A DNA stretch of 64,000 nt from Kocuria sp. Lineage in GTDB: Bacteria; Actinomycetota; Actinomycetes; Actinomycetales; Micrococcaceae. The stretch spans positions 1-64,000 of the forward strand of contig JAUNHG010000002.1 of the NCBI GenBank assembly GCA_030524035.1, given 5' to 3'. The notes below the pieces were generated by a model. The model saw only the letters and a program-made list of their open reading frames with translations. It was not told the DNA's origin and ran no database searches. Numbering within the stretch: position 1 is the stretch's first letter; each line of letters starts with the position of its first letter. Made by a program: the position numbers and the translations under genes. Below are positions 1 through 64,000 of the stretch, one piece after another.

Positions 1-56
1 TAGTACTCCGCCCTCTCACGGCGGCAACACCGGTTCGAATCCGGTTGGGGTCACCA
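1..56 (+). tRNA. tRNA-Glu (CTC), 3' part
   Basis: The window opens inside a tRNA. The anticodon arm reads CCGCCCTCTCACGG with anticodon CTC (glutamate). The T arm holds GGTTCGAATCC, and the acceptor strand ends with an encoded CCA at 54-56. The 5' part (acceptor 5' strand and D arm) lies outside the window. Confidence 0.9.
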
Positions 57-64
57 CCGCTACA

Positions 65-96
65 TGGCATCACACGTTAATTTCTGTGTGATGCCA
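65..96 (+). terminator. Hairpin after tRNA-Glu
   Basis: TGGCATCACAC pairs perfectly with GTGTGATGCCA around a 10-nt AT-rich loop, nine bases after the tRNA CCA. There is only TTAT afterwards, so it may be a processing or weak termination hairpin. Confidence 0.6.
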
Positions 97-176
97 TTAT
101 GCTGATATTCCACTTCTCTGGAACAGGCATGTGACCACACGGTATTCATGCACCGGTATGCGCACCTCAATACGGC

Positions 177-2135
177 ATGATGAAACCCGTGAGCATACGT
201 GACGATCAGCCTGAACCGCAGAATAATTTTGAATCTGTGGGCTCGGCACAGCCAGCCCAAGACTCGGAGACATCCGCGAACGTGCCTTGGGATCAGCCTG
301 AGCGGGAGGCCGAGGACGCCCCTCCTATGACCTCCGGTTTTCCTGAACGCAAGAAGCAGGACACAGAAACCTTGCTGCCGTCCTACGGGGGCGCTGAAGC
401 TACGGTGCTGGCGGTTGAAGACCTCCGGGGTCTTCTGCGTGACACCACGCTTCCTTTAGAGACTCCGGGGGCTGAATCAGGGCGTGATCGTGTGCGCCGC
501 ACCTTGGCGCAGATTGATGATTATGTGTTGCCGCGCGTCAAATCCTTGGAAGCCCCGTTACTGGCTGTGGTGGGTGGCTCCACCGGAGCGGGTAAATCCA
601 CGTTAGTTAATGCACTGGTCGGTAGACCGGTCACCCGTTCCGGGGCTGTGCGTCCTACAACGCGGCAGCCGATGCTGATCCACCACCCGTTGGATGGTAA
701 TGCTTTTGAGGGCACGCGAGTGTTGCCTCATTTGGCTCGGGTGCGTGGCCAGCTAGCTAGTGCGTCCCCGGCAGGAGACTCTGCGCAAAAAGCGGGTGCA
801 TCTTCTGAGCCCGGTGATCAGTCAGTACACAGCTTGGTGCTTCTGGCTGACCCTCAGATTCAGAAAGGCATCGCGTTGTTAGATGCCCCGGACATTGATT
901 CCATTTCGGAAGATAACCGCAAATTAGCCAATCAGTTGCTCGCCGCTGCTGATCTCTGGTTGTTTACCACCACAGCCAACCGGTACGCCGACGCAGCTGC
1001 GTGGGAGTTGCTTGTTGAAGCGGGCAAGCGAGACATCACGGTTGCGGTTGTCTTGGACCGCGTTCCGCAGGGTGTAGCGGATGAAATCGTTCCTGACCTC
1101 CGGCGCATGCTGACAGAACAGGGGCTGGGGGACGCGCCCATTTTTGTGATTCCGGAAGCGCCGCTCAACACAGCTGGCATGCTGCCGGCGGGATTGGTTG
1201 AAGGGCTGCGCCAGTGGTTGTCGGATTTGGCTGCAGACTCAGTAGCACGAGCGGAAGTCGCGCGTCGTACTGTGGGCGGGGCATTGCGCCAGGTGGCTGG
1301 CAACGGCCAGGACGTAGCTGATGATCTTGCAGCTCAAGCAGCTGTACATAACCAGTTACGCACCGATGTGGTGGAAACGCACGAACGTGCCCTCCAGGAA
1401 ATTATTGCCTCCACGAAAGACGGATCGTTGCTGCGTGACGAAGTCCTGACCAGGTGGCAAGAGTTTGTGGGAACCGGCGAATTCTTCCGTTCCTTGGAAG
1501 CAAGAATTGGCCGATTGCGCGACCGAATCGGGGCGGCTTTGACGGGGAAACCCGCCCCGGAGGTTGAGGTGGAACAGGCTTTAGAAACCGGGTTGCAGGC
1601 CGTGATTGTGGAAGAACTGGCGAAAGCCGGGGAAAACACTCAACGGCGGTGGCGGTCCGAACGCGCAGGTAGGGCTCTGTTGGGTGATGACGACCTTGGC
1701 AAGCTGCCGCAGGACCTTCCTGACCGTTCGGCGGCAATGATTCGTGCTTGGCAAGGTGATGTGATGGAACTGATCCAACGTGAAGGCGCGGGTAGGCGCA
1801 CCCAAGCCCGTGTGTTGTCGATTGGTTTGAACGTGGTCACCGTGGCTTTGATGATCACGGTTTTTTCCATGTCGGCGGGGTTGACCGGGGCGGAAATCGG
1901 TATTGCTGGTGCCTCCGGTGTGCTGGGTACCAAATTATTGGAAGCGGTGTTTGGAGAGGACGGCGTGCGTCGATTGGCTGAAAAAGCCAGGAAAGACCTG
2001 GAAGTGAGGTTGCGGGAGCTGGTGCAGTCCTTACAGGAACCGTGGATGCAGCGGCTAGAGATCGTCAAAGATCCACAGGCGGGTTCCGTTCGGGATGCCG
2101 CCAACCGCGTGCTGAGCACGGGGGAGCAGCTGTGA
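177..2135 (+). CDS. Dynamin-like/YfjP-type GTPase, first of a pair
   Basis: P-loop GTPase of 652 residues. The Walker A motif GGSTGAGKST is near residue 131, a switch-like DAPDID near 236, and VVLDRVP stands where an NKxD-like motif is expected. A hydrophobic stretch around residues 546-577 suggests membrane association. The acidic N-terminal 100 residues look disordered. The next gene starts in a GTGA overlap with this stop codon, so the two are probably translationally coupled and act together. Such tandem GTPase pairs are known in actinobacteria, and their dynamin-like assignment rests on family resemblance; the substrate and process are not clear from sequence. ATG 177 or 180 may be the start: no convincing ribosome binding site is visible, and a later start (ATG near 327) is possible. 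Confidence 0.8.
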   Translation: MMKPVSIRDDQPEPQNNFESVGSAQPAQDSETSANVPWDQPEREAEDAPPMTSGFPERKKQDTETLLPSYGGAEATVLAVEDLRGLLRDTTLPLETPGAESGRDRVRRTLAQIDDYVLPRVKSLEAPLLAVVGGSTGAGKSTLVNALVGRPVTRSGAVRPTTRQPMLIHHPLDGNAFEGTRVLPHLARVRGQLASASPAGDSAQKAGASSEPGDQSVHSLVLLADPQIQKGIALLDAPDIDSISEDNRKLANQLLAAADLWLFTTTANRYADAAAWELLVEAGKRDITVAVVLDRVPQGVADEIVPDLRRMLTEQGLGDAPIFVIPEAPLNTAGMLPAGLVEGLRQWLSDLAADSVARAEVARRTVGGALRQVAGNGQDVADDLAAQAAVHNQLRTDVVETHERALQEIIASTKDGSLLRDEVLTRWQEFVGTGEFFRSLEARIGRLRDRIGAALTGKPAPEVEVEQALETGLQAVIVEELAKAGENTQRRWRSERAGRALLGDDDLGKLPQDLPDRSAAMIRAWQGDVMELIQREGAGRRTQARVLSIGLNVVTVALMITVFSMSAGLTGAEIGIAGASGVLGTKLLEAVFGEDGVRRLAEKARKDLEVRLRELVQSLQEPWMQRLEIVKDPQAGSVRDAANRVLSTGEQL

Positions 2136-3811
2136 TCAGATTAGGCCGCAAAAAGACGCAAAATTTCAACCTTGATCAACGCCTTACGAGCTTGCAAGAC
2201 GTCGTGGACTATGGGCGGGGTCGGCTAGACGATGCCGCCATACATCACGCAGATTCAGTCCTTGAGAGGGCGGTCACCAGGAGGTCTCTGTCTGCCGATC
2301 ACACGGTGGTTGGTTTTTTTGGGGCCACTGGGTCTGGTAAGTCCTCGTTATTGAACGCCGTGCTGGGTAGTTCCGTGGCGCGGTCAGCGGTGCAGAGGCC
2401 AACGACAACCGCGCCGCTGGCTGCGTTGACTTCCCCGGAAGGTACCGAGCCCTTGTTGGATTGGTTAGGGGTGGAGTCCCGCCATGTGGTGGGCGCGGAC
2501 GACAACCTCTCGGGGTGGGTGCCTCCGGCTGGCCCATGGAGTGATATTCCCGAGGGCCTAGTGCTCCTTGATCTGCCAGACGTGGATTCTGTGGCGCGAG
2601 AGCATCGGGATATTGCCCACCGGTTGGTGGGCATGGTGGATGTGGTGGTGTGGGTGGTGGACCCGCAAAAATACGCAGATGCAGTGCTGCACGACGAATT
2701 CATCGCTCCGCTCTCGCGGCACGCGGCAGTCACCCTAGTGGTGCTCAATCAAGCGGATCGTCTGCCAGATGACCAGATTCGCACGGTACTGAGCTCATTA
2801 TCTGACGTCTTGCGTCAGGACGGTTTGGATGTTTCTGGTCGTTCAGCGCCCGTTGCGGCTTCAGCCACTACGGGCATGGGTATCGGTGCAGTACGAGCAC
2901 GGATCAAAGATGTTGTTGACAGTAAAGAGGCAGCTGCCGCCAGGTTATCGGCAGACCTGGAAGATGCCGTCGAAACCCTTCAGGCTTCTCACGGGATGGG
3001 ACAGCCTGCCGGCGTGACACCTTTTGCGCGTGAAGAGCTCACGGAAGGTTTGGTCCAGGCAGCTAACGCTGACGGTATTGCTCGTGCGGCCGGGCGTTCT
3101 TACGTTCTGCATGCTGGTAAACGAACTGGCTGGTTGCCTGTGCGGTGGGTGAGTAACTTTCGGAAAGATCCTCTACGGAGGTTGCATCTACAGGACTTGG
3201 ATGATGACTCCAAAGATCCTTCACTGCACCGTTCCTCGTTGCCGCCCATGTCAGCAGCGCAGCGTGCTTCTGCGGACACCGCAGTACGTCGGTTTGCAGA
3301 CGAAGTGTCGGAAGGGGCAACCGCCGTGTGGGAACGTTCTATTCGTGACGCAGCGCGCTCGCGAGATGAACAGTTACCCGATGCTCTGGACCAGGCCCTG
3401 GCGCACACAGACCTGCGTCGTGGCTCCCGTTCTTGGTGGTGGGCGCCGTTGGATGTGATTCAGTGGTTGGCATTGCTCACTGCCGTGGCGGGATTATTGT
3501 GGCTGACCGCGTTATTTGCCCTGCAGTACTTACAGATTGTGCTCCCAGATCCACCAGTGGTGGAGGGGACCAGTATTCCTGTGCCCACGCTCTTGGTGGT
3601 CACGGGGTTAGTTGTGGGGTTGGTGTTGGGGCTGTTGAGTGCCATTTTTGCCCGGTGGGGCGGTAGGTGGCGGGCTCGTCAGGTGTTCAAGCGCTTGCGG
3701 GAGCAGATTGCTATGGCCGCCTATGACAACGTGGTTCTTCCCGTGGAAGAAGAGCTCAGTATCCACGACCGAGTGGGGCAGGGGTTGGACCAGGCTGCTT
3801 CGGTACCGTAA
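2132..3811 (+). CDS. Dynamin-like/YfjP-type GTPase, second of a pair
   Basis: 559-residue GTPase beginning at GTG 2132, which overlaps the previous stop as GTGA and is preceded by GGGGGAG. Walker A GATGSGKSS is near residue 63, DLPDVDS near 146, and VLNQADRLP matches the NKxD guanine-specificity motif. Two transmembrane segments lie near residues 440-466 and 487-508, followed by a basic cytoplasmic tail. It is likely a membrane-anchored partner of the upstream GTPase, possibly as a heteromeric membrane-remodelling machine (inference). It abuts the convergent IclR gene with no gap, so transcription must end inside coding DNA. Confidence 0.82.
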   Translation: MIRLGRKKTQNFNLDQRLTSLQDVVDYGRGRLDDAAIHHADSVLERAVTRRSLSADHTVVGFFGATGSGKSSLLNAVLGSSVARSAVQRPTTTAPLAALTSPEGTEPLLDWLGVESRHVVGADDNLSGWVPPAGPWSDIPEGLVLLDLPDVDSVAREHRDIAHRLVGMVDVVVWVVDPQKYADAVLHDEFIAPLSRHAAVTLVVLNQADRLPDDQIRTVLSSLSDVLRQDGLDVSGRSAPVAASATTGMGIGAVRARIKDVVDSKEAAAARLSADLEDAVETLQASHGMGQPAGVTPFAREELTEGLVQAANADGIARAAGRSYVLHAGKRTGWLPVRWVSNFRKDPLRRLHLQDLDDDSKDPSLHRSSLPPMSAAQRASADTAVRRFADEVSEGATAVWERSIRDAARSRDEQLPDALDQALAHTDLRRGSRSWWWAPLDVIQWLALLTAVAGLLWLTALFALQYLQIVLPDPPVVEGTSIPVPTLLVVTGLVVGLVLGLLSAIFARWGGRWRARQVFKRLREQIAMAAYDNVVLPVEEELSIHDRVGQGLDQAASVP

Positions 3812-4588
3812 TCACACATTCGGGCGAATGGCCTGTGTGAGTTGGCGGGCTGCGGATACGACGGTTTCGGCATGTTGTCTGCCGGGCTGGCGAGTGAGAC
3901 GTTCGATAGGCCCGGAAATGGATACCGCAGCAATAACCCGACCGCCGGGACCACGGACGGGGGCAGACACTGATGCGATTCCTGATTCACGTTCGCCGAT
4001 GGACTGCGCCCAGCCACGGCGGCGCACACCGGCCAGCATGGTGGCCGTGAATCGTGCTGCGTGCAGGCCTTCCACCAGGCGATCATGGTCTTCCCACGCC
4101 ACCAACACTTGAGCGGCTGAGCCAGCTTTCATGGAGAACTGTGTGCCCACCGGAATAGTGTCCCGTAGCCCGATGGGCCGTTCCGACGATGCTACGCATA
4201 CGCGCCATTCACCCTGTCTACGGAAAATCTGGGCAGATTCTCCCGTGGCGTCACGCAGCTGGACCAGAATCGGTCCGGCTGCTGCGGTTAAGCGGTCTTC
4301 GCCAGCGGCCGAGGCCAGTTCCACGAGACGGGAACCCAGCACGAAACGTCCTTGCATGTCCCGTCCGAGGAGCCGGTGATGTGCCAAAGCGGAGGCAAGG
4401 CGATGCACGGTGGGCCGGGATATACCGGTGGCAGAGACTAATTGGGATAACGATGCGGGCCCAGCTTCGAGCACGTCCAAAATCACGGATGCTTTATCGA
4501 TGACTCCTACCCCACTAGGAGAGGTAAGGGATTCGGGGTCGTGTTCCGTGTGGTGTGGCCGCATTGTTGTATGACCCATAATGTCCAT
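3812..4588 (-). CDS. IclR-family regulator, probable leucine/tryptophan biosynthesis regulator (LtbR/NdgR type)
   Basis: About 258 residues. An N-terminal winged helix-turn-helix spans about residues 28-75 (VIDKASVILDVL, then LSQLVSATGISRPTVHRLASAL). It is followed by the IclR effector domain, with ESAQIFRRQGEWRVCVASSE and the conserved SIGERESGIASVSAPV segment. It is divergent from leuCD with about 110 bp between, the arrangement of LtbR (Corynebacterium) and NdgR (Streptomyces), which repress leuCD. That function is inferred from context. The start could be ATG 4588 or 4579. No separate terminator is visible, because the gene abuts the GTPase gene tail to tail. Confidence 0.85.
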   Translation of the reverse strand: MDIMGHTTMRPHHTEHDPESLTSPSGVGVIDKASVILDVLEAGPASLSQLVSATGISRPTVHRLASALAHHRLLGRDMQGRFVLGSRLVELASAAGEDRLTAAAGPILVQLRDATGESAQIFRRQGEWRVCVASSERPIGLRDTIPVGTQFSMKAGSAAQVLVAWEDHDRLVEGLHAARFTATMLAGVRRRGWAQSIGERESGIASVSAPVRGPGGRVIAAVSISGPIERLTRQPGRQHAETVVSAARQLTQAIRPNV

Positions 4589-4590
4589 GT

Positions 4591-4610
4591 GTTGATACTA
4601 CTGTCTCAAC
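4591..4610. promoter_or_regulatory. Candidate operator between iclR and leuC
   Basis: GTTGA and TCAAC form an imperfect palindrome around TACTACTGTC in the divergent intergenic space. Its position would let the IclR-type protein control both its own gene and leuCD. This is sequence symmetry only; no experimental site is known to me for this strain. Confidence 0.4.
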
Positions 4611-4697
4611 ATTCGAGAAGACAGTGAAGGTGGTGGCGTGCTGTCCACAAAGTACCGATCCTTGAAGAAGCACTCTTTGATCCCCTGAAGGACAGAC

Positions 4698-6152
4698 ATG
4701 TCGATCATTTCAAGCCCCACCGCTGATGCGGAGGACTCTATTGTCACGCCAAAAACTTTGGCGCAGAAAGTATGGGACGCCCACGTGGTGCGTCAGGGCC
4801 AAGCAGGCCAGCCTGACCTGCTCTATATTGACCTTCATCTGATCCACGAAGTGACTTCACCTCAGGCTTTTGAGGGACTGCGATTAGCTGGCCGCCAGCT
4901 GCGCCGGGTGGATCTGACTTTGGGTACCGAAGATCACAACACGCCTACCCAGGACATCTTTGCGCGTATTGCGGACCAGACATCGCGTCAGCAGATCGAA
5001 ACTTTGCGCTCTAACGCTGATCAATTTGGGGTGCGGCTGCATTCCTTGGGGGATGACGAACAAGGGATTGTGCATGTGGTGGGTCCACAGCTGGGTGTGA
5101 CGATGCCGGGAATGACCGTGGTGTGCGGTGACTCCCACACATCTACTCACGGAGCTTTTGGCGCACTGGCCTTTGGGATTGGTACGTCCGAAGTGGAACA
5201 CGTGATGGCCACTCAAACTCTACCGTTGGCTCCGTTGAAGACCATGTCCATTCGTGTGGATGGGCACCTGAAACCTGGGGTGTCGTCGAAAGACATCATC
5301 TTGGCGGTGATCGCCAAGATTGGTACGGGTGGAGGGCAAGGCTATGTCCTGGAATACCGGGGTTCTGCGATTGAAGCGTTATCCATGGAAGCGCGGATGA
5401 CCATTTGCAATATGTCCATTGAAGCCGGAGCTCGCGCCGGAATGATCGCACCAGATCAAACCACGTTTGATTATGTTCAGGGACGTCCGCATGCACCCCG
5501 GGGTCAAGACTGGGAGGAGGCGGTGGAATATTGGAGTTCCTTGCGGACCGACCCCGGTGCCACCTACGACGCTGAAGTGGTCATTGACGCTGACACCCTG
5601 GAGCCGTTTGTCACGTGGGGAACCAACCCAGGGCAGGGGGTGTCGTTGTCTGGCGCTGTGCCAGCCCCTGAAGATTTCGACGACCACACTGACCAGGCAG
5701 CAGCGCGGCGGGCTTTGGAGTATATGGATCTGACTCCCGGAACACCCATGAAAGATATTCCGGTGGATGTGGTGTTTTTAGGCTCCTGCACGAATTCCAG
5801 GATTGAAGACTTGCGTGCGGCAGCAGAGGTGTTAAAGGGTCGCACCAAAGCTGAGAACGTGACCATGCTGGTGGTTCCAGGTTCACAAAAAGTCCGTCTT
5901 CAAGCAGAAGAAGAGGGATTGGATAGGATTTTTAAGAATTTTGGTGCGGATTGGCGCTTTGCTGGGTGCTCTATGTGTTTAGGCATGAATCCAGATCAGC
6001 TATCCCCGGGTCAGCGGTGTGCATCAACCTCGAATCGGAATTTTGAGGGACGTCAGGGGAAAGGTGGCCGCACCCATTTGGTATCACCGGTCGTGGCTGC
6101 GGCCACAGCGGTGCGCGGCACCCTGTGCGCGCCGTCGGACCTAGACCTTTAA
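4698..6152 (+). CDS. leuC: 3-isopropylmalate dehydratase large subunit
   Basis: Full-length 484-residue LeuC, the catalytic subunit that isomerises 2-isopropylmalate to 3-isopropylmalate in leucine synthesis, with LeuD. [4Fe-4S] cluster cysteines are visible in FLGSCTNSR (near residue 361) and [11 protein letters not shown] (near 423-427). The aconitase-family signature [20 protein letters not shown] is near residue 140. The start ATG 4698 is preceded by GAAGGA. leuD follows after 43 bp, so they form one operon. The divergent IclR-type gene is the likely regulator. Confidence 0.98.
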
Positions 6153-6195
6153 CTATCCGACCCCTTTGCGCTGTAGCACATCTATAGGAGTCATC

Positions 6196-6795
6196 ATGGA
6201 AAAATTCAACACTCACACCGGGATTGCGGCGCCTTTGCGTGAATCCAATGTCGATACTGATCAAATTATCCCGGCTGTCTATCTTAAGCGCATTACAAAA
6301 ACAGGCTTTGATGATGCCTTATTTGCTTCCTGGCGCAAAGATCAGGATTTTGTACTTAACCAAGAACCATACCGTCAAGCTTCCGTTCTAGTCGCCGGAC
6401 CCGACTTTGGAACAGGTTCCTCCAGGGAGCACGCTGTCTGGGCTTTGCGTGACTACGGGTTCAAAGTGGTGATTTCATCCAGATTCGCGGATATTTTCCG
6501 TGGAAACTCAGGTAAGCAGGGCTTGTTGGCGGCTCAGGTTGATCAGTCCGATGTTGAGTTGATCTGGAAGCGCCTTGAGGAAGAGCCTGGCATTGACGTC
6601 ACGGTGGATCTCCGGAGCAAAACTGTGAGTGTGGGCTCATTGACCGTGGCATTTCAGATCGACGATTACACCCGGTGGCGTCTGATGGAAGGACTTGACG
6701 ACATCAGCCTGACTCTGCAACACGAAAGTGATATTGCCGCTTACGAGGCCGGACGTCCTTCCTGGCTGCCCACCACTTTGCCTCCGCGGACGTAA
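6196..6795 (+). CDS. leuD: 3-isopropylmalate dehydratase small subunit
   Basis: 199-residue LeuD. It carries the [13 protein letters not shown] motif near residue 20 and [17 protein letters not shown] near residue 67, which form the swivel domain that completes the LeuC active site. ATG 6196 follows AGGAG at a good distance, preferred over an in-frame ATG 30 bases earlier. It is co-transcribed with leuC. Confidence 0.98.
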
Positions 6796-6941
6796 TTGGT
6801 GGGTTGAAACCTCCCACGGAAGTGTTTGGTTCTGACCCCAGTTATGCGCACGCGAGCTACGCGCGCGGCGTCATCAAACGGTCGCGAATGCCCATAAGAT
6901 AACTCAGTGCTGATTCAAGGGCATGGAAATTTTTCGGCACT

Positions 6942-6961
6942 GCCCCACCGGTTGGTGGGGC
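6942..6961 (+). promoter_or_regulatory. Stem-loop upstream of murA
   Basis: GCCCCACC-GGTT-GGTGGGGC is a perfect 8-bp hairpin ending 22 bases before the murA start, next to its ribosome binding site GGGGAG. There is no T-run, so it is more likely a leader structure than a terminator. A weaker hairpin (GTGGG/CCCAC) just after leuD may end the leu operon. Confidence 0.4.
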
Positions 6962-6983
6962 ATCGACAACAGATGGGGAGACC

Positions 6984-8303
6984 ATGACCAGCGCACTGCA
7001 GATCACGGGCGGCGTCGCTTTGGAAGGCACTATTGAGGTGCGGGGAGCAAAGAATTTTGTTCCTAAAGCCATGGTGGCGGCCTTGCTGGGCTCCACGCCT
7101 TCCGTGCTGCAGAACGTCCCGGAGATTAAAGACGTTCAGGTGGTCACAGATTTGGTGTCTTTGCACGGGGTGGATGTGGCTCACAATGGTCAGGGTGTGT
7201 TGACTTTAGATCCTTCCAACGTGACGACCGCTCAACATGCAGATATTGACGCTCATGCCGGGGATTCTAGGATCCCCATTTTGTTGTGTGGACCCCTGCT
7301 GCACACCCTGGGGGAGGCATTCATCCCTGACCTGGGCGGCTGTAAGATTGGTGATCGCCCGATCAACTACCACCTGGATGTTCTGCGCAACTTTGGTGCC
7401 AAGGTGGAGAAGTTGGAATCTGGCATCAAGATGTCAGCACCCAACGGGTTGCATGGTGCCAAGGTGGAGCTGCCCTATCCTTCTGTAGGGGCTACTGAGC
7501 AGGTGTTGTTATCGGCCACCCGTGCCCGCGGTCGTACTGAGCTGCGCGGAGCCGCCACGGAACCAGAGATCATGAACCTGATCGCTGTGCTTCAGAAAAT
7601 GGGCGCAATTATCACTGTTCAAACTGACCGAGTGATTCATATCGAAGGTGTGGAGGAACTCAAGGGCTATAACCACCGGGCGATGTGCGACCGTATTGAG
7701 GCGGCGTCGTGGGGTTCGGCTGCATTGGTCACAGGCGGCTCAATCTTTGTGGAAGGTGCCACACAGGCTGACATGATGACATTTTTAAATGTCTTCCGTA
7801 AGACCGGCGGCGTCTTGGATATCCGCGATAACGGTATTCAGTTCAGTCACCCCGGTGGAGCTTTGAATCCATTGGTGGTGGAAACTGATGTTCACCCGGG
7901 GTTCATGACGGACTGGCAACAGCCTTTGGTGGTGGCGTTGACGCAGGCTGATGGTGTGTCGATCGTTCATGAGACCGTGTATGAAAACCGTTTTGGTTTC
8001 ACCCATGCGCTCAACGGTATGGGGGCGAATATTCAGTTGCATCGTGACTGTCTCGGATCAACGCCTTGTCGGTTTGGGCAATCAAATTTTGTGCACTCTG
8101 CGGTGATTTCCGGGCGAACTCCCTTGAAAGCTCAGGATATTCATGTGCCGGATCTGCGTGGTGGGTTCTCGCATTTAATTGCAGCCCTGGGTGCAGAAGG
8201 CCGATCCAAGGTTACCGGTGTGGAACTGATCCAGCGTGGGTACGAACGTTTCACCACAAAGCTGGAAGCTTTGGGCGCGAATTTTGATGTCGTAGAGGCT
8301 TGA
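6984..8303 (+). CDS. murA: UDP-N-acetylglucosamine 1-carboxyvinyltransferase
   Basis: 439-residue EPSP-synthase-fold enzyme that transfers enolpyruvate from PEP to UDP-GlcNAc, the first committed step of peptidoglycan synthesis. RGAKN near residue 20 holds the conserved Lys-Asn pair. The catalytic loop reads LGGCKIGDRP with the PEP-binding cysteine near residue 119. That cysteine is the known fosfomycin target, so the enzyme should be of the fosfomycin-sensitive type. The start ATG has GGGGAGACC upstream. gpsA and ddl follow, making a cell-envelope cluster. Confidence 0.95.
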   Translation: MTSALQITGGVALEGTIEVRGAKNFVPKAMVAALLGSTPSVLQNVPEIKDVQVVTDLVSLHGVDVAHNGQGVLTLDPSNVTTAQHADIDAHAGDSRIPILLCGPLLHTLGEAFIPDLGGCKIGDRPINYHLDVLRNFGAKVEKLESGIKMSAPNGLHGAKVELPYPSVGATEQVLLSATRARGRTELRGAATEPEIMNLIAVLQKMGAIITVQTDRVIHIEGVEELKGYNHRAMCDRIEAASWGSAALVTGGSIFVEGATQADMMTFLNVFRKTGGVLDIRDNGIQFSHPGGALNPLVVETDVHPGFMTDWQQPLVVALTQADGVSIVHETVYENRFGFTHALNGMGANIQLHRDCLGSTPCRFGQSNFVHSAVISGRTPLKAQDIHVPDLRGGFSHLIAALGAEGRSKVTGVELIQRGYERFTTKLEALGANFDVVEA

Positions 8304-8510
8304 GAGCACAGGTCCGTGTGGTATCGAGATGTTGACGGCTGCACAACAACACGTAGCATCTGGCAGACCAGTGTTTTTATCCAGAGGGTGCTTTGACCAG
8401 AGATCCTCAGCGGACGCGGTTTTTTCGACCGTGGCCGCGTCAGACAGCGCAGGTTATGTTTGGCCTGCTGTGGATCTTTCCTGCTGGGATCAACGACGAT
8501 TGGAGTGCCG

Positions 8511-9644
8511 GTGACCCCCAGTGATACCCGCAGATTCAGGAAAGCTGCGGTTCTTGGCGCAGGCTCGTGGGGCACCACATTCGCCAAAGTCTTGGTGGAT
8601 GCGAACGGTGGTCGACGCCGTCCCGCCTCTCCCAGCGCGACGCAGACTGCTGATGATGAGACGGGGCTGGGTGAAATCTGGCTGTGGGGCCGGGACGCAC
8701 AGGCTATGGCGGACATAGAGCGTACGCGCACTAATCAGCGGTATCTGCCGCAACTGCGTCTTCCGGATGCTTTGCGCATCACGGATGACGCGGCAACAGC
8801 GCTGAAAGACGCCGATTTGGTGGTTTTGGCCATCCCCGCGCAGGTTTTGCGCGCTCAGTTATCCGCCGTGGCTGAACATCTGGAGCCCACAGCGGTGTTG
8901 GTATCCCTGGCTAAAGGATTGGAACAGGGAACCGGGCTGCGGATGACACAAGTGGTGGCACAGGTTTTGGGGGAGGCTTACCCGCAGAAACGTGGTGGGC
9001 ATGATGAACACGGTTGGGCAGAGCAGATATGTGTGCTTTCCGGTCCTAACTTGGCCGGTGAAATTGCTGATGAGCAACCCACCGCGTCGGTAGTTGCCGC
9101 CACGAACCCTGACCTTGCGGCGGCCGTGGCAAGGGTTTGCGCGGCTGGGTATTTTCGTCCTTATACGAACACGGATGTGGTGGGCACGGAGATTGCTGGG
9201 CTCACCAAGAACGTCATTGCTGTAGGGGTGGGGGTTTGTGAAGGACGCCGGTATGGGGATAATTCCAAGGCCTCGATTATCACGCGCGGGTTAGCCGAAT
9301 CTACACGCTTGGCTTTAGCTTTGGGTGGGCGTGCAGAGACGATGTCTGGACTGGCTGGGATTGGAGACTTGGTGGCGACATGTTCTTCGTCGTTGTCACG
9401 TAACCACACAGCTGGCCGTCTGCTGGGGGAAGGCAAAACCGTAGAACAGATCCGGCAGCACATGGCACAGACCGCAGAAGGGTTGAAGTCTGCCCCTGCT
9501 GTGCTGGCGCTGGCCGAAGCTCAAGGAGTGGATATGCCCATCACGCAAGCCGTGGTGGCTATTCTGGAAGGTCGAATTGCTGTGGAAAATCTGGCCCCGC
9601 TGTTGCTGGGCAGGCAACTGAAATCGGAAGGCACATTTGCATGA
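8511..9644 (+). CDS. gpsA: NAD(P)+-dependent glycerol-3-phosphate dehydrogenase
   Basis: 377-residue GpsA, which reduces dihydroxyacetone phosphate to sn-glycerol-3-phosphate for phospholipid synthesis. The Rossmann motif GAGSWGTTFAKVL is near residue 20, with AGLTKNVIAVGVG (catalytic lysine) and GDNSKASIITRGLAE downstream. GTG 8511 is taken as the start, because it places the glycine-rich loop at the usual distance and longer versions run into non-homologous sequence. It contains an insertion rich in Arg/Pro/Ser/Thr just after the nucleotide-binding loop. It overlaps ddl by ATGA. Confidence 0.93.
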   Translation: MTPSDTRRFRKAAVLGAGSWGTTFAKVLVDANGGRRRPASPSATQTADDETGLGEIWLWGRDAQAMADIERTRTNQRYLPQLRLPDALRITDDAATALKDADLVVLAIPAQVLRAQLSAVAEHLEPTAVLVSLAKGLEQGTGLRMTQVVAQVLGEAYPQKRGGHDEHGWAEQICVLSGPNLAGEIADEQPTASVVAATNPDLAAAVARVCAAGYFRPYTNTDVVGTEIAGLTKNVIAVGVGVCEGRRYGDNSKASIITRGLAESTRLALALGGRAETMSGLAGIGDLVATCSSSLSRNHTAGRLLGEGKTVEQIRQHMAQTAEGLKSAPAVLALAEAQGVDMPITQAVVAILEGRIAVENLAPLLLGRQLKSEGTFA

Positions 9645-10834
9645 ATTCCCCGGAAACCGCGCCCTCAGTACCCTCCACCTCCCAGCGTGCTCCGCTGGGT
9701 GTAGGTCATGGGCCCAAGCCATGCGTGGCAGTGCTCTTCGGTGGGATCTCAGCGGAGCACAGCATTTCCTTGATCACGGCTCGTGGGGTGTTGCGTGCTA
9801 TTGACCGTACGCACTGGGATGTGGTGACCGTCGGTATCGCTCGCAGCGGTGAATGGTTCTTGTATTCGCAGGAGCAACTAGAGCAGTTGCTGGACGCCCA
9901 GCCCATCACTGAACTACCGGTGGGTTCTCGCCGTGTTTCTTTGCCACTGGGGCAGCAGGATACGGAGCTGATCGTTACCGATATCAGCCAGACACCCCCT
10001 CAGCTCACCCGGGATCGGCACATTGATGTTGTCCTGCCGTTGCTACACGGGCCGTATGGTGAAGACGGCACATTACAAGGCTTCCTGGAACTCGCTCACG
10101 TTCCCTACGTGGGATGTGGTGTCACAGCTTCTGCAGTGGGCATGGATAAGCACTTTATGAAGATGGCTTTTGAGTCCGCCGGGCTGGAGGTTGGCCCGTA
10201 CGTGGTGGTGCGCGACCGTCTATGGCGTCATGACCCTGACGCCGCTATGGAGCTGGTGGCTACGCTTGGGGGACCGGTGTTTGTGAAACCTGCCCGGGCG
10301 GGGTCCTCGTTTGGGATTACGAAGGTGGAGGATCCTGCCGATCGTGCCGCGCTGCGGGCTGCGATAGACCACGCCCGCGAATTTGACCTCAAGGTGGTCG
10401 TGGAAGCCGGCATTCAGGGACGTGAGATTGAATGCGCCGTGCTGGAAGGCCACGGTGGTCAATCCCCCAGAACGTCATTGCCGGGGGAAATCAAGGTCAC
10501 AGATGAACAAGGGTTTTATGACTTTGACGCCAAATACGTTTCTGACGCGTCAGCGACGCTCAGCTGCCCGGCAGAGGTCCCCGAGCATGTGATCAAGGCT
10601 ATTCGCGAGCAAGCTGCCCGGGCGTTTGATGCCATTGAGGGTGAGGGACTGTGCCGGGCCGACTTTTTTGTGACCCCGGATGAGCGGGTGATCATTAACG
10701 AGGTGAACACTATGCCTGGTTTCACTCCGATCTCAATGTACCCGCGTATGTGGGCTGAGTCCGGCATGGAATACTCTCAGCTGATTGATGAGCTCATGAC
10801 GTTAGCTCTGGAAAGACCCATTGGGTTGCGGTGA
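9641..10834 (+). CDS. ddl: D-alanine--D-alanine ligase
   Basis: 397-residue ATP-grasp ligase that makes D-Ala-D-Ala for peptidoglycan precursors. Visible are VAVLFGGISAEHSISLITA at the N-terminal domain, HGPYGEDGTLQGFLE, the ATP-grasp segment VFVKPARAGSSFGI, the omega-loop region FYDFDAKYVS and the metal-binding EVNTMPGFT. YDFDAKY has the tyrosine typical of Ddl enzymes that make D-Ala-D-Ala rather than D-Ala-D-Lac. The ATGA overlap with gpsA implies coupled translation. Confidence 0.96.
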   Translation: MNSPETAPSVPSTSQRAPLGVGHGPKPCVAVLFGGISAEHSISLITARGVLRAIDRTHWDVVTVGIARSGEWFLYSQEQLEQLLDAQPITELPVGSRRVSLPLGQQDTELIVTDISQTPPQLTRDRHIDVVLPLLHGPYGEDGTLQGFLELAHVPYVGCGVTASAVGMDKHFMKMAFESAGLEVGPYVVVRDRLWRHDPDAAMELVATLGGPVFVKPARAGSSFGITKVEDPADRAALRAAIDHAREFDLKVVVEAGIQGREIECAVLEGHGGQSPRTSLPGEIKVTDEQGFYDFDAKYVSDASATLSCPAEVPEHVIKAIREQAARAFDAIEGEGLCRADFFVTPDERVIINEVNTMPGFTPISMYPRMWAESGMEYSQLIDELMTLALERPIGLR

Positions 10835-11371
10835 TCATCCGCTGTTTGTGGTGACGTCCATTTCTTCCACGGATAGACATTCCCGCTGCTGGTCGACCGT
10901 GGAAACTGCGCTACCAAGGTCAATGAGCGCGGTGGAGGACGCCACGGCGGTGGTGTCGAGGGTGATTTCAAAAGCGGGGACCCTCCCGTAAGTGATGGCG
11001 CGCCAGCGGTCCGGGTCGTCAGTTTCGCGGATGATCCAGTCCACACCGTTGACGCGGTGGCACACATCCGTGGTGGGTTCTGGTGGGGTGACCCCACACC
11101 GAACCACCATGGACGTGGGGTTCCCATAGGCTGTGGTGGCTTGGCTTGTAGTTTCCCGCTGGGTATGACCAGATATTTCGGCGGGCATGGCGAGCATGGC
11201 GGCAGCGCAATCGGGATTTGTTGCGTCTTCAGCGGGTTCCACAGACACGGCGGAGGATGCGCAGGAGGTTAAGACGCCACACAGGACCATGGACAGAGCT
11301 GCCGCACGTAGATGTTTGTTGGCAACACAGGTGTGGCCGTAGGGGCTAGCGAAACCGGGTGCGGTGGGCAT
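10835..11371 (-). CDS. DUF3515-type lipoprotein
   Basis: About 178 residues if translated from 11371. A lipobox LTSC at about residues 34-37 follows a hydrophobic segment, so the protein is probably membrane-anchored outside the cell; a later start at one of the ATG codons nearer the signal peptide is plausible. The mature part has several cysteines (NPDC, VRCG, DVCHR) as in the actinobacterial DUF3515 family, which is usually found between ddl and thiL as here. Function unknown. It runs convergent with ddl with no gap. Confidence 0.8.
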   Translation of the reverse strand: MPTAPGFASPYGHTCVANKHLRAAALSMVLCGVLTSCASSAVSVEPAEDATNPDCAAAMLAMPAEISGHTQRETTSQATTAYGNPTSMVVRCGVTPPEPTTDVCHRVNGVDWIIRETDDPDRWRAITYGRVPAFEITLDTTAVASSTALIDLGSAVSTVDQQRECLSVEEMDVTTNSG

Positions 11372-11395
11372 ATTGACAGTGTAAGTGGTTGCGTG

Positions 11396-11510
11396 GAGGT
11401 GGCAGCACGAATGAAGGCATCTATTTAAGCTTAAAGATATTGAGTGCTGTTATTTCTTTTTGTGCTTAATATGTTAAAAGTGATGGTAATTTGTTGATTG
11501 TGAATATTCC
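11396..11510 (+). promoter_or_regulatory. AT-rich promoter region of thiL
   Basis: This is the most AT-rich stretch of the chromosomal part, with several TTAATA/TTAAAA runs. It lies between the divergent DUF3515 gene and thiL and probably holds the promoter of the thiL-DAK-recG-rsmD run. No riboswitch fold was recognised. Confidence 0.45.
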
Positions 11511-12644
11511 ATGAACCATGAGCATGATCTAAAAGTTGGGGACCTCAGCGAAGCGCACTTGATTCGTCGCTTTGTTCCGCTACTGATGGCTGATACTGCT
11601 ACTGAATCCGAAAACGTGAGTCCTTATCAGCTTTTAGGGCCAGGCGATGACTGTGCGGTAGTGGCCGCGCCGGATCAGCGGTTTGTGATTTCCACCGATA
11701 CCCAGGTGCAAGGTCAAGATTTTGAATTGACGTGGCCCAGTGGTGTGGAGCCTTCGGGTGCGGATACTGGGCACAAATGCGCTACCCAAAACCTGGCAGA
11801 CGCCGCAGCCATGGGGGCAGTGCCATCTGCCTTAGTCATTTCGCTGACCCTGCCCCAACATACCCCTGTGCGCTGGGTGGAAGACTTTGCCCGTGGGGTG
11901 CGTGCCGGAACCATAGCGTGCGGCGCACCACAGTGTTACGTGGTGGGTGGAGACCTTGGAGCAGGTCGAGAGATCTCTGTGACAGCCACCGTGACCGGGG
12001 ACCTTGAAGGCAGACACCCGGTGCGCCGTCATGGTGCCCGCCCTGGTGACATGGTGGTTTTGGCTGGTCATGTGGGGCGAGCGGCAGCTGGATTGGATCT
12101 TTTGCGTAGCGCCACATACAAACCTGGACGTAACGCATCTCTCGACGCTTTGGTGGATAGCCAGCTACGTCCTGTATCCCCGGTGGTCATGGGAGCGCAG
12201 CTAGCACAGGTTGGTGCCACCAGCATGATCGATGTATCGGATGGTCTGGTGCGGGACCTTTCCCGCATCGCTGAGGCATCCGGGGTGAATATGGTCCTTG
12301 AGCCGCATGCCCTAGAACAGTTGGGCGCCGAGCTCGGACGTGCTGCGGATCTGCTGGGGGTGGATCCGCTTCACTGGGTACTGCACGGGGGAGAAGACCA
12401 TGGTTTGCTTTCCACACTTCCTCCGGAGACCACGTTGCCGCCTGGGGTATGTCCTATAGGCTCGGTGCTGGCCATGCCCCCGGGTAAGCCGTTAGAACAG
12501 GTGGCGATCACAGAACCCCACGGTGATCCTTCACGATTGGAGGCCGAACAACGAGTATGGGTATCGGACACTCCAGTGAATCAGCTCCCCGGAAGTTTAC
12601 GGGAGCGGGGATGGGACCATTTTGAACCAAAAGATGGCTTCTAA
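11511..12644 (+). CDS. thiL: Thiamine-monophosphate kinase
   Basis: 377-residue member of the ThiL/PurM superfamily that phosphorylates thiamine monophosphate to the active cofactor. LGPGDDCAVV near residue 43 and STDTQV bind Mg-ATP. HKCATQNLADAAAMGA, VVGGDLG and MIDVSDGLVRDLSRIA complete the family pattern. The C-terminal 35 residues extend past the core and overlap the next gene by 23 bases. Confidence 0.93.
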   Translation: MNHEHDLKVGDLSEAHLIRRFVPLLMADTATESENVSPYQLLGPGDDCAVVAAPDQRFVISTDTQVQGQDFELTWPSGVEPSGADTGHKCATQNLADAAAMGAVPSALVISLTLPQHTPVRWVEDFARGVRAGTIACGAPQCYVVGGDLGAGREISVTATVTGDLEGRHPVRRHGARPGDMVVLAGHVGRAAAGLDLLRSATYKPGRNASLDALVDSQLRPVSPVVMGAQLAQVGATSMIDVSDGLVRDLSRIAEASGVNMVLEPHALEQLGAELGRAADLLGVDPLHWVLHGGEDHGLLSTLPPETTLPPGVCPIGSVLAMPPGKPLEQVAITEPHGDPSRLEAEQRVWVSDTPVNQLPGSLRERGWDHFEPKDGF

Positions 12645-13647
12645 CGCTGCGGCCGTACGTCGATGGCTGGAAACAGCTGCCGACGATCTGCGTGACCGTG
12701 CGGATCTACTCAACGTACTCAACGTCTTTCCCTTCGCTGATGCGGATACAGGTAGCAACCTGAGCGCAACGGTGCAAACCGCTGCACAAGCTGCGCAAGT
12801 GATCGAAACATCGGACTTGAGCGAGCTCATTACCTTGGCGGGGCAAGCCGCTTTAGAAGAAGCGCGTGGAAATTCAGGGACATTATTTGCCGTTTTCCTG
12901 GCAGCCATGGGGGAAGGGCTGGGGGAGGCGCCGCGGCTCCACGCAGAAGCTTTGGCGAGTGGACTCAGTGCAGGCTCCGTTCGTGCGTGGTCTGTGCTGA
13001 CGGACCCTGTGGCCGGAACCATGTTGTCAGTGCTGACGGAGGTAGCGGCAATACCTGTTCCAGAACACGGAGAACCGGGTTCCAACCAGCAGTTATTGCT
13101 GTATCTACAGCAGGTGCTGTCGGCAGCTCAGCGGGCTGTCCTAGATTCCGGGCGGGACCAGGAAATCCTGTGCGGAAAACGTCATGTGGACGCGGGGGCT
13201 TTGGGGATGCTGATCATTTTGGATGCCTTGCGCCGGGTAATTTCTGGTCAACCCCAGGACTTCCTTCAGCCTGTTGAAGACGTTGTGGCACAACTCCCCG
13301 CAGATCTCCTGACTCAGTCGCCTCAGTCCTGTGGGCCTGGCGTAACGCAGGTGGACTCCGGAGTAGATCGTTGGGTGGAAGTGATGGTCACCATGGATAT
13401 GACGGCGTTAGGGGCAGCTACTGTTCGCCATGAACTCGCTGAAATGGGCGATAGTGTGATCGTATCCGCTGTGTCCCAGATTGATGCTGATCAGTGGCGG
13501 TGGCGGGTGCACGCCCATGTACCGGAACAACAGGCGGCTTTGGAAGTTTTGCGCCAGCATGGAGATCCGCGCAGCGTCACCGTGGTCAAATTATCGGTTG
13601 AACAGTCACTTCCTCCCTATCCCACGGCGGATACTGGCTTGTCATGA
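12622..13647 (+). CDS. DAK2-domain protein (FakA/DhaL-like)
   Basis: 341 residues. The DAK2 domain shows LNVFPFADADTGSNLSATV near residue 30 (Asp residues that hold Mg-nucleotide), ARGNSGTLFAVFLAAM, and HVDAGALGMLIILDAL. This is the kinase-domain signature found in fatty-acid kinase FakA and dihydroxyacetone kinases. The C-terminal half resembles the short FakA middle domain. TTG 12622 is preferred because GGGAGCGGGG lies 11 bases upstream; ATG 12634 is the alternative. It sits between thiL and recG, its usual place in Micrococcales. The substrate is not certain. Confidence 0.85.
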   Translation: MNQKMASNAAAVRRWLETAADDLRDRADLLNVLNVFPFADADTGSNLSATVQTAAQAAQVIETSDLSELITLAGQAALEEARGNSGTLFAVFLAAMGEGLGEAPRLHAEALASGLSAGSVRAWSVLTDPVAGTMLSVLTEVAAIPVPEHGEPGSNQQLLLYLQQVLSAAQRAVLDSGRDQEILCGKRHVDAGALGMLIILDALRRVISGQPQDFLQPVEDVVAQLPADLLTQSPQSCGPGVTQVDSGVDRWVEVMVTMDMTALGAATVRHELAEMGDSVIVSAVSQIDADQWRWRVHAHVPEQQAALEVLRQHGDPRSVTVVKLSVEQSLPPYPTADTGLS

Positions 13648-15872
13648 ACGTTGGTAAACCCCCGAGGGGCGGGGACTTAGACCGCTTGTTGGCTGATGTA
13701 TTAGGTACGCGGCAAGCACGGGCACTAGAGGAGAATCTGGGGTTACGGACCTTCGGCGACATCCTGGACTATGCCCCCCGGCGTCTGGTGCACAGGGGTG
13801 AACTGAGTTCTTTCGACGACCTTGAACTCGAAACCCACGCAAGTGTGGTGGCGGAAGTTGTCCGCGTAAACACCCGCAGAATGCGTCATCGTAAGGGCTC
13901 CATTACGGAAGTAACCATCACTGATCGCTCCGGGCAGGCCACAGGCCACAGCGTGAATGACGGCGGCGGAAGTGTGATGACGCTGAGTTTTTTCAACGCA
14001 TGGACAGCCGCCCGTGAACTCGTCACCGGAACACACGCTCTGTTCAGCGGTAAAGTCACGCTGTACAAGGGCGAGCGCACCATGACTAACCCGCACTACG
14101 CTCCGTTAGACCCTGAAGATGACGTGGAATCCCAGGATGTTTTGGCGGATGCAGGTGCCCCCATCGTCGTGTATCCGGCCACAGCAAAAGTCCCCAGCGA
14201 TCGAATTGCTGCCGCTGCGGCTGTGGTGCTCCGCAATATTGACTGGTCTACGGTGGAAGATCCACTGCCTCCGGGGGTCGTGAAACGGCATACGTACCCT
14301 AATCTGCCCGAAACCTATCGTGACCTGCATCGACCCTCGGATGAATCCTGTTGGTACCGTGCAAAAGCGCGGCTGCGTCACACGGAAGCCCTCATACTCC
14401 AAACCGCGTTGGTGCGGCGGCGGCGTGTGCTTATGCAGCGACCTGCGCTACCCCTAGAGGGGGGTTCTGGGTGGCTGAGGGAGAGATTTGATGCGTCACT
14501 ACCTTTTGATCTCACACCAGGTCAAGAGGAGGTTAGTGCGCAAATTGCCCAAGATTTAGCACGTGAGCACCCCATGAATCGTTTGTTGCAAGGTGACGTG
14601 GGATCGGGGAAAACCGTGGTAGCGCTGCGCGCCATGCTGCAAGCCGTGGACTCCGGGGCGCAGGCAGTATTGCTAGCCCCCACCGAAGTTTTAGCAACCC
14701 AGCATTATGCGTCAGTGCAAACAGCCATGGGGCCGTTGGCCCAGGGCGGGCTTTTAGGTGGAGATCCTGAGGGCACTCGGGTGGTGCTGCTCACCGGTTC
14801 CATGACACAAGCTGCTCGCAAAAAAGTTCTGTTAGATATAGCCAGTGGTGAAGCCGGGATTGTGATTGGTACTCACGCGGTGCTTTCTGAGGCAGTTCAC
14901 TTCTTCAAACTGGGCCTGGTCGTAGTGGATGAACAACACCGCTTTGGCGTTGAACAGCGCGACCGCCTGCGGGATGCAGGACAAATGGCCGTGCACCTGC
15001 TGGTGATGACCGCTACGCCAATCCCGCGTACCGTTGCCATGACCGTATTTGGTGATTTGGATGTCTCTGTGCTGGAGGGGTTCCCGGGTGGGCGGCAACC
15101 AATTACCACGCACGTCGTGGGGCTATGGGAACACCCGCACTGGGAACAGCGGATTCTGGAACGAGCGTGCGAAGAAATCGCATCGGGTCGACAAGTGTAT
15201 TTTGTGGCCCCGAAAATCGGTGACGACAACGCTGCCCAGCCCCAAACTTCAGAAGAAGACGTGGTCTCAACCCAGTCGTTGCGCCAGATGATCGCTGATT
15301 CTTCTGCCCTGGCTGATGTATCGAGCGCGGTGCTCCACGGCCGGCTGGATTCGACGGAAAAGACAACCACCATGGAGGCATTCGCGGCAGGGGACGTTGA
15401 GCTGTTGGTTTGCACCACCGTGGTGGAAGTGGGGGTGGATGTGCCAAACGCCACGTTCATGGTGATTTTTGATGCTGACCGATTCGGCATCTCGCAACTG
15501 CACCAGTTGCGTGGGCGCGTTGGCCGAGGGGAACACCCCAGCACATGTTTGCTGGTCACACGATGTGAACCTGATCATCCTTCCCGGCAAAGGATTGATG
15601 CCGTGGCCGCCACCACAGATGGTTTTGAACTAGCTCAAGCCGATCTGGCACTGCGGCGTGAAGGGGACATTCTGGGGGATGCGCAGTCGGGTGGGCGGAG
15701 TACGTTGCGGCTGCTACGAGCTTTAGATGACGCACGTGTGATTGAAACCGCGCGAGAAGAAGCCACGGCAATCCTGGATACCGACCCCACACTCACACGT
15801 CACGCTCCTTTGGCAATGGCAATTGATGCTTATCTGGATGAAGACACGGAAAAGTACCTGGAGCGTGGATAG
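13644..15872 (+). CDS. recG: ATP-dependent DNA helicase RecG
   Basis: 742-residue RecG, which remodels stalled forks and Holliday junctions. After the wedge/OB region come helicase motif I LLQGDVGSGKTVVALRA (near residue 316), DEQHRFGVEQRD (motif II, near 428), TATPIPRT and the C-terminal helicase domain with QLRGRVGRGEHPSTCLL. It overlaps the DAK gene by ATGA and touches rsmD by one base at the stop, so the run is one operon. Confidence 0.97.
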   Translation: MNVGKPPRGGDLDRLLADVLGTRQARALEENLGLRTFGDILDYAPRRLVHRGELSSFDDLELETHASVVAEVVRVNTRRMRHRKGSITEVTITDRSGQATGHSVNDGGGSVMTLSFFNAWTAARELVTGTHALFSGKVTLYKGERTMTNPHYAPLDPEDDVESQDVLADAGAPIVVYPATAKVPSDRIAAAAAVVLRNIDWSTVEDPLPPGVVKRHTYPNLPETYRDLHRPSDESCWYRAKARLRHTEALILQTALVRRRRVLMQRPALPLEGGSGWLRERFDASLPFDLTPGQEEVSAQIAQDLAREHPMNRLLQGDVGSGKTVVALRAMLQAVDSGAQAVLLAPTEVLATQHYASVQTAMGPLAQGGLLGGDPEGTRVVLLTGSMTQAARKKVLLDIASGEAGIVIGTHAVLSEAVHFFKLGLVVVDEQHRFGVEQRDRLRDAGQMAVHLLVMTATPIPRTVAMTVFGDLDVSVLEGFPGGRQPITTHVVGLWEHPHWEQRILERACEEIASGRQVYFVAPKIGDDNAAQPQTSEEDVVSTQSLRQMIADSSALADVSSAVLHGRLDSTEKTTTMEAFAAGDVELLVCTTVVEVGVDVPNATFMVIFDADRFGISQLHQLRGRVGRGEHPSTCLLVTRCEPDHPSRQRIDAVAATTDGFELAQADLALRREGDILGDAQSGGRSTLRLLRALDDARVIETAREEATAILDTDPTLTRHAPLAMAIDAYLDEDTEKYLERG

Positions 15873-16438
15873 TGAGTCGGATTATCGCTGGAGCTGCTGG
15901 GGGACTACGTCTGGCGTCAGTGCCAGGAGACGCTACCCGGCCCACCACTGATCGGGTCAAAGAATCCATATTTTCTAAGTTGGATGCCTGGGGCATGTTG
16001 CGCGACGCGCGAGTGCTGGACCTGTATGCAGGTTCCGGTGCGCTGGGGTGTGAGGCAGCCAGCCGTGGGGCAGCCCGTGTGGAGCTAGTCGATAACGCGC
16101 CCAAGGCCTGTGCAGCAGCTACCGCTAATGCACAGCTCGTCAACCGGGTTTTGGGGACGGGCACAGTGACGGTTCGTCGTAAGAACGTCACCACCTATAT
16201 GACCCGCCATACGGGGCCATGGGATGTGGTGCTGGCTGACCCCCCATACCCATTATCAGAGCTAGAGGTCATGGAATTCTTGGCTTGCCTTCCGGGGCAG
16301 TTGGGGAAAGGCGCGGTGATCGTGTTGGAACGCTCCGCACGTTCGCCAGAACCCGTGTGGCCCACCGGAATACGGTTGCTGGAATCCTCCAGACACGGTG
16401 AAACCATGGTCTGGTACGCCGAAGAAGATCTCTCCTGA
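15872..16438 (+). CDS. rsmD: 16S rRNA (guanine966-N2)-methyltransferase
   Basis: 188-residue RsmD, an SAM-dependent enzyme acting on 16S rRNA. Visible are GGLRLASVPGDATRPTTDRVKES at the N-terminus, the SAM-binding LDLYAGSGALGCEAASRGA and the catalytic DPPYPL (near residue 123). GTG 15872 overlaps the recG stop TAG. Confidence 0.95.
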   Translation: MSRIIAGAAGGLRLASVPGDATRPTTDRVKESIFSKLDAWGMLRDARVLDLYAGSGALGCEAASRGAARVELVDNAPKACAAATANAQLVNRVLGTGTVTVRRKNVTTYMTRHTGPWDVVLADPPYPLSELEVMEFLACLPGQLGKGAVIVLERSARSPEPVWPTGIRLLESSRHGETMVWYAEEDLS

Positions 16439-16585
16439 ATTTAAGAAACGCCCGGGCATGGGGGCGCTGTCATGGATTTTCATCTAGGGCTCATATCGGG
16501 GTTGCAGGGTGTGGCCGGTTATGCAGCTGTCTGATAGCTGCCACGGTTTTAAGCACGTATAAGGCGTGCAAGGAGGATCCCTGCG

Positions 16586-17932
16586 GTGAAAATGACGGTT
16601 TTGGGCACCGGATATTTGGGCACAACCCATGCGGCGTCCATGGCGGAAATGGGTTTTGAGGTCATGGGACTGGATGTTGATCCGGCCAAAGTGGAGGCTT
16701 TGTCTGCTGGGGTTTTGCCGTTTCATGAGCCCGGCCTAGGTGAGTTATTGAAAAAACACGTGGAGTCGGGCCGGTTGCGTTTCACAACTGATTACGCGGA
16801 AGCGGGAGCATTTGGGGACGTTCATTTTGTGGGTGTGGGTACTCCACAACGAGCAGGATCCTATGCGGCGGATATGCAGTACGTGGATTCTGCGGTGGCC
16901 TCGATTGCTCGTCACTCACACCACGATGCCGTGATTGTTGGCAAGTCCACGGTCCCCGTGGGATCAGCGCGGCGTCTGCGGTCCTTGGCCAAGGAAAACG
17001 CGCCGAAGGGCGTGGACGTGGATTTGGTGTGGAACCCTGAGTTCCTGCGTGAGGGGCATGGGGTGGAAGACACCTTGCACCCAGACCGCATGGTGTTGGG
17101 CTTGCCGGATGATACTGATCACGCGGATAACGCTGCGCGACTGGAGGGAATCATGCGTGAGGTGTATGGCCAACAGTTAGCCGCGAACACTCCGTTAATT
17201 GTCGCCGATTACGAAACGGCGGAATTGGTCAAAGTGGCCGCAAACTCTTTTTTGGCCACCAAAATTAGCTTCATCAATGCGTTATCGGAACTCACGGAGG
17301 CTGTGGGCGGGGATATCCGGACTCTTGCCGATGCCATGGGCATGGATGAACGCATTGGGCGGAAATTCCTCAGCGCCGGTGTTGGTTTTGGCGGTGGGTG
17401 TTTACCCAAAGACATTAGGGCATTGCGTGCCAGGGCTTCTGAGCTCGGTGTGGATCAGGCAGTTCGATTCTTGGCCGAAATTGACGACATTAACACCCGC
17501 CGTCGTGACCACACCGTGGATGTGATCACCCAGATGCTTGGCGGTACGGTGATGGGGCGTCAAATTGCGGTACTCGGGGCAGCTTTTAAGCCGGAGTCTG
17601 ATGATGTTCGTGACTCTCCCGCTTTGGATATTGCTGCCCGTTTGCATTCGATTGGCGCTGATGTGCACGTTTACGACCCCAAGGCGAATCACAACGCCGC
17701 CAAGCGGTACCCCCGGGTGGACTATGTAGATTCCTTGGCGCAGGCTGTTGCTCGCGCAGAGGTGGTTGTTCTGCTCACGGAATGGGATGAATTCCGCACC
17801 ATGACCCCGGATCAGCTGGGTCCTTTAGTCAAGTCACGGCAGATTTTGGATGGCCGGAACGTGCTGGACCCCGCAATGTGGAGGGATGCCGGGTGGACTT
17901 ACCGTGCCTTGGGGCGTCAGACCACGAACTGA
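16586..17932 (+). CDS. ugd: UDP-glucose 6-dehydrogenase
   Basis: 448 residues. It oxidises UDP-glucose to UDP-glucuronate, a precursor of cell-surface polysaccharides. The NAD-binding motif GTGYLGTTHAASMAEMG is at the N-terminus, NPEFLREGHGVEDT in the middle, and the catalytic cysteine lies in GGGCLPKD near residue 271. The C-terminal UDP-binding domain has FKPESDDVRDSPA. GTG 16586 follows AAGGAGG at a standard distance. It stands alone between rsmD and coaD with its own 147-bp upstream region. Confidence 0.93.
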   Translation: MKMTVLGTGYLGTTHAASMAEMGFEVMGLDVDPAKVEALSAGVLPFHEPGLGELLKKHVESGRLRFTTDYAEAGAFGDVHFVGVGTPQRAGSYAADMQYVDSAVASIARHSHHDAVIVGKSTVPVGSARRLRSLAKENAPKGVDVDLVWNPEFLREGHGVEDTLHPDRMVLGLPDDTDHADNAARLEGIMREVYGQQLAANTPLIVADYETAELVKVAANSFLATKISFINALSELTEAVGGDIRTLADAMGMDERIGRKFLSAGVGFGGGCLPKDIRALRARASELGVDQAVRFLAEIDDINTRRRDHTVDVITQMLGGTVMGRQIAVLGAAFKPESDDVRDSPALDIAARLHSIGADVHVYDPKANHNAAKRYPRVDYVDSLAQAVARAEVVVLLTEWDEFRTMTPDQLGPLVKSRQILDGRNVLDPAMWRDAGWTYRALGRQTTN

Positions 17933-17961
17933 TATGACGTGTTGCGCGTTACGGTTGGTCC

Positions 17962-18456
17962 ATGACCCACACATTTGTTCGTCGCGTGATCTGCCCGGGG
18001 TCTTTTGACCCCATCCACCGCGGGCACGTGGACATAGTGCGCCGTGCGGCTGTGTTGTTCCCGGAGGTAGTGGTGGCCGTCAGCAATAACCCACACAAGA
18101 CCTACCTTTTTGACCGTGAGCAACGATTGCATTTGGTGAGAGAGTCGTTGGCAGGCATAGACGGCGTGGTTGTTGAACCCCTGGACGACGGGTTGGTGGC
18201 GCATTATGCCAGGCGACGCGATGCTGTGGCGTTGGTCAAAGGCTTGAGGTCAGGTCAGGATTATGAGTATGAACTTCCCATGGCCTCCATGAATACGACC
18301 TTGGCCGACGTCGAAACCGTGTTCTTGCCAGCGGCCCCACAAGTGCTGCATATATCTTCTAGTTTGGTGAAAGAAATTCACGGGCTGGGTGGGGATGTTT
18401 CCGGTTTTGTGCCGGAGCCGGTTTATGCGGCGTTGCAGCAACAGGTTTCCCACTGA
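17962..18456 (+). CDS. coaD: Pantetheine-phosphate adenylyltransferase
   Basis: 164-residue nucleotidyltransferase of CoA synthesis. PGSFDPIHRGHVDIVRRA contains the HxGH motif, KGLRSGQDYEYE and the ISSSLVKEI motif follow. Length and motifs are standard. Confidence 0.97.
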   Translation: MTHTFVRRVICPGSFDPIHRGHVDIVRRAAVLFPEVVVAVSNNPHKTYLFDREQRLHLVRESLAGIDGVVVEPLDDGLVAHYARRRDAVALVKGLRSGQDYEYELPMASMNTTLADVETVFLPAAPQVLHISSSLVKEIHGLGGDVSGFVPEPVYAALQQQVSH

Positions 18457-18558
18457 CAGGCAATATAAAGGTTCGCCACGCCGTGGAAACCCGGTTGAGC
18501 ATCACCAAACCCACCGAGTAGCATAGGCAACCGGCATTGGATCTAGCAGGAGCTAATC

Positions 18559-19128
18559 ATCGTACGCAGGACACCAACACCCCTGACCATTAACGTCAGG
18601 GATTTGGAGCACCGTCCGGGGTCGATGCGCACCTGGGAAGAAACAGTGCCCGCGCCACATGATTTTGGCAATGCACTGATTGGGGCCCCCGAAGGCTCCG
18701 CAATGGTGTGTGACCTAAAACTTGAATCCGTCCATGATGGAATCCTGGTTTCTGGTGATGTCACCATTACTCTTGAAGGTCAGTGCAGTCGCTGCCTTGA
18801 CCCGGTCACCGATCAGTTGGTGGTCGATGTGCAGGAACTCTTCCTGTTTGACGCTTCTTCTGAGGTTCAGGAAGAAGATGGCGAGGCCGACGAGCTGTAC
18901 GAAGTCCAGGACGAGACCATTGACCTGGAACCCATGCTTCGGGACGCGGCGATTACCAAGCTGCCGTTCCAACCGGTGTGCCGGGAGGACTGCGAAGGTC
19001 TGTGCGCCCAGTGCGGCGTGCGCCTGGAGGAGGACCCCGGTCATCGACACGAAGTGATTGATCCGCGGTGGAGCGCCCTGGAGGGGCTGTTTGACGCGGA
19101 CAACACCACAACGAGAGAAGAGAGATAG
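18559..19128 (+). CDS. DUF177 (YceD-like) protein, probable ATC start
   Basis: About 190 residues. The family is linked to large-subunit ribosome biogenesis and normally precedes rpmF, as here. The zinc-type pattern [20 protein letters not shown] is near the C-terminus, and QCSRCLDPV in the middle is typical. The start is unusual. AGGAG at 18548-18552 is followed at six bases by ATC (18559), and the frame is closed by TAG at 18544. No ATG, GTG or TTG occurs before TTG 18604, which lacks a well-spaced binding site and would cut away the N-terminal strand [14 protein letters not shown] that the family has. I give ATC 18559; TTG 18604 is the conservative alternative. Confidence 0.8.
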
Positions 19129-19130
19129 CA

Positions 19131-19334
19131 GTGGCTGTTCCCAAGAGGAAGCTCTCGCGTGCTAACACGCGTATGCGCCGTTCACAGTGGAAGGCTAAGG
19201 CCCCCAAGCTGATTCGTTCCGTCGAAAACGGCAAGACCGTTTATAGCTTGCCCCACCAGGCTAAGCTGGTGACCGATTCCGTGGGCACCGCCTTGTACTA
19301 CGAGTACAAGGGACGCAAGGTAGCCGACGCCTGA
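19131..19334 (+). CDS. rpmF: 50S ribosomal protein L32
   Basis: 67 residues starting at GTG 19131. [20 protein letters not shown] is the L32 N-terminus. There is no CxxC pair, so this is the zinc-independent form found in many actinobacteria. It lies two bases after the DUF177 stop and five bases before rnc. Confidence 0.97.
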
Positions 19335-19339
19335 TAACG

Positions 19340-20083
19340 GTGGACCGATTTCAGGTTCTTGAGAAGCGTCTCGGTGTCGCCATTGATACCGAGACGCTTC
19401 TTATCGCCCTGACGCATCGTTCGTATGCTTATGAGCACCCGGGGGAGTCCCATAACGAGCGTCTGGAGTTTTTGGGGGACTCTGTATTAGGTCTGGCCGT
19501 GACGGATGAAATCTATCGCCGGTATCCCGAACGCACTGAGGGAGATTTGGCGAAGATCCGCGCTTCTGTGGTGTCCACACGCACCCTGGCGCAGTTGGCC
19601 CGTGCTTTGGACTTGGGGCCGTTTATCCGGCTCGGTAAAGGTGAAATCCGAACGGGCGGCTCCAATAAGGCTTCTATCCTGGCGGACACCATGGAAGCAC
19701 TGATTGGTGCGGTGTACCTAACTCATGGGATTGAGCGCGCTCGAACTTTTGTGCTCGGTATGATTATTCCGCTCCTTGAAGATGACTTTGTGATTCATGA
19801 AGGCCGTGACTGGAAGACCGAAATCCAAGAATTGGCGGCCATGCTTCAGCTGGGGGCCGTGAGCTATACCGTAGTTGGCACGGGGCCGGATCACAGCCGG
19901 TGTTTTACGGCCACATGCGTGATTGGCGATAACAATTCAGCGGGTGTGGGGGAGGGGACCTCCAAAAAAGAAGCTGAACGGCGTGCGGCAGCTTCTGCGT
20001 ATGAGAATTTGACGGGTACTACCGTCACTGATGGTCATGGGCGTCCCATTCTTGTGACGGGCGAGCAGAAGAAAAAGCGCTAG
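19340..20083 (+). CDS. rnc: Ribonuclease III
   Basis: 247-residue double-strand RNA endonuclease for rRNA and mRNA processing. The signature NERLEFLGDSVLGLAVTDEIY near residue 40 holds the catalytic acidic residues, with ADTMEALIGAVYL further on. The C-terminal dsRNA-binding domain spans roughly residues 160-230 (DWKTEIQELAAMLQLG, then KKEAERRAAASAYE). GTG 19340 start. mutM begins two bases after the stop. Confidence 0.97.
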   Translation: MDRFQVLEKRLGVAIDTETLLIALTHRSYAYEHPGESHNERLEFLGDSVLGLAVTDEIYRRYPERTEGDLAKIRASVVSTRTLAQLARALDLGPFIRLGKGEIRTGGSNKASILADTMEALIGAVYLTHGIERARTFVLGMIIPLLEDDFVIHEGRDWKTEIQELAAMLQLGAVSYTVVGTGPDHSRCFTATCVIGDNNSAGVGEGTSKKEAERRAAASAYENLTGTTVTDGHGRPILVTGEQKKKR

Positions 20084-20085
20084 GC

Positions 20086-21069
20086 GTGCCGGAACTGCCC
20101 GAAGCTGAAGTTGTGCGCCGTGGCTTGGCCCGTTGGGTGGCTGGGCGCCGGATTGAGGCTGTTGAGGTTCTTGATCAGCGTTCGGTGAGGCGTCATGTGG
20201 ATGGTCCTGATGCTCTGAGCGCTGATCTTCAAGGAGTCCGTGTGGTGGATGTGGTGCGCCGGGGGAAATTCTTGTGGATGCCGCTGCAACCCCCGGAGGT
20301 TCCTTGCCATCACCAGGATGCCCCCAGGGCAGAGATCACGCCGCGTGATGCGCTGATGGTGCATTTGGGTATGTCAGGGCAGATGTTAGTGAAAACCCCG
20401 GGTATGGACGACGAACGCCACCTACGGATTCGCATGAAGTTGTCACCGGCGTCTGACCCCGATGATCCACGTGCATGGCTGCCTACAGAGCTGCGGTTTG
20501 TGGATCAGAGGATTTTTGGTGGCATGTTCATTGACCGGCTGGTCCCTACTGAGGATCACTTGCCTGCCGGATGGTCCTTGTACGGAGACCGGCTGATCCC
20601 GGAGCATGCCGCGCACATTGCGCGGGACCCACTAGACCCTGCTTTTAACGTGGATGCCGTGTATGAGCGGTTACGGCGTAAACGCACCGGGGTGAAAAGA
20701 GCGCTGTTGGATCAGGGGCTGGTGTCTGGTATCGGCAATATTTACGCCGATGAAGCCTTGTGGGAAGCCCAGCTGCACTATGCACAACCCACAGAAACCC
20801 TCACACGGGCGCAGTTCCAGCAGGTGATGGAAGCCGTACAGGCTGTGATGACCCGCGCTTTGGAGGCGGGTGGGACCAGCTTTGATTCGTTGTACGTTAA
20901 CGTCAACGGGGAGTCGGGCTACTTCTCACGTTTTCTACATTCATACGGAAAGGCCGGTCAACCGTGCGGCCGCTGCGGCACCCTGATCGTTCGCGAGCCC
21001 TTCATGGGTCGCTCGAGCTACTTCTGCCCGCGGTGCCAGCGGAAGCCGAGGGCGAAACCGCCGCGCTAG
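20086..21069 (+). CDS. mutM: Formamidopyrimidine-DNA glycosylase, 3' end replaced at an element junction
   Basis: 327-residue MutM that excises oxidised purines such as 8-oxoguanine. GTG 20086 encodes the start; the mature N-terminus PELPEAEVV supplies the catalytic Pro and Glu. KRALLDQGLVSGIGNIYADEALW is the H2TH region, and the C-terminal zinc finger is C-x2-C-x16-C-x2-C (CGRCG ... FCPRCQ). Codon use changes sharply inside the last 40 codons: up to about 20,955 it matches the moderate-G+C chromosome, after that it matches the G+C-rich element. The frame stays intact, so the enzyme is probably functional and the element restores its 3' end. Confidence 0.95.
   Translation: MPELPEAEVVRRGLARWVAGRRIEAVEVLDQRSVRRHVDGPDALSADLQGVRVVDVVRRGKFLWMPLQPPEVPCHHQDAPRAEITPRDALMVHLGMSGQMLVKTPGMDDERHLRIRMKLSPASDPDDPRAWLPTELRFVDQRIFGGMFIDRLVPTEDHLPAGWSLYGDRLIPEHAAHIARDPLDPAFNVDAVYERLRRKRTGVKRALLDQGLVSGIGNIYADEALWEAQLHYAQPTETLTRAQFQQVMEAVQAVMTRALEAGGTSFDSLYVNVNGESGYFSRFLHSYGKAGQPCGRCGTLIVREPFMGRSSYFCPRCQRKPRAKPPR
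20950..21069 (+). other. mutM: Probable left attachment site in the 3' end of mutM
   Basis: Base composition switches here from chromosome to element within the codons for the MutM zinc finger (CGRCGTLIVREPFMGRSSYFC). This is a strongly conserved gene end and thus a plausible attB. The exact crossover cannot be fixed because the right attachment site is outside the window. No integrase gene is seen next to it, so the integrase would be at the far end. Confidence 0.55.
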
Positions 21070-21128
21070 ACGCAGGCTGCCCGCGTCGGGCTTTGGGGTC
21101 GTCGCCAGGGCCTGGGAGAATTGAGCCC

Positions 21129-21326
21129 ATGCATCGATCCACCATCGCGACCGTCCATCACCTCTACGTCCGCAGCGGCGACCTGCTGCCCGCCTGCGGC
21201 GTGCTCCCGGGCCCCGAGGGCCCCGACTGGCACACCGGTGACGACCGTGAGGCTCTGCTGGCCTTCGCCGCCGGCGGCGAAGGCTGCTGCAGCCTGTGCC
21301 TCGAGCTCGCCCGATCGACCGCCTGA
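21129..21326 (+). CDS. Small cysteine-rich protein
   Basis: 65 residues from ATG 21129, with GGGAG nine bases upstream. Ends with CCSLCLELARSTA; cysteines at PACGV and in the CCSLC cluster suggest metal binding. It is the first gene of the element after mutM. No family recognised. Confidence 0.6.
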   Translation: MHRSTIATVHHLYVRSGDLLPACGVLPGPEGPDWHTGDDREALLAFAAGGEGCCSLCLELARSTA

Positions 21327-21385
21327 GCGACACTCCGCAGGTGGTACACGTGGTACATGTTCTGCCATACTGGTAGAGAAGACAG

Positions 21386-21397
21386 GTATACGAGTGG
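21386..21397 (+). promoter_or_regulatory. TATACGAGT motif upstream of the first lipoprotein
   Basis: GTATACGAGTGG. Related sequences are found at 33781-33791, 54534-54546 (reverse) and 54594-54607, always in intergenic DNA. It may be an extended -10 element or an operator of an element-encoded regulator. Confidence 0.4.
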
Positions 21398-21405
21398 AAA
21401 AGCCG

Positions 21406-21422
21406 GCTCAGCGCAGCTGAGC
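21406..21422 (+). repeat. GNA-triloop hairpin, copy 1
   Basis: GCTCAGC-GCA-GCTGAGC, perfect 7-bp stem with GCA loop. Compared with the commonest form (GATCAGC/GCTGATC), one base pair differs on both sides, so pairing is kept. Confidence 0.75.
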
Positions 21423-21448
21423 AGATCGTCCGTCCAGGCGGGCGCTAG

Positions 21449-21533
21449 GGGTCCAGCTTCGGCTCCCGGGCGTGGCCTGGGAACCGGGGCTCGGGGATGC
21501 GGTGCTGAACTGCGGAGCCGAGACGCTGGACCC
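21449..21533 (+). promoter_or_regulatory. Structured leader, candidate cis-regulatory RNA
   Basis: GGGTCCAGC (21449-21457) pairs with GCTGGACCC (21525-21533), and TCGGCTCC (21459-21466) with GGAGCCGA (21514-21521). Together they make a two-part stem that closes a 47-nt internal G-rich segment about 60 bases before a lipoprotein start. No known riboswitch consensus was recognised by eye. Confidence 0.5.
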
Positions 21534-21593
21534 TCCGAAGACTCACTGCCTGGACAGGCAGACCGACCACGATCGATGCGAAAGGGCAAGATC

Positions 21594-22037
21594 ATGAACA
21601 CCACCAGGACCGCACACGTGACGCGGACCAAGCTGGCCGCGATCACCGCGGCCCTGGCAGGGATCGCTCTCGCGCTGACCGGCTGCGGCGGCTCTGCCAG
21701 CGCCAGCGCCGACGACACCTACTACACGCAGGACATCAACAACTCCGGCGACCTCGGCCAGCTGGTGGTCGAGGGTGGGAAGCTCACGCACCACGAGTAC
21801 ACCTGCGAGGGCGTCTACGAGGAGCCCGACGTCACCAGCACCGGCGAGTTCACCGAGGACGGTGCCCAGATCGTCTGGACCGTCGCGGGCAGCGACCGCC
21901 GCAACGAGCGGACCGGCACCGAGTCCGTCACCACGAGCGACACGTCGATCAAGATCGGCGACAACGTCTACGTGCGCGACGACTCCGACGCCGGCAAGAC
22001 CCTGCTGGACGCGTTCGAGGCCGACTGCTCGGAATGA
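21594..22037 (+). CDS. Small secreted lipoprotein
   Basis: 147 residues from ATG 21594; ATG 21576 is an alternative. Basic start, hydrophobic segment LAAITAALAGIALALTGC with lipobox LTGC, then a linker and a 110-residue mature domain with two cysteines (YTCEG, ADCSE). It is preceded by the structured leader and followed by its own terminator, so it is a single-gene unit. Exported and lipid-anchored by prediction; function unknown. Confidence 0.75.
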   Translation: MNTTRTAHVTRTKLAAITAALAGIALALTGCGGSASASADDTYYTQDINNSGDLGQLVVEGGKLTHHEYTCEGVYEEPDVTSTGEFTEDGAQIVWTVAGSDRRNERTGTESVTTSDTSIKIGDNVYVRDDSDAGKTLLDAFEADCSE

Positions 22038-22074
22038 TCCGTCCTCCCGCCGCTCGGCAGCAGAAGCCATCGAT

Positions 22075-22105
22075 GAGCCTCGTGGACACCTCGTCCACGA
22101 GGCTC
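22075..22105 (+). terminator. Terminator after lipoprotein gene
   Basis: GAGCCTCGTGGAC pairs with GTCCACGAGGCTC around ACCTC, 13-bp perfect stem, followed by TCGTGCTG. Confidence 0.7.
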
Positions 22106-22176
22106 TCGTGCTGCCTGCCGTCCGGCCTCGGCCTCTCCGACGACGCCCGTGCTGGACAGGGCGCAGGGGAACCGGC

Positions 22177-22641
22177 ATGACCCGCATCGCAGAGATCAGG
22201 TACTACCAGGGGCGCGTGGCCTACCCCAGCGCCGAGCAGCTGCGTGCCGCTCGGGCCACGTGGGACTTCGACGACGTCCGACGCCCGACCGAGGACGTCG
22301 ACTGCACGCACATCCAGCTGATCGAGGTCTCAGGGCGCGACGTCCGGGAGACCCGGCGGCTGGAGGAGGAGACCCTGGCCCGGTTCTTCGACTACATCGG
22401 GGCCCGGCCCGGGTTCCGCGTGCTGACCCACGAGACGCGGTCGACCTCCGGCCGCGCGACCGCCGTAGCCCACGAGATCGTGTACGTCATCGAGTCCAGG
22501 CCGACCAAGGGGTACGTGAAGCTCAAGCTGAGGTCCGAGCAGACCGGCGGCAGCGCGGCAGGCGCGGCCTCGGACGTCTTCGGCGGCGAGGGCTTCGAAC
22601 AGCTGGCCAGGATGTTCGAGCAGCGCCCCCGGAGGGACTGA
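22177..22641 (+). CDS. Unknown protein
   Basis: 154 residues from ATG 22177 after GCAGGGGA. A mixed alpha/beta soluble protein (MTRIAEIRYYQGRVAYPSAE at the start) with no signal peptide or membrane segment. Codon use is typical of the element. No family recognised. Confidence 0.6.
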   Translation: MTRIAEIRYYQGRVAYPSAEQLRAARATWDFDDVRRPTEDVDCTHIQLIEVSGRDVRETRRLEEETLARFFDYIGARPGFRVLTHETRSTSGRATAVAHEIVYVIESRPTKGYVKLKLRSEQTGGSAAGAASDVFGGEGFEQLARMFEQRPRRD

Positions 22642-22680
22642 CCCGGAGCTCGGACGGCTCGGACGTCGAGATCGAAGAAG

Positions 22681-22713
22681 AGGACCCCGTGGACGCGATG
22701 TCCACGGGGTCCT
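22681..22713. terminator. Bidirectional terminator
   Basis: GGACCCCGTGGAC pairs with GTCCACGGGGTCC around GCGAT. TCTTCTT follows on the plus strand and TCTTCTTC on the minus strand, so it serves the convergent genes at 22,641 and 22,732. Confidence 0.85.
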
Positions 22714-22731
22714 CTTCTTGCTCCGGCCGCT

Positions 22732-23241
22732 CTACGACTCCGACTTCAGGCGCAGCGCCCGGTACTCCTCGACGGTCTCCGGCGGCTGACCGTGCTTCGG
22801 CGCGTTCGCCTCGATGAAGTCGATCTCCTCCCAGTCAGCCCTGTGCCGGATCCGCGACCGGACGAGCACGGCCAGGGCCGTGGCCGACGTCGCGACGCCG
22901 GCCAGAGACCAGAGCGCTCCGACGATCGCGATGGCCAGCACGACGCCCTGGTCCGACGCGCTGTCCTGCGCCGCCAGGGCCGCCAGGGCAGCCATGCTCA
23001 CGAAGACGGTGCAGCCCACCAGGAAGCCGGCCGTCCAGCCCTCCGTCGAGATCCTCCGGATCGAGAGGGCCTGAGGGCTGTCGCGGTCACGCACCAGCCG
23101 CCCCGCTTCCCGGGCGAAGATCACGGCAGCGATCGCCGTGAGGCAGTTCAGCACCAGCTCGCGCAGGCTCTCGAGCCACCAGCGCCGTGAGCGCCACCAG
23201 CCCCGCGGGAACTCGTTGCGAGCCGTGGATCGCAGATTCAT
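22732..23241 (-). CDS. Three-helix membrane protein
   Basis: 169 residues. Hydrophobic segments lie near residues 28-42, 70-92 and 100-125 (GFLVGCTVFVSMAALAALAA, VVLAIAIVGALWSLAGVATSATALAVLV), with a charged C-terminus. It lies at the downstream end of the conjugation block but behind a terminator, so it may be separately expressed. Function unknown. Confidence 0.6.
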   Translation of the reverse strand: MNLRSTARNEFPRGWWRSRRWWLESLRELVLNCLTAIAAVIFAREAGRLVRDRDSPQALSIRRISTEGWTAGFLVGCTVFVSMAALAALAAQDSASDQGVVLAIAIVGALWSLAGVATSATALAVLVRSRIRHRADWEEIDFIEANAPKHGQPPETVEEYRALRLKSES

Positions 23242-23271
23242 CTCATCCGTCCTCTCGTCTCCGACGTAGAG

Positions 23272-23322
23272 CGGCGCGCCCCGCAGAAGCGATCATCGCG
23301 ATCGCCGACGCGGGGCGCGCCG
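23272..23322 (-). terminator. Terminator of the T4SS operon
   Basis: CGGCGCGCCCCGC pairs with GCGGGGCGCGCCG (13 bp) around a 25-nt loop, just downstream of the VirB6-like gene on the minus strand. Confidence 0.7.
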
Positions 23323-23339
23323 TGCTCATGGCCGCCGGC

Positions 23340-26300
23340 TCAGCTCTTCGGCTTGTCCTTCGGCTTCCTCTGCGACACGGGTCCGTCCGTGCGCTTCGGG
23401 GCCGGGTCGGCAGCCCGCCGCGGCTTGGCCGGAGTCTGCTGCTGCTGGCCCGACTCGGTGGTCGAGGTCGGAGCCTTGGACTGCCGCGTCGGGGCCTTCC
23501 GTTCCGATGCGGACGACCCCTTGGCCGGAGCCGAGGCCGGAGCGGACGAGCCGGTCGTCGGCTGCGGAACCGAAGGACGCTTGGTCGAGCCCGACGCGAC
23601 CGAGCGGTCGACCTGCTCCCGCCGCTGACCCTGCTGCGGACGCTGGCCCGCGGTCCTGGGCTGCGGCTGCGTGGCCGGGCCCGAGGTGGGACGACGGCCC
23701 TGCTGGCCTGCCGCCGAAGCCTGGGTCGGGCCCTGGACCTTCGCCTGTGGCTGCTGACCAGGGTTCGGAGCAGGCTGCGCCTGCTGAGCCGGACGAGTCG
23801 CCGCCCGACGGCCGCCCTGGGCCGGAGCCTGGGCAGTTCCGGGGACCTGCGCCTGTCGACGCTGCGCGCCCGCCTGCGGCCTGCCCTGGGCACCGGCCGC
23901 CGGGACCGTGCCCGTCGGACGAGGCGACTGCGCCGCCTGACCCGGGACGATCTGGCCCGGGATGGCCTGCGCCGGGGCGGTCTGGCCCTGGACAGGACGC
24001 GCCGTCCGGGAGCCATTCGACGGCTGCACGCCGGGAGCGGAGGCCCCACTCTGCTGGGTCGGAGCCGCAGGAGCGCCGGAAACAGCCGGCGTGCCCGCGC
24101 GACCGGGATTCAGCTCGGCAGCGCCGCCGGTGCGACGGGTGCCAGCGCTGAACTTCGGGTTCTGCCCGTTGCCCTGCGGGGCCTTGCCACCGGAGGCCTG
24201 CGTCGGACGCGAGCCCGCACCGGCCTGGCCAGCGGGCTGCTGACCCTGGGCGGCACGAGTGGCCTTCGTGCCCGGGACGACAGGCGCGCCCGGAACCGGA
24301 GCGCCTCCCTGCGCGGACGGAGTGCCCGGCGTACCCTGAGCGCCCGCCGAGGCGGGGACGCCTGCACGGCCCGGATTCAGCTGCGCCGGACCGCTGGTGC
24401 CCGCGGCGAAGCGTGCCCCGTTCTGCGGCTGGCCGTCCTGGCCCGAGGAGGCCGGAGCGCCCTGCTGGCCGATGCCGAACTGCGTCGAGCTGGACTGGCC
24501 GGCGATCGCCTTGCGGCCGCCGCTGGTGCGCTCGGTACTCTCCGAGCCCGACTGGCCGACGCCGTTCTGGCCGCCGGACTGCCCCAGCTGCTTCGTGCCC
24601 GGAGCGCCCTGCGCCCCGCCGACGCCGAAGCTGGTCTGGCCGCCGGTGACATCTCCGCCGCGCGGGGACGAGCCCCGGCCGCCGCGGACGTCCGTGCCCG
24701 GCTGGCCGCCGCCCTGAGCGGGCTGCCCGTTCCGGCCTCCGCCCGCACCCTGCTGGTCGCCGGTGCTGTAGCCGAGGTTCGACAGGCCGCCCTTGCTGTT
24801 CAGAATCTGCGCGGTCTCCTTGTCGGAGCGCGAGCTGCCCGGCTTGCCGCTGGTGAGCTGCAGCGGGCCGCCCTTGTCGCCGTCGGAGCCGCCGTTCGAG
24901 CCCGCAGGGCCCTCCGCGCCGCTTCCCGTGGGCAGGGCACGGACGTCGGAGAAGCCGCCGCCGCCCGGGGGAGGAGGAGGGCCGTCGTTCCCGCCGCCGC
25001 TCGGCGCGTCGTCGGGGCCCTTGCCCCCGTCGAGGGCGAGAGCGCCCTTGCCCGCGGACAGCGCCTTCGCGTCGCCGTTGAGCCCGCCGGCGTTCGTCGA
25101 CGCGTTCTTGCTGCCGCCCGGGTTGCCGCCGGACTTCGGCGACTTCGAGCCGCCGCCGAGCTTGCTGCCGACGCCCGAGGCGAGCTTGTTACCCATGGCC
25201 ATGCCCGCGCCGGCCCCGGCTCCCGCGGCCAGCGCCGGGAGCATGCCGCTCTTGTCCGGCTTCGGCGCGGTGTTGGTGTCGAGGAACTTGTCCACGAGCT
25301 TGGTGAACACCTCGTCCATCGCCTGGAGCACGACCTTGCGCACCCGCAGGAGGGCGAAGGTGATGCCCATGACCAGCAGCGAGGAGATCAGGGTCAGGAT
25401 GACCACGATGATCCCGCCGAGCAGCGAGGAGCCCCACAGCCCGTCCTGGGACATAAAGCTGGACACCGGTCCGGCGATGATGTCCGGGATGGAGATCAGC
25501 AGCTCGGAGACGAACTGGTAGATGAACAGCGTGACGATGACCTCGAGGATCAGCGCGACCGAGTAGACGATCACCTTGCTGATCGCCGCGACCGCTCCCA
25601 GCGTCGCGAACGGGATCGCCGCCACGAGGCTGAAGGTGCGCTTGACCGCTCCGACCAGCATGCCGATGGCGTACCAGAAGCCGAGCAGGACGATGCTGCC
25701 CAGGACGGTCCCGGCGTTGTGCCAGTACATGAACTTCGCCGGCCCGGTGCCGACCTGGCTGACGGCCATGTGGTCCTCGCGGGTCAGGCCGCTGGTCACG
25801 TTGTTCGAGCTGTACATCGTCATCGACTCGGGGCCGAATCCGGTGTTCAGGTAGTTGTAGGCCGACAGCGCCGACATGTTGCACGAGACCGGGGCGTCGT
25901 CCGCCCAGACTCTGAAGCCGCAGCCGTGCTTGGTGCCCTGCGTCGTGAACGTCGTCGAGTTCCCGCCCGGGTTCGACGACGTCAGGCCCTCGCCGCTGAT
26001 CGCCAGCACCGGGTGGTTGGTCGGGACGTAGTCGGTCTCCTCGCCGAACTTGTCCGAGTCGCCGTAGCCCTTCTCGTCGACGAACCACTCCTTCTTCACG
26101 TCGTTGCCCACGCCGAGGTTCGTGATCGAGCTCTTGATGCCCGACTCGAAGTCCGACGCGGCGGTCTTGTTGCCCGAGATGTAGTTGTTCAGGATGCCGA
26201 AGGTCGCGGCCACCGCGCTGAAGTCCTCGGAAGCGCTGCCCTCCATCCCGACCATGCTGTTCTTCCAGGCCTCCTCGGCGTCCGTCGCCCGGTTGCCCAC

Positions 26301-27530
26301 GTTGAGGTCAGCGAAGGTCGAGCCGTGCGACTGCTTGTTGATCGCCAGCGCCGTAGTCCGCACCGACATCATCGAGTCGTTGCTGGCCTGGCCGTTGTCC
26401 CAGGCGATCAGCGCCCCGTCGGGGATGCCGAGCCGGTCGTTCATCATCCACGCCTCGAAGTCGACGTAGGTCGAGAGCACGACGCGGGTCGGGCCGGCGT
26501 GCTGGCCCACCAGGGAGTCGTCGAACTTGTCGAGGACGCCGGTGTACATCGAGCCCAGCAGAGGCAGGCCCACGCCGATGAAGACGACGCGGACGATCAG
26601 CTTCTTGATCGCCGAGCCGCGGTCCATCTTCTTGAACAGGACCAGGCCGATGAGCAGGAAGCCGATGAACAGCGGGACCAGCGCCTCCCAGGCGATGGAC
26701 TGCAGCAGCCCGTACCAGCTCGAGATCCAGTGCTGCAGGCCCGCCAGGGCCCCGCCGCCGGTGTGGCACGTCTCGGCCATCGTCGTCGGATCCGTGGAGC
26801 AGACCATGCCGTCGGCGAGCTCCTGCTGGTGGGAGCTGTTGGTGTTGCCGCTGGCGTCCGCCACTCCGGCGACCGCCTGGTAGAACCACATGAACGGGTT
26901 CAGCATCTTGAGCAGCTGGATGATCAGGTAGAACAGCGCGCCCACGGCCAGGGCCAGGGCGTAGAGCAGCCACATGATCCCGCCGCCGATGAGCGAGATG
27001 ATCTGCCCTCCGATGCCCGAGGACATGGTGTCCAGGCCGAGGTCCGCGTTCGCCGCGCCGAAGTGGGCGTAGTCGATCATGCCCGAGTAGACGTCGGTCT
27101 CGTCGCTGCCTCCGGTCCCCTTGAGGGTGTCGTAGCTGATGGTCTGCGTGGAGCCCGTCGCCTCGGCGAAGAGCCAGCCGACGACGTTGAACAGGCTGAA
27201 CTCCGGGTCGGCGTAGCCGAGCATGCCGCCGCCCGTGCCCGGGTTGGCGGTGATCGCGCGCCAGTCGCCGTTCATCCTGTCATCAGGGCTCTCCCCGCCC
27301 TCGGGGGAGTTCTCCTCGCTGAAGTACGTCGAGGCGTTCGACGCCAGCTGGTACAGCGAGTAGTTGTCGCGCTCGTCCTCCTCGGCGTGCGCCGCCGGCG
27401 CGAAGGCCGACATGAGCAGCGGCAGGACGAGCGCCGCGAGCAGCGCCAGGGCCAGGACGCGCGCCAGCCCGCCCCGGGCGTCCGCTGCGCCCCGGGCCCG
27501 CGCCGCGAGCGTGGTGATCCCGTTCATCAT
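23340..27530 (-). CDS. VirB6/TrbL-like T4SS membrane protein with long disordered tail
   Basis: 1,396 residues. A signal peptide ends at AHAEED. About eight hydrophobic segments follow, for example GGGIMWLLYALALAVGALFY, PLFIGFLLIGLVLF, IVRVVFIGVGLPLLGSMY and LLGGIIVVILTLISSLLVMG. A large extracytoplasmic part lies between them. After about residue 770 the protein is a Pro/Gly/Gln/Ser-rich tail of over 600 residues with imperfect repeats (two copies of LNPGRAG inside longer repeats) and a basic end. The order with the two upstream genes matches the PrgI-VirB4-VirB6 region of Gram-positive conjugation systems, so a channel role in the membrane is likely. ATG 27530 has AGAGGGA upstream; ATG 27566, which overlaps the preceding stop as ATGA, is an alternative. 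Confidence 0.75.
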   Translation of the reverse strand: MMNGITTLAARARGAADARGGLARVLALALLAALVLPLLMSAFAPAAHAEEDERDNYSLYQLASNASTYFSEENSPEGGESPDDRMNGDWRAITANPGTGGGMLGYADPEFSLFNVVGWLFAEATGSTQTISYDTLKGTGGSDETDVYSGMIDYAHFGAANADLGLDTMSSGIGGQIISLIGGGIMWLLYALALAVGALFYLIIQLLKMLNPFMWFYQAVAGVADASGNTNSSHQQELADGMVCSTDPTTMAETCHTGGGALAGLQHWISSWYGLLQSIAWEALVPLFIGFLLIGLVLFKKMDRGSAIKKLIVRVVFIGVGLPLLGSMYTGVLDKFDDSLVGQHAGPTRVVLSTYVDFEAWMMNDRLGIPDGALIAWDNGQASNDSMMSVRTTALAINKQSHGSTFADLNVGNRATDAEEAWKNSMVGMEGSASEDFSAVAATFGILNNYISGNKTAASDFESGIKSSITNLGVGNDVKKEWFVDEKGYGDSDKFGEETDYVPTNHPVLAISGEGLTSSNPGGNSTTFTTQGTKHGCGFRVWADDAPVSCNMSALSAYNYLNTGFGPESMTMYSSNNVTSGLTREDHMAVSQVGTGPAKFMYWHNAGTVLGSIVLLGFWYAIGMLVGAVKRTFSLVAAIPFATLGAVAAISKVIVYSVALILEVIVTLFIYQFVSELLISIPDIIAGPVSSFMSQDGLWGSSLLGGIIVVILTLISSLLVMGITFALLRVRKVVLQAMDEVFTKLVDKFLDTNTAPKPDKSGMLPALAAGAGAGAGMAMGNKLASGVGSKLGGGSKSPKSGGNPGGSKNASTNAGGLNGDAKALSAGKGALALDGGKGPDDAPSGGGNDGPPPPPGGGGFSDVRALPTGSGAEGPAGSNGGSDGDKGGPLQLTSGKPGSSRSDKETAQILNSKGGLSNLGYSTGDQQGAGGGRNGQPAQGGGQPGTDVRGGRGSSPRGGDVTGGQTSFGVGGAQGAPGTKQLGQSGGQNGVGQSGSESTERTSGGRKAIAGQSSSTQFGIGQQGAPASSGQDGQPQNGARFAAGTSGPAQLNPGRAGVPASAGAQGTPGTPSAQGGAPVPGAPVVPGTKATRAAQGQQPAGQAGAGSRPTQASGGKAPQGNGQNPKFSAGTRRTGGAAELNPGRAGTPAVSGAPAAPTQQSGASAPGVQPSNGSRTARPVQGQTAPAQAIPGQIVPGQAAQSPRPTGTVPAAGAQGRPQAGAQRRQAQVPGTAQAPAQGGRRAATRPAQQAQPAPNPGQQPQAKVQGPTQASAAGQQGRRPTSGPATQPQPRTAGQRPQQGQRREQVDRSVASGSTKRPSVPQPTTGSSAPASAPAKGSSASERKAPTRQSKAPTSTTESGQQQQTPAKPRRAADPAPKRTDGPVSQRKPKDKPKS

Positions 27531-27562
27531 TCCCTCTCTGTCCGTCGTGTCCGTGGTCGTCC

Positions 27563-29803
27563 TCATGGCTTGCGCAGCTTCCGTGGAGCCTCGCCGGCCT
27601 TCTTCAGGACCTTCTTCTTCGCCGCCGGCCGGGCGGCGGGCGTGGGACCCTCGTCCTCCTCGGACTCGACGCTCTGGCGGGAGCTGGTGAGCTTCGCGCC
27701 GGGAGCCGGCTTCTCCTTCATCAGCTGGTCCATCCGTGCGGCCTCCTCCGACTTCGCCGCTTCGAGCCGGACCCGCCTGCGCTGGGCCTCGCGGTAGGGG
27801 TTGATCCCCAGCGCGAGGTCGAGGTGGAAGACCACGTTCGACACGTCGCGGCGCAGGTACATGAGGTTCTCGCCCTTGGTCGTGATGAGCTGGGCGAGGT
27901 CCGGCGGGATCTGCTGGTGCAGCTGCTTCTGGTACTCGGCCACGGTGCGGTCGCGCATCGGGCCGAAGAGCGTGTAGTCCGCGGCGTCGAACTTGTTGAA
28001 GTCCGAGTCCCCGAGCATCTTGTCGACGTCGTTGTAGCTGTAGACCACGCGGCCGCCGCGCTCGTGCATGTGGTCGAACTGGTCGCGCAGGTACTTCTTC
28101 ACGCCGTCGTCGATCTGCTCGGTGCCGTGGATGACCACGGTGTCGCCGAGGCCGAGCTTGCCGACCGCGAAGCCCACGATGTTGACCAGCTGGGCCATGG
28201 CCACGCCCTTGCCGCGGCGCATCAGCCGCGAGAAGTCGTAGACCACGCGCTTGGCGTCGCGGACCCCGTCCACCGCCGAGGCGGTGTGGTTGTTGAAGAG
28301 GTCGCCGTTGGTCGAGAGCATGTTCGACGCGATGCCCTTGAGCACGTTGTACGCCCGCAGCTGGTCCGGGTCGGTCTTCGAGCTGTTCACCAGCGTCTTG
28401 TGCGCGGTGTCGAGGTACGACACGAACATCTGCAGCCGCGGCACCTGCTGGTGCGGGATGTTCACCACGCGCAGGCGGTGCCGCTGCTCCTTGGCGTTGT
28501 GCCGCCACATGCCCTGCTCGACGTAGAAGTCCGTCGCGGTGTCCTCCAGCGCGCTGCGGATGATCGAGGCCACCGAGCCGTCGGTCGACTCGTAGAGCTG
28601 CTCGAACATCAGCTTGAGCTTCTCCATCTGCGAGGCGAAGACCGTGAGCTCGTCATCCTCCTCGCCGAACATCTCGAAGGGGTTGACGTCGCCGCGGTTC
28701 AGGTCCACGCGCGAGGTCAGCCGGTCGAACGTCGGGCCCAGCCTGTCCAGGCTCGCCCCGTCGAGGACCAGGTGGACCACGGAGCCGTTGGCGAGCATGC
28801 AGGCCTGCGAGAGCTTCGAGCACCACATGTTGGACACGCGCTGGCGGTCCAGGTACTCGCTGAGCGTCGCGTCGGCGACCACCACATGGTGCTCGTACCG
28901 GTTCACGTCCATGAGCACGGCGGAGTTGTTGACGTCGCCGACCATGTAGCCGACGTACTCCCCACCCTTGTCGTTCAGGCCGTTGGTCACCAGCGAGTAC
29001 GAGCCCGCGAGCTCGGTCGAGGTGTAGTGGAAGCCCTTGCCGCGCTTCTTCTCGTTGTTCTTGAACAAGCCCGAGAGCTCCTGGCGCTGCTCGCCGGCGT
29101 AGGCGGCGGCCTTCAGGGTGCCGAAGCGGTCGATGTACAGGCGCGTGACGCGGTCGATCGAGTCCTCCAGCGCCGCCAGGTCCGGGGCCTTGAGGAACAG
29201 CCGGTTGTGCACCGACAGGTAGCTCGCGCCGTCCTGGATCTCGCCGATCGTGACCTCGAGGTCCGAGGAGATCTTCGCGGCCTTGCGCTTGGAGGAGGTC
29301 GTGCCCGTCTCCTCCTGCTCGTTCGCGTCGAGGCGGTCGAGCTTCTCGGACTGCTTGGTGAACGAGTCGATCCACTTCTCGTCCATGCGGCGAACCTGCT
29401 CCAGGACCACCGCGGTGACGCGGTCGTCGAGGCCGTCCGGGATCCGGTCGATGCCCCAGAACGCCGCGAAGTTGTCATGGGCCGCGTCGTCGTGGAAGAA
29501 CGCGAGCACGCACGCCACCGAGTCGTCGACCTCGAAGTAGTCGGAGCGGAAGAGGTACTTCTCCCGCGGCTTGAGCGCCAGCAGGTGCGGGTACGAGTCG
29601 AACCGCCCTTCCAGCTTCTTCATTTCTTGGCGGCGCTGCCACCAGTTCAGCTTCGGCTCGGGGGCCTGCTCCGCCTCGGCGGCGGGAGCGCCCGCGACGG
29701 CCGCCTCCAGCTCCTCGGCCGTCGGCGTCTCCGCCCTGTCTCCGCCATTGGACTTCTTCCCCGGGATGCCCAGCTGCTCCCGGGCCTTCGTCATCAGCGC
29801 CAT
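27563..29803 (-). CDS. VirB4-like conjugation protein with degenerate ATPase motifs
   Basis: 746 residues. The VirB4/TraC layout is recognisable: GEYVGYMVGDVNNSAVLMDVNR, then the strand leading to the P-loop, later RGDVNPFEMFG (the INPFD landmark), and a C-terminal helical part. Where Walker A (GxxGxGKS) belongs, the protein reads HHVVVADATLSEYLD (near residue 306), with no Gly-Lys-Ser. Where Walker B (a hydrophobic strand ending in DE) belongs, it reads DTVVIHGTEQIDD. It therefore probably cannot hydrolyse ATP and may be a structural partner. ATG 29803 has AAAGGA upstream. The VirB6-like gene follows immediately. Confidence 0.75.
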   Translation of the reverse strand: MALMTKAREQLGIPGKKSNGGDRAETPTAEELEAAVAGAPAAEAEQAPEPKLNWWQRRQEMKKLEGRFDSYPHLLALKPREKYLFRSDYFEVDDSVACVLAFFHDDAAHDNFAAFWGIDRIPDGLDDRVTAVVLEQVRRMDEKWIDSFTKQSEKLDRLDANEQEETGTTSSKRKAAKISSDLEVTIGEIQDGASYLSVHNRLFLKAPDLAALEDSIDRVTRLYIDRFGTLKAAAYAGEQRQELSGLFKNNEKKRGKGFHYTSTELAGSYSLVTNGLNDKGGEYVGYMVGDVNNSAVLMDVNRYEHHVVVADATLSEYLDRQRVSNMWCSKLSQACMLANGSVVHLVLDGASLDRLGPTFDRLTSRVDLNRGDVNPFEMFGEEDDELTVFASQMEKLKLMFEQLYESTDGSVASIIRSALEDTATDFYVEQGMWRHNAKEQRHRLRVVNIPHQQVPRLQMFVSYLDTAHKTLVNSSKTDPDQLRAYNVLKGIASNMLSTNGDLFNNHTASAVDGVRDAKRVVYDFSRLMRRGKGVAMAQLVNIVGFAVGKLGLGDTVVIHGTEQIDDGVKKYLRDQFDHMHERGGRVVYSYNDVDKMLGDSDFNKFDAADYTLFGPMRDRTVAEYQKQLHQQIPPDLAQLITTKGENLMYLRRDVSNVVFHLDLALGINPYREAQRRRVRLEAAKSEEAARMDQLMKEKPAPGAKLTSSRQSVESEEDEGPTPAARPAAKKKVLKKAGEAPRKLRKP

Positions 29804-29852
29804 GTCGCCCTTCGTCCTTTCTTCGTTCGTGTCGTCTCGAGATGAGGGCGCG

Positions 29853-30806
29853 TCAGGCCGCGATCTTCTGCTCGTGGGAGTCGTCGGAGGGGCCCGGCAG
29901 CGCTCCTGCGTCGAGCGCCTCGCGCGGGGCCAGCCGCTCCTGCTCGATCCCCTGGTAGAAGACCCGGAGCATCGGCTCGGTCTCCTCGCGGTCGAGGACC
30001 GTCGCCTCCTTAATCATCAGGGAGGACCCCTCCACCTCGGCCTGCAGCACGAGGTGGGCCTTCCGCAGGGCGTCCTCGCTCTTGCCCTTGAGCAGCAGGT
30101 ACTGGTGGATCGAGGTGAACTTGCCGCCGACGTGCTGCGTGAGGATGTCGTACTGCTCGTTCTGCAGCTCGATCAGGTCGGGGTCCCGGACCTCGAGCGC
30201 CTGGTTGCGGTGCTCGAGGTTCGCCACCTGGTGGTAGATCCGCTGCGGCTCCTTCGTGGTGATGAAGGACCACTCGCAGGTGGTGTCGATCTTGCGCCAG
30301 AACGAGTCGACGCGGTCCAGGATCGAGATCCGGTCCTCGTCGAACAGCAGGTACGACGCCGACCCCACGACCAAGTAGACCTGACCCTCGCCGCCGTCGG
30401 AGTAGTGGATCCGGCCGTCCTCCTCGATGCCGTCGATCCCGACGATCGAGTAGAAGTCGCTCGGGTCCGAGCTGCGGCGGGTGTACACGTGCCGCGCCTT
30501 GGCCGGCGCGTACGCCAGCAGGGCGGGCACCGTCATCGCCCTCAGCTCCTTCGTCCTGGTCATGCCGCCGAAGTAGAAGATGGCCAGCAGGCCCCAGATC
30601 ACGAAGAGCGTGATGAACACCGGCCCCGAGCTCCCCACGAAGGTCTGCGTCGTGACCCACAGCAGCGCGAGCATGCCGCCGCCGATGAAGAACAGCTGCT
30701 TGATGGGAGAGGGCTTCGCCGCCCAGCCGCCCTTGCTCAGGGTGATCTCGTGGTCGAGGAACGACCTGTTGAGGCTCGTCGGCACCTTGTACGACATCTT
30801 CGCCAT
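29853..30806 (-). CDS. PrgI/VirB3-like conjugation protein
   Basis: 317 residues from ATG 30806 (MAKMSYKVPTSLN), with AGAGGGAGAG upstream. Two transmembrane helices lie near residues 33-52 and 56-76 (IKQLFFIGGGMLALLWV and VFITLFVIWGLLAIFYFGG), followed by a long cytoplasmic part rich in charged residues. Its position directly before the VirB4-like gene and its topology fit the PrgI/VirB3 role; the long C-terminal part may be related to the VirB4 N-terminal domain (inference). It is the first gene of the minus-strand T4SS operon. Confidence 0.65.
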   Translation of the reverse strand: MAKMSYKVPTSLNRSFLDHEITLSKGGWAAKPSPIKQLFFIGGGMLALLWVTTQTFVGSSGPVFITLFVIWGLLAIFYFGGMTRTKELRAMTVPALLAYAPAKARHVYTRRSSDPSDFYSIVGIDGIEEDGRIHYSDGGEGQVYLVVGSASYLLFDEDRISILDRVDSFWRKIDTTCEWSFITTKEPQRIYHQVANLEHRNQALEVRDPDLIELQNEQYDILTQHVGGKFTSIHQYLLLKGKSEDALRKAHLVLQAEVEGSSLMIKEATVLDREETEPMLRVFYQGIEQERLAPREALDAGALPGPSDDSHEQKIAA

Positions 30807-30928
30807 GAAACTCTCCCTCTTACCCCACTGGTCTGTCCGCGCCTGTCCGAATGCCCTCATAGACGAGGGATACATGACTACTCTACCTCAGACAGGCCTG
30901 TCGAATCGAGCGTGACAGGCATACGAAT

Positions 30929-30978
30929 GGCACCGCCCGATGAGTCGGACTCGCGGTCCGACGCCATCGGGCGGTGCC
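30929..30978. terminator. Nested inverted repeat between topoisomerase and T4SS genes
   Basis: GGCACCGCCCGATG pairs with CATCGGGCGGTGCC (14 bp). Inside it GTCGGAC pairs with GTCCGAC. There is no clear T-run, but the position downstream of the topoisomerase gene and upstream of the T4SS promoter suits an insulating terminator. Confidence 0.6.
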
Positions 30979-31069
30979 GTGCGCTGCTTGCCTGCCTGCT
31001 CAAGTAGTCTATCTGACTGCTTGTCGAATTGTCAGTCGAGACCAGTCGACTCGGAGGCGTGCTCGGACC

Positions 31070-33490
31070 TCAGCCGAACGAGGGCACGAGCTTCTTCTTG
31101 CCGCCCTCGTCCTTCCAGGTGAGGCTCGCGTCGAACTTCTTCCCCTTCTTCGAAGTGAAGCCCTTGCCCGAGATCGTCTTGCCCGCGGCCAGCGCGGCGA
31201 GCTGGTCATCGGTGAACGCGACGCCGCACCAGCTCTTCGGCGGCGTGTCCAGCGAGGACTCGAAGTCGGGGACGATCTTCTTGCCCTCGCCCTTCTTCTC
31301 CTCCTTGAAGAAGACCTTGCACTGGAAGCGGTTGCCCTTCTTCGAGACGAAGTCGCTGGACTCGACGCCCTCGCCGGCCATGAGCCGGTCGATCTCCTCC
31401 TGCGTGAAGGTGTACTGGCACCAGGACTCCGGTGGCAGGGTGTTGCCGTTCGCGTCGCGGCGGCCGAAGCCGAGCTTCTGGAACCCGACGTACTTCCGGC
31501 CCTTGAAGGTGCCCTCGGCGAGCTCGCCGAAGACCTCGTAAGCCTTGCCCGTGCTGCTCTTGGCCGAGAACTCGATCGTCTCGCCGGCCAGCAGCTTGGC
31601 GACCTCGTCGTCGGAGAACCGGTGGCCGCCCCACTCGCGGGCGAAGACGACGGCCTTGCCCGTCTTCGACCAGATGCCCTGGGCGCGCTCCTTCTGGACG
31701 ACCGCCTCCTCCTTCAGCCCGAGCTCGGAGCGCATCGTCGCGGCGTTCTTCTGCATCGTGGCGATGTCCTCGCGGACCCAGTCGGCCACGACGGCCAGGC
31801 GCGCCTCGGCCGTCGCCCCGGCCCCGGCGGCGATCTCCTTCATGTCGGCGTAGACCTTCTCGGTCAGCGCCAGGTCGCCGATGTGGGTCCCGGGAAGCAG
31901 CCTCCAGCTCATGTCCCCGGCCTCGGCGAGGGTGAGCTTGCGCCCCTTTTCCACCAGCAGCGGGTACTTCGTCTTCGTCGAGGTGACCTCGGAGTAGGTG
32001 CTGGTGCGCGTGGCACCGGTGCCCACGTCGCGCTTCTCCAGCTGCTTCATCAGCCACTTCATGCTCGGGTGCTCGGGACGCTTGTTCGCGCCCTCGAAGA
32101 CGAACGGCTCGGCGTTGGTGCCCAGGCCCTTCGCCGACTCGTTCTCGTCGCCCTCGACCGAGTCGTCGCCGGCGTCCGGGTCGAAGACCGCCTTCCAGCC
32201 CGGCGAGAGCGGGACGTTGGTGATGCCCACGAAGTCCGGGTACTTCTCGACGTGGCCCTTCTGCTGCTCGTAGACGTAGTCCTCGGCGATCATCGCCAGG
32301 TAGTTCTTGCCCAGGGTCTCGTAGATCAGGCGGCCGGCCTTGCCGAAGCGCTGCTCGACGTCGTCCAGCGAGGACGGCACCTTCGGGCCGGGACGGTTCG
32401 CGCCGTGCGCGCCCTGCGCCTTCACGTGCGTCTTGCGCGGCTCGCGGTGCGTCAGGTGCTTGGCGTCCACCCCCACGACGGCCGCGATCCTGTCCACGTG
32501 CGGCGCAAGCTCGTTGAACTGCTCGGGCGTGATCGTCTTGTCCTCGGTGCGGGGATAGCTGACGACCTGCGCCTCGTACATCTTCTGATAGGTCGACAGC
32601 ACCAGCTGCGCCTTGACACCCTTGCCGACCAACAGCGAGGACAACGCCGCCAGGTCCAGCAGCCGCGGCGGGGCGGTCTGCGTCTTCGCCTTGCCGTCGA
32701 GCACCACGGGGGAGGGGCCGTACTGGTTCGGCACCTGCTCCTTCTGGTCGAACCGCGGCTCCTCCGGGTTCGTGTACATCACGTCGTTCTCGTCGCGGAA
32801 CCGGTTCTGGAAGAACGGCTTCTTGACGTAGTCGTTGTACGCCTTCAGCTGGTCCCCGACGAGCTTGACCATCGCGCTCTTGAGCCTGCCCTGGCGCAGC
32901 ACGGTGTTCTGCCCCGACTGGCGCGCCATGTTGGTGGCGATGCGCGTGAACTGCATCGAGAGCAGGTCGAACTGCGAGCGGTAGCGCGCCTTCTTGTACT
33001 CGTCGAAGTCGAGCAGCGACGGGATCGCCTTGCGGCTCGCGAACGCCTTCTGCAGCGAGGCCGCGGCCTCGTCGGTGAAGTACATCCGCGACCACGTGCC
33101 CGGCTTGAGCCCCAGCTCGAGGAAGGCGTTGACCGCGATCATGCCGCCCTCGCCGGTGGGGTCGACATCGGTCGCGATGACGATCTCGTCGCACTTGCCC
33201 AGCGTCCGCTTCACGTCCTGCGCGACCGAGCTGGCGTCCTTGATCACCTCCAGGCTCCAGTCGAGATCCTCCGGGTCCCACGGCAGGTTGCCCAGCTCCC
33301 AGGTCCGGTACTTCTCGGACAGCTCCGCGTCGCCGACCATCTTGTGCGGATCGACGAACTCGTACAGGTGCCCCCGGGCGTGGGCGATGACGTACTGCTC
33401 CCCGTTGTAGGTACCGATCGTGCCTCCGAGGGCTGCGGCGAAGTGCCGCGCCGCGCTCGGCTTCTCGGTGAGGATCCCGACAACCATCAT
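31070..33490 (-). CDS. Type IA DNA topoisomerase (TopB/TraE-like)
   Basis: 806 residues. The Toprim domain opens with TEKPSAARHFAAAL and has DVDPTGEG (metal-binding acidic residues near residue 105). The active-site tyrosine lies in VVSYPRTEDKTI, and HGANRPGPKVPSS follows. The C-terminal 250 residues contain repeated topo-C modules (AKLLAGETIEFS, DRLMAGEGVES, AALAAGKTISG). Such TopB-like enzymes are common on conjugative plasmids, where they resolve single-strand intermediates. ATG 33490 or 33487 may start; GGAG precedes both. It is transcribed towards the T4SS genes but has a terminator between. Confidence 0.9.
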   Translation of the reverse strand: MMVVGILTEKPSAARHFAAALGGTIGTYNGEQYVIAHARGHLYEFVDPHKMVGDAELSEKYRTWELGNLPWDPEDLDWSLEVIKDASSVAQDVKRTLGKCDEIVIATDVDPTGEGGMIAVNAFLELGLKPGTWSRMYFTDEAAASLQKAFASRKAIPSLLDFDEYKKARYRSQFDLLSMQFTRIATNMARQSGQNTVLRQGRLKSAMVKLVGDQLKAYNDYVKKPFFQNRFRDENDVMYTNPEEPRFDQKEQVPNQYGPSPVVLDGKAKTQTAPPRLLDLAALSSLLVGKGVKAQLVLSTYQKMYEAQVVSYPRTEDKTITPEQFNELAPHVDRIAAVVGVDAKHLTHREPRKTHVKAQGAHGANRPGPKVPSSLDDVEQRFGKAGRLIYETLGKNYLAMIAEDYVYEQQKGHVEKYPDFVGITNVPLSPGWKAVFDPDAGDDSVEGDENESAKGLGTNAEPFVFEGANKRPEHPSMKWLMKQLEKRDVGTGATRTSTYSEVTSTKTKYPLLVEKGRKLTLAEAGDMSWRLLPGTHIGDLALTEKVYADMKEIAAGAGATAEARLAVVADWVREDIATMQKNAATMRSELGLKEEAVVQKERAQGIWSKTGKAVVFAREWGGHRFSDDEVAKLLAGETIEFSAKSSTGKAYEVFGELAEGTFKGRKYVGFQKLGFGRRDANGNTLPPESWCQYTFTQEEIDRLMAGEGVESSDFVSKKGNRFQCKVFFKEEKKGEGKKIVPDFESSLDTPPKSWCGVAFTDDQLAALAAGKTISGKGFTSKKGKKFDASLTWKDEGGKKKLVPSFG

Positions 33491-33915
33491 TCGACTCCTT
33501 CTCGTCGGTGACTCGTAAACCAGTCACAAGTCTATCGTAGAAAGCCGGTCGAGTCATGAGTCGACAGAGTCGCGAATGGGTCGGGACTGACGCGATCCAG
33601 GTGCGGAAGAGGCTCGCGCCGGCACGGGTTTCGACTGTCTGCTCCCGGTGGTCGGCGGCAGAGGGGAAGGCCGTCCTGCGGTTCTCGCATCGGAAGAGCG
33701 CGGACGCGGCGTCAGGCGCTTGGGCCTCGTCGGATCCGACGAACTCCGCCGGTGAGGTTCCCCACCTGCGAAAGCACTGATATACGAGTCGAATCGAGAG
33801 GACAGCGACTCGATCCGGCACTCTGAACAGATCCGAGGTCTCCTATTACGAGCCCTTCTCGAGTAACGTTTAAAGGGCCGCCGTTAGCTTTCGCCAGACC
33901 TCAGGAGCACGTCCC
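33491..33915. other. 425-bp intergenic region with divergent promoters
   Basis: No credible gene. It holds TACGATAGACT at about 33,520-33,530 (minus strand), a possible -10 for the topoisomerase gene, and TATACGAGTCG at 33781-33791. A locally AT-rich AACGTTTAAA lies near 33,867, just before the next gene. Confidence 0.5.
33781..33791 (+). promoter_or_regulatory. TATACGAGTCG motif
   Basis: Same element as at 21386 and 54534, 135 bases before the next plus-strand gene. Confidence 0.35.
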
Positions 33916-34407
33916 ATGGCCGTCGACCACGCCTTCCTCCGCACACCCCAAGACTTCAAGAGCATGCTCGTCGACATGCAGGAGGGCAGCTGGCCCCCGG
34001 ACGAGGCCGACGTCATCCGCATAGCCCAGGCCTGCTCGATGCTGATCGAGTGCGTCGACGCGTGGGAGACCTCCACGCACGGCAAGAACGTCTTCGACGT
34101 CGACCGCGGGGAGATCACCACGGCCGAGCTGCGCCGGATCCTCGCCCAGGAGGTCGCCCTGAGCTACGAGGGGGACGTTGCCGTGCTGCTGGTCCCGCCG
34201 GGGGAGGAGCGCGTGCGCGTCGAGATCCGCGCCGACGTGGACGAGTTCCAGGGCCTGCTGCGCCGGCCGGAGATGGTGCTGGACTGGGAGCACGACGGTG
34301 AGGAGCACGAGCACTACATCTCGCTCAAGCCCAAGGGCCCGCACTGGTACATGCTCTCCCAGCTGCGCGACGACATGAAGGAAGGGCGGCTCAGCGTCCG
34401 CTCCTGA
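33916..34407 (+). CDS. Unknown protein next to umuDC
   Basis: 163 residues from ATG 33916, with AGGAG upstream. Soluble, acidic, with helical N-terminal and beta-rich C-terminal halves (VAVLLVPPGEERVRVEIRA). It lies 67 bases before umuD on the same strand but upstream of the SOS box, so it is probably not in that regulon. No family recognised. Confidence 0.65.
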   Translation: MAVDHAFLRTPQDFKSMLVDMQEGSWPPDEADVIRIAQACSMLIECVDAWETSTHGKNVFDVDRGEITTAELRRILAQEVALSYEGDVAVLLVPPGEERVRVEIRADVDEFQGLLRRPEMVLDWEHDGEEHEHYISLKPKGPHWYMLSQLRDDMKEGRLSVRS

Positions 34408-34444
34408 GATTCAAAGCCGTCGGCACGGGGGTGTACCATCGTAT

Positions 34445-34460
34445 TCGTACACATGTTCGA
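34445..34460. promoter_or_regulatory. LexA (SOS) box before umuD
   Basis: TCGTACACATGTTCGA differs at one base from the actinobacterial LexA palindrome TCGAAC-N4-GTTCGA. It ends 14 bases before the umuD start, over the likely promoter. This implies DNA-damage induction through the host LexA. Confidence 0.8.
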
Positions 34461-34474
34461 ATGCTAGGAAGCCC

Positions 34475-34960
34475 ATGACACCGACGACCCTCGGGGAGCC
34501 CGTCCCTGCCGCCTTACTGGAGCCCCTCGTGCTGCGCCTCGCGCCCGAGGCCGTCCCATGCGGGTTCCCGAGCCCGAGCCAGAACTACTTCTCCGGGGAG
34601 TTGGACCTCGGTGAACGCCTGATACGCGACCGGGCCTCGACGTTCATCTGGCAGGCGTCCGGGCACTCGATGACCGGGGCCGGCATCCACGACGGCGACC
34701 TGCTGCTCGTCGACCGTGGGGTGACCCCTGTGCGCGGCCACGTCGTCGTCGCCGTCGTGGACGGCGAGTACACGGTCAAGCGGCTGGACTCCGTCGACGG
34801 CCGGGCCGTGCTGCGGGCCGACAGCCCCGATCATCCCGACGTCCTGCTCGACGAGCACTCGGAGCTCACGGTCTGGGGCGTCGTCATCTGGTCCATCCAC
34901 TCCACGGCCGCGCCGATCCCCGGCGGACGCCCGTCCGGCTCCAGCGCCCGGCGTGGCTGA
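34475..34960 (+). CDS. umuD: UmuD-like S24 autoprotease
   Basis: 161 residues. A self-cleavage site Cys-Gly lies in AVPCGFPSP near residue 28. The nucleophile serine is in [12 protein letters not shown] and the catalytic lysine in [10 protein letters not shown]. There is no DNA-binding domain, so this is UmuD rather than LexA. UmuD processing activates the translesion polymerase made by the next gene. It overlaps umuC by eight bases. Confidence 0.92.
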
Positions 34961-36251
34961 GCGCGTCCCCGCGTCGATCGCCCTGGTCGACTGCGTCTCG
35001 TTCTACGCCAGCGCAGAACGGGTGTTCGACCCCTCCCTCGTGGACCGGCCCGTCGTGGTCCTGAGCAACAACGACGGATGCGTCGTCGCTGCCGACCCGA
35101 TCGCGAAGGCCCTCGACCCGGAAATCATGGGCAAGCCCTGGTTCAGGATCGAGGGCTGGTGCCGGGCCAACGGCGTGGAGGCCCGGTCCAGCAACTACGA
35201 GCTGTACGGATCGCTCAGCGCGAGGATCTCCTCGATCCTGGGGCGCTTCTCCCCATGGCAGGAGGTCTACTCGATCGACGAGAGCTTCCTGCAGCTGCGC
35301 GGGACGCCCGAGGAGCTGACCGTCGTCGGCCAGGAGATCCGTCGGACCGTCGCGCGCCTCGTCGGCGTCCCGGTGCGCGTGGCCATCGGCCCGACCAAGA
35401 CGCTGGCCAAGGTCGCGGCGCTGGGCATCAAGAAGACTCCCGCCTTCGAGGGCGTGCTGGACATGGGGCGCTTCCCGTCCGGGCAGCTGGATCAGATCCT
35501 GGATTCGATCCCCGTGCAGGACCTCTGGGGCGTGGCCGGGCGCACCTCGAAGAAGCTCGCGGCGATGGGCATCCACTCGGCGCTGCAGCTGCGCGACGCC
35601 GACGCGAAGCACGTCAGGAAGCGTCTCTCGGTCGTCATGGAGCGGACCGTCCTGGAGCTCCGCGGCATCAGGTGCATCGAGCTCGAGCTGCAGCCCCCGC
35701 CGGCCAAAGAGCAGCTGATCTTCTCGCGCAGCTTCGCCGCGAAGCTCACCGACCCCGCCGAGATGACCCAGGTCGTCTCGCTCTACGCGCAGAAGGTCAG
35801 CGCCAGGCTGCGGGCCCAGGGCTCGGTGGCCGGGCACCTCTCGGCCTGGGCGTCGACGGGGTGGGCCGACAAGGGCACGGTCGCCCACTCGGCGCACGTC
35901 GCGGTGCCGCTGCCGACGCCGAGCGACGACCCGATCGCGCTGACCAAGGCTGCGAAGGCGCTGCTGCCCGAGCTGTTCCCCGTCCCCGGCATCCGCTACG
36001 CGAGGGCCGGCGTCGTGCTCACGGCCCTCCGGCCCGCCGACGGAATGCAGGCCCTACCGCCGTTCCAGCCCGAGTTCGAGGGCCGAGGCCTGGGCCAGGC
36101 GATCGACGCGATCAACCAGAAACTCGGCGGCCACGTCGTGGGCGTCGGCCTCGGCGGCCTGAGAGCGCCCCAGGGGTGGGAGATGAAGCGCGCCATGGTC
36201 TCGAAGCGCTGCACGACGCACTGGGACGAGTTGCCCGTGGCCGTGGCCTGA
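34953..36251 (+). CDS. umuC: UmuC-type Y-family DNA polymerase V subunit
   Basis: 432-residue translesion polymerase. [16 protein letters not shown] is the N-terminal catalytic motif, [13 protein letters not shown] follows, [12 protein letters not shown] holds the paired acidic residues, and [16 protein letters not shown] and the C-terminal little-finger region ([13 protein letters not shown]) are present. It copies damaged DNA in the SOS response. On conjugative elements umuDC-like pairs (mucAB, impAB) are well known. Coupled to umuD by overlap. Confidence 0.95.
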
Positions 36252-36292
36252 TCCAAGCCGCGCACCGTCGAACGAATGGGAGAATTGCCGAT

Positions 36293-36463
36293 ATGGAAGT
36301 AATACTCGCCATCGGCCCGATCGTCGGCTCCGACGACATCGACGACCCATCGCTGCATCGCCACATTTCGGCCGAGGCCGACGGCTACGACGATGCGTTG
36401 GCCCTGGCGCGTGAATCGGTACCAGACGGCTTCCGCATCCTCAACATCCGCACTGCACGGTGA
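36293..36463 (+). CDS. Small acidic protein downstream of umuC
   Basis: 56 residues from ATG 36293, with GGGAG upstream. Sequence is alpha/beta-like (MEVILAIGPIVGSDDIDD). It lies 41 bases after umuC, before a terminator, so it may be the last gene of the SOS-controlled unit. No family recognised. Confidence 0.55.
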   Translation: MEVILAIGPIVGSDDIDDPSLHRHISAEADGYDDALALARESVPDGFRILNIRTAR

Positions 36464-36487
36464 GGCCGTGGCCGAGCAGAAAATGAA

Positions 36488-36517
36488 CCGCCCCGGGAGG
36501 CTGACCTCCCGGGGCGG
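36488..36517. terminator. Bidirectional terminator
   Basis: CCGCCCCGGGAGG pairs with CCTCCCGGGGCGG around CTGA. CTTCTT follows on the plus strand. It separates the umuDC unit from the convergent toxin-antitoxin pair. Confidence 0.85.
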
Positions 36518-36532
36518 CTTCTTCGTCTGCTC

Positions 36533-36838
36533 TCAGGCCACCTGGACGCGCTGGTCGCCCATCACGTACTCGATGGCCAGTCCACCGCCGACGGCTTCGA
36601 GGTAGCTGCGGATCGTGCCGACCTTCGCGCTGTCGAGGTCGCCGTGCTCGATCTTGGAGACCTGGCGCTGCCCGACACCGATGCGCGCGGCGAGCTGGGC
36701 CTGGGTCAGGCCCGCCTGCTCGCGCAGCTCGCTGAGCTTGTAGGCGCGGACTTCGGCGAGCATCCGCTCCTTGTGCGCCTCGACGCGCTCCCGATCCACG
36801 GGGTGCTCGGCGACAAAGTCCTTCAGGGTCATGGTCAT
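36533..36838 (-). CDS. HigA-like HTH antitoxin
   Basis: 101 residues. An XRE-type helix-turn-helix is at about residues 38-90: LSELREQAGLTQAQLAARIGVGQRQVSKIEHGD. The start overlaps the toxin stop by ATGA. The toxin-first order and close overlap are typical of HigBA systems, in which the antitoxin neutralises the toxin and represses the operon. Confidence 0.85.
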   Translation of the reverse strand: MTMTLKDFVAEHPVDRERVEAHKERMLAEVRAYKLSELREQAGLTQAQLAARIGVGQRQVSKIEHGDLDSAKVGTIRSYLEAVGGGLAIEYVMGDQRVQVA

Positions 36839-37194
36839 CTCGATCGCTCTCCTCTCAGTCTGCGCAGGTGGTCGTCGAACAAGTCGTCGGCCAGTGGGAT
36901 GTTCTTCTTGTACCAGCGCGTCCAGTTGCCCGCCTTGTCCCCGGCGATCAGCATAATCGCGGAGCGCTCGGGGTCGAACGCGAACAGGACGCGCAGCTCG
37001 GAGCGCCCGGAGGAGCCCGGCCTGAGCTCCTTCATGTTGCGGTGCCTCGACGCCGTCACCGTGTCGACGATGGGCCGTCCAAGCTGAGGGCCGCGGTCCT
37101 CGAGAAGCTCGATGGCGGCGACAACCTGTTCGCGCGAGTCGTCGTCCAGTGAAGCGAGCCATCCTGCGATCTGCTCGATGTCAACGCTCCACAT
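36835..37194 (-). CDS. HigB-like (Gp49/RelE-fold) toxin
   Basis: 119 residues. The family pattern HRNMKELRPGSSGRSELRVLFAFDPERSAIMLIAGDKAGNW followed by WYKKNIPLADDLFDDHL is characteristic of the Gp49-like HigB toxins, which cleave mRNA on the ribosome. It probably forms an addiction module that stabilises the element. Confidence 0.85.
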   Translation of the reverse strand: MWSVDIEQIAGWLASLDDDSREQVVAAIELLEDRGPQLGRPIVDTVTASRHRNMKELRPGSSGRSELRVLFAFDPERSAIMLIAGDKAGNWTRWYKKNIPLADDLFDDHLRRLRGERSR

Positions 37195-37231
37195 GGCACC
37201 AGTCTAGACCCTGCGAGTTCTAACGGCAACG

Positions 37232-37975
37232 TCAGCCGACGAGCCGAAGCAGCGCGCCGCCGACCAGCCACAGCGCAGCCCCTGCGCAGGCCGCGGTGAC
37301 CACGGAGAAGAGCCCGAGCCAGGCCGCCGCCGGGAGCAGGCTCGCCTGCGCCGCGCTCACGGCGTCCGACTGCGAGGCGTCACCCCGCAGATGGGCCGCG
37401 CACAGGTCCCAGGCGGCGCGGACCGACCCGACGGCCAGGAACAGCCCCAGGACCAGCACCAGCGGCGTGACCGCCTGCTCCTCGCCGCGCCACAGCACCA
37501 GCCCCGCGCCTATCAGCGACCCGAGCACGACGAGCAGGCCCCAGAGGTTGCGCACCAGCAGCAGAGCGGCGACGAGCACCGCGACCAGCAGCATCAGCGC
37601 AGCTCCGGCGCGGCCCGATACGGCCGCCCAGGTCAGCGCCGCGCCGACCACGCCCGGAGCCGGATAGCCAGCCAGCGCCGTGAGCAGCATCCCCGGGCCC
37701 CGCGGGCTGCCCCGGGTGATCGCCAGCCCGGACGTGTCCGTGTGCAGGCGGATGCCCTGGACCCTGCGGCCGCACAGCAGCGCAGCGCCGACGTGGCCCA
37801 TCTCGTGCACGACCGTGACGACGTTGCGGGCCGCGTGCCAGGCCGGCGGGACCAGGATCGTGGCGACGACGACGCCGACCGCGAGCAGGGCCGCCCACGC
37901 CGTCGGCTCGCCGCCGAGCGACCATCGCGCCACGAGCCATGCCCATGGAGCGCCGGACCACTCCTCGACCTTCAC
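37232..37975 (-). CDS. M50-type membrane metallopeptidase
   Basis: 247 residues with about six hydrophobic segments. The zinc motif HEMGH is in VVHEMGHVGAALLCGRRV near residue 57, followed by GYPAPGVVGAAL. This resembles the M50B-like peptidases of actinobacteria. It is the last gene of a five-gene operon and overlaps the zinc-ribbon/HTH gene by ATGA, which hints at cleavage of a membrane-linked regulator (inference). Confidence 0.75.
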   Translation of the reverse strand: MKVEEWSGAPWAWLVARWSLGGEPTAWAALLAVGVVVATILVPPAWHAARNVVTVVHEMGHVGAALLCGRRVQGIRLHTDTSGLAITRGSPRGPGMLLTALAGYPAPGVVGAALTWAAVSGRAGAALMLLVAVLVAALLLVRNLWGLLVVLGSLIGAGLVLWRGEEQAVTPLVLVLGLFLAVGSVRAAWDLCAAHLRGDASQSDAVSAAQASLLPAAAWLGLFSVVTAACAGAALWLVGGALLRLVG

Positions 37976-38514
37976 CGCGCCGTCGGCAGCGCCACGCCGA
38001 GGCGCACCCGGTAGGCCCTGAGCACCTTGCCCAGCGTCTTGAGGCCCTCGGGGTGGTCGACGCCGGTCTCCAGCTCCTTGAGCCGGATGGGCCGGATCCC
38101 CGCGACCTCCGCGACCTGCTTGTGCGTGGCCTTCCCACGGAGCTTCACCAGCAGGTCCGGGAGGTCCTCGCCGAGGTCCTCGAACATGCGGAACTTCTCG
38201 GCCGTGCCCATGCGCGTGTGGCCGATGTGCAGGTGGCCGCAGTGCCCGCAGGCGTACCAGCTGGTCGAGGGGTCATCGCGGAGCCTGTCCGGGATCTCCG
38301 ACTCGCTGCGGTAGCGCCGCTTGAAGGCCGTCCTGCCGTCGCGCACCGTGGTGCACTCGCGCGGCGCGTCCTCGGGCCGCGACGCCGGGTTCGCGAGCCC
38401 TGCGCACTTCGGGGCGCAGTACAGGCCCAGGAGCACCGGGTCCTGGGGACGGAGCCCCAGGCCCTTGCCGCACGCCTTGCACCTCTGTCTCTTCGGGAAC
38501 AGCACCTCAGCCAC
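37972..38514 (-). CDS. Zinc-ribbon and HTH protein
   Basis: 180 residues. The N-terminus has KACG and YCAPKCAG cysteines, and a second cluster is WYACGHCGHLHIGH near residue 88, so at least one zinc site is likely. The C-terminal 60 residues read like a helix-turn-helix domain (LLVKLRGKATHKQVAEVAGIRPIRLKELETG). A DNA-binding regulator is probable. It overlaps its neighbours on both sides. Confidence 0.65.
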   Translation of the reverse strand: MAEVLFPKRQRCKACGKGLGLRPQDPVLLGLYCAPKCAGLANPASRPEDAPRECTTVRDGRTAFKRRYRSESEIPDRLRDDPSTSWYACGHCGHLHIGHTRMGTAEKFRMFEDLGEDLPDLLVKLRGKATHKQVAEVAGIRPIRLKELETGVDHPEGLKTLGKVLRAYRVRLGVALPTAR

Positions 38515-39139
38515 GCCCCGCCTCCTTCCGGCCCTCGTCCTCGGCCTCTTCGGCCCTCTTCTGCTCGCGCCTCTGCCGCGCGGCCTCCCTGACCCGCTCG
38601 CGGTACTCGGGGTCGTCGCGATAGCGCTGGCGCTGGCGCTGCTTCTTCCGCTCCGCCCGCTGCGGGTCGGCGGCGACGTACCTCGCGCTGGCCGCCGCCT
38701 GCATGGCCCGGAACTCCGGGTCCTGGCGGTACCGGCGGAAGTGGTCGCGCTTGCAGGGCCGGCAGACCCAGGTGCCGTCCTTGGCCCAGTAGCCGTTCTC
38801 GTCGTTCATCTCGTGGCCGCGGGCGCAGGCGGTGCTCCCGGGGCGGCGCAGGGGCTTCGACGCCGTCTCCATGTGCGCGGGGTTCACGCAGTCGTTCCGA
38901 CCGCAGGCCATGCGCAGGATCAGGTCCGGCGTCAGCGGCTCGAGGCCCAGCTCCTCCTGCATCGCCTCCCACGCAAAGCGGCGCGGCGTGACGGAGGAGC
39001 GGCCGTGGGAGAGGCCGAACCTGCTCGACGCCCGCCAGATCCAGCAGCCGCTGCCGTCCTGAGCGCCGGCGCTCTTGTCGACCTTCTCCCAGAACCGCTC
39101 GGCGTCGGACCTCGTGCGCTCCGAAGTACTCGTGCTCAC
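38507..39139 (-). CDS. HNH-like protein with altered active site
   Basis: 210 residues. RFWEKVDKSA, GCWIWRASS and CGRNDCVNPAHMETAS follow the phage-type HNH_3 pattern. The usual His-Arg before the middle helix is Pro-Arg (VTPRRFAWEA), and the Asp-His before the CxRxxCVNP loop is Arg-Met (LILRMACG). A zinc-finger-like CARGHEMNDENGYW...CRPCKRD comes next, then an Arg/Glu-rich helical tail. It may bind DNA without cutting it. ATGA overlap with the previous gene. Confidence 0.65.
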   Translation of the reverse strand: MSTSTSERTRSDAERFWEKVDKSAGAQDGSGCWIWRASSRFGLSHGRSSVTPRRFAWEAMQEELGLEPLTPDLILRMACGRNDCVNPAHMETASKPLRRPGSTACARGHEMNDENGYWAKDGTWVCRPCKRDHFRRYRQDPEFRAMQAAASARYVAADPQRAERKKQRQRQRYRDDPEYRERVREAARQRREQKRAEEAEDEGRKEAGRG

Positions 39140-40209
39140 CTGATCGGCCGTCCTTCCCGCTCGCGCTCGAGCTTCGCCTGCTTCTTCGTCTCCTCGCGCA
39201 TCTTGTTGCGCACGAAGACCGCGTCCTTGTGGGCGATCGGAGCCTCGTGGATGTCGTGCGATCCACGCAGGAAGTTGCTCGTGCGGTCGGCGATCGAGTA
39301 CGCGAGCCCCTGCTCGATGGCGGCGCTGGTGTCCTTCACCTCGCCCAGCTGCTCGCGCAGGGCCGACAGGCCCTCGGCCCGCTCGCGCTCATGCCTCTCC
39401 AGCGCCTCCATGCGCGCCGCGATGCTTCCCAGCAGCGGGTCGCGGGAGCGGAACAGCTCGGCCGCGCGCCTCGTGGCGGCGTCGGTCACCAGGCCTAGGT
39501 CCAGCTGCGCCAGCAAGAAGGCGGTGACCAGGCTCGCCTGGCTCAGCCGCTCGCTGAACTCCCGGGCGGCCGCGTCGCCCACGCCGAGCTCGCGCACGGC
39601 CGCCGAGCGCAGCTGCTCGCGCAGCGCGCTGACCACCGGCTCGGGCAGGGCGCGCACGGCGGGCTGGCTCTTCACCCCAGAGAGCCGGAAGCCCGTCTGG
39701 GGCAGCGCCTCGCTGCCTCCCTCATCCCCGCCCGAGGATCCGCCGCGAGCTGCCGCGGACTGCACGGCCTCCTGATGGTCGGTGTGCTGGAGCGGGACCG
39801 GGGGAGTGAGGTCCTCCTGCGCGTGCGGGGGCATGGGCGGAGCGTTGACGGGCTCGTCCAGCGCCGCGTCCAGGGCGTCCTCCGCGTCGTCGTGCGCCTG
39901 CGGGGCCGGGGCGGCGTCGATCGCCGCTGCGTCGCTCTGCGCCGGGGCGGGGCCGCCGGCACCTCCCGAGGACCCGGAGCCGCCACGCTGCGCGGAGCCC
40001 TCGTCGCGGTCGGGGACCTCCTGCTCCTCCTCGGACTGCCGCAGCTCCTCCGCGCGCTGCTCCGCGGCGTCGGGCTCGGGATGCTCGGCCCGGAGCTTGG
40101 CCTTCTTCAGGCCCTCGCTCCCGCCGCTCCGATAGGCGTCGAGGAAGGACGTGTCGATGTCCATCCGCTCGTCGGTCGACGGCATGATCTCGTCCAGTCC
40201 CTGGCTCAC
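39136..40209 (-). CDS. Unknown protein with disordered acidic N-half and helical C-half
   Basis: 357 residues starting at GTG 40209, which overlaps the preceding stop as GTGA. Residues 40-180 are Glu/Ala/Pro/Gly-rich. The C-terminal half has long amphipathic helices (ALERHERERAEGLSALREQL, then KMREETKKQAKLEREREGRPIR), probably a coiled coil. Its coupling to an RHH protein suggests a relaxosome or nucleoprotein accessory role, but no family is recognised. Confidence 0.6.
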   Translation of the reverse strand: MSQGLDEIMPSTDERMDIDTSFLDAYRSGGSEGLKKAKLRAEHPEPDAAEQRAEELRQSEEEQEVPDRDEGSAQRGGSGSSGGAGGPAPAQSDAAAIDAAPAPQAHDDAEDALDAALDEPVNAPPMPPHAQEDLTPPVPLQHTDHQEAVQSAAARGGSSGGDEGGSEALPQTGFRLSGVKSQPAVRALPEPVVSALREQLRSAAVRELGVGDAAAREFSERLSQASLVTAFLLAQLDLGLVTDAATRRAAELFRSRDPLLGSIAARMEALERHERERAEGLSALREQLGEVKDTSAAIEQGLAYSIADRTSNFLRGSHDIHEAPIAHKDAVFVRNKMREETKKQAKLEREREGRPIR

Positions 40210-40619
40210 GTGAGCTCTCCGTTCTCCTCGTCGAGCAGGTAGTTGTCGCCGCGCGTCAGGCCGATGAGCGAGTCGAAGCCCATCGTCACGACGCGCTCGA
40301 GATTCGCGTTGTTCGTCGACAGCGCCTTCAGCTCGTCGACGACCTGGTTGATGCGCGCGGTGAGGATGTCGGGGATGTCGAAGTCGAGGTTCTCGCGCCG
40401 GATCTTCTCGGCGACCGCCTCGGCGACGTACTCGTTGACCGAGCTGAAGCCGCGCTTCTGCGCCCAGTACTCGGCCCGCTGCTTCTCGTCCGAGGACAGG
40501 CGGGTGAAGACCCGCTCCCGACGATCGTTGCCGTTCTGGTCGACGCTCGGCCCTCCCGAGCGCGATGGGCCCGGAGCAGAACGCAGGCCCGTCTTCTGCT
40601 GCTCCTGCACGACGGTCAT
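40206..40619 (-). CDS. Ribbon-helix-helix protein, possibly MobC-like
   Basis: 137 residues. The segment RERVFTRLSSDEKQRAEYWAQKRGFSSVNEYVAEAV (residues 35-70) matches the strand-helix-helix layout of RHH/MobC proteins that help a relaxase bind oriT. A helical C-terminus follows. It is first in an operon of five overlapping genes; its own binding site may be in the promoter upstream. The MobC role is inference, as no relaxase is in the window. Confidence 0.65.
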   Translation of the reverse strand: MTVVQEQQKTGLRSAPGPSRSGGPSVDQNGNDRRERVFTRLSSDEKQRAEYWAQKRGFSSVNEYVAEAVAEKIRRENLDFDIPDILTARINQVVDELKALSTNNANLERVVTMGFDSLIGLTRGDNYLLDEENGELT

Positions 40620-40658
40620 GCCTCGCCCTCCTGTCGTGTTCGACTGATCTATGAGCCC

Positions 40659-40686
40659 ATTCTATCGTCATTCGACTGCTTGTCGC
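40659..40686 (-). promoter_or_regulatory. Promoter of the five-gene operon
   Basis: On the minus strand, GCGACA (40681-40686) and TAGAAT (40659-40664) are separated by 16 bases and lie about 40 bases before the RHH gene start. Confidence 0.5.
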
Positions 40687-40860
40687 GAGTGATGGGCGAG
40701 TCGTGACGCGACAAGCCTTTGCGGACATGCCTGAATGGCGGGTAGAGTCGATGCCAGCACCGGTCAGCGCCTGATCGCGTGTCCCCAGGCGGCGCTCCGA
40801 CCCCGAAGCCGGGGCCGCCCGTCCATGGTTCGCATCTCTCGTCCGTGCGAAAAAAGAGAA

Positions 40861-40891
40861 GGCCCCGGCGCGCATCGAGCGCGCCGGGGCC
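40861..40891 (-). terminator. Terminator of the lipoprotein gene
   Basis: GGCCCCGGCGCGC pairs with GCGCGCCGGGGCC; on the minus strand it is followed by TTCTCTTTTTT, a strong intrinsic terminator. Confidence 0.9.
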
Positions 40892-40918
40892 TTTCTCCGT
40901 CTGCTGGTCTCGGCCTTA

Positions 40919-41728
40919 TCAGGCGTCCACGCCCTTCGCCTCGGCGTTGGCCGTGCAGTCCACCAGGGCCGTGGTGAAGTCCCGCGACTCCCAGATCTGC
41001 TTGTCGGCCTCGTTCGGCAGGTAGTCCGAGATCGAGCCGGTGCCGATCGGCGCTCCGCCGGCCAGGAAGCGCAGGGTCTCCTGCGAGAAGCCCGCCTCGA
41101 ACACGACGCCGGACAGGCACTGGCCGGCGGCCTCGTAGGTCTTCTTCTGCTCGTCGTCCCGGGCGTAGGACGAGAACATCGACACCAGGCCGTCCGTCAG
41201 CTCCGAGGAGGAGTTGATCGTCGCGCCCTCCCGGACCTCGAACTTCGGCGTGAGGTTCGGCTCGGCCTCCTTCGGCTCCTCGGCCGGCTTCGGCGACGCG
41301 TACGCCTCGTCGCCGCCCCCGTCGCTGGGCGGGATGACCGTGTCGACGCAGGCGTCGAACCTGCCGCGCAGCTCGGGGGAGAGCAGGATCGCCGCGTCCA
41401 TCGAGCTGACCTCGGACAGCCCCTCGGCCACCGCCCCGATGTCGTCGCTGTCCCGCTCGACGATGTAGGCCAGGCCCTCGGTCGAGATCCCCTTGTCCTT
41501 CACGGCGTCGACGAGGCACGCGCCGCCGTCCTTGCTCTTGGTCCCGGTGCCCTGGAAGACGAGCTTGTCCAGCGCCTTGCCCAGGTCCTCGTCGCTGACC
41601 GACGCCGGGCTGGCGCTCGGGCTCGGCGACGGGTCCGCCTCGCCGCCGGAGCAGCCGGCCAGCAGCGCCCCCAGCATGGCCAGCGCAGCGACGGGAAGCG
41701 CCGCCTTCCTCATCGTCCGGGTCTTCAT
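40919..41728 (-). CDS. Lipoprotein of unknown function
   Basis: 269 residues. Lipobox LAGCSGG follows a typical signal peptide, then a short Pro/Ser linker and an extracellular domain of two related halves, each with SDEDLGKALDKLVF- or ELTDGLVSMFSSYA-like helices and a conserved Cys pair (GACLVDAV, FDACVDTV; GQCLSGVV, LVDCTANA). GGAGAG precedes ATG 41728. It stands as a single-gene unit with its own terminator. Confidence 0.75.
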   Translation of the reverse strand: MKTRTMRKAALPVAALAMLGALLAGCSGGEADPSPSPSASPASVSDEDLGKALDKLVFQGTGTKSKDGGACLVDAVKDKGISTEGLAYIVERDSDDIGAVAEGLSEVSSMDAAILLSPELRGRFDACVDTVIPPSDGGGDEAYASPKPAEEPKEAEPNLTPKFEVREGATINSSSELTDGLVSMFSSYARDDEQKKTYEAAGQCLSGVVFEAGFSQETLRFLAGGAPIGTGSISDYLPNEADKQIWESRDFTTALVDCTANAEAKGVDA

Positions 41729-41943
41729 CGCTCTGCTCTCTCCTGTTGGTCGACGTGTGCCGTCGGACGGCATCAAGGCTCGAGTCCGAGTGGTCTTCGA
41801 GTACATCCTATCCGACTAGATGCCGAATCGTCTCTCCGTCGCCAGTCGGAATGAGTGACGACAAGAGATGCGACAAGGGGTGCGCCGAGCTGCGCTCGAG
41901 CGCAGAGGGCGGCTCCTGGTTCCTGGGTCTTGGTCTGGTCGGG

Positions 41944-41960
41944 GATCAACGGAGTTGATC
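41944..41960 (+). repeat. GNA-triloop hairpin, copy 2
   Basis: GATCAAC-GGA-GTTGATC. The second pair from the loop is A-T in place of the usual G-C, changed on both arms. About 85 bases before the next start codon. The 317-bp gap 41,729-42,045 otherwise holds only the divergent promoters. Confidence 0.8.
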
Positions 41961-42045
41961 CGGAGGGGCACTCGACGCGTCTCGCGCGCGTCGCCCGATC
42001 CCGGGGCGGGTCGGGTCCGCCTTCCGACCTCCCGAGGAGGAGTCC

Positions 42046-42184
42046 ATGTTCGAGGCCGTCTTCATCAGTGCCGTCGTCGTCCTCACCGTGCTCGCGCTCG
42101 GCCAGGCGGTCGCCCTCGCCCGGCCGGACCGAGGGCGACCGCCTGGCCGAGCGCGCGGAGATGCGCCGGCAGCGGCGCGGCTGA
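42046..42184 (+). pseudogene. Small membrane protein, apparently frameshifted at a 23-bp hairpin
   Basis: ATG 42046 follows GAGGAG. The first 25 residues form a hydrophobic helix (VFISAVVVLTVLALGQAVAL). The frame then runs through a perfect inverted repeat and continues into unrelated downstream DNA. Shifting by one base in the hairpin loop gives a natural end, RTEGDRLAERAEMRRQRRG, stop at 42184, like other single-helix proteins here. One extra base, real or a sequencing artefact of the hairpin, explains both. Confidence 0.45.
42096..42152. repeat. Perfect 23-bp inverted repeat
   Basis: Arm 42096-42118 pairs without mismatch with 42130-42152 around an 11-base loop, entirely inside the small membrane-protein frame. 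Confidence 0.85.
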
Positions 42185-42196
42185 GCAACGGGGCAG

Positions 42197-42217
42197 GGAG
42201 CCGGCGCAGCCGGCTCC
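42197..42217 (+). repeat. GNA-triloop hairpin, copy 3
   Basis: GGAGCCGGC-GCA-GCCGGCTCC, 9-bp perfect stem. The stem sequence differs almost wholly from the GATCAGC type, while the loop and C-G closing pair are kept. Confidence 0.75.
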
Positions 42218-42345
42218 GGGGTCCCCCTCGACGAGGAGGGAACCCCTCCTCACCAGATCTCTTCACCCATCCGGGCACCCCCCCCGGCCCGTCCCGGCTC
42301 CGTGTCGGGACGGGCCGCTGCTGCGCCCTGACTGCGAAAGGACCG

Positions 42346-42543
42346 GTGAGCGACGTGCCCACCCTCTCCGACCTCTACGACGCCGACCAGCGCACCCGGG
42401 ACCCGAAGATCCGCGAGCTCGCCGGCCGCCCGATCCCGCATCCGCTGAACAACGTCCAGTACGCCGACGGCGTCTCGAAGTGCCGCCATGCGAAGAAGCA
42501 CCACCGCTTCCAGCCCTGCCGCCAGGAAGTGCGCCCCTCATGA
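42346..42543 (+). CDS. Small basic protein
   Basis: 65 residues from GTG 42346 after GAAAGGA. DLYDADQRTRDPKIRELAGRP then a His/Lys-rich end KCRHAKKHHRFQPC. Unknown function. It overlaps an upstream start of the next frame by ATGA. Confidence 0.6.
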   Translation: MSDVPTLSDLYDADQRTRDPKIRELAGRPIPHPLNNVQYADGVSKCRHAKKHHRFQPCRQEVRPS

Positions 42544-42584
42544 CCTCGACGCCCCGGCGTCCGACACCCGAAGGACTTCCCATC

Positions 42585-42905
42585 ATGACCACCGTCCACC
42601 CCCTGCGCGACGTCCTGTCCGGATCCGCGCCGCCCGCCGACGCCGCCGAGATCGCGCAGCAGATCCAGCTGCAGACCGCCGCAGCGCTCCTGCCCGAGCA
42701 GGAGTGGTGCGAGGACTGCTCCCGCGACGACGACCCGGTCGCCGACCCCGAGGGCGATGCCACCGGCATGCCCCAGGACGTCGTCGACCGCTCCATCGAG
42801 CCGCTGGCGCTGCCGGCGGACTGGGACCCCGAGTGGGGAGCCGGCCCGCTGTACGACGTCGCGCGCCTGGCGTGCGGCCACACCGTCTCCCGCCCGGCGT
42901 CCTGA
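42585..42905 (+). CDS. Small Cys/His-containing protein
   Basis: 106 residues from ATG 42585 (AAGGA upstream); ATG 42540, overlapping the previous stop, is an alternative. WCEDCSRDDDP and a late ARLACGHTV suggest a zinc site. Unknown family. Confidence 0.6.
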   Translation: MTTVHPLRDVLSGSAPPADAAEIAQQIQLQTAAALLPEQEWCEDCSRDDDPVADPEGDATGMPQDVVDRSIEPLALPADWDPEWGAGPLYDVARLACGHTVSRPAS

Positions 42906-42918
42906 GCAGGCGATCGAC

Positions 42919-43116
42919 ATGGCGCTCGAAGGGTTCTCCTCGCACGTCTGCCCGATGTGCGAGGAGCCCGGGCTCGCCCGCGTCGACGACCACGAGTGGT
43001 GGTGCTTCTCCTGCGGGTTCCGCGAGACGCGGGCCCCCGTTCCCGCCGCCCCCGTCGGCGAGCCGTCGGAGAAGCCGCTGGATCTCCCACGCAGCAGGGC
43101 TGCGTCGGGGTCCTGA
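42919..43116 (+). CDS. Small zinc-ribbon protein
   Basis: 65 residues. HVCPMCEEPG and WWCFSCGFRE form a classic CxxC-x(n)-CxxC ribbon, followed by a Pro-rich tail. Probably part of the same small-gene run. Start ATG 42919 has only a weak binding site. Confidence 0.6.
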   Translation: MALEGFSSHVCPMCEEPGLARVDDHEWWCFSCGFRETRAPVPAAPVGEPSEKPLDLPRSRAASGS

Positions 43117-43150
43117 TCGACAGTCCTACACCGAGAAGGAGCGACTTCCC

Positions 43151-43396
43151 ATGCTTCCCATGACTCCTGCCCAGAGCTGGGCCTTCCTCGTGCTCGTCGC
43201 CGTCGCCGTGCTCCTGATCGCATGGCTGATCGCTGAGGCGGACGACGCCATCCGAGCCAGGCGCGCCGCGGCCGCCGAGAAGGCGGAGCCCTCCGAAGCC
43301 GCCGAGACCCGTCCCGCCCTCCATCTCGTCGAGGGCTCCCCGGAGCCCAGTCGAGGTCCTTCCGAGGTCTACGACTGGGCCGTGCAGGGGATCTGA
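43151..43396 (+). CDS. Single-helix membrane protein
   Basis: 81 residues from ATG 43151 after GAAGGAG. One transmembrane helix (WAFLVLVAVAVLLIAWLIAEA) and a charged cytoplasmic tail. Unknown function. Confidence 0.6.
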   Translation: MLPMTPAQSWAFLVLVAVAVLLIAWLIAEADDAIRARRAAAAEKAEPSEAAETRPALHLVEGSPEPSRGPSEVYDWAVQGI

Positions 43397-43610
43397 CGAG
43401 ACCCCAGCCAGCCCTGGTCCTCATCAGGGCTGCCGCAGGACCTCACGCGGACCAGCTCCGCACCACGAACAGCCCTCGGTCCGCCGTGTGATGCGCCAGG
43501 CCCGACCTGCACCCATCCGCTTCTGTGCAGAGGTCGCAGTCCGGCAAGAGCCGCGGCGGCTCGGGGGTCACCAATCCAGCCATCCATCCCAGCCCGAAAG
43601 CGAGAAGACC

Positions 43611-43934
43611 ATGGACCAGATCAGCGCAGCAGCGCCCACCGCGAAGCACGGCGTCGCCGTCGACTTCGGGGCGATCGAGCTCACCGGCTCGCTGCACCAC
43701 GACGACGCGCAGCGCGACCTGGTGCTGCTGACCGACGAGGGCCCCGAGCGCGTCTCGGTGAGCCTCCAGGGCTACGGCCTGGTCCCGGCCCCCGGCCGGG
43801 TCTTCGTCAAGGACTGGTCGGAGCACTCCGGCCTCGCCCAGCGCCTGCAGGAGGCGGGCCTGGCCCGGATCGTCGGCTCCGTCGTCGTCGGGCCGTTCTC
43901 CTCGACCGCCTACGAGGTCGAGGTGACGCTCTGA
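43611..43934 (+). CDS. Unknown small beta-rich protein
   Basis: 107 residues, ATG 43611. Predominantly strand-like (VAVDFGAIELTGSL, RVSVSLQGYGLVP, GSVVVGPFSS). It overlaps the next gene (TGATG), so the two are translated together. The 214-bp stretch before it contains no gene; a CAGCCCTG/CAGGGCTG hairpin lies there. Confidence 0.6.
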   Translation: MDQISAAAPTAKHGVAVDFGAIELTGSLHHDDAQRDLVLLTDEGPERVSVSLQGYGLVPAPGRVFVKDWSEHSGLAQRLQEAGLARIVGSVVVGPFSSTAYEVEVTL

Positions 43935-44152
43935 TGGCGCTCGAGGCGCAGATGCTCGAGAGGCTGGGCCAGAGCGCCGAGCGCCTCGGGCAGATCCGCG
44001 AGCACCTCGAGGCCGTCGAGGCCACACAGCGCAGGCAGCTCGAGGCCCAGGACACGCAAAACCTGCTGGCCTGGATGCAGCTGCAGCAGGCCCAGGGCCG
44101 CGAGCCCGACCCGCACCTCGTGCGCATCGTCCGCGAGCGGCTCGGGGTCTGA
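43934..44152 (+). CDS. Small coiled-coil protein
   Basis: 72 residues, almost entirely amphipathic helix (MLERLGQSAERLGQIREHLEAVEA). It begins in the stop codon of the previous gene. Unknown function. Confidence 0.6.
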   Translation: MALEAQMLERLGQSAERLGQIREHLEAVEATQRRQLEAQDTQNLLAWMQLQQAQGREPDPHLVRIVRERLGV

Positions 44153-44183
44153 TCCGAGCGCCGGCCCCAGGAAGGAGGCAACC

Positions 44184-44453
44184 ATGCAGACCATCGTCGT
44201 CGTCCTGCTCATCGGCATCGGCCTGGCCTGGTTCGCCTGGCTTGCCCTCCGCCGCCTGGCCCAGGAACGGGCCCTCACCATCCTTGACCTCGAGGCCCGG
44301 CACCATCACGCCTGCGAGATCGGCGACGTCGCCGGTGCCGACCAGATCGAGGCGGCGCTGCGCGACATCCCGGAGTCGGGGTGGAGCAGCGGGCGTCGTG
44401 GCCCTGGGCGGCAGGACCAGCCGGGGCTGCCGGAGGACCGGCAAGAGGACTGA
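44184..44453 (+). CDS. Single-helix membrane protein
   Basis: 89 residues. N-terminal helix (TIVVVLLIGIGLAWFAWLAL), helical cytoplasmic domain, charged end. GGAAGGAGG precedes ATG 44184. Last of a three-gene run. Confidence 0.6.
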   Translation: MQTIVVVLLIGIGLAWFAWLALRRLAQERALTILDLEARHHHACEIGDVAGADQIEAALRDIPESGWSSGRRGPGRQDQPGLPEDRQED

Positions 44454-44464
44454 GGAGCGAGTCA

Positions 44465-44480
44465 GATCAGCGGAGCTGAT
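44465..44480 (+). repeat. GNA-triloop hairpin, copy 4
   Basis: ATCAGC-GGA-GCTGAT; the outermost pair of the common form is lost here (G..G). First of three copies in the 272-bp gap before ssb. Confidence 0.75.
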
Positions 44481-44564
44481 GCGGGACTCGTGATGCAAGG
44501 CATCTGGGATCACCAGAGGCGATCCGGTACGGCTCCGCGGGAGCCAGTGGAGAGCCGAGAGCTC

Positions 44565-44581
44565 GATCAGCGGAGCTGATC
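44565..44581 (+). repeat. GNA-triloop hairpin, copy 5
   Basis: GATCAGC-GGA-GCTGATC, 7-bp stem, followed by CGAG. Second of three copies before ssb. Confidence 0.8.
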
Positions 44582-44609
44582 CGAGTCTCCATTCGAAAGA
44601 TCATCATCT

Positions 44610-44626
44610 GATCAGCGCAGCTGATC
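44610..44626 (+). repeat. GNA-triloop hairpin, copy 6
   Basis: GATCAGC-GCA-GCTGATC, followed by CGGA. Third copy before ssb, 100 bases from its start codon. Confidence 0.8.
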
Positions 44627-44668
44627 CGGATGGGGGTCTGAGAGACAACCGAGTACTTCAACTCACCC

Positions 44669-44703
44669 AATTCGCGCGCGGCAATGGTATTGCCCGCGCA
44701 ATT
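44669..44703 (+). promoter_or_regulatory. Inverted repeat in the ssb leader
   Basis: AATTCGCGCGCGGCAAT and ATTGCCCGCGCAATT pair imperfectly (a two-base bulge) around GGT, 22 bases before the ssb start. It could be an operator or a translational control hairpin for SSB. Confidence 0.55.
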
Positions 44704-44725
44704 CGTGCATACGAGGAGAAACACC

Positions 44726-45202
44726 ATGTCGAACCCCCGCAACTCCGGAAACGTCATCGGCCGCCTGACCAAGGACCCGGTCGTCTTCACCAACCAGGAC
44801 GGCTCCAAGAAGGTCGCCTTCACCCTCATGGCCGACCACAACTACACGGACCAGCAGGGCAACCGCGGCGCGGACGCCGTGCCCGTGGAGGCCTTCGTGC
44901 GCGCGACCACCAACGGCCTCGGCCCGTTCGCGAGCATCCACAAGGGCGACCTCGTGGCCGTGAACGTCAAGCTGCGCCAGGACCGCTACAAGAAGAACGG
45001 CGTCGAGGTCTTCGAGCTCAAGGCGATCGTCGAGGACATCACCTTCCTCGAGCCGCGCTCGGTGACCCAGGCCCGCGTGAACGAGCGAGTCGCCGCCGCC
45101 GAGGCCCAGAACCAGGCCCTGCAGAGCCAGGTCCCGGCACCCGCCGCCGCCGCTGCGCAGCCGGCCGCCGCCAGCGCCGTCCAGGAGGAGCTGCCCTTCT
45201 GA
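44726..45202 (+). CDS. ssb: Single-stranded DNA-binding protein
   Basis: 158 residues. The OB fold (NVIGRLTKDPVVFTNQDGSKKVAFTLMAD, later KGDLVAVNVKLRQDRY) and the acidic interaction tip EELPF at the C-terminus mark an SSB; the linker is Ala/Pro/Gln-rich. It coats ssDNA, including that entering by conjugation. GAGGAG precedes ATG 44726. The gene sits behind three GNA hairpins and its own inverted repeat. Confidence 0.92.
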   Translation: MSNPRNSGNVIGRLTKDPVVFTNQDGSKKVAFTLMADHNYTDQQGNRGADAVPVEAFVRATTNGLGPFASIHKGDLVAVNVKLRQDRYKKNGVEVFELKAIVEDITFLEPRSVTQARVNERVAAAEAQNQALQSQVPAPAAAAAQPAAASAVQEELPF

Positions 45203-45366
45203 GGCAGGCCCGCGAGAGCCGCAGCCCGCTGATGCCTCCTTCAGGCAGACCGCCCGGAGCGACGAGGGTCGCAGGGATGGAAGCACCTGACGAGCGCATC
45301 GGCCACGGCTGCGTCGAGCACAACTGAATACCGACAACCGAATATAGGGTGGGTCACACACCGGCG

Positions 45367-45405
45367 ATCCCCGTCCGAGGAGCCTCGCGCTGCTCGGACG
45401 GGGAT
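45367..45405 (+). terminator. Intrinsic terminator after ssb
   Basis: ATCCCCGTCCGAG pairs with CTCGGACGGGGAT, then TTGCTTTTGCTC. Confidence 0.85.
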
Positions 45406-45466
45406 TTGCTTTTGCTCACTGGACGACCTGGATCCCGTGCGCTCCGTCGAATGGCGAAGCAGGGGG

Positions 45467-45483
45467 GATCAGCGCAGCTGATC
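45467..45483 (+). repeat. GNA-triloop hairpin, copy 7
   Basis: GATCAGC-GCA-GCTGATC then CGGAG, 52 bases before the leader ORF start. Confidence 0.8.
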
Positions 45484-45534
45484 CGGAGTGTCTGCGCAAG
45501 AGCATCACCGTTTCGCCCGAAGAAGGAGACAGGC

Positions 45535-45618
45535 ATGCGCACCGTCGCAGATGAGACCGTCGACGCCACCGACGCATCCACCACGTCTCCGACCCATCGT
45601 CCCGGGAGGGCACCATGA
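45535..45618 (+). CDS. 27-residue leader ORF
   Basis: ATG 45535 has an excellent GAAGGAGA binding site. The peptide is Thr/Asp-rich (MRTVADETVDATDASTT) and its stop overlaps the next start as ATGA, so its translation should feed ribosomes to the next gene. It is probably a leader peptide rather than a functional protein. Confidence 0.55.
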   Translation: MRTVADETVDATDASTTSPTHRPGRAP

Positions 45619-45923
45619 CCGACACCATCACGCCCGCCTTCCACGACATCCTCAAGGACGGCGGGGCCGAGCTCCAGGGCATCGTCTACTGCGCGACCGA
45701 GCGCCACCGGATCCTCGGCGGCAAGAGCGCCCGCCTGCTGCGCCGCGGCGACCGTGTCGCCCTGCGCGACCTGAACCCCGACCTCGACGGCGGCACCGCC
45801 TTCGTCGAGCAGGTGCGGCCCTCGGCCGGCAGCACCGTCCACGTCCTGACCCGCGGCGGCGAGGCGCACCTCGTGCGCGGCTCGCGCCTTGTCCTCGTCA
45901 CGCGCGCTCCCGAGGAGGTATGA
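45615..45923 (+). CDS. Unknown small protein, SH3-like
   Basis: 102 residues, beta-rich (GIVYCATERHRILGG, RGDRVALRDLNPDLDGG, STVHVLTRGGEAHLVRGSRLVLV). Coupled to the leader ORF. Unknown function. Confidence 0.6.
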   Translation: MTDTITPAFHDILKDGGAELQGIVYCATERHRILGGKSARLLRRGDRVALRDLNPDLDGGTAFVEQVRPSAGSTVHVLTRGGEAHLVRGSRLVLVTRAPEEV

Positions 45924-45926
45924 ACC

Positions 45927-46481
45927 ATGGTCGATCGACCTGACCCGGCCGCGCCCTACGGGCTGACCGCCAACGGCCGCCCGATCCCCGGGGGCTTCAC
46001 CGGCACGCTGCCTGACTTCCTGGACTGGATGCAGGAGCACCTGGCCTACGACGGCGTTTCCGTCGGCGACCCTGTGCCCTCCGAGCTGCGGCCTCAGCGC
46101 CTCGTGCGCCGCGTCGAGCTGGTGACCGCCGGCTACTCCGACGACGAGGCCCTCTGCGGACGCGTCGAGAACGGCTCGCTGTTTGGGCTCATGTTCTGGG
46201 ACTCCAGCCACCGCGGAGGCCTCACGGTCTACGAGGTCCCCGTCGAGCGCTTCGACTCCCCTCAGGAGCTGACCTGGCTGGACCCGCCGACGGACGTCTT
46301 CCAGGAGGTCCACCGGGCGCGCGAGCTCGTGGTCCGCACCCCGCAGGGCGACGAGTTCTCGATCGCGCTTCCGCACGGCGCGCGGCTGAGCTTCAGCGAG
46401 CCCGAGCGCGACATCGCCGAGCCCGACGGCGTCCTCGTCGTCGAGCCGATCGAACCTGAGAACACGGCAATCTACGACTAA
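45927..46481 (+). CDS. Unknown 184-residue protein
   Basis: Soluble acidic protein, three bases after the previous stop and preceded by GAGGAGG. LTANGRPIPGGFTGTLPDFL at the N-terminus and an acidic C-terminus. No family recognised. Confidence 0.6.
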   Translation: MVDRPDPAAPYGLTANGRPIPGGFTGTLPDFLDWMQEHLAYDGVSVGDPVPSELRPQRLVRRVELVTAGYSDDEALCGRVENGSLFGLMFWDSSHRGGLTVYEVPVERFDSPQELTWLDPPTDVFQEVHRARELVVRTPQGDEFSIALPHGARLSFSEPERDIAEPDGVLVVEPIEPENTAIYD

Positions 46482-46555
46482 ATCAACGCCCACGAAGACG
46501 AACGACCAAGCGTCTTTCCAGCCATAGGCCATCCATTGCGAATCGAGAACCAGCC

Positions 46556-46882
46556 ATGAGCACGACTCTTCACATCGCTCCAGCCGAGATCATCAGCCAG
46601 ACAGAAATACAAGTGCCGATCGCTATCAACACTCATCGCATTCAGGCCACGGGGCGGACGGTCATCACCGCATCAGGCAGTCATACCTGGGTTGAGACCG
46701 TTCTTGATGGAAGGCATGGCGACCGCTCGATCATGGAACAGCTGGTCGAAGAAAGCTTCACCCAAATGGCCTACGAGATCAAACACATTAGATCACTCGC
46801 CATGCCGATGACGACCGACGACCAGGAGCTGGTCGGTCGCGTCGCTCACGCAATCATCACCAATGCTCGCCCTGAGTGGTGA
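46556..46882 (+). CDS. Unknown protein with lower G+C codon use
   Basis: 108 residues. Third positions are much less G+C rich than in all neighbours (many ATC/ACT/ATT/CAA codons), so it may be a more recent arrival. Sequence HIAPAEIISQTEIQVPIAINT at the N-terminus; soluble. GAACCAGCC before ATG 46556 is a poor ribosome site. No family recognised. Confidence 0.5.
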   Translation: MSTTLHIAPAEIISQTEIQVPIAINTHRIQATGRTVITASGSHTWVETVLDGRHGDRSIMEQLVEESFTQMAYEIKHIRSLAMPMTTDDQELVGRVAHAIITNARPEW

Positions 46883-46927
46883 GTTCCAAGAACTCGACAC
46901 ATCGATCCCGACCTGAGGAACACCGCC

Positions 46928-47560
46928 ATGAAGAAGACCCTCTCCCGCGCCGCGGCCGTCGCCGCCGCGGCCCTGCTGTGCGCCGGCGCGCTGAGCGCCT
47001 GCGAGGACGGCACCATCGAAGTCCCCGGCCTACCCAACGACCCCGTGCCCACGGCTCCGAGCGCCGCCGAGGAGACCGCTGACCTGCCCGGCTCCGTCGA
47101 GACGAAGGTGACCCGGGTCATCGACGGGGACACCGTCGCCGTCGCGCCCGTCGAAGGGGTACTCGAGCCGACCGGCGACGGTGCCGACGAGCACGTCGTG
47201 CGCGTGCTGGGCATCGACGCCCCCGAGATGAACTACAGCTCGGCCGAAGCACCAGAGTGCGGTGCGGAGGCCGCGACCAACCGCCTCGAGCAGACGCTGC
47301 CCGTCGGCATGCCCGTCACGATCGAGTACGACGCGGAGGCCGACCGCACCGACCGCTACGGCCGCTCGCTCGCGTACGTCACCACCCGGGGCGGCACGGA
47401 CGCAGGTCTGCAGCAGGTCGCCGACGGCTACGCCATGCCCTGGTACCCAGAGAGCGAGCCCCAGCCGGAGCGCGTGCCCGAGTACAGGATGGCCGCCGAC
47501 ACGGCGGTGTCCCAGAGCCTCGGCGCTCACGCCGACTGCTCGAGCGTCGGCCGCGGCTGA
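46928..47560 (+). CDS. Secreted thermonuclease-like lipoprotein
   Basis: 210 residues. Lipobox LSACED after a signal peptide. The SNase fold shows VTRVIDGDTVAV near residue 62, VRVLGIDAPEMN near 97 and DRTDRYGRSLAYV near 140, which include the catalytic Arg, Asp and Glu positions. It probably degrades nucleic acid at the cell surface. On a conjugative element it could limit competing DNA or help in DNA uptake control (inference). Confidence 0.85.
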   Translation: MKKTLSRAAAVAAAALLCAGALSACEDGTIEVPGLPNDPVPTAPSAAEETADLPGSVETKVTRVIDGDTVAVAPVEGVLEPTGDGADEHVVRVLGIDAPEMNYSSAEAPECGAEAATNRLEQTLPVGMPVTIEYDAEADRTDRYGRSLAYVTTRGGTDAGLQQVADGYAMPWYPESEPQPERVPEYRMAADTAVSQSLGAHADCSSVGRG

Positions 47561-47602
47561 CGCGCGAGCTCAACCGACCAGAGATCCCCGGGAAGGAACG
47601 AG

Positions 47603-47815
47603 ATGAGCTTGATCGTCACCGTCGTCCGCGAGTACGGCGAGGTCGGCACGGCGCTGGTCGCCTCCGAGGAGGAGGAGGCCCGCGCCTGGTTCGTCAAGGA
47701 GCTGTACATGGTCGAGGACGGCGAGCTCCCGGCCGGCGCGCCGGCCCCCGACATCGACTCGCTGAGCTCGTACGCCCGCCGCCTCGGGTGGGAGATCGAC
47801 GTCAACCCAGCCTGA
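47603..47815 (+). CDS. Unknown 70-residue protein
   Basis: ATG 47603 follows GAAGGA. MSLIVTVVREYGEVGTALVA then a helical acidic part. It lies 42 bases after the nuclease gene. No family recognised. Confidence 0.55.
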   Translation: MSLIVTVVREYGEVGTALVASEEEEARAWFVKELYMVEDGELPAGAPAPDIDSLSSYARRLGWEIDVNPA

Positions 47816-47847
47816 GAACACCCGCTGCCGAACCAGGAGGCCCTCCC

Positions 47848-48192
47848 ATGTCCATCACCCCAGTCCACGACCAGACGACCGACCTCTCCGTCGGCGACAA
47901 GGTCCTCGTCAAGAGGGTCCTCGACCACCCCGCCTGGATGAAGCAGGTCCCCTGCGATCCCAGGAGCGGGTCCGACACGAAGCTCGTCCGCGACCCTGAG
48001 GTCGTGGAGGAGCTGGGCACGAGCACCGTGCTGGATCGGCGCGAGGTCCCGGCGGTCGCCGGCGGCTGGGGCGTCGGTGCTGACAGGCCTGCCAAGACGC
48101 TGGTCCGGCTGCCGAGCGGCTTCTGGTACGACTGCGCCACCGGGCTGCAGGACGGGTCCGGGGCCACGCGCATCGAGCGCGCGGCCAGCTGA
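47848..48192 (+). CDS. Unknown 114-residue protein
   Basis: ATG 47848 follows AGGAGG. Beta-rich with VGDKVLVKRVLD near the start and two cysteines (VPCDP, YDCATG). Last gene before a terminator. No family recognised. Confidence 0.55.
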   Translation: MSITPVHDQTTDLSVGDKVLVKRVLDHPAWMKQVPCDPRSGSDTKLVRDPEVVEELGTSTVLDRREVPAVAGGWGVGADRPAKTLVRLPSGFWYDCATGLQDGSGATRIERAAS

Positions 48193-48227
48193 TGCGCTGA
48201 TCGTCGCCTCCGCCCTCCGGGCGGACT

Positions 48228-48263
48228 GGGCCCGGCACGGGGGATCGCCCCTGTGCCGGGCCC
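48228..48263 (+). terminator. Intrinsic terminator
   Basis: GGGCCCGGCAC pairs with GTGCCGGGCCC, followed by TCCTCGTTCTCGTTCC. Confidence 0.8.
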
Positions 48264-48293
48264 TCCTCGTTCTCGTTCCTGGGTGCTCTTCGA

Positions 48294-48308
48294 ATCGGCG
48301 GAGCCGAT
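48294..48308 (+). repeat. GNA-triloop hairpin, copy 8
   Basis: ATCGGC-GGA-GCCGAT followed by CCGG. One stem pair changed from A-T to G-C on both arms relative to the common form. Confidence 0.8.
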
Positions 48309-48364
48309 CCGGATTTGGGATCGAAGGGCATCGACGTTCCTTCACGACCAGGAGGAGCAGCGCC

Positions 48365-48958
48365 ATGAGCAACGACGACCACAAGTGCAGCCTGGCCCAG
48401 CTGGAACAGGCCCTCGAGGTGCTCGACGGCAAGCTGAAGGCCCTGGAGCTGGACGGCCCCCTGAAGCTGCGCGCCATCGGCGGCTTCGCCCTGATGAAGT
48501 ACGGCATCCGCGCCGCGGACCGCGCCTTCACCGTCGACATCGACACGGTCACCGAGGACTTCACGCCCGAGGTCGTCGAGGCCATCCACGAGGTCGCCGA
48601 AGAGCTGGACCTCGAGCGCGACTGGGTCAACAACGACAACGTCATGGACGGCGACGACCCCGAGCTGGTCGCTTCGATGTACCAGGCCCGATGGATCGCC
48701 GACGACTCGGTCTTCGAGTGCATCGAGCTGAAGCTCGCCAGCGTGCCCACGCTGACCCGGGCCAAGATCATCGCCGCCGACACCGCCGAGTTCTCGGGCC
48801 GCGCCCAGGACCTGCCGGACCTCCTGGAGCTGCTGCGCTTCCAGGGGATCGGCACCGCGGCGCAGTTCGACACCGCCTACCCGGACCCCTACGACGAGTA
48901 CCCCACGGCCCGCGAGGCCGTGCGCGAGCACTTCGCCTCGCACCGGATGGTCGCCTGA
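48365..48958 (+). CDS. DUF6036-like nucleotidyltransferase
   Basis: 197 residues. AIGGFALMKYGIRAADRAFTVDIDTVTEDF matches the GG..AL...G ... TxDID pattern of DUF6036/AbiEii-type nucleotidyltransferases, with the metal-binding aspartates in VDIDTV. RAKIIAADTAEFSGRAQDLPDLLELL follows, as in that group. Members include toxins and antitoxins, but no obvious partner gene lies next to this one. ATG 48365 follows AGGAGGAGC. Confidence 0.7.
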   Translation: MSNDDHKCSLAQLEQALEVLDGKLKALELDGPLKLRAIGGFALMKYGIRAADRAFTVDIDTVTEDFTPEVVEAIHEVAEELDLERDWVNNDNVMDGDDPELVASMYQARWIADDSVFECIELKLASVPTLTRAKIIAADTAEFSGRAQDLPDLLELLRFQGIGTAAQFDTAYPDPYDEYPTAREAVREHFASHRMVA

Positions 48959-49041
48959 GGCTGGTTCGCCCGGCACCCACAGACCCGCATCGGCATGGCC
49001 GATGCATGCCCTGCCCAGACCGGGCAGCGCGCAGTTCACAC

Positions 49042-49083
49042 GGGCCCCGACGGGGATGCGCATCGCGCTCTTCGTCGGGGCCC
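49042..49083 (+). terminator. Intrinsic terminator
   Basis: GGGCCCCGACG pairs with CGTCGGGGCCC, followed by TCTTCTTCC. Confidence 0.8.
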
Positions 49084-49099
49084 TCTTCTTCCAGGAAGG

Positions 49100-49116
49100 G
49101 ATCAGCGGAGCTGATC
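49100..49116 (+). repeat. GNA-triloop hairpin, copy 9
   Basis: GATCAGC-GGA-GCTGATC then CGGA, only 16 bases after the terminator stem and 50 before the next start. Confidence 0.8.
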
Positions 49117-49165
49117 CGGATCGGGGGATGACAGACCATCACCGCCGGCCCGGAGGAGACCCGCC

Positions 49166-49423
49166 ATGAGCACCATCGCTGCGCCCGTCCAGGACACGCT
49201 GCCCCTCGACCTCGACCTCGCGCCGGCCGTCGAACCCGCCTACGACGAGGCCGCACGCGAGGCGGACCGCGAGCTGTGCCAGCGCTACTTCAAGGCCTGG
49301 TGCGGCACGGCGTTCTCCATCGACGGCGAGCTCGCCGGCCACCCGGAGATCTCCTTCGAGGAGTTCCAGGCGGCCGCCGATCGCCTCGCCGAGGGAGCCG
49401 AGGAGTGGGCTGCCCGAGCATGA
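49166..49423 (+). CDS. Unknown 85-residue acidic protein
   Basis: ATG 49166 follows GGAGGAG. Helical, with AREADRELCQRYFKAWCGTAFSIDG. It forms a single-gene unit between terminators. No family recognised. Confidence 0.55.
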   Translation: MSTIAAPVQDTLPLDLDLAPAVEPAYDEAAREADRELCQRYFKAWCGTAFSIDGELAGHPEISFEEFQAAADRLAEGAEEWAARA

Positions 49424-49554
49424 GGCCCGGCGCTCACCAGGACCACCCAGACCACCAGACCAGCACCGCATCAGGACCGCCCAGCCGCAGACACGACGAC
49501 AGACGGATCGGCACCGCGAGCGAGGAGCAGCGGGACAGGTGCAGTGCGCCAATG

Positions 49555-49586
49555 GCCCCGACGAGGACATCGTTCCTCGTCGGGGC
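49555..49586 (+). terminator. Intrinsic terminator
   Basis: GCCCCGACGAGGA pairs with TCCTCGTCGGGGC, then TTCTTCTTTCT. Confidence 0.85.
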
Positions 49587-49609
49587 TTCTTCTTTCTCCC
49601 GCTGGGAGG

Positions 49610-49626
49610 GATCAGCGCAGCTGATC
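49610..49626 (+). repeat. GNA-triloop hairpin, copy 10
   Basis: GATCAGC-GCA-GCTGATC then CGGG, 23 bases after the terminator stem and 79 before the next start. Confidence 0.8.
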
Positions 49627-49705
49627 CGGGTTCATCCCTGAAGCACGACTTCATCGACCAGGAGGGGATCGCCATCCCCAGCATCACCAAGGAGCGCTGA
49701 TCGCC

Positions 49706-50086
49706 ATGACCTTCCTCGAGAAGATCGGATTCATCGAGACCGCAGAGCAGGAGCGCGAGCGCCTGGCCCAGTCTCCCGAGGGCTCGCTGAACCACGAGCT
49801 GTCCAAGCTGCCCGTGACCATCGAGGGCTGGCCCCAGGACCTCGTCATCGAGCTGCCCTGGCAGGCCACAGAGCGCGGCTCGGGCCATCGCGTCGTGGTC
49901 GTGCCCATCGAGTACCGCGGAGACTCCCGCCTCGAGGGCGAGGAGGAGGCCGCGCCTCGCAAGCGCCACTCCGGCTGGTGGGCCTGCGCGGTCGTCACCA
50001 GCGACCACCCGAGCTACCCCGTCGGCGGCCACCGGCTGAGCATCCCGTCGGCCGAGCTGGCCCGCGGCAAGCAGATCACGGTCTGA
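49706..50086 (+). CDS. Unknown 126-residue protein
   Basis: MTFLEKIGFIETAEQERER at the start, then beta-rich segments (RVVVVPIEYRGDS, WWACAVVTSDHPSYP). AAGGAG lies upstream. First of a three-gene run. No family recognised. Confidence 0.6.
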   Translation: MTFLEKIGFIETAEQERERLAQSPEGSLNHELSKLPVTIEGWPQDLVIELPWQATERGSGHRVVVVPIEYRGDSRLEGEEEAAPRKRHSGWWACAVVTSDHPSYPVGGHRLSIPSAELARGKQITV

Positions 50087-50095
50087 GGCCCGGCG

Positions 50096-50332
50096 ATGAG
50101 TACCGCGACCAGCCGGCCGATCGACCAGCACTTCCTGATCAGGCACTACTCGCCGCCCGTCTACGGGGACCGCCCCGAGCCCTGGCAGGAGGAGTACCTC
50201 TGCGCATGCGGCGAGGAGCTCTGGTCGGCGGAGGAAGGCCAGGGCTCGACCCCCGGGACGCCCGAGGACGCGCTTCAGGAGCACCTGGGGCGCATCGACC
50301 ACGACGACGAAGAGGAGCGTGAGCAGACATGA
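50096..50332 (+). CDS. Small acidic protein with CxC
   Basis: 78 residues. EEYLCACGEELWSAEEG and a Glu/Asp-rich end. Starts nine bases after the previous stop; its stop overlaps the next start as ATGA. Confidence 0.55.
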   Translation: MSTATSRPIDQHFLIRHYSPPVYGDRPEPWQEEYLCACGEELWSAEEGQGSTPGTPEDALQEHLGRIDHDDEEEREQT

Positions 50333-50592
50333 CCGACACGACGTAGGCACCGAGCCGCCGCGAGCGGATCATCAAGACCGTCGGCAGGACGTTCCTCGTC
50401 GCCGGGATCGTCCTGAACGCCCTCGTCCTGCTGCCCGCCGTCGCGGCCAGCGCCTGGACCGGCCACTGGACGCCCAGCCTCGTGCTCGTCGTCCTCAGCG
50501 CCCTGGTCTGGGCCGGTGGACTGGCGGGCCTGAAGGCCTGGGCGGCGCACCGCCGCAGCCAGCGCGGCGAGCAGATCGAAGAACCGGCCTGA
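50329..50592 (+). pseudogene. Small membrane protein interrupted by an amber codon
   Basis: From ATG 50329, coupled to the previous stop by ATGA, the frame reads MTDTT, then TAG (50344-50346), then continues uninterrupted for 81 codons to TGA at 50590-50592. The continuation has normal codon use and two hydrophobic helices (FLVAGIVLNALVLLPAVAA and LVLVVLSALVWAGGLAGL). No alternative start follows the TAG early enough. One change from CAG would restore the gene. It is either inactive or read through. Confidence 0.65.
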
Positions 50593-50599
50593 ACCCACG

Positions 50600-50640
50600 A
50601 GAGCCCCGGCTCCTGCGCATCGTCGCGGAGCCGGGGCTCT
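50600..50640. terminator. Terminator between convergent units
   Basis: GAGCCCCGGCTCC pairs with GGAGCCGGGGCTC, followed by TTCTGTTCTC on the plus strand. Confidence 0.8.
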
Positions 50641-50668
50641 TCTGTTCTCGCCGTCCTGCGCCGACCGC

Positions 50669-50959
50669 TCAGGCCGACAGCTTCTCCTTCGGGGTCCAGC
50701 ACGAGCTCTGCGCAGGCGCGCCGTCCTCGCAGCGGGGGAGGGGGCCGATCTTGCCGTCGCCCGCCTCCTTGTCCGCAGCCTCGCCGCTCGGCCGGAGCTC
50801 GACGACCCCGGTCTTGGACGACTCTGCGGTCTTCAGGACTGCCTTGTCGGGTCCCGTCAGCGTCGCCGCCAGCAGCAGCGCCACCGCCAGCACGACGGCG
50901 GCGAGCACCGCCAGGAGAAGCCCGACGGGCTTCGAGTCGGTCGTGGTCTGAGTCGTCAT
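50669..50959 (-). CDS. Membrane-anchored small protein
   Basis: 96 residues. One N-terminal helix (VGLLLAVLAAVVLAVALLLAATL), then an extracytoplasmic tail with two cysteines (PRCEDG, SSCWTP) that could form a disulfide. GAGGACGAG precedes ATG 50959. Confidence 0.6.
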   Translation of the reverse strand: MTTQTTTDSKPVGLLLAVLAAVVLAVALLLAATLTGPDKAVLKTAESSKTGVVELRPSGEAADKEAGDGKIGPLPRCEDGAPAQSSCWTPKEKLSA

Positions 50960-51123
50960 CTCGTCCTCGTCTCTCTTCGTTCAGGGATCGTTTCCCGATA
51001 GGCAGGCTAGCGCCTTTCGGGAACCATTCGAAAGGCCTTTAGAAGATCTATCCCCCTGATTCGATGGGCGATTCGAAAGGATGGTCGGTCTGGGCATCAG
51101 GCCTGGTCAGAGCAGGAAGATCG

Positions 51124-51142
51124 GGCGCTGCGGGGCAGCGCC
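51124..51142 (+). repeat. Hairpin related to the GNA family
   Basis: GGCGCTGC-GGG-GCAGCGCC, 8-bp stem, 50 bases before the HD-gene start. The loop is GGG rather than GNA, so it is a variant or chance. Confidence 0.45.
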
Positions 51143-51191
51143 GGGGGCTTCTCCACCAGAAGTCCGACTGCTCACGAGAAGAGGGATCGCC

Positions 51192-51926
51192 ATGAATGCC
51201 CTGCCCACGACCTTCCCGCGCGTCCCTCTGAAGCAGATGGACCCCGCGCTGCTCTGGTTCGAGCTAGACCGCGAGACCCATCGCCTGATGCCGGAGGACT
51301 GCGAGCTGATCACCAGCGCGGCCACGATGGCCAGCTTCCTGCACCGCGCTCAGACGCGGTTCGTGCGCGGCGACATGGACCGCGTGCCCTACATCGAGCA
51401 CCCGCTGCGCGTCGCGCTGCGGCTGATCCGCTGGGGCTCGCGCGATGCTGAGCTGATCGCGGCCGCGCTGCTGCACGACGTCGCCGAGGACTGCGCGGAC
51501 GAGCTGCTGGATCTCTTCGGCCACGCCGGAGAGGGTCCGCTCGACTGCCTGGCCCGCCTCTACGGGCCGCAGGTCGCCGACCTCGTCGGACGGGTCACCA
51601 ATCCCACCGCCTGCGGGAGCGCCGATGCGGCGTCCCGCCGGACCTACGAGGACCACCTCGCGGCGCTGGCGAGCTCCGGGTCCAAGGCGCTGCTGATCAA
51701 GGCCAGCGACCTCAAGGACAACGCCGGCTCGATCAAGTACCAGCTGGGCCACGGCAAGGACGAACGGATGCTGCGCATGCTCGCGAAGTACCTGCCGGTC
51801 GTCCCCGTGGTCGCCGACGGCCTGGCGATCGTCGACGCGCAGGGCGCAGCCGCGGCCCGCATCGACCTCGGGTCGCTGCTCGACGACCTGCAGGGCCTCG
51901 CCGCTTCACACGGCGTGCAGGCCTGA
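51192..51926 (+). CDS. SpoT-type HD (p)ppGpp hydrolase domain protein
   Basis: 244 residues. The HD signature is visible as YIEHPLRVALRLI, AALLHDVAEDC and KASDLKDNAGSIKY, the order seen in RelA/SpoT hydrolase domains and small alarmone hydrolases. No synthetase or regulatory domain is present. It may lower (p)ppGpp or related alarmones in the cell; being alone on a mobile element, a role against alarmone-based defence or toxins is possible (inference). AAGAGGG precedes ATG 51192. Confidence 0.8.
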   Translation: MNALPTTFPRVPLKQMDPALLWFELDRETHRLMPEDCELITSAATMASFLHRAQTRFVRGDMDRVPYIEHPLRVALRLIRWGSRDAELIAAALLHDVAEDCADELLDLFGHAGEGPLDCLARLYGPQVADLVGRVTNPTACGSADAASRRTYEDHLAALASSGSKALLIKASDLKDNAGSIKYQLGHGKDERMLRMLAKYLPVVPVVADGLAIVDAQGAAAARIDLGSLLDDLQGLAASHGVQA

Positions 51927-51940
51927 CGATTCGTTGACGC

Positions 51941-51973
51941 TCGGCCCTGCTGCCCCCCAGGCGGCGGGGCCGA
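51941..51973 (+). terminator. Hairpin after the HD gene
   Basis: TCGGCCC pairs with GGGCCGA, extended inward by CTGCC/GGCGG. No T-run; possible terminator. Confidence 0.5.
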
Positions 51974-52057
51974 GTCCAAGCACCGCTGCTGCCTCCCCGC
52001 AGCGCGCGGCATCCGACGAGAACCGAAGCACCACCTCCTGCGAAGAGAGAGCACGCG

Positions 52058-52288
52058 ATGTGCCCCATCACCACGAACACCACCGAACACGTCCTGACGA
52101 CCCACGATCGCTGCGACAAGTGCAGATCCCAGGCGTGGGCTAGGGCGACCCTGGCCACCGGCGGCCAGCTGTACTTCTGTGCCCACCACGCCCGCGAGGT
52201 CATCGACGACCTGCTGCCGCGGTGCCTCCATTGGCTGGACGAGTCGCGCTACCTCCAGGAGAAGCCCGCCTCGAAGGCTGCAGCCTGA
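52058..52288 (+). CDS. DUF7455-like zinc-ribbon protein
   Basis: 76 residues. RCDKCRSQAWARATLATGGQLYFCAHHAREV is the pattern of small actinobacterial zinc-ribbon proteins (CxxC ... CxHH). Function unknown. GAGAGAGC precedes ATG 52058. Confidence 0.75.
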   Translation: MCPITTNTTEHVLTTHDRCDKCRSQAWARATLATGGQLYFCAHHAREVIDDLLPRCLHWLDESRYLQEKPASKAAA

Positions 52289-52372
52289 GCGACGCCTGCT
52301 CGCCTAGAGTGGTGAGCAGGGGAGCAGCGCACGTCGTTTCCCCTGAGATACGAAGCAGAAGGAGAGCCCACC

Positions 52373-52630
52373 ATGGTCGAGCGCAGACGCTCCAGGACTT
52401 GGGCGGCGATCGCCGTCGTCCTGTTCGCGATCGGAGTCCTCGTCGGGCTCGGGATGCTGCTGCCGAGCATCGTCCTGGCCGCCGGCTACGGACGCGAGTT
52501 CGCACTCTCGGACGCGCTGATGCCGCTGCTGGCGCTGGCGCTGTTCGCCCTGGCCAGCATCACGGCGCTGAAGGTCGGTCCGAGGCTGACCGCCAAGCCC
52601 GGAGCACCACAGGTCGACGCCGCGGGCTGA
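52373..52630 (+). CDS. Two-helix membrane protein
   Basis: 85 residues from ATG 52373 after AGAAGGAGA. Helices WAAIAVVLFAIGVLVGLGMLL and LMPLLALALFALASITALKV. An imperfect CTGCTCGCC/GGTGAGCAG hairpin lies in its leader at about 52,297-52,320, with TAGAGT as a possible -10. Confidence 0.6.
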   Translation: MVERRRSRTWAAIAVVLFAIGVLVGLGMLLPSIVLAAGYGREFALSDALMPLLALALFALASITALKVGPRLTAKPGAPQVDAAG

Positions 52631-52654
52631 CAGCCCGTCAGACCCACTACGCAG

Positions 52655-52692
52655 AGACCTCCCCGTAGCAGCATCCGCTGCCGGGGAGGTCT
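52655..52692 (+). terminator. Strong intrinsic terminator
   Basis: AGACCTCCCCG pairs with CGGGGAGGTCT, then CTTTTTT (T-run 52694-52699). Confidence 0.92.
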
Positions 52693-52726
52693 CTTTTTTC
52701 TGCTCGCCGCGGTCCCTCGCCTGCGG

Positions 52727-52968
52727 CTAGGGGAGCGGTCCGACGTACGCACCTGGCGAGGTCGAGGTCGCCGGAGACGACGCCGCCGAGCAGGAACAGC
52801 AGCGCGGAGACGCCGATGACCCCGACGGCGAAAGTGCCCGGCCGCTCCTCGTACAGGCGCTTGAGCCGAGCGACGATGCCCTCGGGCTTCTCGCTGGGCT
52901 CGCCACGGTTCTTCTCGGGTCCGTTCGTGGTCTCGTCCTGGTCCCGGTGCGGGCTGTTGCTGGTCCTG
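52727..52968 (-). pseudogene. Degraded frame for a one-helix protein after rseP
   Basis: Downstream of rseP on the minus strand, one frame reads EKPEGIVARLKRLYEERPGTF and a transmembrane helix (AVGVIGVSALLFLLGGVVSGDL) with element-like codon use. The frame has no start codon, and its natural end (AYVGPLP, stop at 52727) is in another frame. This looks like a decayed gene. Confidence 0.35.
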
Positions 52969-54423
52969 TCAGAGCCCCGAGCTGAGCGGCACGACGATGT
53001 CGCCGACCATGAGTACGATGCTCATCGACAGCAGCGCGAAGCCGAGCAGGTAGGCGATCGGCAGCTGGCGGGCGACGTTGACGTGGCCGGGGTCGGGACG
53101 CCTGAGCAGCCCGGCCAGCCAGCGCCGGATGCCCTCGTACGCGCTGCCGACGATGTGGCCACCGTCCAGCGGCAGCAGCGGGATGAGGTTGAAGACGCCG
53201 ATGAAGAGGTTGAACGAGCCGATCACGAGCCCCAGCAGCGCCGCCTTGCCGCCGACGTCGAGGCCCTCGGCGTCCGAGGACGCGACCTCGCCGGCGATGC
53301 GGGATCCGCCGATCACCGACATGGGTCCGTCCTGCTCGCGCTCGTCCGTGCCGAAGATCGCCTCGGCGACGTTGTACACGCGGGCCGGGAGCTCGACGAC
53401 GGAGCTCACCGCGTGGGCCGTCATCTCGCCCATGCGCAGCATCGTGAAGACCGGGCCGTGCCTGGTCACCACCTCGTGCGACTCCGGCTCGACGCCGAGG
53501 AAGCCGACGGTCGTCAGATCGCCGGTGCCCTCGAGGTCCCGCGGCATGGCCACGGTGCGCGTCGGCTGCAGGATCACCCGCTGCCCGTCGCGCACAACCT
53601 CGAGCTTGATGATCCCGCCCTGGTTGGCGTGGATGAGGTCCGAGAGGTGGTCCCACGAGCTCACCGCCTGCCCGTTGAAGGCCACGACCTCGTCGCCCGG
53701 CCGCAGGCCCGCGGCCAGTGCGGGGGAGGGCTGGTCGCCCTCCTCGCAGACGACGCGGTCCGCGCTCTCGGGGATGACGCAGTCGGAGACCACGGAGACC
53801 ACGGCGCGCCCGGTCGGCTCGACCGAGTGGACGCCGTAGAAGCCGTACACCCCGAGGAAGCAGACGAACGCCAGCGCGATGTTCACGCCCGGGCCCGCCA
53901 GCATCACCAGGACCTTCTTCGACGCGGGGAGCTTGTAGAACAGTCGGTCCCTGTCGCCGGGCTCGACGAGCTCGAACTCAGCGGCGCGCGTCTGCGAGAC
54001 CATCTGAGCGAACAGGCCGGTGTTGGACTTGCGCAGCGTCAGCGGCTCGTCCTCGGTCGCCGCGAAGGCGGCCTGGGCGACCTCGCTCTGCTTGCCCTGC
54101 GCCTGCGCCTGTGCCGGCGCGGCCGCTGCGACGGCGACCTTCTCCCCGCGGGAGATCCTCTTCTCCCGGTCCGTCTCCGGCGGGAACATGCCGATGATCT
54201 TCACGTACCCGCCGAGCGGGACGAGCTTGATCCCGTACTCGGTCTCACCCTTCTTCCGGGACCAGACCGTCGGGCCGAAGCCGACCATGTACTGGCTGAC
54301 CCGGCACCCGAACTTCTTCGCGTAGTAGAGGTGCCCGAGCTCGTGCAGCGCGATCGAGACGAAGATCGCCCCGAGGAAGATCACGACCCCCAGGGCGTAG
54401 AGCGCGACCTCCGGGCCGCTCAT
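52969..54423 (-). CDS. RseP/Rip1-type site-2 protease
   Basis: 484 residues. The zinc motif HELGH is in ALHELGHLYYAKKFGCRVSQYMVGFGP near residue 27. A PDZ domain is around residues 230-300 (LAAGLRPGDEVVAFNGQAVSSWDHL), and the third metal ligand is in NLIPLLPLDGGHIVG. GPGVNIALAFVCFLG is the second helix. A Gln/Ala-rich insertion lies near residues 95-125. These enzymes cut membrane-bound regulators such as anti-sigma factors. A full-length copy on a mobile element is unusual, since actinobacteria have one near dxr in the chromosome. Confidence 0.92.
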   Translation of the reverse strand: MSGPEVALYALGVVIFLGAIFVSIALHELGHLYYAKKFGCRVSQYMVGFGPTVWSRKKGETEYGIKLVPLGGYVKIIGMFPPETDREKRISRGEKVAVAAAAPAQAQAQGKQSEVAQAAFAATEDEPLTLRKSNTGLFAQMVSQTRAAEFELVEPGDRDRLFYKLPASKKVLVMLAGPGVNIALAFVCFLGVYGFYGVHSVEPTGRAVVSVVSDCVIPESADRVVCEEGDQPSPALAAGLRPGDEVVAFNGQAVSSWDHLSDLIHANQGGIIKLEVVRDGQRVILQPTRTVAMPRDLEGTGDLTTVGFLGVEPESHEVVTRHGPVFTMLRMGEMTAHAVSSVVELPARVYNVAEAIFGTDEREQDGPMSVIGGSRIAGEVASSDAEGLDVGGKAALLGLVIGSFNLFIGVFNLIPLLPLDGGHIVGSAYEGIRRWLAGLLRRPDPGHVNVARQLPIAYLLGFALLSMSIVLMVGDIVVPLSSGL

Positions 54424-54533
54424 GCCGCGGACCCGTCGTCGACCCTGTTCTGCTCGATCGTCATCGCCCTGCCCCTCGCCGTCGTCTCGTCTGTCCTCGC
54501 CTGTCCTCGCCTGTCGTCGCGCCTATGGGGCAT

Positions 54534-54546
54534 CGACTCGTATACG
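54534..54546 (-). promoter_or_regulatory. CGTATACGAGTCG motif before rseP
   Basis: On the minus strand CGTATACGAGTCG lies 111 bases upstream of the rseP start; TATACG could be the -10. It shares its sequence with 21386 and 33781. Confidence 0.4.
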
Positions 54547-54593
54547 TTCATTCTCTCACGACGAATGCCATTCCGACAGGATCGCTAATCGTC

Positions 54594-54607
54594 TCTCGTA
54601 TACGAGA
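54594..54607. promoter_or_regulatory. Palindrome TCTCGTATACGAGA
   Basis: Perfect 14-bp palindrome with the same CGTATACGAG core, 60 bases from the previous copy and next to the terminator of the convergent-upstream gene. Confidence 0.45.
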
Positions 54608-54650
54608 AGATCCCTTCCGAGTCGCCTCTCGGCGTCCCCGGAAGGGATCT
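54608..54650 (-). terminator. Terminator of the par operon
   Basis: AGATCCCTTCCG pairs with CGGAAGGGATCT, just downstream (minus strand) of the last gene of the parRM operon. Confidence 0.7.
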
Positions 54651-54668
54651 CGTCGGTCCAGGCGCTCG

Positions 54669-55142
54669 TCAGTCCGGGTCGCCGCGCTGCAGCTCCAGCG
54701 CCGCGCCCTCCCGCTCCTTGTAGACCTCGTAGAGCGTCCTGCCCGCCGAGTCGACCTGCAGGAACGCGAGCAGCGCCTGGTCGACGTCGATCATGTCGGC
54801 GGCCACGAGCGCCAGCTGCGCCTCGAGCCACGCCTTCATCACCCGCCAGGCAACGCGCTCGGCCTGGGTGCGGCTGGTCCGCTCGCTCTTCGACCCGGAC
54901 TTCAGCCGGCCGGCCGCGTCTTCAGCCTTCAAGAGCCGCTCCATGCGGTCCACGCCGGCCGGGAGCGAGAAGCCGCGCTGGCCGTGCGGCGTGGCGAGCA
55001 CGAAGTCGAGCGCGCTGGGCACGCCGGAGGCGTCGTAGTCGACGCTGATCCGGCGCGCTCCGTGCTGCGCCAGCAGTGCCTGCATCTCGGCGACGGTCTG
55101 AGCCGCCGTGATCTTCGTCGTGTAGTTGACCGGCGCGGCCAT
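54669..55142 (-). CDS. Unknown protein common in actinobacterial mobile DNA
   Basis: 157 residues. VNYTTKITAAQTVAEMQALLAQHGARRISVDYD, then PSALDFVLATPHGQRGFSLP, a beta-alpha pattern I recall from actinophage and plasmid proteins; no function is known to me. It ends the parR-parM operon. Confidence 0.65.
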   Translation of the reverse strand: MAAPVNYTTKITAAQTVAEMQALLAQHGARRISVDYDASGVPSALDFVLATPHGQRGFSLPAGVDRMERLLKAEDAAGRLKSGSKSERTSRTQAERVAWRVMKAWLEAQLALVAADMIDVDQALLAFLQVDSAGRTLYEVYKEREGAALELQRGDPD

Positions 55143-55145
55143 GGC

Positions 55146-55562
55146 TCAGCGCTCCTCGGTTCCCTCGTCGTCCGCGGCGGCGTCCTCGTCGACCGGCACC
55201 AGCTCGCCGATGCCCCGCACCGTCCAGTCGCCGCTCGCGGCGTCCACGAGGGTGCAGTTCGACTCCGCCGGGGCCTCCGAGTCGTACTCGTCGAAGACGT
55301 AGACCTTCGGCGGCACGTGCGCCGGGGCCTCGGCGTAGACGTCCTCGTCGAGCATGACCTGCGAGCCGAGCTCGACGCCCCTGTGGACGACGGCCTCGTC
55401 GGCGTCATCGGGACCGACGGCCTCGTCGGCCGGGGCCGGAGCCCCGGCCAGAGCCCCGAGGAGCTCGGACCGGCGCGCATGGACTGCAGCCAGCCGCGCC
55501 AGGAGCGAGTCCTGCTCGGCCTGGAGGCCCTGCAGCTCGGCGACAACCGTGTCCGCGCCCAT
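55146..55562 (-). CDS. Unknown acidic protein in the par operon
   Basis: 138 residues starting at ATG 55562, which overlaps the parM stop as ATGA. An N-terminal coiled coil (VVAELQGLQAEQDSLLARLAAVHARRSELL) then a strongly acidic domain. Perhaps a ParM-associated factor, since it is translationally coupled to it (inference). Confidence 0.6.
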   Translation of the reverse strand: MGADTVVAELQGLQAEQDSLLARLAAVHARRSELLGALAGAPAPADEAVGPDDADEAVVHRGVELGSQVMLDEDVYAEAPAHVPPKVYVFDEYDSEAPAESNCTLVDAASGDWTVRGIGELVPVDEDAAADDEGTEER

Positions 55563-56875
55563 CACGCCACCGCCTTGCTGCGCTTGCCCACGGCCTTCGG
55601 GGCCTCGACGGCCTTCGCCGCCAGGTACAGGCCCTCGCGGTTCAGGTGGCGCGAGTACGCGGCATCCAGGTACAGGACCGGGATCGAGCCGGCGGCCTTC
55701 TGCAGGACCGGGCGCAGGATCTCCTTGATCGGGCCCGAGCCGCCGCCGTAGACGTAGACGACCTCGGTGGTGCCGCCGACCTCGGTCAGTACGTCCTCGA
55801 AGCGCGAGCCGATCTCCTCGGCCAGGTACTCGGCCTCCTCCGAGACGTAGCCCGAGGCGCGGTCGTACCGGCCCTGCAGGAACACGCTCGGCTCCTGCTG
55901 CAGGAAGTCGGCCAGCGCCTTGCGGTTCTTGAAGCGCAGGTCCTTGTCGCCGCTGGTGCTCATGCGGTCCAGCGCGTTCGTCAGCGCGGTGCCGTAGCCC
56001 TGCTCGAGCGTGCCCGCCGCCTCGGAGTTGAACGCGCCGTCGGTGAAGACCGGGAAGTTCACGGTGCCCTCGCCGACGTCGACGCCGACGGTGTTGCGCA
56101 CGCCGACCAGCAGCCCGGCGGTGACGCCCTCCAGGCGCGCGGCCTCCTCGGGGTCCGAGGCCCGCAGGTCGTCCAGCAGCGCCTGCGCGAGCGGCTCGCC
56201 CTTGTCGGTGATCGCGAACTGCGCCGACGCGCCCTCGGGCAGCACCTGCACGTCCTCGAACTGCAGGCGCACGGTGACCGGCGTCGAGAAGTTCTTGATC
56301 GTCACCAGGTGCACCGTCGGGTCGTCGCTGCCGAGGCGGCCGACGAACTGCGCGGCGTACGCGCTGCGGCGCTGCACGTACTCGGCGATCGGCAGGGCCA
56401 GGCCGGTGCGGACCGTGGCGCACAGTTCGTGGTCCGGCAGAGCACCGTGCTCGCGCACGTGGTCGCGCAGGGCCTTCGCGGCGAAGACGCCCAGGACGAG
56501 CACGAAGCTCAGCTCCTGGTCGGCCTTCGAGCGAGCGCCGAGGACCTCGAACTGCGTGAACTTCGAACCCGGGGTGCTCAGGGCCGCCCGGCCGAAGGTC
56601 CGCAGATCCGAGTGCCCGACCAGGGGAGTGGTGAACGACGCGGCGAGGCGGTTGTAGAAGTCGTCCTCGACGACGATCTTGCGCGCGTCGGCGTCGGCGT
56701 CCGGGACCTTCGGCGTGGAGCGCGAGGTGCTCACCACGGCCGAGGGGAGGTCGATCGCGTCGAAGACCTCCTCGCCGTCCACCTCGCCGCGGATGACTCC
56801 CTTGACGTAGCCGTTGCCGACATCGATGCCGCCGGTGAGCTGGATGCTCTTCTGGGCGGTGCTGTTGCTGCTCAT
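55562..56875 (-). CDS. parM: ParM/Alp-type actin-like partition ATPase
   Basis: 437 residues. Actin-fold motifs are visible: phosphate 1 GGIDVGNGYVKGVI (near residue 15), phosphate 2 VGVDVGEGTVNFPVF (near residue 263), and the adenosine motif VVYVYGGGSGPIKEIL (near residue 372). It would form filaments that push sister plasmids apart, with ParR bound at parC as the adaptor. Its presence suggests that the element also exists as, or derives from, a low-copy replicon. Confidence 0.85.
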   Translation of the reverse strand: MSSNSTAQKSIQLTGGIDVGNGYVKGVIRGEVDGEEVFDAIDLPSAVVSTSRSTPKVPDADADARKIVVEDDFYNRLAASFTTPLVGHSDLRTFGRAALSTPGSKFTQFEVLGARSKADQELSFVLVLGVFAAKALRDHVREHGALPDHELCATVRTGLALPIAEYVQRRSAYAAQFVGRLGSDDPTVHLVTIKNFSTPVTVRLQFEDVQVLPEGASAQFAITDKGEPLAQALLDDLRASDPEEAARLEGVTAGLLVGVRNTVGVDVGEGTVNFPVFTDGAFNSEAAGTLEQGYGTALTNALDRMSTSGDKDLRFKNRKALADFLQQEPSVFLQGRYDRASGYVSEEAEYLAEEIGSRFEDVLTEVGGTTEVVYVYGGGSGPIKEILRPVLQKAAGSIPVLYLDAAYSRHLNREGLYLAAKAVEAPKAVGKRSKAVA

Positions 56876-56930
56876 GGTCTGTGTGTCCCTCTCGTTCAGG
56901 TGTTCGTCGTCTCAGGAAGTGCGGTGCTGC

Positions 56931-57383
56931 TCAGCGGGTGAGGAAGGCGTCGAGCCCGGAGGGCGCGCTCTTCTTCTCGGGGACTTCGGCGCGCTGCGCC
57001 GGGGGTGCGGCCGCCTCGTCAGGCGTCTCGTCCTCGATCGACTGCTCGACGGGAGCCTCTGCCTCGACCTCGGCGACGGCCTCCGCCGGCGCTTCAGCGG
57101 ACTCGGCGACCGGCTCCTCGCGGGCCGGCGTCTGGCCCTGCGCGCCGTGCTCGGCCTTGTCGTCGTCAGCCTCGGACTCGGTCTGCGGCGGGCGGCCGCG
57201 GCGGGGAAGCTGCTCGACGGGCCTGTTCACGACGTCGATGTAGCCGTCGCGCTGGATGGACTCGCGGATCAGCAGCTGCAGCGACCGCGAGATGTCGTAC
57301 TGCTCGTCGAGCCAGCGGTTCGTCGACTCGTCGGCCCGCGGGACGCTCCAGCGCAGTCGGCGCGGCTCAGGTTTCTCCGCCAT
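56931..57383 (-). CDS. parR: ParR-like adaptor protein
   Basis: 150 residues from ATG 57383, with GAGGGGG eight bases upstream; GTG 57392 is a less likely start. The N-terminal 50 residues (RLRWSVPRADESTNRWLDEQYDISRSLQLLIRESIQRDG) have the strand-helix-helix layout of an RHH DNA-binding domain, as in ParR. The rest is an acidic, Pro/Glu/Ala-rich tail ending SGLDAFLTR, which may contact ParM filament ends (inference). It is upstream of parM, the standard parCRM order. Confidence 0.7.
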   Translation of the reverse strand: MAEKPEPRRLRWSVPRADESTNRWLDEQYDISRSLQLLIRESIQRDGYIDVVNRPVEQLPRRGRPPQTESEADDDKAEHGAQGQTPAREEPVAESAEAPAEAVAEVEAEAPVEQSIEDETPDEAAAPPAQRAEVPEKKSAPSGLDAFLTR

Positions 57384-57507
57384 GCCGCTCACCCCCTCGC
57401 GCCGTCGTGCTGGTGGACTCGTTCGCAGTCATCGCGGACCCCCTCTCGTGCACGGTCCGCATCGGCTGTCGCCAGTAGCGGGCCTTTCGACTCATCTATC
57501 AGTCACT

Positions 57508-57536
57508 ATTCTATGGTCTTTCGCGGGTCTCTGCAA
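57508..57536 (-). promoter_or_regulatory. Promoter of the parRM operon
   Basis: Minus-strand TTGCAG (57531-57536) and TAGAAT (57508-57513) are exactly 17 bases apart. The first repeat of the candidate centromere touches the -35 box, which fits autorepression by ParR. Confidence 0.75.
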
Positions 57537-57873
57537 GGACCAGTGAGAGACCACTAAGAGGCCACGCGAGAACGATGCTCGATTCGCGGCCTCGGGCCAC
57601 TGGGCGCACTCGGGTCCTGTCAGCGCCACCGGCAGGACCAGCAGGAGTCCACCGCCGGGGCAGCGCGCCAGGAGGCGCTGGCCCGGCCGAGGTCTCGAAC
57701 CAGACCGGCACGCGGTCCTCTATGGATCAGCAGGAGACCTCGATCAAGCCACGGCCCGACGCAGGGCCGACCGCGGTCCTCATGAGACGCAAACGAGCCC
57801 ACGAAGAGACCTTCATCGGTCCACCTCCGAGACGAAGACCAGTGCAGACCCGCAAGAGACCAGCATCGGACCC
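57535..57873. repeat. Candidate parC centromere
   Basis: Six degenerate 20-bp direct repeats of the form RGACCAG-N7-GACC lie at 57535, 57634, 57723, 57804, 57834 and 57854. The copies at 57804 and 57854 match at 16 of 20 positions. They stand directly upstream of parR and overlap its promoter, the classical place for parC. Recognition is by eye and needs an alignment. Confidence 0.55.
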
Positions 57874-58640
57874 GCAGTGCGCCGAGCCGAGCCCAGGAGA
57901 GCGCCACCCGGCACTCGATAGGGTGCGAATGCCCTGTCTGGACTCATTCGGGTCTCGCTCGTGTCCCTGTCGGGTCGCTGTACGGCCACAGTGAGACAGG
58001 ATCTGTCCGGATTGGGACCGGGATCAGTCCTGCGATTCCAGCCCGAGCGGGGCCGTGAAGTACGGCTCCGGAGCCCCTGTGCCGTCCGCCGGCGACGCCT
58101 CGGGGCGATGATGGAGCGCCGGCGAGGCGGCTCCAGGCAGCGGCGTCGGAGCAGGATCGGAACGGGATCGGAGCACGAGCGGGTCGGTGGCGTCACCGAC
58201 CCGTCTGGGGCCCGCAGGAAGAGCAGAGGGAGAAGGCGAGATGGGGTGTAGGCCCCCGCAAGGAGCGAGAGGGCGAGGGCTCCGCTACTCGCAGCGACTC
58301 ACGGTCGGCGAATGTCCAAACGACGAGGGCTCGTGAATCGCTGCGAGTAGCTGCTCCTGGTGGGAGACCCAGACGGCTCGGCGACGCTGGAGGAAGAAGG
58401 TGCACAGCTGCTCCCGGGACCCTGGTCGCATCCCGGGGGATCTCCTCTTCTGATGCGTCCACGAGACAGTGGCCCGGCGGCAGGGGAGCGACGGCCGGGC
58501 CCGGACCGGGCACCGACGAGAATGCGCGGAAGCGCCCGCCTCGGACGCGGTGCGACAGGTGCTGGCGCGACGATGATGCGGTGTTGGACCAGCGCGGTGC
58601 GATCAGTGCACCGGCCTGTCGATGCAGTGCTGAAACCACA
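57874..58640. other. Intergenic region without credible genes
   Basis: Open frames exist on both strands but lack ribosome sites, plausible starts and protein-like composition. I see no clear RNA fold or repeat here apart from short G+C-rich palindromes. Confidence 0.5.
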
Positions 58641-58643
58641 GAG

Positions 58644-58652
58644 TTTTCCACA
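58644..58652 (+). promoter_or_regulatory. DnaA-box-like site
   Basis: TTTTCCACA, one mismatch from the bacterial and actinobacterial DnaA box TTNTCCACA/TTGTCCACA. Confidence 0.5.
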
Positions 58653-58777
58653 GCCTGACGCGACGAGGTCGCGAAGAGTGGAGGGCGCTGCGCGCCACGG
58701 CTGAAGCGCCTGCGGCAGCACGGTGCGACGGTGCCCGGACCGGACTGCGCCCGTCGTCGCTGACGCTCGATCCGAGG

Positions 58778-58953
58778 ACCCGTACGGGTACCCGCTCGTG
58801 CCTCGCGGTGGGGCGGAAGAAGCACCCGTACGGCGTTGCCACGGTCGGCAAAAGGGTTGTACGCCCAAATGGTGCTGTGACCAGGCGAAACGTCGCGACC
58901 CGTACACCCGCTGCGCGGATGGAGAGGGGGTGTACGGGTCAAGGGTGTACAGG
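58778..58953. repeat. GTGTACGGG inverted and direct repeats
   Basis: GACCCGTACACCC (58897-58909) and GGGTGTACGGGTC (58928-58940) are a perfect 13-bp inverted repeat; GGGTGTACAGG (58943) repeats the unit. ACCCGTACGGGT (58778) and CACCCGTACGG (58823) are related. Likely binding sites of an initiator, relaxosome or repressor protein. Confidence 0.6.
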
Positions 58954-59234
58954 CCGTTTCCCCTGATTTTCCAGGCTTCCGCTAAAGCTCCAGCCGTGGA
59001 ACAGCGAGAAGGCGGCAAGAGAGGAAAAAGGGCATAAGGGAACCTGGCAACACGGTCCTTCGGACCCTAGCTCCGCTCGGTCCCTCCGCTGCGCTCCGGG
59101 ACGTGTTGGTCGGCATAGCCGACGGGTTCCACCGTTCGCTGCGCTCACCGGTCCGTCCGGTCGCTGGCGCTCCCTCCCGGCTATGCCCAGCGCTGCGCTT
59201 GAAAGGAGGATGCCCACCGCCTGCCCCGCCGCAG

Positions 59235-59243
59235 TTGTCCACA
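59235..59243 (+). promoter_or_regulatory. DnaA box
   Basis: TTGTCCACA, the exact actinobacterial consensus, amid the CGCTGCGC repeats. Confidence 0.55.
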
Positions 59244-59358
59244 GGTGGACGACGCGGCAGATGGCGCAGCCAGGCGGTGGATCGCCTGGCGCTGCGCGCC
59301 CGGCTCGTCCGAGGAGGACGGCCCGTCGGCCGGTCCGCTGCGCGGCCCAGTCGGAGCG

Positions 59359-59376
59359 GATCCCGCAAGCGGGATC
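59359..59376 (+). repeat. 8-bp hairpin GATCCCGC-AA-GCGGGATC
   Basis: Perfect stem with a two-base loop on paper (really four), 15 bases before GNA hairpin copy 11. Confidence 0.55.
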
Positions 59377-59390
59377 GGCGGGCCGTCAGG

Positions 59391-59403
59391 CCAGCGGAGC
59401 TGG
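59391..59403 (+). repeat. GNA-triloop hairpin, copy 11
   Basis: CCAGC-GGA-GCTGG. Outer pairs differ from the common form but pair. 98 bases before the next start codon. Confidence 0.65.
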
Positions 59404-59500
59404 CACGGGAGCTGGGCCGTACATCGAGTGCCCGCGTGCTCCGCCGGAGCCCGCTCTCGATGCCCGACACCTGCATCCCGAGAACGGAAGAGGCATCGCC

Positions 59501-59836
59501 ATGACGCAGCCCCAGAACGAGACCGAGTCCGCGCGCGAGCCTCGGCCGGAGCTCTCGCCCTACGACACCGGAGCCCGGTGCGAGGCCAAGCCGTGGATCC
59601 CGTACGGGGAGCGCGTCACGCACGCCACGCCGGCCGAGAGCTTCGGCAAGGTCGACTTCGACGACGACGAGGGCAGCACCGTCTGCGTCGCCTACGTCGA
59701 GCGGGGAGAGGACGGCGGGTACACCCTCCACGTCGAGCCTCTCTGCGAGGACGAGCGGGTCCGCGTCGCGATCCACTACGAGCGCCGGACTGCCCGGGTC
59801 GGCGCGGCCGATGGGGAGACCCATGTGTCGCGGTGA
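59501..59836 (+). CDS. Unknown 111-residue protein
   Basis: ATG 59501 follows GGAAGAGG. Acidic, with SFGKVDFDDDEGSTVCVAYVERGEDGGYTLHVEPL forming likely beta strands. First gene after the origin-like region. No family recognised. Confidence 0.6.
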   Translation: MTQPQNETESAREPRPELSPYDTGARCEAKPWIPYGERVTHATPAESFGKVDFDDDEGSTVCVAYVERGEDGGYTLHVEPLCEDERVRVAIHYERRTARVGAADGETHVSR

Positions 59837-59900
59837 CCTGCCGACTGGCACGGACCGCGCTGAATCATTACAGAAAGCATTACGACGAAAGAAGCACCGA

Positions 59901-60269
59901 ATGATGCTCCGAGAGCGCAGACCTGCGGCCCCGACAGCCGGTGGCGTCGCCCGGACGGCGGGCGTCGTCGCTGCCGTGCTCATCGTTGCGACGATGAGCG
60001 CGTGCTCCGCGATCGAGGCCGGAGAAGTCGTCGACAAGGAGTTCGAGCCCTCTCACAGCTGGGTGCAGATGATGTGCAGCAGCTACAGCTCGAAGGGCAT
60101 CTGCACCGTGTACGTGCCCATCACGCACCAGGTGCCCGACAGCTGGAGCCTCGAGCTCCGACAGGGCGAGCGAGCGGGGAGCATCCGCGTGACCGAGGCC
60201 CAGTACGAGTCCTGCGGGATCGCCGACCATTATCCTGCCTGCGCCCGGAGCGAGGGGGACCTGCGATGA
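59901..60269 (+). CDS. Small lipoprotein
   Basis: 122 residues from ATG 59901 or 59904. Hydrophobic signal with lipobox MSACSA, then VVDKEFEPSHSW, a segment often seen at the start of actinobacterial phage and plasmid lipoproteins, and several cysteines. Its stop overlaps the next start as ATGA. Function unknown. Confidence 0.65.
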   Translation: MMLRERRPAAPTAGGVARTAGVVAAVLIVATMSACSAIEAGEVVDKEFEPSHSWVQMMCSSYSSKGICTVYVPITHQVPDSWSLELRQGERAGSIRVTEAQYESCGIADHYPACARSEGDLR

Positions 60270-60757
60270 CGGAGGCCTACTCCCACGCCCTGCTGGTCAC
60301 CGGCGCGCGCACGTGGGTCAACGAGGCCGCGATGCGCGGCGCTTTCAACGAGGCCTGGCGCAGCTGGGGACCCGGCGACGTCTCGCGTCCGCTGCTGATC
60401 TCCGGGCACTGCCCCCAGGGAGCCGACGCCATGGCCGAGAGGCTGTGGCGCGCCGCGGGCTTCGAGGTGCTCGAGGTCCCCGCCGACTGGGACGCCCACG
60501 GCCTGCGCGCAGGGTTCGAGCGCAACAGCGAGATGGTCAGGCTCGCGCGGTCGCTGCGCGAGCGGGGGACGGCCGTCCTCTGCGCAGCCTTCCTCGACCT
60601 CTGCGCCAGGGGCCGCTGCCCGCAGGCCCGCCGCCAGCAGCTGATCCCCTCGGTGCCCGGCCACTTCTCGCACGGCACTTCGCACTGCAGGGCCGAGGCC
60701 CTCGCGGCAGGCATCCGCACGATCGACGTCGTGCCCGCATCGTTGCGCGGGATCTGA
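60266..60757 (+). CDS. SLOG-superfamily (YspA/DUF2493-like) protein
   Basis: 163 residues. LLVTGARTWVNEAAMRGAFNEA, LLISGHCPQGADAMAERLWRAAGFEVLEVPADWDAHG and AGFERNSEMVRLA follow the nucleotide-sensing SLOG pattern (VTGxRxW, SGxxxGAD, AxW...G..AG..RN). Such proteins bind nucleotide-derived ligands and some act in defence. Coupled to a lipoprotein gene. Confidence 0.8.
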   Translation: MTEAYSHALLVTGARTWVNEAAMRGAFNEAWRSWGPGDVSRPLLISGHCPQGADAMAERLWRAAGFEVLEVPADWDAHGLRAGFERNSEMVRLARSLRERGTAVLCAAFLDLCARGRCPQARRQQLIPSVPGHFSHGTSHCRAEALAAGIRTIDVVPASLRGI

Positions 60758-60770
60758 TCCCGGACGTGCG

Positions 60771-60803
60771 AAGAGCCCTGCAGCGTGGTGCTGCAGGGCT
60801 CTT
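60771..60803. terminator. Bidirectional terminator
   Basis: AAGAGCCCTGCAGC pairs with GCTGCAGGGCTCTT around GTGGT; separates the SLOG gene from the convergent lsr2. Confidence 0.8.
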
Positions 60804-60872
60804 CGTCGTCGATCGAATGCGAGTGAAGAGGCCGTCCGAGTGGATGCCGAGAGCGGCGCGAGTCCCTGGGGA

Positions 60873-61208
60873 CTACTTGCTCCTCTGGATGCCGTGCGCC
60901 TCGTCATAGGCCGCTTGGACCTTCTTCGGGATGCGCCCGTAAGACGGCACCTCCAGGCCCTGCTCGCGACCCCACTCGCGGATCTTCTCCCGCTCCTCGG
61001 GGGTGGTGTCGGGCACGAGCTTCTTCTTCTCGCCCTTGCCCGTCGCCTTCCTGGCCTTGGTCGCATAGCGCTCGAGTGTCTTCTCCAGCTCCTTCTGCTC
61101 CTCCTCGGTCAGGTCTATCTCGAACCAGGTGTCCTTCAATCCGAAGGTCACCGTCGCCGCGCCTGTCTTGCCACTGAGGTCTGACTCAACCACTTTTCGA
61201 ATAGCCAT
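60873..61208 (-). CDS. lsr2: Lsr2-like nucleoid-associated protein
   Basis: 111 residues. The N-terminal oligomerisation part reads VTFGLKDTWFEIDLTEEEQKELEKTLERY, and the C-terminal DNA-binding part REKIREWGREQGLEVPSYGRIPKKVQAAYDEAHG matches Lsr2. The minor-groove hook is YGR in place of the usual RGR or QGR. Lsr2 coats and silences AT-rich DNA. A copy on a G+C-rich element could act on host genes or other mobile DNA. ATG 61208; ATG 61217 is an alternative. Confidence 0.88.
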   Translation of the reverse strand: MAIRKVVESDLSGKTGAATVTFGLKDTWFEIDLTEEEQKELEKTLERYATKARKATGKGEKKKLVPDTTPEEREKIREWGREQGLEVPSYGRIPKKVQAAYDEAHGIQRSK

Positions 61209-61338
61209 ACTCCTCATGCTAGACGATGCGGCCCCCTGTGGAGATGCCTTTCGACCCAAGTCGCCGACACGTCAGTCGAATGGCTCTCCTGTGGCTCGAA
61301 AACGCTGCTATACCAGCATGAACAAGCATCCACACTGC

Positions 61339-61344
61339 TAAAAT
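61339..61344 (+). promoter_or_regulatory. Candidate -10 of the DHH gene
   Basis: TAAAAT in a locally AT-rich stretch of the 204-bp divergent region between lsr2 and the DHH gene. No clear -35. Confidence 0.4.
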
Positions 61345-61412
61345 CGCACTACGAACGGGTGGCCTTTCACCGCCCTAAGAACCACGACCATCGACACGAT
61401 CGAGAGGCCCCC

Positions 61413-63338
61413 ATGACCACGCTCCAGACCGTAGACGACCACCCCCTCTCGGACGACGGCGTCGACCTCTTCGCCCTGATGTGCCAGCGCCGCGGCTGGA
61501 CCAACGAGTACCTCCGCGACATCGAGTCCACCGAGCACGACGAGCTGCTGGGCCTGTCCGACATGGTCGAGGCCCTGGAGGACGCCCGGGCCGCCGGCCA
61601 CAAGGTCACCATCGCACCCGACTTCGACATGGACGGGATCTCCTCCGGCGTGCTCGGCTACGCCGGGCTCTCGGAGCTCGGCTTCGACGTCGAGCTGCAC
61701 CTTCCCGACTACCGCCGCGGCCACGACCTCACCCCCGAGGACATCGACGAGATCGCCGCGAGGTTCCCGGACACGAAGGTACTGCTCACCTGCGACGGGG
61801 GAGTGAACTCCCACCGCGGCGTCGCAGCGGCCCGCGCCCGGGGCTGGAAGACCCTGGTGACCGACCACCACGAGGAGCTCGAGCCGGGCTCGACGGCCGA
61901 CATCACCGTCGACCCGTGCCGGATCGACGAGACCTACCGGCTCAAGGGGATCTGCGGAGCGCACGTGCTCTACCAGGTGATCGAGGCCTACGCCCGCGTC
62001 CACCGCCCCGACAAGCTCTGGGAGGTCCGCCTCCTGCGGCTGTTCGCCGGGCTCGGCACCGTCTCCGACGTCATGCCGGTGCTCTACGAGAACCGGCAGC
62101 TGGTGCGCGACTCGCTCTCCATCGCCCGGCTGCTGTACGCGCCTGCGCCGAGGACGGTCCCGACTCCGTGGGGATTCGACCCGGACCCCGAGGCGATCGA
62201 CATCGAGCAGGCCACGCTGATGCAGCTGCTGCGCACCGATCCGCACCACCCGGTGTTCGTCCACGCCTTCGAAGGATTCGCGGTCCTGCTGAAGGCCTTC
62301 GGCCAGGCGGGCAAGGTCCGCGACGTCGACAGCCTCGACGAGGGGTTCTACGGGTTCTACGTCGCGCCGGCGATGAACTGCCCGCGCCGCACGGGGGACC
62401 CCCTCGAGCCGTGCTTCGAGGTCTTCACCGCGCAGGACCAGGAAGCCATGCTCGACGCCGCCCATCGCGTGATCGCCACCAACGAGAAGCGCAAGCAGCT
62501 CGTCGAGGTCCACCTGGCCGAGCTCGCCGAGGGCGATCAGCCCCTGGCTCCCTGGGTGTACTTCTCCGACGCCTACCCGGGCATGTACGGCCTGCTGGCC
62601 AACCAGATGATGGAGCGCCACGGCCACCCGGTGGTCGTGCTCAACCGGCCGGCCTCCCCGAACGACTACGTCAGCGGCTCCGGGCGAGCCCCGTCGTGGT
62701 TCGGCATCATCGACGCGCTGGAGCCGCACGACGGCATGAACGCGATCGGCCACCAGCAGGCCTGCGGCGTCAAGGTCGACCGGGCCGAGCTGCTCGACGG
62801 GCTCGTCGACGTGCTGCAGGCCGCGACCCGGATCGCCATGCTGAACGTCGACCAGGACGCACGGCGCGCCGACATCGTGCTCGGCCCCGACCGGGACTGC
62901 GACGCCGGGCTCGACGACCTCGAGCCGCTGGTGGCCTTCGTCCGCCGGGTCGAGGCGCTGCGGCCCTTCGGGCACGGCTTCGTCGCGCCCCTGGTGGAGA
63001 TCGCGATCGAGCCCCTGGGGTTGCGCGTGGACCGCATCGGCTCCGACGCCGACTGCCCGCACGAGCGCACCGATGCCAACATGATGACGAACGCCCGCGG
63101 CTACCGCGTGTGCCGCCTGTGCAAGAAGCACCTCCGGCTGGTCACCCGCTCCGGGGTGTCCTGCCTGTGGTGGAACGTCGCCGAGGAGAAGGAGCCGGAG
63201 CTCCTGCGGCTGACGAGGTCCGCCAGCCGGACCCAGGCGGGGACCCTGCGCTTCGTCGCGAAGCTGGGGCTGAACACCTTCCGCGGCGAGACGCGCGTCC
63301 AGGCCTTCATCGAAGAGCAGATCCCCGCGTCTGCCTGA
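61413..63338 (+). CDS. RecJ-like DHH-family phosphoesterase with zinc-binding insert
   Basis: 641 residues from ATG 61413 after GAGAGG. DHH motifs are in order: IAPDFDMDGISSGVLGY, LLTCDGGVNSHRG, LVTDHHEEL, DPCRIDE and LGTVSDVMP. The C-terminal DHHA1-like part has NDYVSGSGRAPSW and GHQQACGVKV. Near residue 560 a cluster CPHERTD...YRVCRLCKKH...SGVSCLWW suggests an extra zinc finger not found in chromosomal RecJ. Likely a 5'-3' ssDNA exonuclease or related phosphoesterase of the element. Confidence 0.82.
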   Translation: MTTLQTVDDHPLSDDGVDLFALMCQRRGWTNEYLRDIESTEHDELLGLSDMVEALEDARAAGHKVTIAPDFDMDGISSGVLGYAGLSELGFDVELHLPDYRRGHDLTPEDIDEIAARFPDTKVLLTCDGGVNSHRGVAAARARGWKTLVTDHHEELEPGSTADITVDPCRIDETYRLKGICGAHVLYQVIEAYARVHRPDKLWEVRLLRLFAGLGTVSDVMPVLYENRQLVRDSLSIARLLYAPAPRTVPTPWGFDPDPEAIDIEQATLMQLLRTDPHHPVFVHAFEGFAVLLKAFGQAGKVRDVDSLDEGFYGFYVAPAMNCPRRTGDPLEPCFEVFTAQDQEAMLDAAHRVIATNEKRKQLVEVHLAELAEGDQPLAPWVYFSDAYPGMYGLLANQMMERHGHPVVVLNRPASPNDYVSGSGRAPSWFGIIDALEPHDGMNAIGHQQACGVKVDRAELLDGLVDVLQAATRIAMLNVDQDARRADIVLGPDRDCDAGLDDLEPLVAFVRRVEALRPFGHGFVAPLVEIAIEPLGLRVDRIGSDADCPHERTDANMMTNARGYRVCRLCKKHLRLVTRSGVSCLWWNVAEEKEPELLRLTRSASRTQAGTLRFVAKLGLNTFRGETRVQAFIEEQIPASA

Positions 63339-63357
63339 CCCACGGAAGGAGGCGGGC

Positions 63358-64000
63358 ATGCCCGCTCCATCGACCAAGTCCCGCCTCCTCGCCGTCGCCT
63401 GGTGCGTCCTCGTGCCTCTCGGCGCGGTCGCGTGCTACCTGGGCCTGGGCCTCGCGGTGGTCTCGGCGGTCGGCGAGCCGATCCTCGGCACCGCCGTGCT
63501 CGGCGGGATCGCGGCGGCCCTCGTCGGCGCGGCCAGGCTCCTCAGGCCCGGCTGGTTCGCCTTCGCCCCGGAGCGCCGGCCGTCGCCCGGGGCCCCGCGC
63601 CTGCGCCGGACGGTACTCGGGTGCCTGGCCCTGGCGTTCCTCGCCGGGCAGTCGCTGGCCCTGTGGCTCTACGCGCTCGGCGGGTCCGAGGCCTTCGACC
63701 AGTCGACCCGGGCAAGGCAGGACGCTGGCGCGCTCGTCGTACTCCTGCTCGCGCTGGTCGTGGCACCGCTGGCCGAGGAGATGCTCTTCCGCGGCCTGGT
63801 CTACCCGCTGCTGCGGCGCAGAACCGGGATCGTCGCCTCCGTGTTCGTCACGACCGCGGTCTTCGGCCTGCTGCACGGCAACGTCGTGCAGTTCGCCGCG
63901 GCACTGCCCCTGGCCGTCCTCCTGGCGCTGATCTACGAGCGCACGAGGGCGCTCTGGCCCTGCGTCGTCATCCACCTGGGCTTCAACGTCGTCGCGATGC
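63358..64000 (+). CDS. CPBP-family intramembrane metalloprotease, cut by the window edge
   Basis: At least 214 residues, ATG 63358 with GGAAGGAGG upstream. Several membrane helices; the motifs AEEMLFRGLVYPLL, VFGLLHGNVVQF and VVIHLGFNVVA are the three CPBP (CAAX/Abi) motifs with Glu-Glu and two His as metal ligands. Roles in this family include bacteriocin immunity and protein maturation. The 3' end is outside the window. Confidence 0.85.
   Translation, partial: MPAPSTKSRLLAVAWCVLVPLGAVACYLGLGLAVVSAVGEPILGTAVLGGIAAALVGAARLLRPGWFAFAPERRPSPGAPRLRRTVLGCLALAFLAGQSLALWLYALGGSEAFDQSTRARQDAGALVVLLLALVVAPLAEEMLFRGLVYPLLRRRTGIVASVFVTTAVFGLLHGNVVQFAAALPLAVLLALIYERTRALWPCVVIHLGFNVVAM

Follow-up and report, generated by a model that had tools for sequence, protein, structure and literature searches.

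The window analysed here is the stretch of 64,000 nucleotides at positions 1-64,000 (forward strand) of contig JAUNHG010000002.1 of Kocuria sp. (GCA_030524035.1), and carries an element whose relaxase is MobL. The transfer-side genes of this element run leftwards, with some plus-strand genes interspersed at 33.9-36.5 kb, and the first of a series of small hairpins lies between the leftward transfer operon and a rightward region. The features are listed below, with bits denoting the scores of the covariance model built for the hairpins.

23340..41728, minus strand: transfer-side genes, several with TANNNT upstream
27563-29803, minus strand: VirB4-like gene, transfer side
31070-33490, minus strand: topoisomerase III gene, transfer side
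41943..41984, plus strand: first site, GGATCAAC-GGA-GTTGATCC followed by CGG and a CTCGAC box; 39.8 bits
42197..42239, plus strand: doubtful member, 9-bp stem with GCA loop, box off by one; 22.2 bits
44463..44505, plus strand: most upstream hairpin of a tandem set that precedes ssb; 38.1 bits
44563..44605, plus strand: middle hairpin of this set, box TTCGAAAGA; 38.2 bits
44608..44650, plus strand: hairpin proximal to ssb, box TCTGAGAGA; 46 bits
44726..45202, plus strand: ssb gene (PF00436, 4.4e-11 on 44684-45202; earlier ATG at 44684)
45465..45507, plus strand: hairpin heading a presumed unit at 45.5-48.2 kb, terminator-like sequence upstream; 37.3 bits
46928..47560, plus strand: SNase-family nuclease (PF00565, 2.7e-8) in the presumed 45.5-48.2 kb unit
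48291..48333, plus strand: hairpin ATCGGC-GGA-GCCGAT heading 48365-48958, behind a terminator; 37.9 bits
49098..49140, plus strand: hairpin heading 49166-49423, behind a terminator; 44.2 bits
49554..49587, plus strand: intrinsic terminator; the next hairpin follows after 21 nt
49608..49650, plus strand: hairpin heading 49706-50086 (126-aa protein); 42.7 bits
59109..59123, plus strand: companion hairpin GTCGGC-ATA-GCCGAC
59387..59429, plus strand: hairpin GCCAGC-GGA-GCTGGC, followed after 96 nt by the gene at 59501; 30.1 bits

All eleven C-GNA-G hairpins listed by an earlier, sequence-only reading of this DNA were found at their places, some with stems one pair longer or shorter than written. 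At a stem length of at least 6 bp the whole window holds 11 such hairpins on the plus strand and 2 on the minus strand, and 60 dinucleotide shuffles of the window gave a plus-strand mean of 0.57 and a maximum of 3. Chance palindromes in GC-rich DNA do account for hairpin 21406 and for the five-pair stems, which are background since a threshold of at least 5 bp yields 13 plus versus 8 minus hairpins; for the core family, which is also conserved across genera, a chance origin is refuted by the excess over the shuffles and hardly deserves further consideration. The view that the eleven make up one family held for nine of them, including eight core sites at 37.3-46 bits, but 42197 is doubtful and 21406, with 16.4 bits and neither CGG nor box, is not a member.

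A distance of 50-100 bases to the start codon had also been proposed. From the foot of the hairpin this fits 56, 84, 96 and 99 nt, as well as the 79 nt between hairpin 49610 and the predicted start at 49706, but not the 48 nt of a further site or the 130 nt at 45467, and the 84 nt of the first site leads to an ATG at 42046 that is absent from our own gene prediction, the next predicted gene being 385 nt away. The 126-aa protein had matches in all 11 elements compared (as two fragments in G012) and a poor predicted fold (pLDDT 48). A 107-aa protein with a good predicted fold (pLDDT 88) found no counterpart in the PDB at E up to 0.001, and its four viral-library matches were all uncharacterised or unnamed.

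Comparison of the 11 elements yielded 120 candidate sites; visual inspection removed 18 of these, 42197 and 21406 among them, as chance hairpins or as unassigned. On the coding strand the signal has a stem of 6-9 bp, which covaries and carries a C-[G/A]NA-G triloop; CGG comes next and then, downstream at fixed spacing, a YGAA box. Among the 102 curated sites, part of which had been picked by this loop, 101 conform to C-[G/A]NA-G or [G/A]NA, the exception being GCG, and the C-G closing pair is absent from one; the loop rule is wider than the proposed GNA. Conservation across sites is confined to hairpin and box, with none upstream, and by eye the box keeps its spacing to the hairpin and varies in its distance to the ribosome site. 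The first-site stem recurs in 8 other elements and opens the fetched array in 7 of these. The companion hairpin at 59109..59123 occupies the corresponding position in 7 of the 11 stretches of element compared, and gave no covariance-model match up to E 0.5.

The compensating stem changes noted earlier were confirmed by strong covariation, with 63 two-sided cells against 11.3 in shuffles, although part of the sites had been picked for pairing; the alignment used 71 of 91 distinct sequences and excluded near-duplicates and all but one ATA-loop site. In 62 sites recovered by a sequence-only profile, 434 cells comprised 13 two-sided changes (three kinds of change, 8 of them from first-site orthologues), 10 G-T, 1 A-C and 8 other. 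The loop was found on the coding strand in the compared sites, and both the loop and the G-T wobbles make folding more favourable on this strand. ViennaRNA energies were of no help, since they give no ranking of such triloops. The search of Rfam proposed by the sequence-only reading gave no hairpin matching a curated model at gathering score, the scan of 41700-50200 returning one sub-threshold match only, on another palindrome.

These patterns bear on the possibility that the hairpins are ordinary double-stranded operators, in which a dimeric regulator would bind the palindrome beside a promoter. Palindromic sites do repeat before units, and regulated establishment promoters exist in p576. Nevertheless, several different stems (GATCAAC, GATCAGC, ATCGGC, GCCAGC), all symmetric, occur within the window's element, the centre is not palindromic, and -10 boxes are scarce (see below). 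The symmetric variants within one element and the strand-biased wobbles disfavour an operator, which we regard as very improbable.

In order to examine -10 boxes, the 94 sites without an ATA loop were thinned to 48, a set also used for the profile. TANNNT was present within 100 nt upstream of 4 of the 48 sites, compared with 55 of 67 upstream regions elsewhere in these elements, controls that we chose after seeing the single-base-shuffle test and of which 12 lack TANNNT, including 7 of 9 before the ParM operon. As single-base shuffles expect 24 and overstate the shortage, dinucleotide shuffles were used instead, and these indicate a modest upstream shortage (mean 8.5; 8 of 200 shuffles as low). 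Downstream of the sites TANNNT was absent (0/48; shuffle mean 2.0; 28/200), which is not significant alone. The plus strand at 41728-52400 contains two TANNNT, and no sigma-70 consensus pair was found in 41700-50300, where chance expects 0.3. A terminator-like sequence lies upstream of 13 of 42 sites, compared with 2.0 in single-base shuffles and 1 on the opposite strand, and the rule used found none at the other 29. The sites tend to stand at the head of transcription units, in some cases directly after a terminator. As the genes of the region all lie on one strand, orientation towards the genes is inseparable from orientation towards the element.

The same strand evidence fits an RNA leader, in which hairpin and YGAA box would act in the mRNA as the target of a factor of the element, either RNA-binding or involved in antitermination, like nut, conAn and put, the latter being mentioned in the conAn paper (PMC8955417). 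The coding-strand fold with its G-T (G-U) wobbles, ten against a single A-C, and the terminators between units agree with this, and so does the protein-RNA antitermination system of pLS20-family conjugation operons described in PMC8955417. With conAn the sites would share the combination of structured RNA and repeated terminators on conjugative elements; however, conAn is found where the operon begins and modifies complexes coming from the main promoter (PMC8955417), whereas the sites here recur unit by unit and no promoter was seen. Against a leader also speak the lack of any conserved part upstream of the hairpin, the fixing of the box to the hairpin rather than to the ribosome site, and a triloop whose type is known for its great stability as DNA. 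TANNNT is scarce even before the first site, where 1 of the 9 elements has it at a distance of up to 250 nt, a count in which promoters without TANNNT would be missed. We consider an RNA leader a real possibility, though less likely than not.

One-strand hairpin arrays on the same mobile backbone were found in at least Streptomyces, Arthrobacter, Pseudarthrobacter, Promicromonospora and Kribbella. A strand test covering 15 of 34 loci gave 41 model hits, which shared one strand in 12 of 12 multi-hit loci, in agreement with the one-strand use proposed earlier. G603 was found only via its DNA polymerase, and 9 of its 13 model hits (E up to 1) lay on the polymerase strand within 54 kb around; the array predicted for the family is present in this independently found element. 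The expected position before genes was borne out in relatives by alignment within the family and by count in the distant plasmid pGKT2, which shares the hairpin type with unrelated stems: C-RNA-G triloops precede same-strand genes in 7 of 13 cases and other triloops in 16 of 225 (p = 3.7e-5, with limits fixed after the hairpins had been seen), and TANNNT lies just upstream at 2 of 6 sites. In a Streptomyces plasmid (NBC_01454), 7 of 12 sites are at most 200 nt from the next same-strand gene start and 5 lie 375-524 nt from the next annotated start.

When R1 was searched in 394 genomes of the class, 15 had a match at E up to 0.01, and an array (9 matches) was present only in its own genome; the others had one to four matches each at 29-36.5 bits, which were taken as chance and not individually checked. 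A genus search around G257 gave no polymerase match in 8 genomes, and G507, with a distant polymerase (41%), had two weak matches and no array. Polymerase searches of viral contigs and phages found no relative, and an exact-pattern scan of viral contigs found nothing. Rhodococcus plasmid stretches were read for gene content alone.

Among known systems, EGeRS1 of pLS20 comes nearest in function. According to PMC8708921, a structured EGeRS1 lacking a housekeeping promoter stands at the head of each of several establishment operons, upstream read-through is blocked in the one copy for which this was shown, and the transferred strand is the non-template strand; for pLS20-type elements the transferred strand is coding, and the mode of establishment-gene expression is stated to be unknown. 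Here likewise, several establishment-type operons of one element are each headed by a structured signal in which, judged by sequence alone, no housekeeping promoter is apparent, the relaxase is of MobL type, and transfer and establishment genes lie on opposite strands. The genes behind the hairpins, ssb and SNase among them, presumably serve establishment, and by MobL homology the transferred strand would be the coding strand, non-template as in pLS20. The terminator-like sequences at 13/42 sites may provide a comparable block of read-through. In contrast, EGeRS1 spans about 420-751 bp with complex folds (PMC8708921) and the signal described here about 35-45 nt, and the long conserved region with multiple inverted repeats is not found in the hairpin family; nor do C-RNA-G triloop hairpins of at least 5 bp occur on the coding strand of any of 5 pLS20 EGeRS1 copies, two being present elsewhere on that strand.

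Two known hairpin promoters share further traits. The promoters of the N4 virion RNA polymerase, as described in PMC4496689, have a small hairpin with a G-A sheared triloop and a C-G closing pair as the core of the start signal, and extrusion and SSB matter. An N4-like promoter was rejected on strand, as its favourable loop is on the template strand and the loop here is on the coding strand. No cognate single-subunit RNA polymerase of N4 type was seen in the family scans made, which identified no dedicated polymerase or sigma factor, several large proteins having no match at all; one weak sigma region 4 match (E 0.0016) among 56 small proteins was left without assignment. In Frpo/ssi, according to PMC11541004, the entering strand folds -35 and -10 boxes into a duplex. 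Frpo shares with the present sites a place ahead of ssb and further early genes on conjugative elements, but no -35/-10 boxes were seen here, and a direct Frpo-type single-strand promoter is disfavoured because the folding and, by pLS20 homology, transferred strand is the coding strand, which cannot serve as template. The functional hypothesis of the sequence-only reading is supported in part: the hairpins are pre-gene, covarying and one-sided, but of the roles that it put forward, namely single-strand promoters, landing sites or RNA hairpins, single-strand promoters of this direct kind are not favoured.

Alternatively, the hairpins could be priming or processing sites on the transferred single strand, used in complementary-strand initiation, with the gene association as a by-product. 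The folding strand would again be the transferred one, GNA mini-hairpins show great stability in single-stranded DNA, ssb has a tandem set in front of it, and some hairpins have no nearby gene; many, however, head transcription units and carry the conserved box on the gene side, and we hold this to be improbable.

The reading that we prefer, with a probability of roughly 0.5, is that the hairpin forms the upstream half of a bipartite, strand-specific start signal of establishment-type units in a MobL-type conjugative element. The signal would replace an ordinary promoter and fire only when the coding strand can fold, either because this strand is single, being by pLS20 homology the transferred strand, or because supercoiling of the DNA lets the palindrome extrude while SSB removes the loop of the template strand, which is the less stable one. 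RNA polymerase would then enter near the YGAA box, and the genes, silent and insulated in the resident element, would be switched on briefly after transfer. Rather more tentatively, the hairpins may belong to a class of start signal that is new: promoters made of a GNA mini-hairpin on the coding strand, in which the fold of the transferred strand, not a sigma box, would license establishment genes right after conjugation.

The seemingly promoter-less gene groups headed by the hairpin in this family of conjugative elements of soil actinobacteria suggest that genes are switched on in an unusual manner, perhaps right after cell entry. A signal comparable to that of pLS20 is here condensed into about 40 nt, with 9 copies in one element and conservation over several genera; these properties, together with the natural compensatory variants, make each part testable by simple reporters. 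It also provides a sequence marker for a family of conjugative elements in actinobacteria, which carry a polymerase, primase, topoisomerase III and SSB of their own. If true, a coding-strand mini-hairpin promoter would suggest a switch-on route for the promoter-less establishment operons of pLS20 type.

The eleven C-GNA-G hairpins listed by the sequence-only reading were all present in the window, where such hairpins with stems of at least 6 bp numbered 11 on the plus strand against 2 on the minus strand (shuffled plus strand: mean 0.57, maximum 3 in 60 shuffles). Searching the 2.3 Mb Kocuria sp. genome that carries the window with GATCAGCGNAGCTGATC, allowing up to two mismatches, gave 10 forward matches, eight of them inside the window, and five reverse matches that were the same palindromes as forward ones. 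The family (a 6–9 bp stem, a C-[G/A]NA-G triloop, CGG and a YGAA box) is therefore a property of the locus of the MobL-type element and not of the genome at large. The hairpins had no match in Rfam; four of the stem-loop strings were absent from the literature searched by text, mostly without subscription papers, and among the titles listed for single-strand promoters, for establishment genes and for conjugation in actinobacteria none concerned such hairpins.

The proposal that the stems keep their fold through compensating pairs was upheld. In 71 aligned sites, part of them chosen by pairing, 63 two-sided cells were counted against 11.3 after shuffling, with both-side changes at six of the seven stem pairs and 96.6% standard pair cells against 83.8% in shuffles; 63 was reached by 0 of 500 shuffles. 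Sliding the pairing partners along this alignment made the signal collapse. The 434 cells of 62 sites taken from a profile of sequence alone comprised 402 consensus, 13 two-sided Watson–Crick, 10 G-T, 1 A-C and 8 other cells, seven of these eight at the outermost stem pair; the 13 two-sided cells represent three kinds of change, with 8 in orthologues of one site. The excess of G-T over A-C wobbles (10 versus 1) points to the plus strand as the probable folding strand. As related sites are not independent, the figures from either set do not amount to p-values.

No conservation was found upstream of the hairpin in 48 non-redundant sites. Downstream, a box of G (41/48), A (31/48) and A (27/48) occupies the 14th to 16th position past the foot of a 7-bp stem, at a variable spacing from the ribosome site. 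Gene prediction placed one hairpin, or a tandem set in front of ssb, at the head of a unit able to hold several genes. Streptomyces sp. NBC_01454 has an annotated relative of the element, a plasmid of 639 kb; for 7 of its 12 sites the next annotated start on the same strand is no more than 200 nt away, and for the other five it is at 375–524 nt. A terminator-like structure was found within 125 nt upstream of 13/42 sites, against 2.0 when single bases were shuffled and 1 when the opposite strand was read; these include four in the window:

45466, window site with terminator-like structure upstream
48294, the same
49099, the same
49609, the same

Further structures were noted. A long inverted repeat at 42097-42155, with arms of about 23 bp by eye and a sub-threshold Rfam match to mir-H11, lies between the first site (41943..41984, plus strand) and the hairpin at 42197. 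The 2.1 kb at 57384-59500 lack predicted genes, possibly forming an origin or partition site, and hold further inverted repeats and a hairpin pair found 181–286 bp apart in 7 of 11 element stretches:

59109, hairpin GTCGGC-ATA-GCCGAC
59390, hairpin GCCAGC-GGA-GCTGGC

The exact 20-base pattern matched 34 stretches of the collected species genomes; viral contigs gave no match. Seven appeared chance-like by eye, the box being absent; the other 27 comprised 18 from Streptomyces and others including Arthrobacter, Pseudarthrobacter, Promicromonospora, Nocardiopsis and Kribbella. Where loci were fetched (nine genomes), the matches listed gather in one locus, nearly all on the same strand. A 717-kb contig of Streptomyces turgidiscabies Car8 carries hairpin sites as well (stretches L012, L028 and L030). 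The relatives' locus and the window share topoisomerase III, SSB, a ParM-like protein, Lsr2, a RecJ-like DHH protein and a CAAX protease, and beyond the window a primase-helicase and a 1059-aa protein:

68227-71406 of contig JAUNHG010000002.1 (4227-7406 of fetched stretch L071), polymerase-like 1059-aa protein adjoining a D5-like primase

This protein had no Pfam or NCBIfam match; motifs read in its sequence resemble those of family-B DNA polymerases and make it a putative polymerase. A MobL relaxase (PF18555, 6e-103) is encoded outside the window in the same genome. As rnc and mutM to the left are core genes, the putative left end of the element was placed near 21.1-21.6 kb; a right end was looked for and not found. 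A UmuC-like gene (34953-36251) lies among the minus-strand transfer genes, and a pooled protein scan that includes 34475-34960 gave a UmuD-like match, the member carrying it not being fixed by the pooled scan.

A search with the polymerase across 396 genomes of the order returned the Kocuria genome itself, G603 (74%) and G507 (41%). An array had been predicted beside the polymerase and was found in G603, where the covariance model gave 13 matches at E up to 1, nine of which share the polymerase's strand and fall in the surrounding 54 kb. These matches add new stems (CGTCGGC, ATCGGC, CCGGC, GGTCGGC) with an unchanged loop type and mostly CGG plus the box. In G507 the array was absent.

The more distant plasmid pGKT2 (Gordonia sp. 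KTR9) shares VirB4, topoisomerase, SSB, ParM, RecJ-like, primase and polymerase genes. Of its C-RNA-G triloop hairpins (stems of at least 6 bp), 7/13 lie in intergenic DNA no more than 200 nt ahead of a gene on their own strand, versus 16/225 other triloops (p = 3.7e-5, with limits fixed after the hairpins had been inspected). Six of the seven are on the minus strand, including one that precedes ssb by 192 nt; the stems show no relation to GATCAGC, and the box matches only in part.

The usual actinobacterial −10 box, TANNNT, is scarce at the hairpins. It occurred within 100 nt upstream of 4/48 sites (8.5 in dinucleotide shuffles, as low in 8/200) and in the 48 nt downstream of 0/48 (2.0, as low in 28/200), in none of the 100-nt regions upstream of the eight distinct G603 sites shown, close upstream of 2/6 minus-strand pGKT2 sites, and in the 250 nt upstream of the first site in 1/9 elements. 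In contrast, it was present in 55/67 regions upstream of eleven further gene families in these elements (shuffles 34.1, 0/200 as high), those lacking it including 7/9 ParM-operon regions. Only two occur on the plus strand of 41728-52400; TAGGGT at 45345, 120 nt upstream of the hairpin at 45466, is the sole one between 41.7 and 52.3 kb and by eye is absent from two close relatives. Thus, transcription of the hairpin units would either begin with no standard −10 box or come from elsewhere. By eye, motifs resembling TCGAAT/ATTCGA/CAGTCGA, which may be operators for a repressor of the element, recur in the promoter regions of non-hairpin units:

upstream of 30806, minus strand
upstream of 33490, minus strand
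upstream of 40619, minus strand
upstream of 41728, minus strand
upstream of 61208, minus strand
upstream of 66045, plus strand

A precedent is offered by plasmid pLS20, which is reported to have a MobL-type relaxase and five establishment operons, each behind an EGeRS1 regulatory sequence folding as a single strand; the tested EGeRS1 lacks a sigma-A promoter and stops read-through, the transferred strand cannot serve as template, and how the operons are switched on is unknown (PMC8708921). If the pLS20 rule holds here, the transferred strand would be the plus strand, where the hairpins fold; the pGKT2 layout fits in the same way, with transfer genes on plus and most hairpins on minus. Published reports also describe GNA-loop DNA mini-hairpins as exceptionally stable (PMC4686876, PMC6479982) and GNA-type hairpins as promoters of N4 after extrusion and SSB action (PMC4496689), although these lie on the template strand and those of the element on the coding strand. 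What the sequences show is the signal's anatomy, its conservation, its position and the scarcity of −10 boxes, whereas its role as a promoter, the choice of transferred strand and activation after transfer are inferred. A hairpin acting in RNA, as a leader, comes a close second. Given the pLS20 precedent, GNA stability and the N4 promoters, we favour a conditional start-signal that would act as the folded coding strand and may be activated after transfer.
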